Shown: one piece after another, positions 1-64,000 of the stretch
Layout of the letters: every line of letters starts with the position of its first letter
Position numbering within the stretch: the stretch's first letter is position 1
Origin: Sipunculus nudus
Lineage: Eukaryota; Annelida; Sipuncula; Golfingiida; Sipunculidae
Reading direction: 5' to 3'
NCBI GenBank assembly: GCA_026874595.1
Contig: CM049317.1
Location: 28,273,401-28,337,400 of the forward strand
DNA length: 64,000 bases
The notes under the pieces: generated by a model
Told to the model about the DNA's origin: nothing
Seen by the model: only the letters and a program-made list of their open reading frames with translations
Databases searched by the model: none
Made by a program: the position numbers and the translations under genes

Positions 1-590
1 AATGATCCGCCCTAAAATGAAATCTTTAATACACTTACACAGAGGTAAATAAAATGACGTCTATCGCACCCTGCAACTGCTTTTGGGCTCTTGATTGTGT
101 GATCTACTACCCCCCCCCCCCCCTCCCCCGCCTCATTTTTTACTAGGCTTTGATTGTGGTTAACATGTCTGTAGGTGGCCTAAGGTGAACATTAGCTCTC
201 TATCTGAGTTAATGGTGAGTTTGGAGCTAAGAGGACGGGGTAAACAGCAATTTACCACCACTTCCCCCCGTTACATCATGAACTTCCATGCTATAAATTC
301 CCCACCAGCCAGCCAGTGTTTGTACAAATCAATGGACATTATACACCTTAATTAGATTTTTCAAAAAAAAAAAACCTTTGACGTTCTTAAAGTGACCATA
401 GGAAGTATAGGCAGTAGGCATTTGTTTCAAATTATATTAATAATGGTATTACCTGTAGTAAAATTGTTTGCAATGAATTATTTTTAAAATGGCGTAGGCG
501 ATACTGGCATAGGTAAGCGCTCTGTGGTTCGTTTTTTTTAAATATAAGTTAAACAAATAAACTCCGACAACTTCACACAAGATCTGATTC
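1..590. other. Gene-free left edge
   Basis: No coding signal was recognised. The stretch holds a poly-C tract at about 110-125, an A-run at about 363-374 and otherwise AT-rich sequence. It lies downstream of the minus-strand DUF4440-like gene, whose AATAAA signal is at 591-596. Confidence 0.5.
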
Positions 591-596
591 TTTATT
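591..596 (-). terminator. Polyadenylation signal AATAAA of the DUF4440-like gene
   Basis: The minus strand reads AATAAA about 30 bases after the TAA stop (626-628). This supports exon 4 as the true last exon. Confidence 0.6.
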
Positions 597-625
597 ACTC
601 TGAACAGTACAATGATACAGGGTAT

Positions 626-884
626 TTAACTTTCGTTCCATATGTTGTAGAGAATTCGCCACTGGTTGGTTGCCAAGTCCTTCTTCCACACCATCAGCGC
701 TCTGAAAAAAAACAAGAAATCGTTTGCGGCGATCAAAACAATACACATTGAATTTAATCTGACATATAAAAAATCAACTCAGTTTTTGTTTAAATTTTAC
801 TTTTTTTTCGTTTGCATGCAAGGATTAGTATTTATGGGATAAGTAAACATTTTTTTGTGAATAAAATGCCTTTTTAGTTACAGT

Positions 885-938
<54 letters not shown>

Positions 939-3017
939 TGTGTGTAGACTTATTAAAAGTGAGATGTCATATGTAGTGTCTATGGCCTGAATCAACCTAT
1001 TACTGAAAATATCGGTGTTCTGGACACAGATATGGATGGCTCACTTTCCAGTTTCCAGCACCTTTCCGTCCGCCCCGTCCTCTTCATATCTTAAAACTTG
1101 GACAGCGATATCTCCGAAGATCTCGATCCTGTCGTTACGCACGTACACTTCTTTCATTGTGTCCATGAACCGGTTGAGCATGGGGACAATTTCAGCTGAT
1201 AACAAATAGTGTTGTATAACTTTCACGATCTATCATAATAATTGAAAATAAATATTAATTAAATATAATATAATCACATATTGAGACGACTTAAAATAAT
1301 GAAATGTATAAGAGCAAGGAGGTGATAAAGTTTTCTTGAAAAATTCACTGATTTGCACTGATTTTTCTCTTATTCATTATAAATGTTATTAAATGTCTGG
1401 TTTTTCCAATACCATCAGACTTTATTTAAACAATTATACCTATCAATAAAAGAAACCATTCACCAAATTACTTTTCAGACATAAATTTAACGTTTTTAAA
1501 GGAGGTGATAAAGTTTTCTTGAAAAATTCACTGATTTGCACAGTTTTTTTTTTTCTTATTCATTATTAATGTAATTAACGTTTAAATTAAACGTTTTGAA
1601 TTAAATTTTGGATTTAATCAAAGGCTTTCTGAACTAAACGGAAACAATAGTAGATAGTAGATCAACACTACACATATTTTGTATGAATGATAATATGGCA
1701 ACTTATTTGACCTTTGCCCTCTCGTGCCGGCTCTCCAGGTGGCATACTGTAGGTCTCCGCCAGGTAGATCTGGTCGTACAGAGCTTCCGGATTAGGATTA
1801 CGGAAATGGGTATGATACACGTTCATCTGGGAAATGATTTGTTGTTCATCGCTCTCTGGAAAGATAAATCCAGTTTTTATGACACGTTGCATAAAAATAA
1901 AATAATATACCCATTGCTCTCATTGTTAGCTGTATTTTTCTTTCGAATGCTTAATGCAAAATGTGCGTACATTATTTCAAGATTGCCTCCGCCAGTAGGG
2001 TATGCGTTCATCCCGATCGCGTGTGTGTATGTGTGTAATTGTGTGTTTGTGTGCGTGTTCACAACATAACTGCGCCAATCATGAACTAAATCTCATGTAA
2101 TTTCTATGCATTTTGAAAATGGTCAGGTGAAGAATCGATCAAATATGGTGGTGATCCGACACATGATCCGTCATCAAGGATTTTTCATCAAGGAATATTG
2201 AAAATATACAAACAAGAATGAACCTGGCATTATGTGCCGAATAAGTTAATGCAAACACGGGTTGAAAAGCATCACACAATTGGGACCTTGCGCAGTCTTG
2301 CATTCCTTAGAATGCAGATTTCTTGTTTATGTACGTTACAAGTATCGCAGCCCCACCGATAAATATAAACCAATGCAATAAGCCAAAATCAATATATTTA
2401 GCTGTGGTTCAGTACAGTAAATAAAAAAACACGGGTTGGGAAGCATCACACAATATAGACCTCCTCACATGGCGCAGGCTTGCATTCCTTAAAATGCAGA
2501 TTTCCTGTTTATGAATGTTACAAGTATCGCAGCCCAACCGATGAATATAAACCTATGCAATAAGCCAACATCAATATATAAAGCTGCGGTTCATTACAGT
2601 TATTATAACAAAATCTAAAAGCTGGCAAAGCACGTACAACGAAGTAGTTGCACAACAATTATAAGCGTAGGTTCTAGATTTAGAACTGAAAGTGCATGGG
2701 ATCATTTAACAACTTGGTTGTATTTGATTATAAATAATTATAAATTTGGTGACTTTAAACCATTGCAAAAGTATACAAAACGATCAAATGCGTTAATTCC
2801 AAATTTAATACCCATAAATACAATCTATTATTTTTCACGTACAAATTCGAATTCATCATTTTAACGATACCCTTGCTTCTAGACCGTACCCCTAACTTAA
2901 AGAAACTTCTCATATACGGTACTGTACATATTAAACATGTTTTCAGTTACCTGTATTTCTGGTCTCCCCGAAAACCATGAGACAAATGAAAACCACGACT
3001 GTCTGAAAGAGGCCCAT
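626..3017 (-). CDS. Secreted DUF4440/SnoaL-like small protein, four exons
   Basis: Exons on the minus strand, in order: 3017-2951, 1855-1712, 1195-1045 and 701-626. All junctions are GT..AG, the frame is continuous across them, and the product is 145 aa. Exon 1 encodes MGLFQTVVVFICLMVFGETR, a typical signal peptide, so the protein is probably secreted. The mature part fits the SnoaL/NTF2-like fold of the DUF4440 family: an early segment with YLAETYSMPPGEP, a middle segment with EVYVRNDRIEIFGDIAVQVL, and the diagnostic C-terminal pattern ALMVWKKD..NQWRILYNIWNES (residues about 121-145). Exon 3 could read through to an in-frame TGA at 1041-1043, but its GTGAG donor and a good acceptor at 702 restore the conserved family C-terminus, so the four-exon model is preferred. 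A TATA-like element lies upstream at 3081-3092 and AATAAA follows at 591-596. The function of this family in animals is largely unknown, and no catalytic role is claimed. Introns 1 and 2 contain local duplications. Confidence 0.82.
888..935. repeat. (TA)n microsatellite
   Basis: About 24 uninterrupted TA dinucleotides in intron 3 of the DUF4440-like gene. Confidence 0.95.
1318..1585. repeat. Pair of ~80-bp direct repeats in intron 2
   Basis: Two near-identical segments start at 1318 and 1501, both opening GGAGGTGATAAAGTTTTCTT. They are about 183 bases apart and separated by unrelated AT-rich sequence. Both lie in intron 2 of the DUF4440-like gene. Confidence 0.8.
2253..2604. repeat. Tandem duplication, ~178-bp unit, two copies
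   Basis: Copies start near 2253 and 2428, each with AACACGGGTTG..AAGCATCACACAAT and ending ..GGTTCA.TACAGT. They differ by scattered substitutions and a small indel, so the duplication is not recent. It lies in intron 1 of the DUF4440-like gene. Confidence 0.85.
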
Positions 3018-3080
3018 TTTCTCTATCTTCAGGAGCGTCTACCTTGTCTGTGGTTAACTGGAACTATTTGGGACTGTGGG

Positions 3081-3092
3081 GTTTTATAAAGG
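3081..3092 (-). promoter_or_regulatory. TATA box of the DUF4440-like gene
   Basis: Read on the minus strand this is CCTTTATAAAAC, about 65-75 bases upstream of the ATG at 3017. The spacing suits a core promoter with a 5' UTR of roughly 40 bases. Assigned by motif and position only. Confidence 0.5.
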
Positions 3093-3099
3093 CTCGAGC

Positions 3100-3710
3100 T
3101 TTCATAATGAACCCTCATGACCTGCTGTTCCTAAATTGTATCTTATTAACAAGTCGAAGTCGACTGAACTAGAATTATTGAATTAATGTGACAATGAGAT
3201 ATTGTGGCAGCTCGCAATTTGTTTTACAAATGTCTGTCTGACTGTACACTCAATTTATTCAGGCGCGCATCCATGGATATTTACGGGGGTGGGGTTGGGG
3301 ATTAATGTGGGGATTAAAATAGTTTTGATTCTACAGAGAATTTCCATTCCTCAATCAAACATTGAAATATTGTTTGTGATAACAAAGCATGATCTGATAC
3401 GACCACATTAAGTTCAGCTAAAATGTACGTTTAATAATAACAAGCTAGGAGAGTGAAGCTTTGGTATGCCATGTGATTGGCAACTTCTAACAGCTATTTG
3501 TTATTTAACTGAGACCATGGTTTACTGTATTAGGTATGATAAACAATCAGACAAAGGCAAACATGTGTCTCTTAGTTTATTCTGTACAAGGTTATTTGCA
3601 TAATTAATAAGCTTGCCCCGTACAACATTAATGGTGGTCTAGATAATCGTATGATGACTCGAATTTATGATTTTGATGCTACAATGAACGCTGAAGAAAA
3701 ACAACACCGT

Positions 3711-3757
<47 letters not shown>

Positions 3758-3862
3758 TATGGAAAGGGTATACACAGAAAAGTAGTTCACTGACAGTGAA
3801 CCACTTTTCTGTGTATACCCTTTCCATCTATAAAACAATGAACCAGCATGGTTATTCATACA

Positions 3863-3905
<43 letters not shown>

Positions 3906-4799
3906 GTGTGAGTGATTATATGGTGTGTGTTCGGCAGTATGTGTATATCATTTTAAGAGAAAACTTATGAATTATGAATGTATATATATATTAATGAATG
4001 TATATATATATGCTGATTGTTACGTAACTTTTAACTATGTACTGGCCTCAAGTAATCCTTGAACTCTAGGAATTTTGATATATATAATAACCCGCCAGTG
4101 CCTAATCAATCAAACCGGTACTGTAATTACGATGGCCAGATGAACGGACTTTACGCTGATCGCCGAATTATATAATTGTCTGTCTGCAGTGACCATAAAC
4201 CACCTTGTACTCAATGTAAATGGTTTGTTACTGATGGGGGATCATTGTTCGTCAACGGAGACCTGCAGATTTTTCACAATAACGGATCACATGGACCCGG
4301 TGAACCGAATTTGTATTCTCCCGAGACCACCCGATTTTGGCCGCCACGTCACCGATATCGCGCCGAAATGTACCGCCAGGTTTTGCGAAATTAAACAACA
4401 AAGACAATAATATTCTTTATTAAGTTTATATTTGGCATTAATGTTGTCAATGCATGCTCGCTATTGGAACCATTGATTTATTTATTGCAATGTACAATTC
4501 TCAAGCGCCGCAACTCGATCCGCCGCACTAGGATGTCGTACACACGGCCTTAGGCAGGTTTATCCTTGATGTCCGCAGATAGACCTTTTGTGTGGAGAAT
4601 GGAAGGTGGTGTCGTCCTGCGTCTCGTTTTAACCCATCTGGTCATGCTTATAGGGTGTGAACGGCCCCACTTCCATATGGTTTGCTTGTTCGTTCTCTCA
4701 GCATGTGTGTGTCCAGTAGATCATATAAAAATTTACCTAAATATTATTTTCAGACAAATATTTAATTTTCAATGCATGTATATGGACCATGGGTCTCCA
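3100..4799. other. Gene-free interval with microsatellites
   Basis: No coding exon was recognised. It contains the TA tracts and the snapback palindrome listed separately. The two overlapping reading frames at 4176-4410 match no family I know and lack convincing splice sites. Confidence 0.5.
3717..3904. repeat. Two (TA)n tracts flanking a perfect-stem hairpin
   Basis: TA repeats run from about 3717 to 3760 and from 3862 to 3904. Between them, 3761-3825 is an almost perfect palindrome: GGAAAGGGTATACACAGAAA is mirrored by its complement ending at 3825, with one A/C mismatch and a loop of only a few bases. The same layout (TA tract, hairpin, TA tract) recurs at 17578-17759. Confidence 0.9.
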
Positions 4800-4918
4800 A
4801 AAAAACATTTTTATTTTTATTATGTTTATTATAATTATTATTTTTATCATAATAAATATTATCTATTATTATTATTATCAGTTTTATTATTTTTTATTAT
4901 TATTATTAATATTATATA
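4800..4918. repeat. TTA/ATT-rich microsatellite
   Basis: Imperfect (TTA)n/(ATT)n sequence directly precedes the interspersed repeat at 4911. The copy at 16548 has the same kind of leader, so the microsatellite is probably part of, or seeded by, that element. Confidence 0.8.
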
Positions 4919-5430
4919 ACGACTTAAGATTGGCCATGAAGGAATAGGCGTGAGTAATTGCCGGGCCTTGCATGACGTCAGTGCCGCCTGTGTTTGGATT
5001 AATCCATCCATAGAATTCTTTGTACATGAGAGTGCGTGATTTCACGCAAAAAGAATTGTCATATATGGCAGACGAAAGGATATGTGCTATCACAAGGGGT
5101 TGTATGATTGTGTAAACTTGTTTGTATATCGGGTTAGGTACTTAGCCCTCAATATATAGCTGACTGTTTAAAACGGTCATTCTTTGAGTGTTTGTCGCTG
5201 AAAATCATAACATGGCGTCTAACCTGAAATAATCCCAGGGTGAAATTATTTGACAGGTCGCAGAACGCAGTTTTAATCGTTTCTGGCGGTCGTAGTTTGT
5301 TGGATTTCGCTTTTTCAGTAAATGTGTAATTAATATTGGCATTTATGAAGTAGAAACAAAGTTGAAAAATTATGTGGAGTGAGCCTGCAGAATATAAACT
5401 TTTAATTCTGTTCACACGTTGCATGTATTA
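4911..5430. repeat. Interspersed repeat R1, copy 1
   Basis: Begins TTATATAACGACTTAAGATTGG and shares ordered blocks with 16548-17040 and 22140-22520, including CTTGCATGACGTCA, GGTATGTGCTAT, TTGTATATCGGG, ATGGCGTC and a block near TTATTTGACGGGTC. The three copies align over several hundred bases with indels. I recognise no coding capacity or terminal structure, so the class is unknown. This copy lies outside the lectin duplications, which shows the family is dispersed. Confidence 0.7.
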
Positions 5431-6073
5431 TATTATAGTCCCTCCCACCAAGGGGCGCCCTCCGTTTTTTTTTTCGGTGGTGGGGGGGGGGGGGGGCAAT
5501 AATTTGAACATGCTAATATTTCGGTCCATTATTTTACAATACAAGAAAATTATGTACATTTCGGCAATAGACACTGAAAGATACTAGTCAATCAGATTAA
5601 TTGTATACTTTTCAACTCTCCAGACATTCCCCCAGGAAGTAACTCCGCAGCTTGGCGTCTTTTAGCTGACGATGTATTTTATCATATTTATGGCACCAAT
5701 CCTCCAATCATCCAATCAACGTTTGTCCTTCAGCCTATCACTTCAGTCAGTATTTCATGATGGGAAAAGACTGTTTTCTCAGATTAATCAATTGTTTCAC
5801 TCAAATTCTTAGGTATGGTGATACCAGGTTGATTTGCTTACAGGTAATTTTCAAAATAAATTTTGTAAAACAATAACACCAATAAATGATGGGCGTTTTT
5901 TTGATGGGACGGTCTCGATTTTCTCCGGTATTTTTTTTTGCGTGTAAATCCTAGCGTATATGAGGTTTGATAGCATATATGTTTACACCAATGCATGTGG
6001 CCATTGAGTGCGAGTCATGACGTCACAGAGGACATTGACGTCACTCAAGCAACCCTTTCCCTGAAAAGTACAG
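5431..6073. other. Gene-free interval
   Basis: No gene recognised. It holds a T-run followed by a poly-G tract at about 5468-5497. Two TGACGTCA palindromes lie at 6018-6025 and 6036-6043, just before the inverted-repeat element. Confidence 0.5.
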
Positions 6074-7154
6074 TTAGGCCGTGTCCGCACTAGCAAATAA
6101 TCCGGATCGTGAATCGGTTTACTCTGTCCGCACTAGGCCACTAATCCGCATCAGTTCGGTTTTCTGTAGTCCGCTTGAAAGGCGGTCTACAGTAGTCCGG
6201 TTTACTTTAGTCCGGTTTACAGTAAACCGGTTTCTAGTGCGTACAGGCAAACCCGCTTCTAGCCCGAATGAGTCCAGTTTCAGCGAACAGCCTTGATCGC
6301 TAGCCGTGATGTTGCCCCAGCATGCGTTGCGCAAGGGAGCGCTCATTTGTAGGCCTGAATCGGATTACGAACCAAGTGCGGACAGCAAACTCAAAGTGTG
6401 TTTCATAAACCGGTTTAGGCTTTTGTAAAGCAAACTACAGTGCGGACGCAAAGCGGACCACTTCGAGACTAACGTAAACCGGTTTAGTATAATCCGGTTT
6501 AGTTGCGAACTAAAGTCCGTTCCAGCACCCCGGTTCACCTGTTTTTTCGCGATTATCTCTACATAAGACAAACTTGCAAAACAAAATTTGCTCCAATGGC
6601 ATAAAGAGGCAAAAGCGTAATTTTTGGTACCTTACCTACTCAAAATATATATATTATTCACTTTACGGCCTGGTTGACATATCTCATATATATCCGTGGT
6701 TCATGGCGTCCCTAATAAGTGGCCATTGTTTATCCTCCTTGGATATGGAGATAAAGTTATGTGACGTAACAGTGAAGCGCGTGCACGCGGAGAATACAAT
6801 TCTCGCTGTAAACAGGGGTCGGCAGCTCTTGATTATTGGTCCCATGAATATGGGCGCCTCTTTAGTACGTCACGTCTATTATGACGTCATCACTAATCCC
6901 TGTTATGCCCATTTCACAGATTAGTGGCAAGATGTCGCTAAAGAATAGACTAGTTACTCATAAACTGGTTTTAAATTGTTTATAGGAAAATAACATAAGG
7001 TAGGTTATTATTTCCATATTAGTTAATTACGCTTTTTCCTCTTTCTTCCCCAAGGTCAAACAGTTCTGGCGTTCTTTGATTCACAGATAAATAATCGCGA
7101 AAAAACAGGTGGACAGGGGTACTGGAATGGATTATAAGTGCGGATACGGCCTTA
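6074..7154. mobile_element. Nested inverted-repeat (MITE-like) elements
   Basis: The outer ends match as inverted repeats: TTAGGCCGTGTCCGCACTA near 6074 and, on the other strand, TTAAGGCCGTATCCGCACTT ending near 7154. A second inverted pair lies inside: about 6515-6560 (..GTCC.TTCCAG.ACCCC..CACCTGTTTTTTCGCGATTAT) against the complement of about 7083-7132. The left part also holds many copies of TCCGGTTTA in both orientations. No transposase was seen, so these look like non-autonomous DNA-transposon derivatives, one inserted in or next to another. Confidence 0.7.
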
Positions 7155-7364
7155 ATCATCGTACTGCAGTGTGGGCAATGGTTGTAGTTCGTTGTGTGTC
7201 TAGTCAAGGACAGAAACATCACAATGTCGAGGGTAGTTTTTTCATAAAATGTACAAGTGAACCGTCTCCAGGATAACGCAACTTTAATAAAAGCTCCACG
7301 GCGCCATCTTTAAAAACACTTTCTCCCAGGGTTTGCGTCCCCATCTCGGGGGATGCTTATATTC

Positions 7365-7939
7365 CTATAGTCCGTCCCAGTACCCGTGTCCGCATGTTTT
7401 TTCGCGATAATTATTTTTAAAATATTCTTTAAAATGCCCTTTGGCCTAAAGCAGATATACAGATATTCCGCCGATTTTGTGTAAAGTGGTTATATATCAT
7501 GAAAAACGTATTTACTTTGCGACTCTTTTGCGTTATTTTTGCTGAAATACCGTGAATGGCGTCTTCCCGGCACTGCTAGACAGTACATTCCTCCATGTTA
7601 CACTTTCCATGTCTATGGCTGCGTTTGGTGTTTGTTAGACAACAGTGACGTCACAAAGACGTCACAGTGATCGGTCGCACGTCATCATCAATTGACTGAC
7701 GTCATAAGTTTGACTGGCTTGTTTATTATCAGTTCTCAGGTAAGGAATAAGTCGTATACGCTGTAGCTTGTTTTGTCATATTTTTGATTATTTGTCTCAT
7801 ATAAAATCAAAGCAAGGTAAGGCATAACTTTTTACACAGCTAGTCAGCAGGATTAATCCTGCAACCTTTGGACAAGTATACTTGTATAAAAAATTATTCC
7901 GGAAAAACATGCGGACACGGGTAATGGGACGGACTATAG
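7365..7939. mobile_element. MITE with ~45-bp terminal inverted repeats
   Basis: The left end CTATAGTCCGTCCCAGTACC continues through CGTGTCCGCATGTTTTTT. It is matched in inverted orientation by the sequence ending GGGACGGACTATAG at 7939, with a few mismatches over about 45 bases. A TA target duplication is possible because the ends read TATAGTCC/GGACTATA. There is no coding capacity. Its CGTGTCCGCA...TTTTTTCGCG motif is shared with the termini inside the 6074-7154 element, so the two are related. Confidence 0.8.
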
Positions 7940-8261
7940 AAAATCGACATCGGTCAAGCTTACCTAATATCATTTTCCATCTAGACTCATGGTTATTTTG
8001 AAAGAAGAAGAGCCTCTATTTGGGCACGGAACTATCTATGTGATCAAAACTTAATGACTACGGATTCTGTTATATTTGTGTGGAGTTATTCAGTCAATGT
8101 TTGCCATTTCACATTTTAATATAGTTACTGTCTTTGCATGTTTACAACTAGAAAAAAAAACTCAGAGAGCGCAGACCCCCGACAAGTCAGCTAAAAAGCC
8201 TCATATGGAACTGTCAGAAAAGCAGCATTTTTCCTATAAAATATACCTGGATCAAGAATAT

Positions 8262-8423
8262 TTCGGTATCAAAATTTAATCAATTTTTCCTTCGATCATT
8301 GCCGAGCTATCCTGAAGATTTCATCAAAATCAGTCAATAACTGACTAATTTTGCTATCAGACAAATTAAACAAACCAACACCCGCAAAAAACATAACCCC
8401 TGCCGCTTAGTGAAGGTAATAAA
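8262..8423. repeat. Interspersed repeat tail, copy 1 (GGAGGTAATAA type)
   Basis: Runs from ATCAAAATTTAATCAATTTTTC through GCCGAGCTATCC..ATTTCATCAA to CCCGC..AAAAACATAA..CCGCT..GAAGGTAATAA. It aligns with 8928-9090, about 660 bases away. The terminal motif resembles a repeat tail common in marine invertebrate genomes, which is recalled rather than searched. Confidence 0.65.
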
Positions 8424-8927
8424 CAGGTAAAGTCGAATGTATTTGCAGACTAAAGCTAAGATTTCTTAAATGTACGGAATGCGGGATGCAGAAAGCTAAT
8501 AAAATCGGTACACATATTGAGAAAAAGATAAGATTCCTCATTCACGGACCCAGCATGCGGAATGCTTATATATCCGGCAAAATAAATCGCTACATGTAGC
8601 GAATTTGTAAGTTTCCTGATGTTTTCAAGGGGTTCATATGAAATCTCTCAACACACATTGCATATTCCGTAGATAAGGAAACGTACAAAGCTACTACTGA
8701 AGAAACATGCCAAAGTCGGGTCCCCCCGTCCCCCCCCCCCCCCACTCCCCGCCGCTGTACGTTGATAGACCAACACCTTTCAGGGAAACAGCACGTACAC
8801 ATGGAGAGACGTCATTGTTCTCTGTAACGTCAAGACTCGCACTCCAAATATATGCTATGGAACCCCCCCCCCCCCCCCATAAAATACTAGAGCTCATTCT
8901 GGGGTTATTTACGCCTCGATCGCCTCC

Positions 8928-9090
8928 AAAATTTAATCAATTTTTCTTTGCCGAGCTATCCCGAAATTTCATCAATCCCCGTTGAGGACTTGTTGTGTAA
9001 TCGTGCTAACAGACAAAGAGATAAACAGACAGACAAACATACGCACCCAAAAACATAATCCCCCCGCTAGGCTTGGCGGAGGTAATAAGA
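8928..9090. repeat. Interspersed repeat tail, copy 2
   Basis: Second copy of the 8262-8423 repeat, with AAATTTAATCAATTTTTC, GCCGAGCTATCCCGAA, tandem ACAGACA units and the ending CTTGGCGGAGGTAATAAG. The sequence between the copies carries poly-C tracts near 8734 and 8866. Confidence 0.65.
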
Positions 9091-9798
9091 TGATGATTAT
9101 CAGTAATTAGCACGGTGGTGTAAAGAGGCAAGACCAGAGTGTTAGGTAAGAAAACTTTTATTCATGATTTGTTTTTACTCATTTGTGAAACAGTGATTTC
9201 TGATCACATTTACAGATGAATTAAATAAGGAATATTTTATGGAACTGTTTGAAGTTCGTTTTAGGTAGATGTTCTAAGTTGATATTGTTGTTGATTGGTC
9301 CCGTATACAATAACCCTATAAGAGCAACACTCTGTTTTGAAATATTATTTCATGTTACAATCTCTGGTTTTAGGGTTGAAAGGGTCAAGTTTGGTTCTTT
9401 CAAATCACTGACTGTTGCACAGAATAAGCCTTAAATTTACTGAAATAAAATAATTTACGTACATAAAAATATATGCTTATAAAATTGTTATGTTCACTAT
9501 TGTTTGATATAAACAACCTTTTATGCACTGATTAAGTATATTGAAAAGCTATTCTTCCCTTGCTTTCAGAGCTGATTGGAGTCCACTGGGAACTTTTCCA
9601 TTAATTATCTCTATTATTATTCTGCTAATATACCTTTTGTTAAGTATTATAATATGTTCTAAAGAACATGGTCGGGAAACTGAAGAAATGAGTTAACCTC
9701 ATATGAAAGCATGGAACAAATAATCAATACCTTATGTGTGTGCCTGCTTGGGTAGAACTATCAGAAACATGGTACCATTGAATGAAATAGGAACAGGA
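9091..9798. other. Upstream region of lectin gene 1
   Basis: No exon recognised. From about 9560 to 9798 the sequence aligns with the regions upstream of exon 1 in the other two plus-strand lectin copies (about 17103-17353 and 22607-22863). Shared blocks include CTTGCTTTCAGAGCTGATTG and CATATGAAA.CA.GGAACAAATAAT. This conserved 250-base stretch probably holds the promoter and 5' UTR. No clear TATA box could be assigned. Confidence 0.55.
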
Positions 9799-12700
9799 AT
9801 GCTCAGCTTAAACCATTGCCTTTCGATCTGCTTGAGTGTTACCTTATATATATGCATCTCTTCAGGTAATTTGAGGTTCTATTATTTTCTTTCCTTTTTT
9901 ATTAAACCTTACTTTGCAAAAAGGTACTCGTTAATATACCCTCCAGGATGTACATAAAGGTGAATTTAAAGATATGAATGTGTGGAGATGATGGAAATTG
10001 ATAATCCAGTCTTTCCAGCAAGCGTAAGTTTATTTTGTTAGATATGAATGCATAGGTAGTTTCTCTTTTGAGTTACACTGCAAACCCATTGTTTATGTAA
10101 ATGGTTATTTTGAATCCGTGTAGTTTGTTGAGGGGGAAAAAATCAAACTCTTGTTTTCAAGATTTTACATGGTGAGGATAGGCGATTAAACTAAATAATA
10201 TTTTATTTTGCACTAGATAATTCAAGTTCTTTTCGTAGGATCTACATGGTCATTCTATGTAATATTTTCATTCCACGTCCTTATTGATTAGTTGAATTTT
10301 AGTGATTTCAAACGTGATTAAGAAGGCATTTAGTGAAGGTGAAACAAATACCTGACAAGTTTATGAAACCTGTAAACTCAAATAGGGAAAATAGGAAAAA
10401 ATAACCAATGAGTTAGAATAGCCGTGTCGATTCGTGATCTTTTGATGAATGACGCAGGATGCCCTGTTGGCTGGCTAAAGTTTGAAGGATCTTGTTATCT
10501 GACTGAATCAGAGAAGACTGCTTGGTATAATGCGGACAGAAACTGTAGACATTATCGAGCCAATCTGGCGAAGATAGAAGGAGCCGAGGAAAACACTTTC
10601 CTTTCGAAAATTACATCAGAAAGGAAGTTGGAACGCGTTTCTCTGGCCAGCAAGAGGAGGACTGTTACCGGATCTCTTGCTTTTCGTAAGAGATAATCAT
10701 TATATACAAACTAGATATTCACTACATTTACTATATACAAACGATAAACAAAAATATTACGGCTGTTAAAGTTAATATATTAACTAATTTTGACTCAGTT
10801 TTGAGTTGGTATGAAAAGTTAAGATACATTAATAAGATCATGCAATTTCAGAAGGAAGCTGGAAGTGGACAGATGGGAGCATTATTGAATGGACCAACTG
10901 GGCAATTGGAGAACCTAACGGTTTCCCTGAAATTGAATACTGTCTTGAATTAATATCTGAGAGTGGTGCTTGGGATGACGGACGTTGTTATGTCCCGGAA
11001 TATTATATCTGTGAGATCAGAAAAGGTAACAATAAATTAACAAAACCTGAATGTACCACAGCAACTTGTCTGATGTTGTCATCAGCCCATTAATTTTTAG
11101 CTCAGCTGACTGTAAGTCATCTGAGCTATAGTGATCACTCTTTGTCCGTCGTCCGTGCGGCCGTCTGGCCGTCCGTCCGTTAACAGGGCACAAACTGTTA
11201 CTGCTGGACCTAGAATCCTGTAACTTGACATCCTGGAAGGTTCATAAAAAAATCTCCTTGGAAACCTGAAATTAGGTCTCTGTTACCCATATTCTTTGAG
11301 CTATGGGGCTCCGAAGTAACCCCCAGAATAATGGAAAATCTTATACAAAAGCTCAATTATCTGAATAACTAATGCAGTGATCATCATGATTTTTTGCATG
11401 GAGATTCATCATGGAGTGTTTCATCAGTTTCTGCAGTCTGGCGGCGCCACCTGTATTTTTTCGATTTTTACGAATTTTTTTCTCTATTTTTGAGACCTCT
11501 TAAGATGTGGTCATCTGTTAACAGGACACAAATCGTAACGACTTGACCTAGAATCTTCTCACTTGACCTGCGAGGAGGCCCATGAAAAGTCTCTGTGGAA
11601 ACCTGAAATTAGGTGTCTGTTACCCATAACCTCTGAGCTATGGGGTTCTAAAGTACTCCCCAGAATAATGGAAAATTTGATACAAAAGCTCAAGTATCTG
11701 AACAACTATTGTATTAATCACCATGATTCTTTGCATGGGTATTAATCAAGGAATGTTTCATTAGTTTCTGCAGTCTTGTGGCGCCACCTGTATTTTTTCT
11801 TAATTTTTACGAATGTTTTTCTCTATTTTTGAGACCTTAAGATGTGGTCATCTGTTAACAGGGCACAAATCATAATGACTGGACCTAGAATCCTCTCTCT
11901 TGACATGCTGGGAGGACCATGAAAAATCTCCTTGAAAACCTGAAATTAGGTCTCTGTTACCCATTTCCTTTGAGCTATTGGGCTCCGAAGTACCCCCCCA
12001 GAATAATGCAAAATTTGATACAAAAGCTCAAGTATCTGAATAACTACTACATTGATCACCATGATTCTTTGCATGAATATTGATCATGGGATGTTCCATC
12101 ACTTCCTGCAGACTGGTGGTGCCACCTGTATTTTTTTCCAATTTTACGATTTTTTCTATATATTTGGGACCTTCAAAGAAGCTGTCATCTGTTAACAGGG
12201 CACATATCATAACCGCTGGACCTGGATTTATCTAACTTGACATCAAGAGAGGTCCATGAAAAGTCTATGGAAACCTGAAATTAGGTCTCTGATACCCATA
12301 TCCTTTGAGCTATGGGGCTTGTAAGTACTCCTAAGAATAATTAAAAATGTGATACAAAAGCTGCAGTATCTGAATAACTAATGTACTGATGGCCATGATT
12401 TTTTGCATTCATATTAATCATGGAGTGTTTCATCAGTTCCTGCAGACTAGTGGCGCCACCTATTTTTCTTAAATTTGTACACATTTTTTTCTCATTTTGA
12501 GACTTTCAAATAAAGCGTCATCTTGTAACAGGGCACAAATCGTAACCATTTGACCTAGAATCTTCATACCTGACATCTAGGGAGCTCCATGAAAATCTTC
12601 ATGAATATCTGAGATTAGGTCTCTGTAACCCATATCCTCTGAGCTATCGGGCTCATAAATACCCCCGAAATAATTAAACATGTGATACAAAAACGGTGTT

Positions 12701-13927
12701 TGTTTCTGGAGAACTCCTCTGAGACCCTTGGACTGATCTTCCGTAACCCGGCATAGTTGTTCCCTCACCTATGTAGTTGTGCATAACATAGACATGTGGC
12801 ACCACCTGCAATCCTTTCTGGGCAGTCTGAATCTGGGTGTCTTTTAGATACCAGGCGATATCTCAGGAGTGGCTCAATGTTTTGAGCTGAAAATTAGCAT
12901 GTATACAGATCTCTCCATCTTGTAATCGAATTCAACAATCCTTGAATTCAGCTGAGCGTCATGGCCGATGGGCCACTAGTTCAATGTTATAATTGATATT
13001 AACGAATAAGGTGTATTTTTAAATGCACCATTTTACATTCATTCTGTAAATATTTGATTTTAATTGCAATTTATTGTTCCTTAACAAATACGAAGCCTAG
13101 GATAACCATTTTGAGTGAGAAGATTATCGTTCATTGATATATAATAATCATAATGCGATAGGTCTGAATCATCTCGTGCATAAACCGCTTTCTATTGGTA
13201 TCGGTGAAACTAATGATTGAGAATGCAATGTTTTGCCCTTTAGTTGATAGCAAGACCTTTTTGATACCATTTTCTAATCGCTCGACGTGAATTATTAAGT
13301 GCAAGACTGTGTATATATATACCTTATTGGCATATTAGAACAGTTAACTGCATGTTTCTCCAAACATTCAATACTTATGGTAGTTGTTACAGTTTATTAT
13401 ATTACAATGACAAGTTTAACACAGACCTGAAATATCGATATTTAAATGAACATGGTCGTATTGTTGATTTTGGAAATAATTTTTGCACGAATAATTGGAT
13501 TCTCTTTCTTTAGCCAGCAATACCAGAGTTTCTAGTGACACCATGTCTTCCATGAAAGTTTAAACGGGAATTTTGCATAACCTTCCATTGCTTTACAGCT
13601 CATGAATAAGCTCTAGAAACAGCAAAATTAATCACTATTTGTTCACCTTTATATGTGTTTTTAGATGACTGGCTCAAATCTCTTGCACGAAGTGCACACT
13701 TCGTTAAACATGACGAGAAGAGCTTGGACTTTCTTCCCTTCTTCTCAAGCACCACACGATCAACCAGGGAATGTGCCAGTCTCTGTACTCGGACACCCCA
13801 CTGTCTGGCCGCAAATATCATGCGGAAAGGTGCCAATCAAACATGTGAAATGATGAACCGTACGGAAAAAGATGGAAACGCTATCGTCATATGTGAAACG
13901 TGTAAACTAATAATTAAACAAGTGTAA
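9799..13927 (+). CDS. CTLD + PAN/apple-like secreted lectin, gene 1
   Basis: Exons: 9799-9865, 10458-10685, 10852-11025 and 13665-13927. All introns are phase 1 with GT..AG ends; the product is 243 aa. Residues 1-22 form a signal peptide (MLSLNHCLSICLSVTLYICI). Residues 24-156 form a long-form C-type lectin domain, starting CPVGWLKFEGSCYL and ending YYICEIRK. It carries the EPN motif at 119-121, which in the family usually goes with mannose-type, Ca2+-dependent binding, and WDD at 139-141 in place of the usual WND. Residues 157-243 are one exon with six cysteines (ECASLCTRTPHCLAANI, QTCEMMNRT, VICETCKLII), consistent with a PAN/apple-like module. The start is chosen because the same ATGCTCAG and exon length occur in the paralogues; an earlier in-frame ATG at 9769 is not conserved. 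Intron 3 carries a 1.9-kb minisatellite element. A role in glycan recognition is inferred from the family. Confidence 0.85.
11094..12985 (-). mobile_element. Minisatellite-bearing element, family 1, in intron 3 of lectin gene 1
   Basis: It reads 5' to 3' on the minus strand. The head at about 12945-12985 is ACTAGTGGCCC..GGCCATGACGCTCAGCTGAA. The body is about five diverged ~337-bp units, marked by TTAACAGGGCACAAA near 11180, 11518, 11856, 12192 and 12527. The tail has GGACGGACGG/GGCC-rich sequence and ends CAGTCAGCTGAGCTAAAAA. A short hairpin lies at 11099-11127 (AGCTCAGCTGACT, GTA, complement). The overall design resembles pearl/Helentron-type non-autonomous elements of molluscs; that link is inference. 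Its copies at 13930, 51479, 56429, 58039 and 61136 are on the opposite strand. Confidence 0.75.
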
Positions 13928-13929
13928 GA

Positions 13930-14816
13930 AACGAGTGACCCATGGTTCTCGACGCTCAGCCGACTGACATGTTGACAATTTGTCCTTGCACAGGCAAATA
14001 ATTGAGACAATGTAGGTTATATCATCATTTATACATGTTCGTTAAAGATCATCAAGACCAATAAGCACAAAATTAAATAACAAGCCATCGGCCGTTCCTG
14101 AGGTATCTGGCAGTTTGTTTGTATTCTGCATTATTTCCTGGGTGCCCAATTATGCCCCGTTATTCGGAAAATATAGGTCAGAATGACCTTATTTTCAAAA
14201 TGAGGAGAATATTTGGGGAACTCTCAGGATACAGATGATCATATTTCTAGTCTTTACGATTACAATTAGTGCCTTGTTAACAGACCCAAGTGTTCTGTTC
14301 TAAAATATAAAGCTAAAAATTCATAAAAAATTAAGATAATGCAGGTAGCAACATCAGTGACATCCAGTAACTAAGACACCGTAAGGCTCATAAGCACACC
14401 AAATTTATGAATATCCATCTATCCGTTCCTGAGGAATCTGGCAATTTAGTGTATTTAACATTATTTCTGAATTGCTCGAACACCACCGTAACTTGAAGAA
14501 TAAAAATCATACCTGAATAATTTTAGATTTGTGTAGAGAACTTTTGAGGAACTTCCAGGATGTAGATGTTTATGATTCTAGACTTTATGGTTAGTATTTG
14601 TGCCCTGTTAACGTCTGGATGGATGACCAATGCAATAGGTATCAAATTTTCTTTTAAGCCCACAGCTGAAGTATATGGTTAACAGAGACTTTAATTCAGG
14701 TTTCCAAGGAGACCTTTTACGGACCTCTCAGGATGTAAAGTGAGAAGATTCCGCGTACAATTTGTGCCTTGTTAACGGACGGACGGACGGACAGACTTTC
14801 AGTCAACTTAGCTAAA
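13930..14816 (+). mobile_element. Family 1 element directly after the stop codon of lectin gene 1
   Basis: The head GAGTGACCCATGGTTCTCGACG begins a few bases after the TAA at 13925-13927. The tail ends near 14816 with GTTAACGGACGGACGGACGG, then CAGTCAACTTAGCTAAAAA. The body holds about two ~315-bp units with TCCGTTCCTGAGG.ATCTGGCA near 14093 and 14413. If transcribed, the element forms most of the 3' UTR of lectin gene 1, so that transcript's polyadenylation site must lie within or beyond it. Confidence 0.7.
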
Positions 14817-15377
14817 AACTTGAACTGATGATTACAGTTCATTGTTTAACCGTATAGGTTTACTTCCTTAAATGATGAATCCATGGCTGTATCGTGTTAT
14901 CTTGTCTGTCACTTGTCATATATAGATTTTTTGTTTGCATTTTGCATACAGTTTTAAGAAGTAGGGTTATTAGTGGTATGTTTAAAAGCAAAGTACCATG
15001 CGATAAATGTTCTTTAATGGATTCATGAATTTCTGCTATTATGGACATTTACATTTGTCGTTTGATTCAACAGACAAGTGTTCAAGGATATTGCTATTTA
15101 ACTGTGCTTTATCTATTGTAATATTGTCAAGCCTCTGCTGGATTTGATAAAGTTTCTATATAAAATGTGGATTCAAATAAATATTGGTGCAGTGGAAAAT
15201 TATGTTATTGATGTTTCTGCATGATTTTAATAAATAATCCACCTTGTAATTTACGGATCACATACAGTAGCAATGAATTAAGATCTTATGATTAAAACAA
15301 TCCAGTAATACCAAGATCTTTCTGTGATAACCAGATCTGCATGTTTGCGACAAAAGACACTCTTTTGAATAAAGACT
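14817..15377. other. Gene-free interval
   Basis: AT-rich intergenic sequence. No exon, repeat terminus or RNA gene was recognised. Confidence 0.4.
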
Positions 15378-15605
15378 ATATTGAGATGGCGTAATGGTAA
15401 GTGTGCTGCAGTTAAGCCAGCGAGGCTAAGGTTAGGGTCCCCATCATACCGAATTCCGCATTTAAACTCGGTACTGGTTCTGCATAAACGTAAGGCAGAA
15501 TACAGAATGAATAAGGCTACTCTGCCTACTACACTGCATGGGTTGTATGGCCCCCAACAAGCTAGGGAAACCTACCAAATATGAAAAACCCGAAGACCAG
15601 GAAGG
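15378..15605 (+). mobile_element. Possible tRNA-derived SINE
   Basis: 15386-15402 (ATGGCGTAATGGTAAGTG) resembles a pol III A box. GTTAGGGTCCCCATC at 15431-15445 resembles a weak B box about 45 bases downstream, and a non-tRNA body follows. No poly-A tail or target duplication could be defined, so the call is tentative. It is not a functional tRNA: I cannot fold an anticodon arm. Confidence 0.4.
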
Positions 15606-16489
15606 TGAACTCTCATGACGAGATTGCTATTTTGTGGCACAGATCTCTTGACCAATCAATAACAATGCTCCCGCTTGAGTGTTTATAGCATTGGCATGTG
15701 ATATAAGACTGATAAGGCGAACAACATTTTTGAAAGCATGTCTGTCCAACATAAGAGTACAAGGAGTGTCTCGCCAACGTAAAGGTATTTGTGAAGAATA
15801 TATGCAAGTCATACGTTCGCTACATTACCTATGACTATAATGCAACCATAAAAAAGTGGATCGCTCTTAGCTCTTTCTTTGCAACATATGCATGACGACT
15901 ATAATTTAGTTCATTGTATTCTATGTATATATCCAGAGCGTGTATTGTTTAATGACCATTAAGGCATACCAAATGTGAGCGAGAACAACTAATGGTTGGC
16001 CACTGCATGATATGCTTAATCTGTTAGATCAATTCTCCTATCAGCAAATGACACCAAGACACAAGTAATAGAATTATTCTTTGTCTTGATTTCTAAATAC
16101 ATATCCATGTAAATGCTTAAAGATATTATGATGTATAAAAAGAAGAATTTATAAAATCTGCGTTGTTGTAAGATAGTAAACTTCAGAACGTTTTAATCTT
16201 TGTTTGCATCTATGTCTTGGCGGGACACGGGCGCATATTCAATATAATTATGTCATATCAAGGTCGATAGTGAAAGGCCAGTTTGATGGTTTGCTATAGG
16301 CAAGATAGCAGTTGTCTCGCTCTGTTCAATCCTTGTATGTGGATTTACATATGTAAATGTATATCTGTATAATGCACGAGTGTGGATATGTGAATGGGTA
16401 TATTAAGTAGATATATTAACTAAAATAGGATAGCAATAAATTTCTCACAAATTTTTCACTTCCTTTTTATGCCGTGGGTAAAAAAAACA
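15606..16489. other. Duplicated block preceding lectin copy 2
   Basis: From about 15762 the sequence aligns with 21557 onward (ACAAGGAGTGTCTCGCCAAC..). At 21557 this lies inside an 85-aa reading frame; here the frame is altered. The homology continues through AACACCAAGACAC and CTTCAGAACGTTTT to the R1 repeat. It marks the left end of one duplication unit. Confidence 0.6.
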
Positions 16490-16514
16490 CTTTATTATTA
16501 TTATTTTTATAATT

Positions 16515-16545
<31 letters not shown>

Positions 16546-17040
16546 TATAACGACATAAGATTGGCCATTAATGGATTGACGTGAGTAATGGCTTGATCTT
16601 GCATGACGTCAAAGCCGCCTGTACTGGGAGTGATCCCTCCTACCAATTTTGTGCACATGACAGTATGTCATCCGAGAACTCATATAAGCAAAATTAATGG
16701 AAGTGTATAAACGGCAAATGAGAGGGTATGTGCTATTAACATGAGTGGTTTATTTGTGTAACCCTGCTTGTATATCGGGGAGGATACATGGCCCTTAAAA
16801 ATATACTTGGCTGTTTGAAGGGTCTGTTGTTTATCCGCGGATTGCTATAACTTATAAAATGGCGTCGCTCTTGAAACAATTACGGGGTGATTTATTTGAC
16901 GGGTCAAAGGACATACTGGCGCTCGTATGATGATGGATACCGGTGTTTTTTTTGTATCAGCATTCAGTTTTTAAATGCCATAATTCGTGGAATAAGCTTT
17001 TAATAAATAGAAATAATAATTGAGGCACAAAAGTAAATGC
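16490..17040. repeat. (ATT)n tract and interspersed repeat R1, copy 2
   Basis: An imperfect ATT/TTA tract is followed by R1 sequence starting TTATATAACGACATAAGATTGG at about 16548. R1 blocks continue to about 16930. The element lies about 300-800 bases upstream of exon 1 of lectin copy 2. Confidence 0.7.
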
Positions 17041-17353
17041 ACATTATTATATTTATAATTGTTTGGTAAAAATTATTAATGAAGTAAATTGAAAGGCCAT
17101 TTTGCCCTTGCTTTCAAAGCTGATTGTAGTCCAAATGAAAACTGTTTTCAATAATTACCTTTAATTTTGTTCCGGTATTACTCCTTTTGTTAAAACTTAA
17201 TGTTTCAAATAGCATGGCTGGTAAACTGAAGACATGAAATAAATTTCATATGAAAGCACGGAACAAATAATCAATATCTAATTTATCTACCTGATGGGGG
17301 AACAACTGGTAAAACTGTCAGGAATCCGTCCTTGGTAGGAAACAAGAATAAGA

Positions 17354-17713
17354 ATGCTCAGACTGAACCACTGGCTTGGGAGCAGCATTCCTCTTATTTT
17401 ATATGTCTGCGTCTCTTCAGGTATTTTCTTTTTATGCTAAAGCAAATATTACAATGATGTACTAGTCAATCCACTTTCCTGGAAGTACATACAGATGGAT
17501 TTGTGTAAATGAATTTCTGATAATATTGACACAATCTTCCCCAACGGAAAGGGAAAGGCAGAAAATTACACACACGCATATATATATATATATATATATA
17601 TAAGTGGTATAGCCGTGTTAGTCTGTAGTTGAAGCGAAAGTTAAGAAAAACAGTGACGCCTTTTAGATAGACTAACTAGTTTATCTAAAAGGCGTCACTG
17701 TTTATCTTAACTT

Positions 17714-17761
<48 letters not shown>

Positions 17762-18624
17762 GTACCTCTGTTTTCAAAGACATTTTGGCATGTTCTATCA
17801 GTACAATTCAGAATGATTGTTTTTCAATCCTTTATAATGTAAAGTGTGTCCAAACAAACTCTATGAGTGTCTGACAATCCAACTGGAATGTGACTGTATG
17901 GCTCACAAGGAGAATCTTTAGTTGAACAATTTAGAACAACAAAACTTGAGCCCATAAAGTCCAAGGGCTGAAATGTGGTTTTTGCAGTCTTTAGTTGAAT
18001 ATCAAATGTAATCTTGAACAGAGTATACACACTTCAGGGATATTTTGTACGGTAGGGTTAGACTTATGCTGCTTGATATACATTCATTAAATTAGTTCGG
18101 TTGGTTAGATAAAGCAAATGCGATTTATTGCGATTATGGAAATAGATAATCTAGTCTGTTTGGCAACCATACATTTATATTGTTAGATATGATCATGAGA
18201 GCAAAGGTAGTTTTCTGTTTGGTTAACACTGCAACCAATGTTTGTTAAAATAAAAACGGGTCTTTTGCGGAAGAATAAAATGAAACTCTTTTCCTTTCAA
18301 GATTTAACTTAGTAGGAGCATGCGATTTAATTAATTATAAAATGCGTTATTGATAAATTGGCTAATTAATTAATAAAGTTAATAAATGCACTAGATGATG
18401 CAAGACCTGTTTGGATGATCTGCATGATCATTATATGTAACATTTTCATTTCCTTAAATGGTAGCGATTAATTAAATGACAATGCAGACATTGCAATAAG
18501 GACGGAGCATATACCTTGCATGTTTATAAAGCCTAGATACTCCGGTCAGGAAAATAGGAACACACAGCCGATGAGGTCGAAAAGCCATCTTGTTTCTTGA
18601 TCTTTTGATCAATCGCGCAGAATA
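17354..18624 (+). pseudogene. Lectin copy 2: exon 1 only, exons 2-3 deleted
   Basis: 17354-17420 is an intact signal-peptide exon (MLRLNHWLGSSIPLILYVCV) with a GT donor and phase 1, almost identical to exon 1 of lectin gene 3. The intron then follows the paralogue up to the exon 2 acceptor (..TCAATCGCGCAG at about 18613-18624). Instead of GGATGTCCTG.., the next bases are AATAGGTCACCTAATAT, which in gene 3 lie about 130 bases after exon 3 (near 24640). A deletion of roughly 690 bases removed both CTLD exons exactly at the splice acceptor. No PAN exon was found downstream; a LINE-like fragment follows. The locus cannot make a lectin domain. Confidence 0.8.
17578..17759. repeat. (TA)n tracts flanking an 82-bp hairpin
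   Basis: TA tracts at about 17578-17601 and 17717-17758 flank a unique segment. Within it 17635-17716 is a near-perfect palindrome: CGAAAGTTAAGAAAAACAGT continues to GACGCCTTTTAGATA, is mirrored after a loop of a few bases, and ends CTTAACTTTCG. It lies in intron 1 of lectin copy 2. The gene 3 intron has only a plain TA tract at this place (about 23056-23090), so the hairpin was gained after duplication, or lost from copy 3. Confidence 0.9.
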
Positions 18625-18639
18625 GGTCACCTAATATGT

Positions 18640-19500
18640 TACCCTGGTGCCGGATCAGGTAATAATCCTTCAAATACTATTGCCATTAATAAAATTAAGC
18701 AGGGAAATGTTTAAGACTGAAGTTTAAAATGGGTAGCAGCGCCTTCCTGGTGATGGGACGGAGGCAATGAGTCTCGTGCGAGGCGATTTAACGAAACTTT
18801 GTAGCCCCATTTTTGCTTCAACCTTCAAGTTTAAAGAATGTTAAATGTCAGCACAAACACCAAGGCAACATAACAAAGCAGGAGCCAGACTGAAGGACAA
18901 ATTTAGTCTTAATCATAGCTCTGCCAATGGCAACAGTCCAACAGAATAGGTCACATGCCTATTATCACGTGTAGGGACTTTGAAAAGGAACTAATTGATG
19001 TCACAAAAAGAGTTGATCACATTGAAACAGGAAGCAATATACTGAAATCTAAATGTGAGCATTTAGAGTTATGGGAAAGGTGTGAGTACATGATAAAGGA
19101 GACGTCAAGAATAAAGTGTGATACGAAAGAGGATTTGTGAATAAAGAGAGCTCATAGCCTGTCGAGGGTAAAGAAACAGGATAAACCAAGACAGTTAGTG
19201 AGAAATTTGTTAAAGACAAGTAGGAGGTGTTACAAAAGGCAAGAAAGAAACTTAAATACTGTTACATCAAAGTGAACAATGATTTAAGTCAATAGCTCAG
19301 GGAGCAACGTCGCAATCCTATTTCAAGCATGTTGAAGGCTCGCAATGATTTCACACAAAAAAATTTTACATCTCCTTTGATAAATTTATAGACAATTATA
19401 AAAAAGGGAAAAAAACAACAAGCGTTTACTTTCTGTAGGTAAATATTTAGAAAATTATTAGGGATTGGGTCAAGGTCCAAACAAGAATTATTTGTAATAA
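18640..19500 (+). pseudogene. Degenerate LINE-like ORF1 fragment, copy 1
   Basis: Translation pieces resemble the coiled-coil/RNA-binding ORF1 protein of LINE elements: ELIDVTKRVDHIETGSNIL, then ERCEY, RAHSL, KPRQ and, in another frame, EVLQKARKKLKYCYIKVNND followed by LREQRRNP. Frameshifts and stops interrupt it throughout. A more complete copy starts at about 26616 and runs in parallel. Assignment is by pattern memory only. It sits where the rest of lectin copy 2 should be. Confidence 0.45.
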
Positions 19501-20723
19501 GAGGAAAACAATTGCAAAACTATAATTACTGCTTAAATGAAGCTTTAAAACACACACACACATATATATATATATATATTAAATGTTTATGATATATTAA
19601 TAAAAACTCCATAATAGACATGTAATAACAGTTTATATGATGACAATATAGCTTCAGCCACTGTAATATGTTTGTCAATTTTATAATGTATGCTGTGAAA
19701 TGAGAATTTGTTAATACCGTCCATTAATGCTCTCCTTGTTAGCTCTTACAAAATTGCGTTACAAACAGATAGACTGATTTCCACCGAAGAGTCCACCGGT
19801 AATCGCTTTACATTGATAGAAATAGAAAACAACATGTTAAGCTTGAACTCCCTTTTTCCATGTTAGTTCCCTTGATTGCATCTTTTTCCGATGCCTCAGG
19901 TTATCCCTTTTGTCATTATCTATTTGGGTACACTACTTTTAAAATAAATGTTAAACCTGTGAAACACATGAATTTGTGAAGCTCATTTTAAAGAACATGA
20001 AAGTATCGCAAACCATTTTCTCTTTTTCTTTGAGAAGAAGGTACAACGAAAATACCAATCAATGCATGTATGAACTATAGAATTTAGTATGCTATTGTTT
20101 GTGCATCATCATTCGAACAAAACTCGTAGTATTACTACGGCGGAAAGATAAAACCTTAACTATTGATTATTGCTGTAAAATGTATATTTTCACACCCATG
20201 TTAGGCCGATTCTGCCAAGAAAAAAAAATTCTCATTTATCATTATCTGATTGTCCTTTGGCGACTAATGATCCCATGTATGGACATACCACATCACCTAA
20301 ATCTATTTGCTTAATACATTTTGCGATCAACTAATAAATGTCTTAAGTCGTATTTTTTCATCTTTTGAAATGTTTGTCTAATGCATTATGCGTTCATAAA
20401 GGTAGCAATATGCTTATTATTTCCTATATACGTAAGTTTACTTCAACTGGCTTGCAGACTGCGATCTTTGTGATATACAACACGTACAATTTGAATCATT
20501 TTTATTCATATATCTCAGAATTTAACTGCTGAGAGGTAAGTACTTGGTATTCAAAGGGTATATTATAAATAAACCAAAATCAAAAAAGAAAATCCGATAA
20601 TACCACCATGATAAACATGTATTCTTCTCATTAGTCAACCTTCAGGGGACATTAACCTTCATAATCAATAATTGCTATGATTATAACGATTATACTACTA
20701 CTATTACCACAACTTCTATCACC

Positions 20724-20764
<41 letters not shown>

Positions 20765-21385
20765 TAATTAATAATAATAATCATCATAATAATAATAATA
20801 ATTTCAACTATATGAAGACGAAAAAGGAAATAATTTAATGTAAAATATAAATAGATAAAATAAATACAAAGACGTGCTCAAATGTTGGATTTCCGAACAG
20901 AAGAACAGATAACAGAAATGTCATTTATCCATTTCAACCAGACCATGCGCATATGGCAGGACCGCACTTTGGAATCTAATACTTATACATGAATATATAT
21001 ACGTCGTCCTATGAATAATGTGAGTTCCATGACGGACACACTTAAGGATGAATGAAAACATCAAACTAAAACCTCTGGGAAGTGACCTTTTCGGACATAC
21101 GGACTACGCCTGTAGACTACGCATAAGGACCACGTAGCCGTAAATTCTCCAGTTTTCCGCTTCATCGGTCTTTCAATCACAATTTTTGTACAGAATGCTA
21201 AAATTTGCAATGAAGAACATTACAGTTAACACTCTGCTTTGATTTGAGCTTGATGAAGAAGATATTGAATATTCCAATCTTTGAATATCTATATAGCGAC
21301 CAGTCTATTAGCATTTGCGTATCTCCAATGAATGGAATAATAAACCATTTCCTTATTTCCTATATATATATATATATATATATCA
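19501..21385. other. Segmentally duplicated non-coding block
   Basis: No gene recognised. From about 19540 the sequence aligns with 28800-29330 (e.g. TGATGACAATATAGCTTCAGCCACT and GGGTCCACCGGTAATCG). From about 20300 it aligns with 30990-31770 (e.g. ACATTTTGCGATCAACTA and CGGACTACGC.TGTAGACTACGCAT). An (AAT)n tract occupies about 20723-20805 in this copy only. Confidence 0.65.
20723..20805. repeat. (AAT)n microsatellite
   Basis: About 25 AAT/ATA-type triplets with a few interruptions. Confidence 0.9.
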
Positions 21386-21410
21386 GTGAGGGATATGCAA
21401 GTAAAGCGAA

Positions 21411-21668
21411 TTGATTAACGAAATAACTAATCTGTCTTACTTGTCCAAACATATATATGAGACACATCAGAACATAAGCCATACCAGAATATCCGCGGCC
21501 CTGGTTGAAGGTTATTTTGATGGTCCTAACTCCTCGCATGAAAATGAAGACGTGTACAAGGAGTGTCTCGCCAACATAAAGGTATTAGTGCAGAATATAT
21601 GCCAGTCATTGTATGTCTCCATTACCTATGGCTATAATGCAGAAATACAAAAACTGGTTCGCTCTTAG
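21411..21668 (+). CDS. Unrecognised 85-aa reading frame in a duplicated block
   Basis: An 85-aa open frame with central HTRISAALVEGYFDGPNSSH and C-terminal YKECLANIKVLVQNICQSLY. I recognise no family. Its first half aligns with about 31840-31955, and its second half with about 15762-15845, where the frame is disturbed. It straddles the boundary between two duplication units, so it may be a terminal exon of an unrecognised gene that was duplicated with the lectins, or chance. No signal peptide is present, and no splice acceptor could be fixed. Confidence 0.25.
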   Translation: MINEITNLSYLSKHIYETHQNISHTRISAALVEGYFDGPNSSHENEDVYKECLANIKVLVQNICQSLYVSITYGYNAEIQKLVRS

Positions 21669-22139
21669 CTCTTACTTTGCAACAAATGCATGACGATCAT
21701 GGTTTAGTTCATTGTATTCTATGTATATATTCCGAGCATGTATTGTTAGAGACGCTTTAATGATGTTAGTAAAGCAAATAAGATGTGAGCGAGAACTACT
21801 GATAGTTTGGCCACTGCAATTTTGCTAATAATATTCTTAATCTGTTTAATAAAGTCTTCTTTTAGCAAATAACACCAAGACACAGATTATAGAATTATTC
21901 TTTGTCTTGATGTCTTAATACATATCAATGTACATGTTTAAATATATACTGATGTATGGAAAGAAGGATTTATAAAATCTGGGTTGCTGTAAGATAATAA
22001 ACTTCAGAACGTTTTCTGACGTATCTATGTTATGATGGGACACGGGCGCCAAATCAATATTATTATGTCATACCAAAGGATCACATAGTGTTAGCTAGTG
22101 AGAGGCCAGTTTAATGGTTTGTAATTTATATACAAATAT

Positions 22140-22520
22140 ACAATTTTGTATACATGACAGTATGTCATCTGAGAACTAATTTAAGCAAAATTAATGGAAG
22201 TGTATAAACGGCGAATGAAAGGGTATGTGCTATAACACGAGTGGTTTATTTGTGTGACCCTGCTTGTATATCGGGTTGGGTACATGGCCCTTAAAATATA
22301 CTTGGCTGTTTGAGAGTGTCTGTATTTATCTGCTGGTATATAAAATTCATAAAATGGCGTCGGTCCTGGAACAATTCCGGGGTGAATTATTTGAGGTTCA
22401 AAGGACATACTGGCGCTCGAATGGGGATGGATATCGGTGTCTTTTTTGTATCAGGATTCAGTTTTTAAATACCATAATACGTAGAATCTCTAAATAAATT
22501 GAAAAAAAATTGAGGCACAA
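22140..22520. repeat. Interspersed repeat R1, copy 3
   Basis: Aligns with 16650-17000, starting CATGACAGTATGTCATC, but lacks the first ~100 bases and the ATT leader of copy 2. Like copy 2 it lies just upstream of a lectin exon 1, so it was probably carried by the segmental duplication. Confidence 0.7.
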
Positions 22521-22863
22521 AAAAAATGCACATCAGTTATAATATTTATAATTGTTTGGTAAAACATTTTATGTACTAATGAAGTAAATTGAAAGGCCAT
22601 TCTGACCTTGCTTTCAGAGCTGATTGTAGTCCAAATTGAAACTTTTTCAATAAATTATCTTTTATTTTGTTCCGTTATTGCTCCTTTTGTTAAACTTTAT
22701 GCTCCTTACATGTTTTAAATAGCATGTCTGGTAAACTGAAGACATGAAATCAATTTCATATGAAAACATGGAACAAATAATTAATATCTGATTTGTCTAC
22801 CTCATTCGGGAACAACCGGTAAAACTGTCAGGAATCCGTCCTTGGTAGGAAACAGGAACAAGA

Positions 22864-23048
22864 ATGCTCAGACTAAACCACTGGCTTGGGAGCTGCATTC
22901 CTCTTATTTTATATGTCTGCGTCTCTTCAGGTATTTTTTTATACTCAAGAAAATATTATAATAATGAACTCGTCAATCCACTTTCCTGGAAGCACATAAA
23001 GATGAGTTTGTGGAAATGATTTTCTGATAGTGTTGATAGGGAACGGCA

Positions 23049-23095
<47 letters not shown>

Positions 23096-25258
23096 TATAC
23101 ATATAACTCTGTTTTCAAAGACATTTTGGCATGTTCTATCAGTATAATTCAGAGTAATTGTTTTAAAACCTTTATCATGTAAAATGTGTCCAAACAAACC
23201 TGATGAGTGTCCGAGAATCCAAGTGGGATGTGATTGTGCGGCTTACAGAAGAATCTTTAGTTGAACATTTTAGATCAACTAAACTTAAGTCCACACAGTC
23301 GAAGCGCTGAAATGTACAGTCTTTAGTTGAATATCAGAGTTAATATTATTAATATCACAGAGTATACACACCCGAGGGGTATTTTGTACAGTAGGGTTAG
23401 ACTTAAGATGCTTGATAAATTCAATTAAATTAGTTGGCTTGGTTAGATAAGGGAAATGCGTTTTGTTGCGATTACGATAATAGATAGTCATAATAAGCAT
23501 ACATTTATATTGTTAGATATGAAGGTACAGGAAGTGTTTGTTTGATTAACACTGAAACCATTGGTGTTCAGATGGTTAAAGTAAATACGAACATTTTGGG
23601 GAAGAATAAAATGAAACTCTTTTGCTTTCAAGATTTAACTTAATAAGAGCATGCGATTAAATAAATCATAAAATGTGTTAGTGATAAATTGGCAAATAAA
23701 TTAATAAAGTAAATGAAATATATTGACTAGATGATGCCAGATCTGTTTGGATGATCTGCATGATCTTTATATATAACATTTTCATTTCCATAAATGTTAG
23801 CGATGAAATAAATGACAATGCAAACATTTCAATAAAGATGAGCAAATGCTTTGCATGTATATTATGCCAAGATACTCCAGTCAGGAAAATAGGAACAAAC
23901 AGCCGATGAGGTACGAAAGCCATATTGTTTTTTCTATCTTTTGATCAATCGCGCAGGATGTCCTGTTGGCTGGCAGGAGTTTCAAGGAGCTTGTTATCTG
24001 ACTGAAGCAGAGAAGACCTCTTGGAATAATGCAGATAAAAACTGCAGACAGTATCGAACCCATCTAGCGAAGATAGAAAAAGCCGAGGAAAACAAATTCC
24101 TTTCGAAAATTGCATATGAAAGAAAATTCGAACGCGTATATCTGGCCAGCAAGAGAAGGACTGATGTCGGATCTCTTCGTAAGACAAGATACACTATATT
24201 CATCCTAAATATTGTATATACAAACGATACACCATATTGTAACTATTGTGATGGTCAATCTTTTCACTTACTTTGATTCAGTTTCGAGTTTGTATGAAAA
24301 CATATCCATGAATAAACATATGCGATTTCAGAATTAAATTGGAATTGGACAGATGGAAGCATTATTGAATGGACCAACTGGGCAACTGGAGAACCTAACG
24401 GCTTCACTGAAAGTGAATACTGTCTTGAATTAATCTCTAAGAGTGGAGCTTGGAATGACGGACGTTGTTATATCCCGGAATACTATATTTGTGAGATCAG
24501 AAAAGGTAACAATAGATTAATAAACATCCGAATATACCGCAGCTACTTGTCAGATGTTTTTTCGGGTCTTTACCAGTGCAATGAATATTATTTATAATTG
24601 CTTATTTTATATTATTCAATTATGTGAATTTTATAAAATAGGTCACCTAATATATTTCCTGCAGTTTTTTATTCTCATGACAACTGGATTTTTCTTTAAT
24701 ATACACGATGCGTAAAGATATCATTGTTGGAGATGATAATCAAATATAGATTTTAAAAAAAATGCGTTAAAAAATTGAATCTGAAAAACCTCATGTATAA
24801 ATTGCTTTCTATATAGGTATCTTGAAAGCGATTTTATTTTAAAAACATTTTTAAATTTTTTTATTCAAATCAGTGATTTCAAAGGATTTTTTTTTGTATA
24901 TGCGCATTGAATTTTACCTTATGAATGAGATCTGGAAACCGCAAAACCTTACATGTAATTAATTCCTATTTGCTTACCTATATGTATGCTTTTAGATGAC
25001 TGGCTCAATGTCCTTGCACGCAGTGCACACTTCGTTAAACATGACGAGAAGATCTTGGACCTGATTCCCTTCTTCTCAGGCACCACACGCTCCACCAGGG
25101 ATTGTGCCAGTCTATGTACTCGGACCCCCCACTGTCTGGCCGCTAATATCATGCAGAATGGGACCAAACAAACATGTGAAATGCTGAACCGTACGGAAAA
25201 TGATGGAAAAACTATCGCCATATGTGAAACTTGTGAACTAATAATTAAACAAATGTAA
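22864..25258 (+). CDS. CTLD + PAN/apple-like secreted lectin, gene 3
   Basis: Exons: 22864-22930, 23957-24178, 24332-24505 and 24996-25258; phase 1 introns with GT..AG ends; 241 aa. Signal peptide MLRLNHWLGSCIPLILYVCV. The CTLD starts CPVGWQEFQGACYL and has the six cysteines of a long-form domain. It has EPN at 117-119 and canonical WND at 137-139, so the Ca2+/sugar site looks complete. The last exon gives DDWLNVLARSAHFVKHDEK followed by six cysteines, nearly the same as gene 1. Gene 3 has a compact 490-base intron 3 where gene 1 has 2.6 kb with an inserted element. The fit in exon lengths (67, 222, 174 and 263 bases) makes the model secure. It is the copy in this window with the best-preserved binding motifs. 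Confidence 0.87.
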
Positions 25259-26379
25259 TATCATTTGTTAAAAATTTTATGTTCATCAGTTATTTTCTGT
25301 TATTTGTATAATGCATGTATGGCTGTATCGTTAACTGTGGATATCAATTTTAATATAAAGATATATTTCCCCGTTTGAGTACAAATTGTTGAAGCGTGGG
25401 TTTAAGATGGGTTTAAATCATTATCAAATACTATAGGATGAAAGTAAGATTTAAAACAAAATATACATTAACTTTCGTTCAACGCATTCTTTATATCATA
25501 CTCTTTTGGTCACTTAAAATATTTGGTTTGATGAGATAGATATTTCCCATATAACTGTAGTTTCTCTATTGTAATGTTGAGCAGCTAAATATGGATGTGG
25601 TGAACTTGTGGAAAAAATCAATAAATACTGGCACACGGTGAATTCCCGACAGGGTCCATTATTCATGAATACCATTTTTGCGGTAAAATAATAGTTATGC
25701 ACACTATGTACATGTTAAACACAGTTCCGTAATGCTTATTTCGTTAAGTACTATTACTAAATTTTACAATCAGTAAAATGATCTTGTGCTAAATCCTGTG
25801 AGACGGTCAGTATAATGCGGAGATCTTGAACCTCGGAACCAAACTTACAACGCGGATACATTTTTCAAATATAATTCCACCTAGTTACATCAAATATTGT
25901 ACAAACGGACGTTACTTGTTTAATTTGGTCAGCATTGACCAACTCACACTATCACAGGTTCATCGAATAGTTCATCAGCTCATCATGTCACCTATGACAA
26001 TGAGACCTCGAGTATGTTTTGTGTATCCCTATCTCAGTGACCCGGTTTCTAAAAAAGGCCTTCCATCTTTTGGGTTTGGCACTGACCGAAAATAAAACTG
26101 CCGTTGTGTTTGTCCAACATTCGTTACTCACATGGACAGGGATGTATACACTTCAGTAACAAGCCCAAGAAGCCTAGAAAAGAGCAAATCTTACCTGAGC
26201 TGATCTCCCCTGAATTACCAACCATCAACAAAATTTTTTGCATGTCAAGATACTTTGCACAAATCTTTGCACGAATATTTACTCCTGTGTCTGGAAAAGC
26301 ATTTCTAATGTCTGAATATAAGTCAACTTTCTCCTGAAGTCAGGTATTAAACTAGAGACTGTTTTCATACACGCATTCA
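25259..26379. other. Gene-free interval with two weak reading frames
   Basis: Frames at 25826-26095 and 26104-26337 are open for 89 and 77 codons but match no family I know and share no splice structure. The rest is AT-rich. Confidence 0.35.
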
Positions 26380-27565
26380 GAGATTTATCATTATAACCGG
26401 GGTGCGCCATCTAGTGGTTGAATGAGCCAGACATTGCTCGCTCACCATAGATTGAAGCAAAAGTGAGTAAAATTTCTGAACAGTCAGTAAATGAAAGCGT
26501 CATGGGGAAAGAAACTAGTGTCCTGAAGGGCTAGAATTGGTTCGTTTCATTAAAAGTTGAAAAGTCCTAGGTGGATGCGTGAGGTCCCAGTCGTCAACAG
26601 TAGCTAAAAAAGTTAGTGCTGAAAAAATCATTGATTATCGCCCTGTTCCTTGCATTGACAGGCGAGGGTGTGCTGACCCCTGCTACCGGATCAGGTAATA
26701 ATCCTTCAAATATTATTGCCATTAATAAACTTAAGCAGAAAAATGTTTCAGACAGAATTAAAAAATGCGCAGCAGCGTCTATTGAAAGATTGAACGGAGT
26801 CAATGAGTCTCGTGCGAGGCGATTTTACGAAACCCGTTGCCCCATTGTAGCTTCAACCTCCAAGTTTCAGGACTGTCTATTGTCAGCACAAAAGCCAAGG
26901 CAACATAACCAAGCAGGAGCTAGACCTAAGGACAAATTTAGTCTTAATATCATAGCTCTGCCAATGGCAACAGTCCAATAGAACAGGTCACATGTCTATT
27001 ATCACGTGTAGGGACTTTTGAATAGGAACTAATTGATGTCACAAAAAGAGTTGATCACATTGAAACAAAAAGCAATATACTGAAATCAAAATGTGAGCAT
27101 TTAGAGTTATGGGAAAAGTGTGAGTACAAAGTTAAGACTATGATAAAGGAAAAGATAGGAATAAAGTGTGATACGAAACAGGATTTGTGAATAGACAGAG
27201 CTCATAGCCTGTCAGGGGAAAAGGAACAGGATAAACCAAAACAGTCAGTATGAAATTGGTTGAAGACAAGTAGGAGGTGTTACAAAAGGCAAGTAAGAAA
27301 CTTAAAGAGTGTTACATCAGAGTGAACAATGATTTGAGCCAACAGCTCAGGGAGCCACGTCGCAATCCTGTTACGAGCATTTTGACGGCTTGCAAAGATT
27401 TCAAGGAATCTTACATCTCCTTTGATAATTTTTAGACAATTATTTAAGGGACAATAACAACAACCGTTTACCTTCTGTAGGTAAATATTTAGAGAATTAT
27501 TAGGGATTAGGTCAAAGTCCAAACAAGAATTATTTGTAATAAGATACATATATTAGAAAAGTAAT
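26380..27565 (+). pseudogene. Degenerate LINE-like fragment, copy 2, with an unrecognised 121-aa frame
   Basis: 26616-26981 encodes a basic 121-aa product. Its first residues (MLKKSLIIALFLALTGEGVL) look hydrophobic, but there is no promoter or paralogue evidence for a secreted protein. Downstream, about 27030-27400, the sequence matches the ORF1-like fragment at 18950-19320 (DVTKRVDHIET, KPKQ, EVLQKAS-type pieces), with stops and frameshifts. Because the two copies are collinear, the 121-aa frame is more likely part of the same mobile element or its leader than a gene. Confidence 0.4.
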
Positions 27566-29778
27566 CAAAGATCATATTCTATCTTCTATTTCAGATGCTG
27601 ACCCTATTGAAGTTCATTCAACCCAGACGGAAAATTTACTACCATGATGCTGGAAATACTTGGTGGCATGGGATTTGTGACATAGGAAGCGTTTAACTTT
27701 GGCATCACCTAACTAGGCCAATCGTGACGAGTGTATGGCAGCACTAATAGGAAACCTTTATCCATATTCCAGTGGGGTGACAGGGACTATCTGAAACCGC
27801 TACAACCCAGGATGGCACAATTGTTCCAGTCATGTTCCAGTTAGAATAGATGGATAGCTTAAAAGATTATGACTGCTACGTACATAAACTAAAATTCACC
27901 TGCATTACAACTAGGGACGATGCGGGTAAACTTTTATGATAATAATTAGATGACAGAGTTGTTCTGATTAGCATAGTAACTCCTGGGAGATCCTTTGAAA
28001 AAAAGTAGAGACATTCCACTTAAAGATAACAATATTATGATATCTCAGGTAAACAATGTTGTAATCATAACAAATCTAAGATTGTTTTTATCGAAATCAA
28101 ATATAAAATATACATTTCAACAATATTTTTCATTCAACTGATCAGTGGTGATAAGAGGCAACAGATTTGCCCTGTGTTCCCCCAAAGCCAATTCGAGCTA
28201 GGAGCATCATGAGTAAACAGGGTACACTGTACAACCAGCCAGTGGTCGATCCGGCTCCCTGACCATAGACCAAAGAATCATTAGGGATTTCGGATTAGGC
28301 GACAGTTTTTAGCACCGCGGCTACAATTTTTTTAGCGAGTTGTTTTTGTTCATCAACACAATATAAGGCTTAATTGTAAGTCAATATTATTCCACTTAAA
28401 GTCATAATTATATTTTTTACCGTCACAAATATTTGATTTTATACGATATTGTTCCCGGCAAGAGATGCATGATCTGGAAATTTACATTACCTTTTCATTT
28501 GACGGTATAAAAAAAATCAAACGCAGCATATATGGAGTTACGCGAAACCTAGACCAAACAAGGGCTTGATAATGAGCTGGCGTTTTACAACAAAACAGCT
28601 GATGGAAATGATGTCTGCCCTGGAGAGGGGCTCGAGGGACAAAAACTTATAGCCCCGTGTGAAGTTATATGCATTCTGTTAAGCTTTAATTGGCATTCAT
28701 TTGTCTGCGTCTCGTAACGCCTGCATAACACACGCTTCGTAAAAACTTGCGTGATGGAGAGGAATTGAGGAGGATATAAAAGGAAATAAATTCCAAAATA
28801 AAATAAATGCTAGCTGTTTAGCTTTAAAACATACATATTGAATATTTATAATGAATTGATAAAAACTTTCTAATAGACATATAATAACAGTTTATATGAT
28901 GACAATATAGCTTCAGCCACTATAAAATGCTTGTCAATTTAATTATGTATGTTGTGAAATGAGCATTAACTCTGTCAATACCGTTCATTAATGTTCTCTT
29001 TGTTAAATCTTACATCAGTCTGTTATCTTTCATGAAACTCGATCTAAATTATGAAAACCAAGTTGCCTAACTTGCAGAAATATTGATAACCACCGTAAGG
29101 GTCCACCGGTAATCGGTTCACATTGATAGAAATAGAAAGCAACATGTTAAGGCTGAACTACCTTTTTCTCCATGTTGGTTCCCTTGATTGCAACTTTTTG
29201 CGATGCATCAGGTAATCCTTTTCGTCATATTCTATTTGGTTTTTGTCGCCAAAGGAATATGAGATAATGATAATTGAGAATTTTTTTTTCTGGACAGAAT
29301 CGGCCTAACATGCGTAAGAGAATATAGCTTTTATAACAATGCTCTGCTTAAATTAAGGTTTTAGTCTAAATCATGAACCAATACAGACGGTGTTGGACCA
29401 TTTGATCCAATATACAAGCCAGCGTTTCCTCTGGTTGTTTACAAGTTGTTGCATTTGTTTCCGAGTCCTTTCCGCACCAGTATTTGAAATTGTTTGTCAT
29501 GTTGACAGTTTATGTCGGCATGATTTTGCAAATTTGTAAATAATTGGATTTTCGTATTCTGGTTGCTTGTCTACCGAACAAAAAGTGAAACCTTTTTGTT
29601 GATCCTATAAGCATTTCGAAATATGACATCCAATTTGTGTTTAATATGTCATAATTATCTGTAAATTGTGTTACCAAATGTCAACAATAATTCTGATCAT
29701 ATTGGGCATCAGGGGTTGCATTGTATTGCTACAAAATTAAATCACATTATCCTCCTTGTATCAAAATGATTCTTTTTT
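27566..29778. other. Duplicated non-coding block
   Basis: No gene recognised. About 28800-29330 aligns with 19540-20240. The rest is AT-rich without clear repeats. Confidence 0.5.
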
Positions 29779-30020
29779 AGATGAGTGGCTGAATTTCCGT
29801 GCAAGCATGTGTTCATTTTGTTAGATACGAAGGTATTACCGTGGACATAACACCCTTCTTCCAAGTACAACCCGATCCACTACGTAACGTGCATTCTCTG
29901 AGCTAGGACACCCATGTGTTTGGCGGCAAAAATATTGAAAGAGCTGAGCATTCACGCGTAATGTTGAATCACGCAGGTAATGATAAATAACTGATTCGTG
30001 CGTGTGAACCTTGTGAGTAA
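29779..30020 (+). pseudogene. Decayed PAN/apple-like lectin exon
   Basis: After a T-rich acceptor-like TTTTTTAG, the translation gives DEWLNFRASM.. and continues in shifted frames with TTRST, HP and NVES-type remnants of the lectin last exon. Several stops and frameshifts destroy it. DNA similarity to 24996-25258 is still plain (e.g. CCCTTCTTC, ACCCGATCCACTA). No CTLD exons were found upstream, so this is a relic of a fourth plus-strand copy. Confidence 0.75.
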
Positions 30021-31764
30021 TCTAAAGAACATGTTCAATATTTATCATTTATTAAAAAATATTATTTATACATTTTACCGCTTCTCAATTTTGACAGTTT
30101 TGCAACTGATATATGAATATATTAAATAATTAGCCTTTTTCCGTCGCACTTTACCAAATACATATTGTCGGAGTATAATAATTAGTCTGAATTTTTGTAT
30201 TGGCAAATATTTTGATAACATTTTATGATAAATAATAGGAAAAAATGTCTTAAGAAGTTGTCTACCTAAAACCATAGTATTCGATGCTTTTATTGGTGAG
30301 GGTTGAAGTGAAACAATGGCTTTTTAAAAGTGTTGACATATAAGAATATTTATGTAACGTGTGCATTCATATCTACGGACCCGTAACATATATAACCCGT
30401 AACTTTGAGAATGTTAATTGGAAATCAAGCCGATGTGGCGTTTGTTATTCTTCTCGGTGGAGGAATAAAACATTATATGATGCTTTCATCGTACATACCT
30501 AGTATTTACTACAAAGCAGCGTTTTGTGCATTCATTTATACCATTATTGTTTAACATTTTTTTTCAGTTTTATTTATTGTCATACTGTCATTCTTAATGC
30601 AGGTATCAGTCTTTCAGAATATTGCTTTAATAAACATTGCTGAACTTATAATTCTGAATGAGGTTCATTTGTGTGAGAAGAAAAATATACTTCTTTTTGT
30701 TTTTGCTATGTATTTACTACTGCCATAATCTCTTAAAAGAAAGGTTGATAATGTATGCGGCATAAAATCTATACATATTACAGAGCATGTTCATTGGTAC
30801 TTGATATCATGAATGCTGATACTTTTAATTTTGACTTTGGTGTATTTTCTCTGATTAAAACAAAATGTGGTTACAAGTTCAATCAGTAGATCATTGAAAC
30901 AGTGGTGCAATTTACCCTACTAAAATGGGAAAGGCGAGGGAGTCAAAATAATTTTCCTATATCGGACATTTTTCGAGTCTCATGCACATACCGCATCACC
31001 TTAATTTATTTGCTTACACATTTTGCGATCAACTATTCAATGGCTTCAGTCGTATGTTTTTATCGTTTGACATGTATGTTTCATGCATTATGCGTTCATA
31101 AAGGTAGCCAGATCCTAATGATATCCTATATAAATAAGTTTCCTTCAACAGGCTTGCAGACTAGGATCTTTGTGATATACAACGTACTTTTCGAACCATG
31201 TTTAATCATATAGCTGGGAATTTCACTGCTGAGAGATAAGTCCTCGGTATTAATGGATATATTTTAATTAACCAAAATCATAAAAGGAAATCCGATAAAA
31301 CCACCATGATAACATGTATGCTACTCATATGCTAATATGTTGGACTTCCGAAGAGGATAACAGAAATCTCATTAAGCCATTTCAACCAGATTATGCGCAT
31401 ATGGCAGGACCGAACTTTGTGATTGTTATGCGTCGTGCACTTCAGGATGAATAAAAACCTCAAACTGAAACCTCTGGAAAGTGACCTTTTCGGATATACG
31501 GACTACGCGTGTAGACTACGCATACGGACAACGTAGCTTGAAATTCTCCAGTTTTCCACTCCAGCAGTCTTTCAATCACATTTTTTGTTCAGAATGCTAA
31601 ATTTGCAATGAAGAACATTACGGTTTACACTCTGCTTTGATTAAAACTTGATGAAGAAGATATTGAATTTTTCCATCTTTAACTATCTTTATAGTGGGCA
31701 GTCTATTGGCATATGCGTATCTCTAATGAATGGAATAATAAGCCATTTCCTTATTCAATAGTTG

Positions 31765-31825
<61 letters not shown>

Positions 31826-32220
31826 TGAGGGTTTTAAAGCGAAGCGAATTGATTAAAGAAATCTGTCTTATTTGTCCATACATATATGAGACACATCAGA
31901 ACATAAGCCGTACCAGAATATCCGCGGCCCTGGTTGAAGGTTATTTTGATAGTCCTAACTATTCTAATTGTCTGAGAAAGTATGTGATGTAAACCACCAG
32001 GGTTCTGCTGCAATAAAACTTAACTGGACTCAAGCAAAGTAGCAGGCCTAACTACCATTGTCACAATCGTGACGTCATAATGGTTGCCACAGTGAAACAC
32101 ATGCCCCTGGCTAAATTCACATTATTGCAACTGGCCACCAGATGTGCATAGCGAGTTAAAACATGTTAATGGAGTTTAAAAATATTAATGATCCCTCTCC
32201 TGCATAGTTCATAAACAAGA
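30021..32220. other. Intergenic, partly duplicated
   Basis: About 30990-31965 aligns with 20300-21530 and includes a long (TA)n tract at about 31768-31822. The alignment ends near GGTTATTTTGATAGTCCTAAC. No gene recognised. Confidence 0.55.
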
Positions 32221-32257
32221 TGAATTAGCTCCAGTATCATCAAACTGTCCCAGAACA

Positions 32258-32315
32258 TTTATTGAAAAAAATATCATTGAATTTATGTCTTGTTGATGTC
32301 TTACATCACTTTATT
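32258..32315 (-). terminator. Candidate polyadenylation signals for lectin gene 5
   Basis: AATAAA occurs on the minus strand at 32310-32315 and 32258-32263, about 80 and 130 bases past the stop codon at 32395-32397. A third AATAAA overlaps the stop and is too close to serve. Confidence 0.4.
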
Positions 32316-32394
32316 AATTAAGTGACAAGCACTGAAAAATATAAGTTGATTCTACGTTCTTTGCTGTAATGTCCGACAGTTCAATGTTTTTTTA

Positions 32395-34331
32395 TTATAT
32401 ATGTTTGATTATTAGTTCACAAGATTCACAACTTTTCATTGGTATCCCATCCTTTCCCGTACGGTTCAGCATTTCACATTTCTGTGTGGCCCCATTCAGT
32501 ATGACGTTTGCGGCCTGACAGTGGGGTGTCCTGGCACAGAGTTCGGCACATTCCTTCCTAGAAGCAGTGTTACTTGAGAAGAATGGGGTTACTTCCAAGA
32601 ACATCCGCTCCCGCTTGGTAAAATAGGTACCACGGACAAGTGAATTGAGCCAGTAATCTGAAACCAAGTTATATGAATAATCCTAAAAAATTTAAATGTA
32701 CAAATATTTGAATAATTAAATAAAGCGAACAATCCATAAACTAAGTAACTTCAGTTCGAATGTATAACCCATACAATATGAATTAATACTGTTTAAGTAT
32801 GTTCATTCTTGTACAGATAGACAAAAGAAGATAGTAGGGATAAACTAATTCTTCACAATTAAAATTGAAGATTATCAAGGAATCTGTATGAACAGAAATC
32901 CTTATTTAGTATTCTCTGTGTATCGCACCATGCTGCGACTTATTTTGCATTGACACTGCGAATTTTTATCTGTTTTTTAAGATTAAGACTCAACATCATT
33001 ACGTCTCGAACCGTCATAAATATAACATAAAAATGTGCATGCGCCAAGAAAGTACGATAACATCCGGGTCAATAATATAAGAAAAATAACATTTTCTAAA
33101 AATATTTCTGGTGGTGACTTGTACTATAACAGTACCTTTACTCAGCTCACAGATATACTTATCCGGAATGAAACATCGTCCGTCATCCCACAGACCATGT
33201 TTTGTAGGAATAATCTGAAGACAGTCTTGATCTCCGTCAAAGCTATTTGGTTCCCCTGTATCCCAGTTAGTCCATTCAACTAAACTTCCATCCGTCCACA
33301 TCCATGTTCCTTCTATAATTGGAGCTAAAGATATACATCTTTCAACAGGTCACATGAAAATAAATTGGTTTAATCTTAGATTCTTGTTAACAATTTTGTA
33401 TTTTGCAGGCGGTTAAAACAGACAAAATGATCTTACACAGTTACCCCCCCCCCCCCCTTGTATAAAACTGACCGCTGACAATATCACTGCCTCCAATCCA
33501 TGCATATTTCCACTCTTTGACAGAGTTAGCAATGTATAGGTTTTCGTCCATTGCAGCTATCTTTGTAAGTTGAGCCTGATACTCTTTGCACCTTAGGTTT
33601 GCATCATTCCACAAGGAGTTAGTTTCTTCATTGAGATAACAAGCTCCATCGAATTCAATCCAGCCAATCGGACAACCTGTTATATCAATTAAACGGAAAA
33701 TAAACAGCTTGATTTTCGCCGTTGTCAAATTGTCCATATTTTAAAATGGGCCATGATCCAAAAATCGCCGTGCTGATCCAGTATTGGATTTACTCAAAAC
33801 AACCGTGTTTAAATTGATATATTGATTCACCAGTTAAGGTCTTTTAAGAATAAAAGGGTAATTAATTTAATTTTTTTACGGATTAATATTTTTGTAGTTT
33901 GATTTATGGTCAAAATATATTGCACGGCATACTCTCTACCTGATTAAAACCGGGTAAAATACATGGGAACAATTCTCATCTCAGACTGTCATCAGAAGTG
34001 TTATTTTAACGTTTAACTTGATTCCTTAACTTCGTGAATAAGATACAAAAAGATAATATATAATATGAAATTTTAAGATATGAAGTAATCTACTTTACTT
34101 TCATTCCTATATACTTAAAGGCCAGAAAAAATGACTTGCATTTGTAAATAATATTATTCTAATTTCAATATTGAGGTCGATAATCCCTATTAGCATAGAA
34201 CCTTCCCGATTGGAGTGTAACATAATTAAATGGCTGGTCTAAGGTAAAATGACCAAATGAAATTTACCTGATGAAATTACAAAATAGAGAATGACTGAGA
34301 AACCGATGGAGAACTGCTTGTTCTGCTCCAT
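32395..34331 (-). CDS. CTLD + PAN/apple-like secreted lectin, gene 5 (opposite strand)
   Basis: Exons on the minus strand: 34331-34268, 33676-33473, 33312-33136 and 32657-32395; GT..AG introns, all phase 1; 235 aa. Signal peptide from MEQNKQFSIGFSVILYFVIS. The CTLD begins GCPIGWIEFDGACYL and includes WKYAWIGGSDI, a more canonical WIG core than the KRRT-type segment of genes 1 and 3. EPN is at 110-112 and WDD at 131-133. The PAN-like exon has exactly the same length (263 bases) as in genes 1 and 3 and keeps its six cysteines, with ECAELCARTPHCQAANV. The CTLD is clearly diverged from the plus-strand genes, so this is an older paralogue. A poly-C tract (33444-33458) lies in intron 2 next to the donor. 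The same-strand frames at 33014 and 33441 read into introns. Confidence 0.87.
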
Positions 34332-36180
34332 GTTTGTTTGTGCGGGAGTCGGGGCCTGCCCTTGCGTTCTTATCAGCATGGTAGACGCAGCATTTCCATT
34401 GATTATTTTCGTTCCATTACAAACATTGTTCCATTAGGCCGTCTAGTTCTTTCGGTTTGGGCACGACACGATTTGTTCGCTCTTTTGAATCTTGGATGTA
34501 CATCGTTTTAGATGTATTTGATACTTAAAGTGTGATTGAATCAAGAACATAACAAGGCATTACAGTACTTCCTTTTGTTCTTTTCTTTTTCTGTCACTTT
34601 AAGAAAGATTCTCCATTTTCATATTGTTTCCTTGTCAGTTTTAATGTAGTGATGGAGTGATGAGTGGAACTTGTAAAGAGTTTCTTTTAATACATGCTTT
34701 CAATAAATGTTGCTAGAAATAAAATAAATTGTGCTCATTTTTTCTGGGTCTACAGGGAAATGATATCTACTAACATGATATTAACTCTATTTATTTTTGT
34801 GTCTTATAATAAATGTTCTTAGTTGAACGGCAGGTAATATTCCAATGTATAGAGTTACAAAATGTCAGTGAAAGCAACACTGCAATGCATGTAAAGCTAG
34901 GCCCAGTCCTCGTGTAGCCAACCCCGACGTTGTCCTTGATAACATCATAGTTGTACGTCACTTTAGGTCTACGTCTGTTCTGCAAATCAAATTCTTTTCA
35001 GATAATCTGTTAAATATCAGGTCATTGTTATAGCTACCCTGCTACAAAATGTGTTATTGACAGTTGTGTTCATCCAAGAGGTTTTATCCAAGGAGAATAC
35101 TTCTAAGTTGGTATATATCAACATGGATTGAAAACTAGGGCGTAGCCGTATATAGATAACTCTCTTGAACATTCCCTTCCTTTGATAATAATTATTCTAA
35201 AAATTACGCCCAGTATGACAAACTTTTTTTGTTCTCTAATGCGAAGCTAAATTGTACGGTGAAATCCCCCGGCTGGGCTTATTAAGGTATAAAGATAAGC
35301 AGGGAAAAGCAGTACAATAGATGGGCATGTACGCTAGGGCCAATAAACAGCTCTGCGGTTAGCTATGCTCACTCTTTCTATATCAAACCTTTTCGGTTCT
35401 TTATAAAGGAAAGGTAGCGTTGTAACTGACCTGTCTATCCGACATGTCAAATTGGGTGTGACAGTACTTTTAAAGAAGTAAAACAGCTGAAGACATAAAA
35501 TCGTGTTTGACATACCCTGACCGTCACTTACCACTGACTTCAGCTCGTGGCGCTGGTAGCTGTAAACCCTCTTTTGTGTTTGAAAAGTATTTCCGAGGTA
35601 CATGTTTCAAAGCAGGTTTAGCTAATGTTTTTTTTAGTTCAGAAAGACAAATATTTGGTTATAATTACCGTTTTAGCATCTTTGTATTAACGCCAAACTG
35701 TTGTTCAGCTGTTAAGAAATTTGATGACACTTTTTATGCTACAGGTTAACATTACAAACGCCGGGATATTCTAGCCAAGAAGCTGTTTGCACAAAGAATC
35801 ATAAGCATTCGTGAAAGCATGATACACATGAGCATAAAGAATGAGAATTTGTGAGTGGGAAATTCAATGGAAGCTGCTGAGATTTATTATATCAATACCC
35901 AAAAACAACACATTTGCTAACTACACTTCTGGTTCAAGTTCAACAGAGAAAAACTCATCAGTCATCTAGTCCAGTCTATTCGCACGTTAATAAGAAGAAA
36001 CAACCTTTCGTTGTTTGATTTGAATAGTATGATAGTCTCCTTTTCAGGTCACGTGAAAAAATAGGGTGTTTTCGTCCTTTTCCTTTCTGAAGGCATTCCG
36101 TTTAGTTTGATACAGCCCTGTAACAGTAAAATCCTTTGGTTTTTTTCGTAATATCAAATAGAACCATTATAATACTCCCG
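34332..36180. other. Gene-free interval
   Basis: No exon, repeat terminus or RNA gene was recognised. Frames at 35334-35749 overlap on both strands without splice support. Confidence 0.4.
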
Positions 36181-36249
36181 CTACCTGAGAACCGCCTCAA
36201 CTTACTTCCTTGCTGGAAGAGGGTCCTTTGTGAATAAATCGCTGTCTAG

Positions 36250-36904
36250 GATAAGAAACTGCTTAAATGGGAATTAATTAAGCAATCCGGAAGTTTGAGA
36301 ATAGAAGGCTATGGCAAGCATTATTTCAACGTGCGCTATGTTTGGTCCTGGGCTTCCCCCGCGGTACAGTACTAGGTTTTCCCTTTCGCGTAATAGCTGT
36401 GAGCGGTAACGCGATATCGGCAAAATTCGGGACGCACTTGAGTTTTCGTTTTTGGTCGCTCACAATCCTGTATTTTCTTTAGAAGTCGGGGATTTGTCGC
36501 CAATGCACCATCGCCTACATGGTGACCCAAAATTCAACATTGTTAAACCCAATGAAACATTTTGAGGGTCTAACTGACAAGTTGGCTTTCTCCAGCATAT
36601 GGAGAACAATCTTTAAGGTTTTAGTATGCTCAGAACAAGACTGGTGATGGTTGAGTTAATCGTCCATAAAATACAGGACGTTAGGGACTCCCTGAAATAA
36701 CCTTCTGACCAATCTGGTGAACCATTGTGCCGAATTTACTAATCCGAACGGCATAACCACGAAACGGTATAGGCCATTTGGTGTGACAAATGCCGTTAAT
36801 TTATTTGAATTTTCGGCCATCGCAATTTGCAAATAACCCCTGCTCATGTCTAATTTAGACAGATATTTACTACTCGTGAATAATGGGAACAAGAACTTTG
36901 TCAC
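36250..36904 (-). pseudogene. Reverse transcriptase fragment of the Gypsy element
   Basis: Starts abruptly at ..LFTSSKYLSKLDMSRGYLQI (catalytic Asp in KLD), continues with VTPNGLYRFVVMPFGLVNSA and reaches the active-site FMDD near 36656. After that come shifted-frame remnants PSKC, NVEF, VPNFADIALPLTAITRKGK, typical of the RT C-terminus and connection. The fingers region before KLD is missing because integrase sequence is joined directly in front. Confidence 0.78.
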
Positions 36905-38040
36905 CTACCTTCAAATCTCTGCTACTGGTTGTAATAGATTTTATACCTACCAGCCTCTTTCGCAAGGTTTTTTTTCTGGCTAATTTTAGGGTTTCTGACA
37001 GACGGTTCTGTAAATCAACTACATATTGGTAGGTACTCTTGACTTCTGGCTCTACTTTCTTCTGCGTTAGAATTGTCATGGACCCCCTAACAAACCTCCC
37101 ATACAACAGCTCGAATTGACTGAATCCGAGAGATTCGTGTGGCGCTTCCCTACAGCAAAACAGTAACGCTGGAAAGTAGCTGTCCCAATCTCGAGGCCTC
37201 TCTGCTGTCATACGTTTGAGCATCTGCTTGAGCACATCATTGTGCTTCTCGGTCATACGATTTCAGATCGGATGTCCGACTGTACAAGTCAGCAGATAAA
37301 TAGAAAGGAGACGACTTACCTCTCTCATCAGATTCGAGGTAAACTGCGTGCCTTTTTCTGTTAAGACCTTAGATGGCACACCTACCCTTAAGTAAACCTC
37401 AACTAATGCCTCTGCCACTGTCTCTGTATCAATGTTCTTTAGTGGGACAGCCTCGGGATACCTTGTGGCATAATCCATTTTTGTGAGCTCATACCTGTAA
37501 TCCCTGTCGGATGGAGAATGGATAGCTCCGGTTATATCAAGCGCTATGCGTTAAACGGGGTATCCATTATCGGCGTACGTCCTAAAGGTACAACCTGACA
37601 ATTTTACCTTTCGGCGAAGTCCTCTGGCTAATCCCACAAAACCAGCAAAACATACGTACCTCCTCGTACATACCAGGCCATTGGAATTGGCTCCTAATGC
37701 GGTCATTAGTATGGCTGATTCCCTGATGCCCCACCATTAGTGTCTCATGACCCATTTTTTAAGATATCACGCCTGCAGTAAGCAGGCATGATTAACTTAT
37801 CACCTTGCCTCAAATGGCTCTTCTCTAGACGTCTTCTCACAGGAAAATTATTCTTTATAAGGAATTGGTACTTACTACCTTTCGGTGGAGGTTCTTTAGC
37901 CTTCTGACATAGATACGACAGAGAATCAGCCTCCTGCTGGTACTTAAGAAACTGGTCAGGACTTACTTCGCCAATCTGGCTTTGAACCTGCAAAGTTAAA
38001 GTCGGTTTATCCTTCTGCACACGCATCATCTGTGACAATT
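36870..38040 (-). pseudogene. Integrase of the Gypsy element, broken
   Basis: Pieces in order: pre-integrase linker with SPDQFLKYQQEADSLSYLCQ (about 38038-37745); integrase core starting MDYATRYPEAVPLKNID with VGVPSKVLTEKGTQFTS (37478-37263); then an in-frame stop, followed by MTEKHNDVLKQMLKRM through LKVGDKVLVP (37256-36870). The core normally carries D, D and E. Here the second Asp position (LTD.GTQF in the family) reads Glu (LTEKGTQF), a likely inactivating change. The zinc-binding segment between linker and core is scrambled. Confidence 0.8.
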
Positions 38041-38198
38041 ACCTCCGTAGCTGCAGCTTCAGCCTTACCAACAAAGGCTAGCAATTAATTCTACGTTATC
38101 CAAAAAGATCAGACCCTCTGCGCAAACAATCAAAATGAGATGGTAATCTTGTACATAAATGTTATTTGTCAAATGCTCCCTACGGCCCTTTTATTGGT

Positions 38199-38214
38199 CT
38201 CTTCGCGGTCGCCA
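38199..38214 (-). other. Primer-binding site of the Gypsy element
   Basis: TGGCGACCGCGAAGAG on the minus strand, beginning with TGG, the usual complement of a tRNA 3' CCA end. It starts two bases after the LTR. The cognate tRNA was not identified. Confidence 0.7.
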
Positions 38215-38216
38215 AA

Positions 38217-39159
38217 TGTCACGAAAATTCGTGAATGAGTTCTTTCTCTACCAAATTCAAGGCTGGAAGGCATATGACAAATACCAAGAATGCAGTTTGG
38301 TATACACATTTATTTGAAATAACTGATATGGCCTCAGCCGCTGTGCCTTGCGTCGCCTCGTGTATCAGACGGCCTGCTGCTTGGCGTTACCGGTAGCCAT
38401 GTACGGAAACGGTCGTGGCCCTGGTGTTCCGGGCTCGTGTTTACTGAAGAAAAAAAGAGACAACTACATAAAATTACAGGAATAAAGCGATGGAGAATGA
38501 TGCCGACAAGTGGTAGCCTTTTACATATGAACACCTTTACAAAACACGTGCTGTGGATACTGAAGTATTTATTACGGGTAACGCTACTGACATCAAATGA
38601 CATTCATTAAGAGGCTGCAATATCACCAGTTCCGTTATCAAAAGAAGCCAATAATCAGGTTAAGGGTTTACCAGACCTCAATATCGAACAGTGCTCGATC
38701 AACCTGTCAGCATGGTTGTACGGTGTCGAGCCGGCCCCGGCCGCATGTGCCATGTGGTCCGAGCTGCCCCTCCAGGTAGCCTGTCACGGTTGCGTGATGT
38801 GTCCCGTTGATAGCTGCAATACTGCACATTTCAACGTTTAAAATTTCAGCCTCAGGGTGTCAGTTTTTCTCAGGTTTCAGAGAGCATTTTAAATACGTGT
38901 GCTCAGCTCTGAGGCTTGTGGCCGTCTGCACCGAGTACCTAAAGTTGGCCTTTCAAGCGGAACCCCAGTTAAATTAAAGCCGATTTATTGCAGCCCCAGT
39001 GCCTGCGAGAGTAAATTAACAGGTTTTCAGCTCACCAAAAGAATTAAATCCGCCTCGACACCCTTGCACAATAAACCGGGACGACAGTGTAAGGATTGAA
39101 GAGGACACGACTCTCCCCCGCCACAATGACGCTTATGTAAACAAAGCACTTTCGTGACA
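38217..39159 (-). repeat. 5' LTR of the Gypsy element
   Basis: 943 bases bounded by a perfect short inverted repeat: it begins TGTCACGAAA (from 39159) and ends TTTCGTGACA (at 38217), the TG..CA rule of LTRs. The PBS follows two bases later. A 3' partner was looked for at 34.3-36.6 kb and not seen. Confidence 0.8.
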
Positions 39160-42100
39160 CAATGCAATTTCTGAAGTACATACTGTAGTGGATTAATTCA
39201 TGGTTCTCTAGTACTTCCCCAGTCCGATTATTGGTGATACACTTCCGTAAAAGCGGACATTTTGTCCTGAATCTACATAGAGAAATGGGATATAGTCAGA
39301 TCATATGTCGGTTGGCAAACTTTATCTGGTCGACGTGGGACAGATGCATTTGATCACGGTACCATTCTATTACCCTGTTGTATAAATTGGCGAAGAAATA
39401 GGTTTCTTCAACATATGTCGTCACGGCATTCGGGTGCCAAGACATGAACTTAGAGGATGCACCTGTACCACATTGTTTGCCGCCTTTATTATTTGCCGTC
39501 GGCAGGCGGCGTGACTTTTTTCATTCAGTGAGCCTCATGTTCTGTATTTTTCATGATGTCAGCACTGGTTTTCTTCTTTCCGAAAACGATTCCGTATTGG
39601 AGTATCAATATGCCCTTAATATTAACAAATCTAAAAATTAGGATACAAATGATGACGAGCCGATATCTGCTTGCCGTGATACCAAACAATGTTGGATATT
39701 CTGTTGAGGGTTTATTAAGATAGTTGAAGTAAATCCCCCTTGTACGGAGCGGGTTGATGGCACACGTCTCCGAGGAAACCGGTGGGGATTTATTGTGAAA
39801 AAAATAACATGTAAAAGCAATGGAGATCCACCTTTGCTGCCGGTTTATCTTTGTGAGCGTCAAGGGCTTTATCTACAAAAGAAACGCAATTAGATTCAAC
39901 AAATGAGAATGACCGTTGTCTGTAATGAACCTCCTTAAAACCTAACACAACAGTCACAATAACATGGTAACGACAAATATTGTAATCATAACATTATCAT
40001 TTTAATAATGATGCATTTCAATTGCTACATACTGTCAATATTTAATTTAGTAACAAACATCATCATAAAATAATTTTGTTAAAAAAACTGACAAACGACG
40101 CATATAAAGTGGTTTCCGTCAACCTGTAATACGGGAGATAAAATTATCTCAGGGATTATCTCCTAGCTAATTACATTGGACGTCCTGCTATGAATTCTGT
40201 GTCACTTTTTGGATTTATATTGAAAGGTCTGTTTAGAACTTATTTTAACGGGGATTAGAACATTGTTATATGGGTTCTTTCACAAATTATTACACGCTAA
40301 AATTGTTATCTGGGAATTGTGTAGCCGCTAATTTAAACACAGGAGGCATATTGGTTGACTCAAACGCCTTACCATTACGTCAAACGAGCAAAACGGCCGC
40401 TTACCGCTAATTATAATTTTACCATATTTACAGAGAGAATAATATCAGCACTTCTTATTTAATATGGGCATGTTCATGAACTGTATTATTTAATCCAGAC
40501 GAATCACATTTTGATGGTATTATGAGTATATATTTAAAATGCAAACAATTTAAACAGGTCTAGCCCTATAATATCCTGGCTATCCTATGTGATAGTGACA
40601 TCAGCTGGAAAAGAGTACTGACATACCACAATGGTTTTAAAATTTGCAATATGGATAAATTATATTCAAGAAAACATTTAAAATCAAGTCCCGTAGGACT
40701 CATGATATTCAGCAGAATGACATGATGTTATTGGCTATTGTACCTGAGGCATTTATTATAGATATTTGTTACTGGAGGTCATGAAGGTACTGCGCATAAG
40801 CATGTTTTTTAAAATACAGAATTTAGAATACGTTTAGTAGGGGAAACTATGTGTAAAAATGGTACGATTAAGCACATAGTGAGTATGATACACGACTGAA
40901 TTGAGCATTTATTACTGGTTTTATATATGTGAGAACTAGCCTGCAAAATTTGAATATTGATTTTTCAGGAAATCCTTTATATGAAACCTAGAAGTACCAT
41001 ATAGCTCATTTAATTTTCAAAGCACTGCATGTGACAGATGCTAGTATTTGCTAGAACATATCTTAAAATAAGATTTAATCCTTAGGTTCCAAAATAACAC
41101 GGATAGGGAAAGTTGTAGTTTCTACATTAAGGTACAGATGGTCTGATGTCTTAGAAAGGATATTATAAAACATACAAACGTTACTTCCGTCAATTCAGGT
41201 TATATTATCAACTCTATTGCCCGTCTGCGTCTATATGGAAACGGCGAGGAAACCTTTGAACCCATTGGACATCAAGCTTGTTAACATTAATAGCTTAATA
41301 ATGGTTCCCTTGCAACCCACTGACAATTAAAACTGAATTATTCCAAAATATTTTACTAGCCTGTTATCTTGCATTTGCTTGATAAATAAGTGACTGTTGT
41401 GAATTAGAAAACATAAGTTTACTTGCGTTGTATCACACGGCCGGTCGAAACCAGTTTGAACAACCCTTCAACGAATGCAACAGGATAAACTGGAATGACT
41501 ATCTGCATTGCTTACACAACACCGCCACGCAATAAGAATGGATGCAATGTTTAGAAAAGGAGATATATGTGATTATATATGCAATTACAATACCTATCAA
41601 CGTTGTGGCTGATCATAATGACATTATGCTGTGTATCACATGCATCTAATTCTTCCACTAACATATCAATACATCTGCATTTTGAAAAGAATTAACCATG
41701 ATTAACGAATTGATTTCGATACCCGGCCTATTTGTGACAGCTGGCTTTATAAATAGTGGCCTGTCAAAGGTCTGTAGGTTTTTTCCTATTTCTTTGATTT
41801 CCTTCACCTCTTCAGACGACCAATCGCCACCGTTTGGACTAATGACAGTGTGAAGCATTAGTTATCATTGTCACAATTTGTACACTTCATATCAAATAAA
41901 AAGCATTTTGAAATAAAGAATGTCCGACATTGAATTGAAATAAAGGAATTAGTTAAAAATGGTTCCGGCAGGTACTTGTTTGCAACTTTCAGAAACTCGA
42001 CTATCCTCATAGATCTGAACCTCAGCCAACACGTGGAACAAATTCTTAGTCGCCCAGAAGACTAAAGTTTAATGCTTCCAGTCAGTTAAATGTATCAAGA

Positions 42101-43213
42101 GCATTGCGCTTTCGTGTTTTACACAACCAAATGGGACTTTTGGTGTTTAAAAAGGTTTTATGTTACGTGATATCCTTGACTAACTAGGGTCTCAGCTGTT
42201 TTCCTGCGATATTGGCGATAGTGATGATCAGTTCAGCGATACAGTGGAGTCCCAAGAAACGTGTGTGTCACAGGTATATTTTATAACTTCAAACACGATT
42301 ATATTAAAGATAATGAGATAAGCAAGTGTATTGTGCTGGGAACCTAAGCATGCACTTAATGATGAATATGATTATGTTGATGATGATGATGATGGCTTGA
42401 TCCTATTACTTTTAGTCAGCATTCCCCTTTACGTGTACAGCATAAAACAAATATTTCCAGGGAACATATCCCTGTGCACGTATACGAATGTGACAAAGAA
42501 AATGGACACACTGTATTCTTCTTGACATTCCATTAATGCGTGTGTTGCAATATTTTAATATACGCACATGGCATTAAATTAAATGAAAATAGTACAATCA
42601 AAATAATAATTATTTAATTACACCTATCATACAATTTAATATAATTAGACCGTACAGGTGACATTCTAAATGGTATTGCAAAATATTAACCACTTTTTTT
42701 AAATTTTAATCAGTTGTCGATAGACATGTACATGTAGACAATGTAAATATACAATAACAGTGGGCAAATCACACAGGTGAGTCATGTATAATTTTCTTAG
42801 TTAAATTTGAAAGTATGCAAGATGTCTCAATAACGCAGGGTTAATTTCCGATATTGGTCACTATAAGTCAAGTAACTCCTGATGCGTGAAAGCAGGAGGC
42901 AACAATTGGAACGTTCTGTTCTTAGAAATATATTGAGCAAAAAGTTATTAGTATCTGATCTTAAGTAACGGCCTTGGCTGGCCATCATCTCAAGGGCACT
43001 TAATATCCACTTTGCAAGTGCAAAGGATACAAGTTGTACAAGTTATGTTGATTTTTAAGAGAATTATATGAAAGAGGTAACTACCTCCAAGAGTCAGTAT
43101 AGCTTGACCGTTTTCAAAGATATAAATAGTTCTACAATAGGGAATAGACCTCTTTAAAATAAAATAATGATACTATAAAAATATATGACATAAAATTGTG
43201 CTTTCAAATTTAG
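39160..43213. other. Gene-free interval
   Basis: AT-rich. No recognised exon except a weak candidate on the minus strand at about 41690-41850 (GGDWSSEEVKEIKEIGKNL..) preceded by CACTGTCATTAG. It has no partner exon and no family match. Confidence 0.4.
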
Positions 43214-43390
43214 AAGCAGTTTGGAAATGGACTGATGAAGGTACAATCAGCATGACCAACTTGGCCCTCGACGAACCAAACAATTTTAAGAAAAAGCAAG
43301 ACTGCTTCCAGATGATACTTACAGAGAAAGGTCTTTGGGATGACAAAAACTGTAATTTTACTAAATATTATATTTGTGAACTGGACAAAG
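43214..43390 (+). pseudogene. Orphan C-type lectin exon (second half of a CTLD)
   Basis: A single exon of 177 bases, phase 1 at both ends, with a TTTAG acceptor and a GTGAT donor. It matches exon 3 of lectin gene 5 in length. It encodes AVWKWTDEGTISMTNLALDE, then EPN, QDCFQMI, GLWDDKNC and YYICELDK. The sequence is intact and keeps EPN and WDD, but I found no signal peptide, CTLD first half or PAN exon within several kilobases on either side. It may be a relic, or part of a gene whose other exons I could not see. Confidence 0.7.
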
Positions 43391-45011
43391 GTGATCATCG
43401 TTTATATCTCTCCTGTACGATCGTCCAACATAAGGCGATCTATTAATGACTGCTTCCAATACTTAAATAAAATTTTAAATGCAGCATACATATTTTGCTA
43501 TTACCCATTTTTATCATTGTATTACATGTTTAAGTAAGACCTAAAAATTGTATGAATTTTGACCATATAAAGTATATGTTTATAGTTTCCCTTCATTTAG
43601 AAATCCCAGAATTATGCAAAATATATACATTTTTTCTCTTTTCATCATTGGCATCCTTTGAAGTACTATACATGTTTATTATAATAATTAACATTAAAAA
43701 CGGTTTGAATTTTACTTTATCTGTGAAATATTAAAAAAAGGTAGTGTAAGCTTAAAGTCACCCTTTAAGTGTACGGATTCAGTACATAAATTATATCATT
43801 AAATGTGTGATGTTGAGCTGTATCATCAGAATTGTGACACACTTTTTTGTGTATTCCTCGGCATGTAGCGTCATCCTAAATATATTGAATAGAAAAGCTG
43901 ACAGATTTATAAGGATTTTTTTTCTTTGTGGCATATTATCTTTAAGTTCAACTTTTGTTCACTTCTTTGAATCTGAGATAAACCACCTTATAACTAACAG
44001 TTTAATCTTGATTTTAGTTTGAACTATGACCAAAGGCGTACCTTCAATTTATCTTTTAATTCACCTCATCACTATAGCGCGTTTGGAGGGCGCTTCATCT
44101 TTATCGATTCATTCATCTAATCATTATTGCGCATTTTGAGGGCGCTTTGTCTTTATCGTTTCATTGCCTGCTTTTTCTGTGGTGAGGGGGTATTCAGCGT
44201 GGTTTTGTGCAGGATTTACTTTACAACATGGTTTCAGTAAACGTGGTACCATGGTAACAGGGTTATGATCAACACATGCGGGGGCTTTTTTTTTTGCTTT
44301 CAATAAGTGTGGTGACTTGCCAACAGGGTTATGATCAACACTTGCGGGGGCTTGTGGGAAAACGATACCAACTAAAACAGAATTCATTGAGAAGAACAAT
44401 TCCTTCCTCTCCATTTCGAAGGTACATGTAAAAGTACACCAAATAAGGTAAACTTGTAAATAACTATTTTGCGAGGCTGCAAGCTTCTGATAAAGATTGA
44501 GAAAAACCTGAAAAGGACCAGAGGGCTTGTATAGTCCACTAATACATCGAAAGGTGTGGCATCAGTGATGGCCATAAAATCATACAAACCTTAAGGAATC
44601 CCAGTTAAATTCCAGGTCGTCAAGTGACTGTGTTATTTTTTATAGATAGTGTACTTTACAACCTAAATATTACTAACATATACTCGACGGGTCTGTTACC
44701 TTTGGTTAGGGTAGCCTGTGGTGATTTTTCATCAGGCGTCTTTTCAGTGGGGGAAGAGGGCAGAGCTGTGGAAAGTTTGTGGACAGTACATCACCACCAT
44801 CTAGTCTAAACAATTGTATTAAGCTTCTGTTAACTCATTCAGGTATACATGCTTACACGGCAATTTCAATCTTTCAGCTTAAACTCAATTAATTTTACTT
44901 ACACAGGGATATAATTCACCATGATGAAATCTCGTGTAAAAACATGTTTATGACCTATTCATGGAAAGTGGGAAATTACATGTAAACCAACATAATCTGG
45001 TGATAACACCT
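43391..45011. other. Gene-free interval with short tandem duplications
   Basis: Two imperfect repeats lie near 44060-44160 (..AGGGCGCTT..TCTTTATCG.TTCAT, two copies), and two more at about 44240-44350 (AACAGGGTTATGATCAACAC..TGCGGGGGCTT, two copies). No exon recognised. Confidence 0.6.
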
Positions 45012-45452
45012 TTTTTTTTTTAATTTTTTTTTTGGAGGTAACCGCCTCAATTTTTTAATGCTCACTTAACTAATCTTAAATAAGTATGCACATCTGCAGA
45101 GTTTTCATTTCGGTTTGGGACCACTTGACAGGGCGGTAGCACTCGCTTCCTATCATTTTTTTTTTATATCCTGGTGTCACCCGGCCCGGTGTCTACCGCA
45201 CCTGCGGGTCCTGGTGTTTAATCATCCCCATTGCTGGGTCATAACACTGAGGAACCCCGAAAGACGCAGTCGTATATGAGTTATATGAGTGATACACGGC
45301 TGTAGGGCAGCCTTCCAATTAAGCCTGCAGAGCGCTCCCCTGGGTGGGGGCCGACCGTGAAAAACCTCACCGCCTCGGCTGAGATTCGGACCCACGATCT
45401 CCCGGCTTTGAGTCCTACGCTCTACCCCCAAGCCACAGTAGCCGGTTTAACA
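45012..45452 (-). mobile_element. tRNA-derived SINE with 15-bp target-site duplication
   Basis: On the minus strand the head is tRNA-like: A box TGGCTTGGGGGTAGAGC (45435-45419) and B box GGGTCCGAATC (45393-45383), followed by a ~300-base body and an A-rich tail abutting 45012. The insertion is flanked by perfect copies of CTGGTGATAACACCT at 44997-45011 and 45453-45467. The intact duplication suggests a fairly young insertion. Confidence 0.85.
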
Positions 45453-46377
45453 CTGGTGATAACACCTGCATTTATTCAGAATATGGCCATATACATTTTG
45501 TAGTGTATGCAAACATAAAATCAAAATCTGACGACCGGCCAAAGTTTAGTGAAAATAATTTTGAAAATAATTAAATTCATGCTCACTTAATATCCTTTGC
45601 TTTTGGGTACTGCTGCCTGGTTGGAAGGCTTCAGTTGTATTTACTCGATTAATTGTCAGAGGTGCATCGTGTAAATTAGTTTAACAGCAGGGGTATCCTG
45701 CGTTTAATGAGCTATCAGTCACGTGTTCAATATTTCTGAAAAAAAGAGATGGATGATAGCTGCATGGACTTTGCCAGTTGTCAGAAGCATAGTTGCTGGA
45801 AGGATGGAGAGATACTGATTGCTTATTAATAATTCTCCCTCCCAGGTACATCTGGGGACTGAAAAATATCCTCTGTAACACTGGGGCATAAAAACAACTG
45901 CAGGCTGATCTAAGCAACAGATAACAAAGGATTAAAAAACAGATAAATATATAAAGTTTATTTGATATGATAATATTCAAAATAAATATATATATATTTG
46001 AAATAAGTGAATAACCTGTATATCGTGCATGGGTGTTCACTGGCTTATATTGAATAGTAAGATCCTCAAAAATAAACCAAAATTTGTGACTCTTTTATGA
46101 AACCATACACCCTAGCAGTAAAAGTGACATAACATTTATCAACAAAGGAAGATGAGGTCCTTTTGTTTGACAAAAATGAGTGAAATTAAAACAAATTTTG
46201 TCATAAAAATTGAATATGCAATCCAATCATCACGCATAAAATGTAAATTGGTTCATTTAATTACTTGTATAACCTGAATAACCTCTAACAATAGTAAATG
46301 CACTGTGCATACCATATATACTTTTACAGTTCAGCCAGTTGAAGATGATAAACACACACATACAGACAAACTTATAT

Positions 46378-46413
<36 letters not shown>

Positions 46414-46875
46414 AGACAAAAACTAAAACTTTATAAAATAACAGTGATGAAGTATCATATATCTTGTCACAATTAGCACTTTCTATACAATATCAAAATA
46501 TAAATATAATATTGCTATATGTATTTAATATAAAACTTAAGCTATGATTTTTTTCACATGTAAAAAATATAAAGGGTAAATAAATATAAGCATTAATCTG
46601 GACATACTTGTTGCAATCAATCAATTTTGTAGGTTATCACCAGTACAGCTCTGAGTGTGTTATTTGAGGTAAGCAAGGTTGTCAACATAAGGAAAAGACA
46701 TAATGCCAATAATTCGACCAGTCAATATTTTAATACAGACTGATCATGGATAAATTGTTCAATAAAACAGGCACTTCCACACAAATATTGCATCTTCTTC
46801 ATCAGACACTTTGCAGCACTCACTGATATGAAAGATTTTGGAAATCTAGACTTCATATATAAGAATTTAAAGACA
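45453..46875. other. Downstream region of the phosphatase gene
   Basis: No exon recognised. Contains a TA tract at about 46387-46412 and probably the 3' UTR of the minus-strand phosphatase gene. No strong AATAAA was assigned. Confidence 0.4.
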
Positions 46876-49800
46876 TCACAGATAACGGTAAGTTGTTTCC
46901 TCAGTGTATCTACTATGATTTTCCTTAATCACCCAAACTGAATCCACAATAGCACCACCCTGCAAATGAAATACAAAATAAAATCATTAAACTTATTATA
47001 TCAATACCCCCCCCCCCACTAAAATCATTATTCTAAATAGCAAGAATTTTCGTGCTTATCTCAAATTAATCATAGCTATCTAATTTTTGCCTTTCATCAA
47101 GATAAGGATGTTTGTTAACTTGTGTGGTATATGTATCCTGAAAACTTATTACGATTAGATACTTAAAGAGCAAATATATGTATATATATATATATGGGCC
47201 AATGAGATATGTTCATGTTAAGTGTATATGTACGCTCCTCGCACAGAGGTTATACAGTCATCCCAGATGGCTGCTTTGTACAACAAGAAATATTCTGGGT
47301 GTTACACAAAGAGCAAAGAACTGTAAATCAGACCATTCAAAGTGTGGTACTGCATTTTACATCCAGCAAAAATTCTAAGCATGTTACACCACTCTCATTG
47401 GTCTGATTACACCAGGATAATTAATCTCATTGGTCTGATTTTCTGCCCATACTGTGTGTGAACCCTGGTGTTTTAACAAAGAATTTTGCTATACAAAGAA
47501 GCAGTTACACAAGAGGGGATCTGGGACAACTGCAGTGTATGACTGCTGTGTGAGGAGCATACAGTAAAGGACACTTAAGAAAGCTTAAAAATAACATCAG
47601 GGAAGTAAGGTGCCTTCAAAACTAAATAATAGGAATATTCAAGTAGAATTTAATAAAAGTGCTTAGGATGTTATAAACGGATCTACCAAATGCCCAAACA
47701 AGCCTAAGAAGACCCTGAATGCCTTCATCACCTACTGTACTGCAGAAGTCTTTGGCTGATCATAATCCTGGCAGTTTACTGAATTAAAGTTAGAATTGCT
47801 CGCTGCTTGAACAAGACACATTGTAGGTACATTTTTTTTGTTATCTGTCTGTACTGGCATGACCCACCTTATCATCAGAGACCTGCTCCAGATATAGGTG
47901 TGTAGTATTATGGACCATCATTCTGGTGTATCCATAGTCACTGTTACGGTACGCTAGCCACTCCGGTGGAGGGTACTTAAAACCATCATGGCCTTCTTCA
48001 CATCCCTAAATACAAAGGAAGAGAGGCATCTTATACGAACGTACTGTAGATGTTATATAGATAGACACTCCATACCTTCAAGGTATAGCATTGCTTCAAA
48101 GTTTTGAAAGATTTATTAAAACATAAATACAAAAGTTACATAGATAATTGTGAACAAGAAATTTTTAATTTTTGTGCAATGACACTCTTGTCAAATATGA
48201 AAAACAATAAGACATGATTCAAATGAAACTAGAATTTGGGTAGTCCACAAGCGACGAGGTGTATCCGCCAAAATCAGAGTAGGACGGGTGAAGTGAGGCA
48301 TGGATTGAGTGGCAAGGGGAAATAGAGTAAGATGTGTTACATATTAGCACGGATGTCTGCCACGTAAACATGATGTAGGTGGCACCACCTATTATTTGAA
48401 CTAGAAACTATCCAAACCAATGCAGAGATATGAATGTGTTTGTGTATGTTATAAAGCTGTCCCAGGCTACATTTGTGTAAAGTTTTTTCCGGAATGGTCA
48501 AACGAGTCTAAAGATATGTGGGTTATTGTGTCAAAACAGACGCACAGATGGATGCACTGGAAAGAGGAAGGGTCAGAGGTCAACGCTGAATGGTTAGGCA
48601 CCAGTTCACATGTGACCTGATAACTGGTGTAAGTTTCAGAAAAATTGGTCCAGCAGTCTCAGAGGAGTTCTTTGGAAACGAATACGGTGGCAACGGCATA
48701 ACCCGGTCAAAAACATAGTATCTGCAAAACTTTGTATTGGCGGATACAAAAATAAACTGAAATAAGTATTGATGTAAATAATAAAACACCTTAAATGCTT
48801 GGATATTAAAGTTCAAGGTGTGTTCTTTAACTGAGCTGTGAAATTTCTATATCTAGAGTTCACAAATGTGTCTGCTTAAAGGTACAAAGAAGTACTATTT
48901 GACCACAGAAAATTTTAAAGAAAAGCAAAACCTATTGTTATGCTGTCTGATTGGTGCAGGTAACTGGTACTTGTTCTGAAATGGTAAATCTTGACTTTAT
49001 ATTTGGCTTTTTTATATGTGACATTAAAATCATTTAAAGCTTGTACAGTCATGCAAGAGGTTTATTGTTTAATCATGGGTAACAGCATATGTTTCATATT
49101 TACACATATAAGCAAATTAAAGACATTTACTCAGAAGTAAATGCATAAATTTAGATGTTGAAACATAGAAAATAGGAAAGGCAGTTTGTTGGATATGAAT
49201 GAGACAGAGTTACATAGAGAATATGGGATAAACTCACTGCTGAGCCTGTTGTTATATGAACTGGTGCTCCTGGATTCCTGTAGGGGTTGTCTTTACTTCC
49301 ATTGTAAACCTATAAACAAGCATAAAATTTTCAGACTGCACAATATATAGAAGAGCTGTTTTTTTTTACAGGTACTTAAAACCAAACTCTGCATGCATTA
49401 GAGGATAATATTTGCAGTGCAGGTGACATTTTTTTCACATTGTATGAGACATTCCTACTGCCACTGTTCCTGTCAATAGTTCCATCTCAGATGCTATAAT
49501 TTAACAGAACAACCTTAGAATTACTGAAGAATGACTTTACAGCAACAGCAAATTCAATTACACCCTTTGAAGGAGCCAGCTTATATTAAAAATAACTTCC
49601 TTGATATCAGAATCTAGATAAAAACAAAATAACAATGCTTCACTTGAAATTAGTGAAATATGTTATGTAGATGAGAGCTGGAATCTAATTCCACTCTCTG
49701 TTTCTCATATGCAACAATCTTATCATTTAGGTATCCATTTTGTATAATTGGTATTCATTATGTGACAAATATGTATCTTGTAGTCAGCTATGGTATTAGC

Positions 49801-52800
49801 CTGTGCATATCGGGTATATACTGACATATATAAAACAAATATGCATTTTGAATGTTTTATATGCTTTATGTATGTAGTGTTTAGACAATGTGTATACCTT
49901 GTAATCATAGAGAGGCCACAATCTTTCATAAATATGTTCATGGGCCCAGAGTTCTATATCAACTCCATTGTCCAAGAAGAGCTTCTCCAGGCCAGGAAGT
50001 GACAGTCCAGGGACACCTACACGCACCTTCAAGAAAAGTGAACAGCCAGCCACTGATCAACTGAATGTCGCATATTGGCTAATCAGAGTGGTAGACAATG
50101 CAACTTAATGAATATTAATACTTAAACATTTTATTCAAGGGGAAAATATTGGGCCAATCCTGGATTCAAACCCTTCTTGGTGGGCCACAGGTCTGGCATT
50201 CCAACCACTTTGCTTGAAAAGGAAGCTTCATTAGCGAGACAGTTAAGTCCGCTTTTACATGCGCCAATGACACACCCCCTCTTAAGAACATTCTCCTATC
50301 AGAAAAAGATTAATTAACCACAGAGTCATATTTTTTGGTGAACTTAAGTCCGATGTCGGATGTCATTTTGAATAAGTTCCCATTTATTACGTGTAATGTT
50401 GTTCAGAGTGAAAAATATTGGGCCAATCTCCATGTTGGTGGTGCGCATTCAAACCACTGCCTTTTATTTGCACCCCAAATCAATATACTGTGGTTCCCTT
50501 TTTAATTCGCAGGGGTTTTAATTTTGCAAATATGAAATAATCATGAAAATGAAACCTCAGGATTAAAATGACCCATCAACTAAGATGAACAAGAGGGGAT
50601 GATGCATTTGCAAAAACAGATAAGTTATGCGGCAATTGCATGAGATATATCAACTGTGACACCAGTTATAAGTGAATGACTGAACCAGAAATGAGCAAAG
50701 TATTGTAGGATTTGTTCTTAATTTAAAATCAATACAAATACAACTGTACCTAGATTGTATAGGTTCTGGTGCAATCGCAAAAATGAAACCGTTGCGAAAC
50801 GCACAAAATAAAGAAATGGCGAAAAATTTCAGCCTTGCAAATATAAAGCCTACTACAGTTTATGCAGATGGCTCAGAAAGAAAGTAAACCCCTGTAAAAG
50901 TAACACCTTTCCCAAAAATCTTATCAAAATTGTATTATTTTATCTTCTTGAAAGAAATGTCTGAGTGGCTGGAGCTTAAAATTAAGTTTTTATTGAAAAA
51001 CTTGCAGGGGGTTAAAATTGATGTGGGTGGTGCCTGAGAACCATACCTTTTTTTTGGCCTTAGAAATGTTTTGTATACTTTGTAACAACACCTGGACGAC
51101 AGCCAACTTGTAAACTTCACAGGAAATGACTTGTTACCATGGAGATGGAAGTTCACTTTGGTTTGTGATTTTATTGTGTCCTTTAATTTTGTGTTGATTC
51201 ATTATTTGTTGCCTGATGCTTTGATTATTGGCTGTTTACCATGATATTGATGCATAAGGATGGATGGCTGTAACAGATGATTTCCCCTTATAGCATGTGT
51301 CACCACTCGATCATGTTAGTCCACCAGTACAATATAAATGGCTTCCGGGTAAGATATTCAAAATAACTGTAAAACATTTTCCACAAAACTGTTAACACCA
51401 GGGCTGAGACATGTAGCATTAATATATTAACACCAGGCGAGCACTTTGACAAAAATGTTCATTACATTTTTATTTTTAACAAGTGACCCATGGGTCATGA
51501 CGCTCAGCTGACTGGGGATTCACAAAAGGAAATTTTATCATCAGAATGGTAGTATATACTCATTCAACTGAAGCATCAAACAGATTAACCAACAGGCCAA
51601 GATTAAGTCTGTATTTTTATATCTATAAATAGAGAAAAAATGTGTAAACTTTAAAAACTAGAACATGGGTAGCCCACAAGTGACTATGTGTATCTGCCAA
51701 AATCAGAGTGGAACGGGTGAAGTGAGGCATGGATTGAGTGGCAAGGGAAAATAGAGTGAGGTATGTTGCATATTAGCATGAATGTCTGCAGCCTGAATGT
51801 GTATGTAGGTTGTGCCACCTACTACAAATCCAGAAAGCTGTTCAAGTTGTATACATATGCAAAATTTCAGGCAGAAAAGTCAAACCACTACATGTGTATC
51901 AGTGATTATAGCCCACGGCAGACAAACAGACAGACACTGTGCAAAAATGGTTGCAGGTGGCCCCTCCAGTTTTGTGTATGATAAAGACCTATGTGAGATC
52001 TAAACACAACACAATTTTGGCCCAATTAGTCAAACAGTTCCTGAGATATGAGCTTGGATGTGTGAAGCATTAACTAGAATGTAGGTGGCGCCACCTGTCA
52101 TAAAATCAAGAAAGCTGTCCAGGATGTATAAACCTGCAAAATTTTAGGCAGTTATGTCAAACCACTACAGAGAAATGAGTGATTTTAGGCCTCAGCAGAC
52201 AAACAGACAGACGCTGTGCGAAATGTGCAAAAATGGTTGCAGGTGGCCCCTCCAGTTTTGTGTATGATAAAGACCTATGTGAGATCTATACACATGCAAA
52301 ATTTTGGCCCAATCAGTCAAACGGTTGTCATCAGCGTGAACGTGAATGTAGGTGGCGCCACCTGTCATAAAATCAAGAAAGCTATCCAGGATGTATACGC
52401 ATGCCGAATTTCAGGTGAAATAGTCAATTCACTGCAGAGATATGAGTGATTTTAACCCAAGGCAGACAAACAGACAGACGCTGTGCAAAAATGGTTGCAG
52501 GTGGCCCCTCCAGTTTTTGTGTATGTTATGAAGCTATCCAAGGGCTACATTTGTATAAATTTTATTTCCTGATAGGTCAAACGGTTCTTGAGATATGAGC
52601 TTGGATGTCTGCAGCTTGAACGTGAATATAGGTGGCGCCACCTGTCATAAAATCAAGAAAGCTATCCAGGATGTATAAGCATGCCGAATTTTTAGGTGAA
52701 TTAGTCAAATCACTGCAGAAATATGAGTGATTTTAACACAAGGCAGATGAACAGATGGACACTGTGCCAACAGGGTTACAGGTGGCGCCACCATTTTTGT

Positions 52801-55800
52801 GTATGTTATAAAGCCATCCAAGGGCTACATTTGTAAAAATTTTATTTCCTGATCGGTCAAACGGTTCCTGAGATATAAGGGTTTATGTGATGAAACAGAC
52901 ACACAACTGGACACTGGGCAGACAGGAAAGGTCAGAGGTCAACGCAAATTGGTAAGGCACCAGTTCACATGTGACCGGATAATTGGTCTAAGTTTCAGAA
53001 ATATCGTGTTGTGGCGCCACCTGTCATAAAATCAAGAAAGCTATTTAGGATGTATAAGCATGCTGAATTTCAGGTGAATTAGTCAATTCACTGCAGAGAT
53101 ATAAGTGATTTTAACACAAGGCAGATGAACAGATGGACACTGTGCAAACATGGTTACAGGTGGCGCCACCATTTTTTATGTATGTTATGAAGCTATCCAA
53201 GGGCTACATTTGTATAAATTTTATTTCCTGATCGGTCAAACGGGTTCCTGAGATATGAGCTTGGATGTCCTCAGCGTGAACGTGAATGTAGGTAGCGCCA
53301 CCTGTCATAAAATCAAGAAAGCTATCCAGGATGTATACGCATGCCGAATTTCAGGTGAATTAGTCAATTCACTGCAGAGATATGAGTGATTTTAACCCAA
53401 GGCAGATGAACAGATGGACACTGTTCAAACATTGTTACAGGTGGCGCCACCATTTTTTGTGTATGTTATGAAGCTATCCAAGGGCTACATTTGTATAAAT
53501 TTTAGTTCCTAATAGGTCAAATGGTTCCTGAGATATGAGCTTGGATGTCTGCAGCGTGAACGTGAATATAGGTGGCGCCACCTGTCATAAAATCAAGAAA
53601 GCTATCCAGGATGTATACGCATGCCGAATTTCAGGTGAATTAGTCAAATCACTGCAGAGATATGAGTGATTTTAACACAAGGCAGATGAACAGATGGACA
53701 CTGTGCAAACAGGGTTACAGGTGGCGCCACCATTTTTGTGTTTGTTATAAAGCTATCCAAGGGCTACATTTGTATAAATTTTATTTCCTGATCGGTCAAA
53801 CGGTTCCTGAGATATAAGGGTTTATGTGATGAAACAGACGCACAACTGGACACTGGGCAGACAGGAAAGTTCAGAGGTCAACGCAAATTGGTAAGGCACC
53901 AGTTCACATGTGACCCAATAATTGGTCTAAGTTTCAGAAATATTGTGTTGTATTTATTGAGATACTGCAGTTTTTGTATCAAATTTTCCATTATTTTGGG
54001 GGGTATTTTGGAGTTATACAGCTTAAAGAATATGGGTAACAGAGACCTTATTTCAGGATTCCATGGAGACTTTTCATGGGTCTCCCTGTGTGTCAAGAAT
54101 GAAGATTCTAGGTCCAGTCTTTATGATTTGTGCCCTGTTAACAGATGTTCATATCTTAAAAGGTCTCAAAAATAGAGAAAAAATTCGTAAAAAAACCCGA
54201 ACAAATACAGGTGGCACCACCAGTCTGCATAAACTGATGAAACTCTCCATGATCAATACGTATGCCAAAAATCATGAACATCATTGATGTAGTTAATGAG
54301 ATATTGAAGTTTTTGTATGAAACTTTTGACTATTCTGGGGGGGTACTTTGGGGCCCCATAGCTCGAAGGATATGGGTAACAGAGACCTAATTTCTGGTTT
54401 CCATGGAGACTTATCATAGGTCTCTCAGTGTGTTGAGAATGAAGATTCTAGGTCCAGTCGTTATGATTTGTGCCACGCTAACAGATGACAGCATCATTAA
54501 AGGTCTCAAAATAGAGAAAACAACTTGTAAAAAATAAAAAAATACAGGTGGCGCCACCAGTCTGCAGGAACTGATGGAACATCTCATGATCAATATATAT
54601 GCCAAAAATCATGACCATCAGTGATGTAGTTATTGAGATATTGAATTTTTTGTATGAAATTTTTTACTATTCTTGGGGGTACTTTGGGGCCCCATAGCTC
54701 AAAGGATATGGGTAACAGAGACCTAATTTCTGGTTTCCAAGGGGATTTTTCATGGATCTCCCTGTGTGTCAAGAATGAAGATTCTAGGTCCAGTCTTTAT
54801 GATTTGTGCCCTGTTAACAGATGTTCATATCTTAAAAGGTCTCAAAAATAGAGAAAAAATTCGTAAAAAAACCCAAACAAATACAGGTGGCACCACCAGT
54901 CTGCATAAACTGATGAAACTCTCCATGATCAATACGTATGCCAAAAATCATGAACATCATTGATGTAGTTAATGAGATATTGAAGTTTTTGTATGAAACT
55001 TTTGACTATTCTGGGGGGGTACTTTGGGGCCCCATAGCTCGAAGGATATGGGTAACAGAGACCTAATTTCTGGTTTCCATGGAGACTTATCATAGGTCTC
55101 TCAGTGTGTTGAGAATGAAGATTCTAGGTCCAGTCGTTATGATTTGTGCCACGCTAACAGATGACAGCATCATTAAAGGTCTCAAAATAGAGAAAACAAC
55201 TTGTAAAAAATAAAAAAATACAGGTGGCGCCACCAGTCTGCAGGAACTGATGGAACATCTCATGATCAATATATATGCCAAAAATCATGACCATCAGTGA
55301 TGTAGTTATTGAGATATTGAATTTTTTGTATGAAATTTTTTACTATTCTTGGGGGTACTTTGGGGCCCCATAGCTCAAAGGATATGGGTAACAGAGACCT
55401 AATTTCTGGTTTCCAAGGGGATTTTTCATGGATCTCCCTGTGTGTCAAGAATGAAGATTCTAGGTCCAGTCTTTATGATTTGTGCCCTGTTAACAGATGT
55501 TCATATCTTAAAAGGTCTCAAAAATAGAGAAAAAATTCGTAAAAAAACCCAAACAAATACAGGTGGCACCACCAGTCTGCATAAACTGATGAAACTCTCC
55601 ATGATCAATACGTATGCCAAAAATCATGAACATCATTGATGTAGTTAATGAGATAATGAAGTTTTTGTATGAAACTTTTGACTATTCTGGGGGGGTACTT
55701 TGGGGCCCCATAGCTCGAAGGATATGGGTAAAAGAGACCTAATTTCTGGTTTCCAAGGAGATTTTTCATGGACCTCTCAGAATCCTAAGTTACAAGGATC

Positions 55801-57683
55801 TAAGTCCAGTGGTTACGATTTGTGCCCTGTTAACGGACAGATGGCCGGACGGCCGGACGGAAGACAGACAAAGAGTGATCGCTATAGCTCAGATGACTTA
55901 CAGTCAGCTGAGCTAAAAACCCTGGAATATCTAAGATATCTATAGTTCCCCCTCCAATAAGTTAAATGGAAAGAAAAAATTCCCCTGCCAAACATCTCAA
56001 CTTCCACAGACATTATTTAAAATAATGTAAAATGTTTAACTTCTGTTGTATTATGCATATAATGCCATAGTGTGGTCTGAATATGTGAATCAGAATAATT
56101 AAGTCACTGGCATGGTGCAAATATGATATATACTCAATTATCTACCATTAAACCAAATAAGTGTTTCAACGCACTGTATAAAAAGTAATTCTGTTTGACA
56201 TGAATTCAATTGCATAAATCTTAAACGAAAATATGCAATTTAAGTTTCATTATTAACATGCACACATTGTATTTAGAGGTAAAGGGACCTAATATAAATG
56301 TATTTTACTAGGAAATGCTCCCTACTACCCAAGCCAAATAATGAAACAATAAACCTAAAATGATTGTAACTTAAGATACATTATCAGTATGAAATCATTG
56401 ATATTCACCTCAGATATCTTTGAGAAACAAGGGATACATGGGTCACATCGCTCAGCTGAGCTTTAGAAAATTTTAGCAAATCCAAAATATACTTATCTTT
56501 TTATATATATTTATATATATTAGTATTTGAAAAGCTGAGAGGAAATGGCCCGGGCTTGCTAATTGGTGATAAAGGTAATCACATACTGAATATATAATTA
56601 CTGTGCACTTTTATTGACTATATCAAAGATGCAGGAGGCTCTCATGGTGGTGCCACCAGCTTTCAGAACTAGTCATGGTTAATATTCAAGGCAAGATTCA
56701 TGGCAATCCATGCATTAATTATCAAGACACTGGTGGTTTTGTATCAAATTTTTAATCATTCTGTTGGGTACTTACAAACCCCATAGCTCCCAGGATATAT
56801 GTTGCACTGACCTAATTTCAGGTTTCCACGGAGATTTTTTATTGACCTCCTAGGATATATACATAGAAGTTTCTAGGTCCAGTGGTTACAATTTGTGCCC
56901 TGCTAACAGACAGCCGGATGGCCGGACAACCAGACAGCCAGATGGCTGCTGGACGGAGTGCCATACCTATACCTCAGTTGACTTTCATTCAGCTGAGCTA
57001 AAAATTTACAATATTTTGATCTAATTTCTGGTATACAACTAAAACTAGGTTGAATATAGATATATGCTTGAAATAAGCTGTTTAGCTAAACAAATCATCA
57101 TGTTGAATAAATATTTTTTTCAGATTTTTGACAAAGTGCATTATGGTTGGGGCCCATTACTTCAACGATTTATGCAATGTTGACCTAATTTCTGTCATGT
57201 AAATAGGAAATATATGCAGGAATGGTTATATCAAATATGAATAGACTAATGACAGCAGTTTTCATTGTGGGCAGTTTTGAAGTGTAACAATTGGTTATTA
57301 CTGGAAAACAGAGGTTTTACCTTAATTTCTCAAAGAAATGAAGTCGCAGTGACCCAGTTTCAGGTTTGGTAGAAGAACTTAGGGAAATATAACTCTATGT
57401 CAAATTTTGGATTTGTAGGTCTAACAGTTTAAAAAAGTGCCCTTATAACAGACTAACAGCTGGATGGATGGACCAAGGACAAAGGAACATGACTATAGCT
57501 CAGATGACTGACAGTCAACTGAGCCAAAAAGAAAACTTAGAATCACAGCAAGACAGTATGCATGCATACCTTATTATCTGGAAATGTGCAGAAATCCCCA
57601 TCTGACTCTGTACAGTACATTGGCCGGTGACCCATCGTTATAATCCAAGGTTGCACTGCTCGATTCTCAGGTTTATTGGCTTC
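46876..57683 (-). CDS. ACP7-like purple acid phosphatase, last five coding exons (partial)
   Basis: Exons on the minus strand: 57683-57570, 50026-49898, 49309-49238, 48005-47868 and 46959-46876 (TGA at 46876-46878). Every junction is phase 0 with GT..AG ends, and the translation runs without a break for 178 residues. It carries the last two of the five metal-binding motifs of purple acid phosphatases: [10 protein letters not shown] (VxxH-type) and [12 protein letters not shown] (GHxH-type). The animal ACP7 C-terminus follows: [20 protein letters not shown], then [29 protein letters not shown] and [10 protein letters not shown]. The family has a binuclear Fe/metal centre and hydrolyses phosphomonoesters, usually as a secreted or lysosomal glycoprotein. 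N-terminal exons (three motifs and signal peptide) were not found before 64000 and should lie to the right. The intron at 50027-57569 holds several kilobases of minisatellite, which could affect expression or assembly. Confidence 0.88.
48233..48760 (+). mobile_element. Family 2 minisatellite element, short copy
   Basis: Head GGGTAGTCCACAAGCGACGAGGTGTATCCGCC; end ..TTGTATTGGCGGATACAAA, so GTATCCGCC recurs inverted at the tail. It contains GGTGGCACCACC once and AATGGTCAAACGAG. The same head occurs at 51664 and 62765. This copy lacks tandem expansion and is inside an intron of the phosphatase gene. Confidence 0.7.
50027..51478. other. Intron sequence of the phosphatase gene
   Basis: No exon or defined repeat recognised in this 1.4-kb part of the large intron. 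Confidence 0.4.
51900..53935 (+). repeat. Minisatellite with ~280-bp units (family 2 core)
   Basis: Units begin at GGTGGCGCCACCTGTCATAA at 52084, 52351, 52631, 53010, 53291 and 53571, a spacing of 267-281 bases with one 379-base gap. Each unit has two GGTGGCGCCACC palindromes about 120-160 bases apart, dividing it into two half-units: one with ATCAAGAAAGCTATCCAGGA and one with GGTCAAACGGTTCCTGAGAT. Several adjacent units are nearly identical. Confidence 0.88.
53940..55905 (+). repeat. Higher-order minisatellite: 338-bp units in 676-bp dimers
   Basis: Family 1 units carry GTTAACAG or GCTAACAG near 54138, 54478, 54814, 55154, 55490 and 55827. Alternate units match each other far better than neighbours do: the segment from about 54090 to 54765 recurs almost base for base at 54766-55441 and again from 55442. 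Each unit has GGTGGC(G/A)CCACCAGTCTGCA. Confidence 0.9.
56429..57010 (+). mobile_element. Family 1 element, single unit
   Basis: Head ACAAGGGATACATGGGTCACATCGCTCAGCTGAG; one unit with GGTGGTGCCACCAGC; tail with CAGCCGGATGGCCGGAC, ending CATTCAGCTGAGCTAAAAA near 57010. A useful short reference copy of the family. Confidence 0.75.
57100..57535 (+). mobile_element. Family 1 relic, tail only
   Basis: Diverged sequence ends with GATGGATGGACCAAGG, then CTATAGCTCAGATGACTGACAGTCAACTGAGCCAAAAA at about 57530, the family 1 terminal signature. No head was found. It stops about 35 bases before the donor side of the phosphatase exon at 57570. Confidence 0.55.
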
Positions 57684-58038
57684 CTGTGTTGATTCATCAA
57701 CATAATTAACGGTAGTACAAATTAAGTGGAACAATACATGCTGAAATAAACTTGATGAACACGAACTGTTTGCTCTTTTATATGTATGTGGAATTTTATA
57801 TGTCACAGGTTACTTTTAATATTAAAATGGGTTGGTACATATTAACTTACCATGGCTGAGTACCCAATTTCCTTAATTCTGGTTGGGAATGGGGAAACAG
57901 CCTTTAGCAGCATTTAAAAAAACATCTGCTTCATTTGATATGAACATATTTTGCATATATCCTCAGGAAAGAAACAAAAATGCTACCCAGGAAACTATAC
58001 CTGGCGATAGTGTAAATATAAGCTGTCTCCTCAAACAA
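57684..58038. other. Intron sequence upstream of the phosphatase exon
   Basis: No feature recognised. A GTTGATGAATCAACACAG acceptor directly precedes the exon on the minus strand. Confidence 0.4.
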
Positions 58039-60783
58039 CAAGTGACCCATAGGTCATGACGCTCCGCTGCCAAGCATGACCTGTGACATCATGGGCTGAG
58101 ATTCACAACTTCCAGTTAAATTTTGAAGACCCAATTTGTAAATATGTTGAAATTTTCTACGACAACAGAAATATATATCACCTGTGTCTGGTTAAAACAC
58201 AGTGAATTTATGGTCAGAGGAAAAATATTGATTGTTAAGCTATCAGCAACTATTCCATGAGCTTGCTTGATACCTGTCAGTCTCAAAAGGAACACCACAA
58301 AGGGCAAATATAAATTCAACATATATAGCAAAAATCAAGGAAATCCATGCAAGAATTATTAAGAAATGGGTGGTTCTGTTTAAATTTTATTTAATACAAG
58401 CCAACTGTACTGCACCTGTATAAAAGATGGTAATATTTATTAAGAAATATTTGACCCAATCCTTTGCAAGATAAGATTAATATACTTCCAAATGCATTCA
58501 CTTTAACAGTTCTTGAGATAATATGATCAAAAGGAATATGGTTGCCTGGTGGCCATATTCAACTTCTGACAGGTCTGAAATCAGACAACAAACATTCTCT
58601 AAATTGGATCAAACATTGAAGAAAAATCACTGAAACTGCACTGAAAAAAAGGATTTCTAAGGTGGCTAACTGGCAGACAAAATGGATTTCTGACAAGTCA
58701 GACATTTGATATCACACATCCTCCAATAAGAGACCAAACTTGGGGCAAATTCTCCAAAGGATGGTACAGTAATGAATGTCCAAAACAAATCAAAAGGCAT
58801 GTTAAGGCCCTCATATCAGATTTATAGATATGCAAATGTAAAAAGTGTAAGTCTAATATTTTTTATTATAACTCTGCTTTTCAATGGGGTCAGCAGGATA
58901 GGTAAACTGCAAAACCTGAAAGAAAGGAAATGCAGAAAGCATGACTAAGAGTCTTGTATTGAAAAAAAGCCATCCTTAATCCAGGTACATATCCACATAT
59001 TATGAGAACAAACACTTGCTTTTATATGTGGTGATTTATATATAAATATTCCGATATCTAGGAAACTAAGTTTATTGCTACGATATCTAGGAAACTAAGT
59101 TTATTGCTATGATTCCAAAAAATAAACTGCAAAATGTTCCCATCATCTTATAAATCAGTAGCTAAACCTTAATACTGTACTCTCATAGTCTTAATGCCTG
59201 GCTGAAGCATTCCGACAACTGTGTTTTTGTTATGCAGTAACGAGGTACTTATCACTCAGCCTTATCACTTAATAGGCTGATATAAAAGGGAGTCAATGTC
59301 ACCAGTGTCACTCACAATTACAGTGACACAGTGATATGTACCAGCTGGATTGCAATGGTTATATATAAAAGAAAAATAGAGATGGTCTAAAAAATAAGTT
59401 ATTGCAAACATCCCTGACCAATGACCTTGGCCTTTTGCCCACATATCAACTGGATTCTTTCTAAATGATGGGTAACTACTAACCACTTAAATCTGGTGTA
59501 ATTACTTGGCAACCAATGAGTAAATAACTTTGACCTGCAACCTTTGAATTCCTGACCAGCTGGCCCCAAAATCAATCAGTTATTTCTTCAAGCAAAAAGA
59601 CCCATAAATATGAAGTTTGGATCAAATTGAGTGATGCATAGATGTGGCATATGTGAAAGACTGAAGGTTTGGGTTGAACAGTTTCACAGAAATATGTTCA
59701 CAAGCATTTAGAACAATTAAGTATTGTGGCCTTGACCTTTGACCTTTTGAACTCGACATCGATAGGCTTCTTCCCCTATTGGTAGGTAAGCCATATATGT
59801 CAGATGGAAGGTAAAGATTGAAATGCTTGCCTGAAAATGTCTCCACATTAGAAGAGGGTGCGGTGAACTTGACCTTTGACCTGAAAATCAACAGGTCTTT
59901 TCCCCTGTTGGCAGAGAATCGATATCAGTGCTGGGAGGTTTGGAATAAAAAGTCCAGCTTGAAATGTGTACACAACCTTTTAAAAAAATATGTTCACAAG
60001 CATTTAGAACAATATTGTGACCTTGACCTTTGACCTTTTGAACTCAACATCAATAGGCTTCTTCCCCTATTGGTAGGTAAGCCATATATGACAGGTGGAA
60101 AGTATAGATTGAAAAGTTTGCCTGAAAATGACTCCATGCAAGAAGAGGGTGCTGTGAACCTGACCTTTGACCTCAAAATCAACAGGTCTTTTCCCCTGTT
60201 GGCAGAGAAGCGATATCAGTGCTGAAAGGTTTGGAATGAAAGGTCTAGCTTGAAATGCTTCCACCTTTTCAAAGAAGTGGATCCTGTGATCCTGACCTTT
60301 GACCTTGTGACCTCAACATCTATAGGATTCTTCTCCCACTTAGTAGGTGAGCTATATGTGAAAGATCAAAGAATTGGGATGAAAGGTTTGGCTTAAAATG
60401 CATCCACAGGCTTTTCAAAGAAGTTGGTTCTGTGACCTTGACCTTTGACCTTGTGACCTCAAAATAATTATGGTTCTTCCCCTGTTGGTAGGTGAGCTGT
60501 ATGTGAAAGATGGAAGGTTTGGGATGAAAGTTTTGGCTAAAAGAATTATAATTGGGGGGGGTGCAAACACACCCCATAACTTCGAGAATATAGGTCGCAG
60601 TGACCTAATTTCAGGTTTGCAAGGAGATCTTTTTAGAACCTCTAAGACTGCATAGGGTTCATGGCCCTAGCCCCTACGGTTACGATTTGTGCCCTGCTAA
60701 CGGCCGGACGGCCGGCCAGACGGCCGGACGTACAGACGGAAGGACGCCGGACAAGCATGACTGAAAGTCAGCTGAGCTAAAAA
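58039..60783 (+). mobile_element. Family 1 element carrying a DR1-motif minisatellite
   Basis: Head ACAAGTGACCCATAGGTCATGACGCTCCGCTG; tail rich in GGCCGGACGGCCGGCC (about 60700-60750) ending GAAAGTCAGCTGAGCTAAAAA. The core from about 59700 to 60580 is a ~140-bp tandem repeat unrelated to the 338-bp unit, so the same ends carry different cores. Confidence 0.7.
59600..60580 (+). repeat. ~140-bp minisatellite with TGACCTTTGACCT in each unit
   Basis: Perfect TGACCTTTGACCT occurs at 59733, 59870, 60024, 60161, 60293 and 60439, spacing 132-154 bases. Each unit also has CCCCT.TTGG..GGT.AGC.ATAT and AAGGTTTGG.TGAAA. On the minus strand the motif is AGGTCAAAGGTCA, a consensus direct repeat with one-base spacing. 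Confidence 0.88.
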
Positions 60784-61135
60784 GCAATAAAATTCTACCA
60801 GGTTAGTTGTGGTGACTGATTGTTGTCTGCAAGGCCAGAATAAAAACTTTAAAAGAAGTTTTTCCTGCCAATTGTAAAACATCTATCACTAGAATATTGC
60901 TGTGGATGATTAATTTTTTTTAAATGACAATCCATAGATTGGAGTCCATACAAATAACTGTTAGAGTCATATTGTAATTTATAATATGTAAAAAATTTTA
61001 TTTGGGTGAATTTAAATATGTAGGGTTGGAACAGCACATTTTCTTAAAATGACCCTTTAGCCTTCAATTGCTATCTTAAAGGTTGCTATAGTCCACTGGC
61101 AGCATGCATGTTGTGACGTTATGAAACTCGGCAGG
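60784..61135. other. Unassigned intron sequence
   Basis: About 350 bases between two family 1 elements. No exon or repeat recognised. Confidence 0.4.
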
Positions 61136-62430
61136 TCAACTAGGGACCCATAGGTCTTGACACTCAGCTGAATTTGTCTATAAGAATAGGTTTATCAGAT
61201 TTTTGAAAATATGGGTCGGATGATCAGTTTGAAGCCAACCTGTCTACCCCAATTGGAGTTATCTTCCATAAACTAATTTGTGAAGGGATGGGCCATGTGA
61301 CTTTGACCTCTGACCTAGTGACCCCAAAATCAAAAGGAACCTTCCCCTATTGGCAGGTGTACCAGGTGCAAGATGAAAGGTTTCTGATAACAAGTTTTCC
61401 TTAAATATAACCACAATCTTTTTAAAGAAGTGGGTCCTGTGATCTTGACCTTTGACCTCATGACCCAAAAAAATCAAAGGGTTCTTACATTATTGGGTGG
61501 GTCAAATATATGTCAAGTTTGAAATCAATATGCCAATCAAAACTGGAGTTATCATGCAGAAAATATATGAGGACATGATGGCCCCTGTGACCTTGACCTT
61601 TGACCTGAAAATCAATCAGATTCTTTCCTTATTGGCTGGTCAGCTATATGTGCAAGATGGAAAGTTTGGGATGAACATTTTGGCTCAAAATGCATCCACA
61701 ATCTTTCTAAATAAGCGGGTTCTGATTCCTTGACCTTTGACCTCATGACCCTAAATCAGTTGAGTTCTTGCATTACAGTTGTGCAATGTACAAGTCAAGT
61801 TCAAAATTCATTTGTCAATCCAAAGTGGAATTATCATCAGGAAACAAATTTGAGGACCAACAGAAAGGCAAACAAATGAACAGTTGAATGGATAAGGTGA
61901 TTAATATTAGGCATAAGCTTATTCATGTGGGGTCCTGATAAACAACCCAAGGTTTCAGGACACAGAGGAAACCACAGTTGTGAATCTGATAGTATCAATA
62001 TATTTAGCAGTCTCAAAATAAAGGAAAAAAAATGCATAAAAAATAGAAAAAAATAAAGGTGGCACCACCAGTTTTCAGGAACTGAAGAAACCAATCATAA
62101 TCAATAAGCACCGGATATCAGGACACTGGATGAAACCACAGCTGAGAAACTGATAAATTGCTGTCATTTGACAGTCTCAAAAACAGAAAGAATATCGTAA
62201 AAAAATTTTAAAAAATTACAGTTGGCACCACCTGTTTCAAGAAAATGACAAAACTGGTCATGGTTAATATTCAAGGCAAGATTAAAGGCAATCCATGCAT
62301 TAATAATCAAGATACTGGAGGTTTTGTATCACATTTTTAATTATTTTGGAGGATAGTTACAAGCCCCTTGGTCGGAGGATATAGGTTGCACTGGCCTAAT
62401 TTCAGGTTTGCAAGGAGATTTTTTATTTTT
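61136..62430 (+). mobile_element. Family 1 element with DR1-type core, tail missing
   Basis: Head ACTAGGGACCCATAGGTCTTGACACTCAGCTGAA. The core has TGACCTCTGACCT at 61304 and perfect TGACCTTTGACCT at 61446, 61594 and 61731. GGTGGCACCACC-type units follow near 62058 and 62222, then a single 338-bp-type unit. The match stops near 62430 before any GGACGG tail. Confidence 0.65.
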
Positions 62431-62759
62431 GTTTTCTGGCAGTGTCAGAAAAATAGTGTCCAATTGAGTTGCTTCATTCAGAGGCACAGTCAGCAACCCA
62501 TCACAGCTACGTCTCTGACCACATGGGTACCTCTGACCTGTGATCTTCTGGGCCAAAGTCACATGGTGTCGAGAAAGACAAATATATTATATTAGCACTG
62601 TGCATATATTATAGTATATATGAACAGATCTGTTTAGCTAGTGACTCCAGTGCAATGGCAGCATATCATTATGCTTCCATTTTCAAATCTGGAATAAATA
62701 ATATATATATCACAGGATACCTAATAATATTGTTTAGACAAATTATATCAAACTTAAAC
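62431..62759. other. Unassigned sequence
   Basis: Holds unrelated reading frames on both strands (62341-62595) with no family match, and a short TA-rich stretch near 62700. No gene is called. Confidence 0.4.
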
Positions 62760-64000
62760 TAGAATACGGGTAGTCGACAAGCAACTACGTGTATCCGCCT
62801 AAATCAGAGTGGAACGGGTGAAGTGAGGCATGGATTGAGTGGCAAGGGGAAATAGAGTGTTGCATATTAGCACTGATGTCTGCAGCAAAATGGTGTATGT
62901 AGGTTGCCCCCCCTACCACAAAATCCAGAAAGCCATCCAAGTTGTATACATATGCAAAATTTAAGGCAGATAAATCAAACCACTACATGTATATGAGTGA
63001 TTTTAGCCTGTGGCAGACAAACAGATGGACGCTGAGCAAAAATGGTTGCAAGTGACGTCACCAGTTTTGCGTATGATAAAGAGCTATGTGAGAACTATAC
63101 ACATGCAAAACTTTGGCCCAATCGGTCAAACGGTTCCCAAGATATGAGCTTGGATGTCTGCTGCATAAACAAGAATGCAGGTGGCGCCACCTGTCATAAA
63201 ATCAAGAGAGCTGTCGGGGATGTATAAACCTGCAAAATTTCAGGCAGATATGTCAAACCACTGCCGCGATATGAGTGATTCTATCCCATGGCAGACAAAC
63301 AGACAGGAGCTGTGCAAAAATGGCTGCAGGTGGCGCCACCAGTGAGATCTATACACATGCAAAATTTTGGCCCAATCGGTCAAACGGTTCCTGAGATATG
63401 AGCTTGGATGTCTGCAGCGTAAACGTGAATGTAGGTGGCGCCACCTGTCATAAAATCAGAAAAGCTATCCAGGATGTATACGCATGCCAAATTTCGGGTG
63501 AATTAGTCAAGTCACTGCAGAGATATGAGTGATTTTAACCCAAGGCAGACAAACAGATGGACACTGTGCAAACATGGTTGCAGGTGGCGCCACCATTTTT
63601 GGTGTATGTTATAAAGCTCTCCAAGGGCTACATTTGTGCAAAAAAATTTTCCTGATCGGTCAAACAGTTCCCGAGATATGAGCTTGGATGTCTGCAGCGT
63701 AAACGTGAATGTAGGTGGCGCCACCTGTCATAAAATCAGAAAAGCTATCCAGGATGTATACGCATGCCGAATTTCAGGTGAATTAGTCAAGTCACTGCAG
63801 AGATATGAGTGATTTTAACCCAAGGCAGACGAACAGATAGACACTGTGCAAACATGGTTGCAGGTGGCGCCACCATTTTTTGTGTATGTTATAAAGCTCT
63901 CCAAGGGCTACATTTGTGCAAAAAAATTTTCCTGATCGGTCAAACAGTTCCCGAGATATGAGCTTGGATGTCTGCAGTGTAAACGTGAATGTAGGTGGCG
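62760..64000 (+). mobile_element. Family 2 minisatellite element, runs off the right edge
   Basis: Head ATACGGGTAGTCGACAAGCAACTACGTGTATCCGCC. Units start at GGTGGCGCCACCTGTCATAA at 63180, 63434, 63715 and 63991, spacing 254-281 bases. The last three units are almost identical. The element is cut by the window end. Confidence 0.8.

What the first reader, a model, noticed from the sequence alone, without database searches (positions are those of the whole stretch)
9799..43390. Cluster of CTLD+PAN lectin genes with intact, broken and inverted copies
Three intact genes share one architecture (signal peptide, long-form CTLD with EPN, six-cysteine PAN/apple-like exon of exactly 263 coding bases, all phase 1 introns). 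Around them lie a deletion pseudogene, a decayed PAN exon and an orphan CTLD exon. CTLD plus PAN in a single short secreted protein is an uncommon pairing, and the cluster suggests rapid gene turnover, as expected for recognition or immune lectins. The function is inference.
Basis: partly seen in the sequence, partly recalled or inferred. Interest (0 to 1): 0.7.

Follow-up and report, generated by a model that had tools for sequence, protein, structure and literature searches.

The report
Small cluster of lectin–PAN secreted genes
An animal genome, probably a clam's, carries a small cluster of genes that join a sugar-binding (C-type lectin) domain to a plasminogen-like PAN domain, with broken copies beside them; the genes look real and selected to stay intact, but the domain pairing is already known elsewhere and the immune role is unproven.

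Summary

Across the 1.43-Gb genome the same CTLD–PAN order recurs at four more loci: about seven members found, not a large expansion. dN/dS of 0.31-0.46 says the proteins are maintained.

Three corrections. The six cysteines are four PAN-core cysteines plus a C-terminal CxxC, not the six-cysteine apple pattern. CTLD+PAN is already known (C. elegans class IV) and appears separately in this genome. A and B have lost the WIGL-type motif.

Best reading: secreted Ca2+-dependent lectins of a bivalve-like animal, probably mucosal or hemolymph recognition proteins. Function is inference.

Noticed outside the window: a mobile, possibly herpesvirus-like element with a Mutator-type transposase and CTLD and CARD genes, 46 near full-length transposase copies.

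The parts
9799..9865 (+). gene A exon 1, leader (signal peptide by eye)
   Evidence: ATG, hydrophobic leader, GT donor, phase 1; no signal-peptide predictor was run
10458..10685 (+). gene A exon 2, CTLD N-terminal half
   Evidence: AG..GTAAGA, Lectin_C hit
10852..11025 (+). gene A exon 3, CTLD C-terminal half, EPN and WDD
   Evidence: AG..GTAACA, Lectin_C hit
13665..13927 (+). gene A exon 4, PAN domain, 263 nt with stop
   Evidence: PAN_1 20.3 bits; AlphaFold model and structure match
11179..12692 (.). 337-bp tandem repeat inside the gene A intron before the PAN exon
   Evidence: Tandem Repeats Finder, 4.5 copies, 81% matches
17354..17422 (+). deletion pseudogene: surviving leader exon
   Evidence: tblastn and block alignment; CTLD and PAN exons are missing past about 18620
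15757..21531 (+). tandem unit that holds the deletion pseudogene, a diverged copy of 21554-31960
   Evidence: blastn, about 75-86% identity over pieces
22864..22930 (+). gene B exon 1, leader (signal peptide by eye)
23957..24178 (+). gene B exon 2, CTLD N-terminal half
24332..24505 (+). gene B exon 3, CTLD C-terminal half, EPN and WND
24996..25258 (+). gene B exon 4, PAN domain
   Evidence: PAN_1 17.5 bits
29774..30017 (+). decayed PAN exon, stops in all three frames
34268..34331 (-). gene C exon 1, leader (signal peptide by eye)
33473..33676 (-). gene C exon 2, CTLD N-terminal half with WIGG motif
33136..33312 (-). gene C exon 3, CTLD C-terminal half, EPN and WDD; a second in-frame acceptor lies 12 nt upstream
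32395..32657 (-). gene C exon 4, PAN domain
   Evidence: PAN_1 20.7 bits
43219..43395 (+). orphan CTLD exon 3 (EPN, WDD), open frame
   Evidence: Lectin_C 36.2 bits; 49% identical to gene C's exon

Best explanation
These are three apparently working genes for short secreted C-type lectins with a C-terminal PAN domain, plus the debris of their duplication, in a bivalve-like genome.

Shown: the exon structure with intact splice sites and frames, the CTLD, the PAN fold by prediction, recurrence of the same order at four other loci, and purifying selection between copies. Inferred: the protein leaves the cell, binds Ca2+ and mannose-type glycans through the EPN site of the CTLD, and uses the PAN domain (with its conserved C-terminal CxxC) as a second binding or assembly surface. 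It would then form multivalent lectins in hemolymph or mucus that tether microbes or food particles.

I put the identity at about 0.95 and the recognition/agglutination role at about 0.45.

For: The same order on one strand recurs at C12:17.06, C10:17.83, C2:42.88 and C12:56.07 Mb, and the last one's PAN exon is over Pfam's cut-off (34.0 bits). dN/dS is 0.46 (A/B), 0.31 (A/C) and 0.34 (B/C). CTLDs of PAN-bearing genes group together: 77/82 with all 7, 92/98 for A-F when the long rows G and H are left out.
Against: There are no transcripts, so splicing is inferred from sites and homology. PAN_1 is below Pfam's cut-off in all three window genes. Foldseek's best E-value is 5e-3 with none at 0.001 or better. 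Two of the five AlphaFold models are poor (mean pLDDT 61.7 and 53.9). In the PDB profile search no single stretch of factor XI passes on its own. A and B lack the WIGG/WIGL-type motif kept by C-G, so their CTLDs may fold or bind differently. Only B has WND; A and C have WDD. Support for a single origin of the family is moderate. Nothing here tests sugar binding, Ca2+ dependence or infection response.
Confidence: 0.6

Rival explanations
1. The proteins are mucosal lectins for sorting and capturing food particles rather than for immunity. Gill or mantle mucus lectins bind algal glycans.
For: Secreted, EPN mannose-type lectins fit. The bivalve review's section on other CTL functions has a passage that ends on particles leaving as pseudofeces (PMC12842671, passage).
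Against: No expression data by tissue. The same anatomy fits immunity equally.
Confidence: 0.2
2. The cluster is largely decaying. A and B are on the way to pseudogenes and only C-like members work.
For: A and B lack the WIGG motif. A deletion pseudogene, a decayed PAN exon and an orphan exon lie among them.
Against: Between A and B, dN/dS is 0.46 overall (0.37 in the CTLD, 0.49 in the PAN exon; 0.88 in the short leader), with no stop and all splice sites kept at dS 0.26.
Confidence: 0.15
3. They are shell-matrix or biomineralisation lectins.
For: Some bivalve C-type lectins act in mineralisation (HcLec1, title and abstract start in the listing).
Against: No acidic or repetitive mineral-binding region is seen by eye in the three sequences.
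Confidence: 0.08
4. The CTLD exons and the PAN exon belong to separate transcripts, and their closeness is chance.
For: No transcript evidence; the intron before the gene A PAN exon is 2.6 kb and holds a tandem repeat.
Against: The same order and strand at 7 loci, phase-1 match in A-C, and no start-and-leader exon seen for the PAN exon itself. Elsewhere, 5 of 112 PF00024 hits lie within 10 kb of a listed split-type CTLD hit against 0.27 expected under uniform placement (one of the 5 is gene G, one is on the opposite strand, one has PAN upstream).
Confidence: 0.04

Closest known systems
C. elegans CTLD class IV (1-2 CTLD + 1-2 CW/PAN_3), PMC5297725
   Same: CTLD and PAN-type module in one protein; 16 such proteins in C. 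elegans (table passage)
   Different: That table names the PAN_3/CW type. Here A-C fit PAN_1 best, with one CTLD and one PAN at the C-terminus. Relationship not tested.
Bivalve C-type lectins with EPN (e.g. codakine, AiCTL-3, MyCLF), PMC12842671
   Same: CTLD with EPN motif. MyCLF has EPN with WDD like A and C (table passage).
   Different: The review's Figure 2 legend lists signal peptide, CTLD and transmembrane region for bivalves, no PAN domain (passage)
PAN modules of plasminogen, HGF, factor XI/prekallikrein and leech anti-platelet protein
   Different: About 11-27% identity in those rows; an added C-terminal CxxC; fused to a CTLD, not to a protease or kringle
CTLD-PAN arrangement at C14:17.52 Mb in the same genome
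   Same: CTLD exons followed by a PAN exon on the same strand
   Different: Its CTLD does not group with this family, but it is a long row whose place is unsure, so a separate origin is likely, not shown

Membership tests
C-type lectin domain (PF00059) | profile match over the curated cut-off | tested here: met
   55.5, 63.4 and 62.3 bits against 22.6 in 3 of 3 proteins
C-type lectin domain (PF00059) | long-form six cysteines | tested here: met
   six in the CTLD of A, B and C; gene D lacks one of them. The pairing is recalled, not shown.
C-type lectin domain (PF00059) | WIGL-type core motif | tested here: inconclusive
   WIGG in C, WLGG in D, WIGG in E, WMGG in F, WLSG in G; replaced in A and B. 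The motif's name is recalled.
mannose-type Ca2+/sugar site | EPN with WND | tested here: inconclusive
   EPN in A-E and the orphan, not in F or G; WND only in B, WDD in A, C, D, E, F, G and the orphan. EPN with WDD is tabulated for scallop MyCLF.
PAN/apple (PF00024) | profile match over the curated cut-off | tested here: not met
   20.3, 17.5 and 20.7 bits against 21.4 in A, B and C; D 16.5, E 20.7, F 14.4; met by relative G, 34.0 bits. I therefore claim PAN fold and homology, not a Pfam-grade hit.
PAN/apple (PF00024) | PAN fold | tested here: met
apple domain with six cysteines | extra cysteine pair joining the N- and C-terminal ends | tested here: not met
   no cysteine before the core; the two extra ones are a C-terminal CxxC (alignment). 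The apple pattern itself is recalled.
C. elegans CTLD class IV | CTLD with CW/PAN_3 module | tested here: inconclusive
   same pairing; among A-F PAN_3 was the best model only for F and below cut-off; no nematode sequence was compared
secreted protein | signal peptide, no transmembrane segment | not tested
   read by eye from the leader; no predictor was run
immune lectin | expression in immune tissue, binding to microbes | not testable with these tools
   no RNA or protein data held

The most novel reading that the evidence does not exclude
A small lineage-specific family of CTLD-PAN lectins in which the C-terminal CxxC of the PAN domain (kept in A-F, absent in G) links chains into multivalent lectins, with A and B a new CTLD branch that discarded the WIGL-type core motif yet stays under selection.
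Probability: 0.15. Interest if true: 0.5.

Novelty: new member of a known kind. Interest (0 to 1): 0.3.

Why it matters
It adds a well-defined CTLD+PAN lectin family to the large bivalve C-type lectin repertoire. One window shows intact, deleted and decaying copies side by side, which is useful for studying how lectin genes duplicate and die. It is not a new kind of system.

Tried and rejected
A compensated frameshift as the cause of the lost WIGG motif in A and B: pairwise exon alignments did not settle it.

A first tree (95/100 for the seven) had one wrongly stranded outgroup row (L006) and was replaced, whose support is lower.

In one search the gene B query and exons 3 and 4 of gene C were read in a wrong frame; models were corrected.

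Species identification: 17 large contigs and 1.43 Gb suggested a Mya-like bivalve, but the one paper search for Mya truncata gave one unrelated paper; it stays a guess from recall.

Literature on CTLD+PAN in molluscs: one search found no paper; some searches listed 15, 20 and 15 of 68, 310 and 561 papers, one search listed 3 of 3. No title or abstract start shown describes a mollusc CTLD+PAN protein; most papers found were not listed. Papers opened: PMC10140915 (section 8 and passages); PMC12842671, PMC5297725, PMC3269628, PMC10175614 and PMC12373286 (passages only).

The chance estimate uses typed approximate chromosome lengths and uniform placement and ignores gene clustering. Its CTLD list holds the 126 hits and 63 of the 151; single-exon and dispersed-element hits were left out. 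Adding 30 single-exon hits gave no further pair on the chromosomes checked against 12 PAN hits.

Full report
Setting. The window is C12:28273401-28337400 of a 1.43-Gb assembly with 153 contigs, of which 17 appear in the hit list.

What is there. Genes A (+), B (+) and C (-) each have four exons: leader, two CTLD exons and a 263-base PAN exon (stop included). All introns are GT-AG in phase 1 and the proteins are 243, 241 and 235 aa. All three match Lectin_C well above its cut-off and PAN_1 below its own. B is 77% and C 49% identical to A.

Broken copies. Block 15757-21531 repeats 21554-31960 in pieces at about 75-86% identity; one 99-base piece is inverted. Its leader exon survives at 17354, but the CTLD and PAN exons are gone after the acceptor at 18620. 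A PAN exon at 29774-30017 has stops in all three frames. An orphan CTLD exon at 43219-43395 is open and matches Lectin_C (36.2 bits); no partner was found in the window or the next 20 kb.

Family in the genome. Gene C's PAN exon finds 6 places (34 of 34 candidates scored): three in the window, one each elsewhere on C12, on C10 and on C2. It missed gene G's PAN exon, so 6 is a lower bound. Gene C's CTLD exon finds 126 places (150 of 701 candidates scored); the nine best are the same loci plus the orphan, C12:56.07 Mb and C17:40.29 Mb. At C12:17.06 (D), C10:17.83 (E), C2:42.88 (F) and C12:56.07 Mb (G) both CTLD halves and a PAN exon follow in order on one strand. Leader exons there were not identified; the only leader query gave a low-complexity match near D and one weak match near E. 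G's PAN exon passes Pfam's cut-off (34.0 bits), a bridge to canonical PAN; the PAN exons of A-F are not among the 112 listed there. D also has a decayed second PAN exon about 5.5 kb downstream. At C17:40.29 Mb no PAN exon was found in 10 kb. So the family is about seven genes among a much larger CTLD set, not a big expansion.

Selection. Nei-Gojobori dS and dN are 0.26 and 0.12 for A/B, 1.26 and 0.39 for A/C, and 1.09 and 0.37 for B/C: ratios 0.46, 0.31 and 0.34, the last two with dS near saturation. This is constraint. It gives no sign of overall diversifying selection, though only pairwise averages were computed, and the short leader of A/B is near neutral (0.31 against 0.35).

Origin. CTLDs of the seven genes fall on one side of a branch with 77/82 support; without G and H, A-F do so with 92/98. 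The CTLD of the C14:17.52 Mb arrangement does not join them, but it is a long row of unsure place. At C9:7.90 Mb CTLD, PAN and CTLD exons alternate. Of 112 PF00024 hits, 5 lie within 10 kb of a listed CTLD hit, 0.27 expected; one of the 5 is G, one is on the opposite strand and one has PAN upstream.

Function. EPN is kept in A-E and the orphan; F and G have lost it. WND is only in B, with WDD elsewhere. A and B replace the WIGG-type motif that C-G keep. I read C as the most typical lectin of the three and A/B as a derived branch. Secretion, Ca2+ dependence, mannose preference and assembly through the CxxC are inference from family knowledge.

Known or new. CTLD+PAN is a class of 16 proteins in C. 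elegans (PMC5297725, passages). The two bivalve papers opened describe large CTLD repertoires without a PAN module in the parts seen; one of them reports uncharacterised bivalve-specific multidomain CTLD proteins whose domains I did not see. I rate it a new member of a known kind.

Noticed in passing
outside the window: C5:66.524-66.554 Mb (L037, L027, L038) and other places: A dispersed virus-like mobile element: dense intronless frames on both strands, a 607-aa FLYWCH+MULE transposase, proteins with CTLDs (perhaps membrane-bound, by eye), CARD and CARD+RING proteins, and an 879-aa frame with a sub-cut-off match to the herpesvirus processing and transport protein (PRTP 21.0 bits against 24.6). 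The transposase has 46 near full-length copies at 98-100% identity among 74 listed matches (72 of 472 candidates scored), 2 of the 46 with an internal stop. Four 10-kb loci share 94-98% DNA identity in long pieces and 90-92% in shorter repeated ones. It resembles Teratorn (herpesvirus + piggyBac; abstracts' starts) but with a Mutator-type transposase. Searches listed no such fusion (12 of 14, 4 of 4 and 8 of 20 papers shown). Herpesvirus identity rests on one weak hit; 4 of the 7 further frames scanned had no Pfam match, and the terminase search did not complete.
   Followed up: partly
36659-38038 (-): Retrotransposon fragment: integrase core lies upstream of reverse transcriptase on the minus strand (rve 30.2 bits, just below cut-off 32.6; RVT_1 49.6 bits), an unusual order for a Ty3-type RT, as recalled for Gmr1-like elements; could also be a rearranged copy.
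   Followed up: no
11179-12692 and 53949-55834: 337-340-bp tandem repeats, related to each other in inverted orientation, one inside gene A's last intron.
   Followed up: no
52303-53822 and 63132-63965: 280-bp tandem repeat family in two arrays about 10 kb apart; the second runs to the window's end.
   Followed up: no
L019 6384-6628 (C12:17.066 Mb): A decayed second PAN exon about 5.5 kb after gene D's intact one, echoing the decayed PAN exon after gene B.
   Followed up: partly
L034 (C9:7.90 Mb): Exons in the order CTLD, PAN, CTLD and a sushi-like frame on one strand, perhaps a mosaic receptor; the sushi label is by eye.
   Followed up: no
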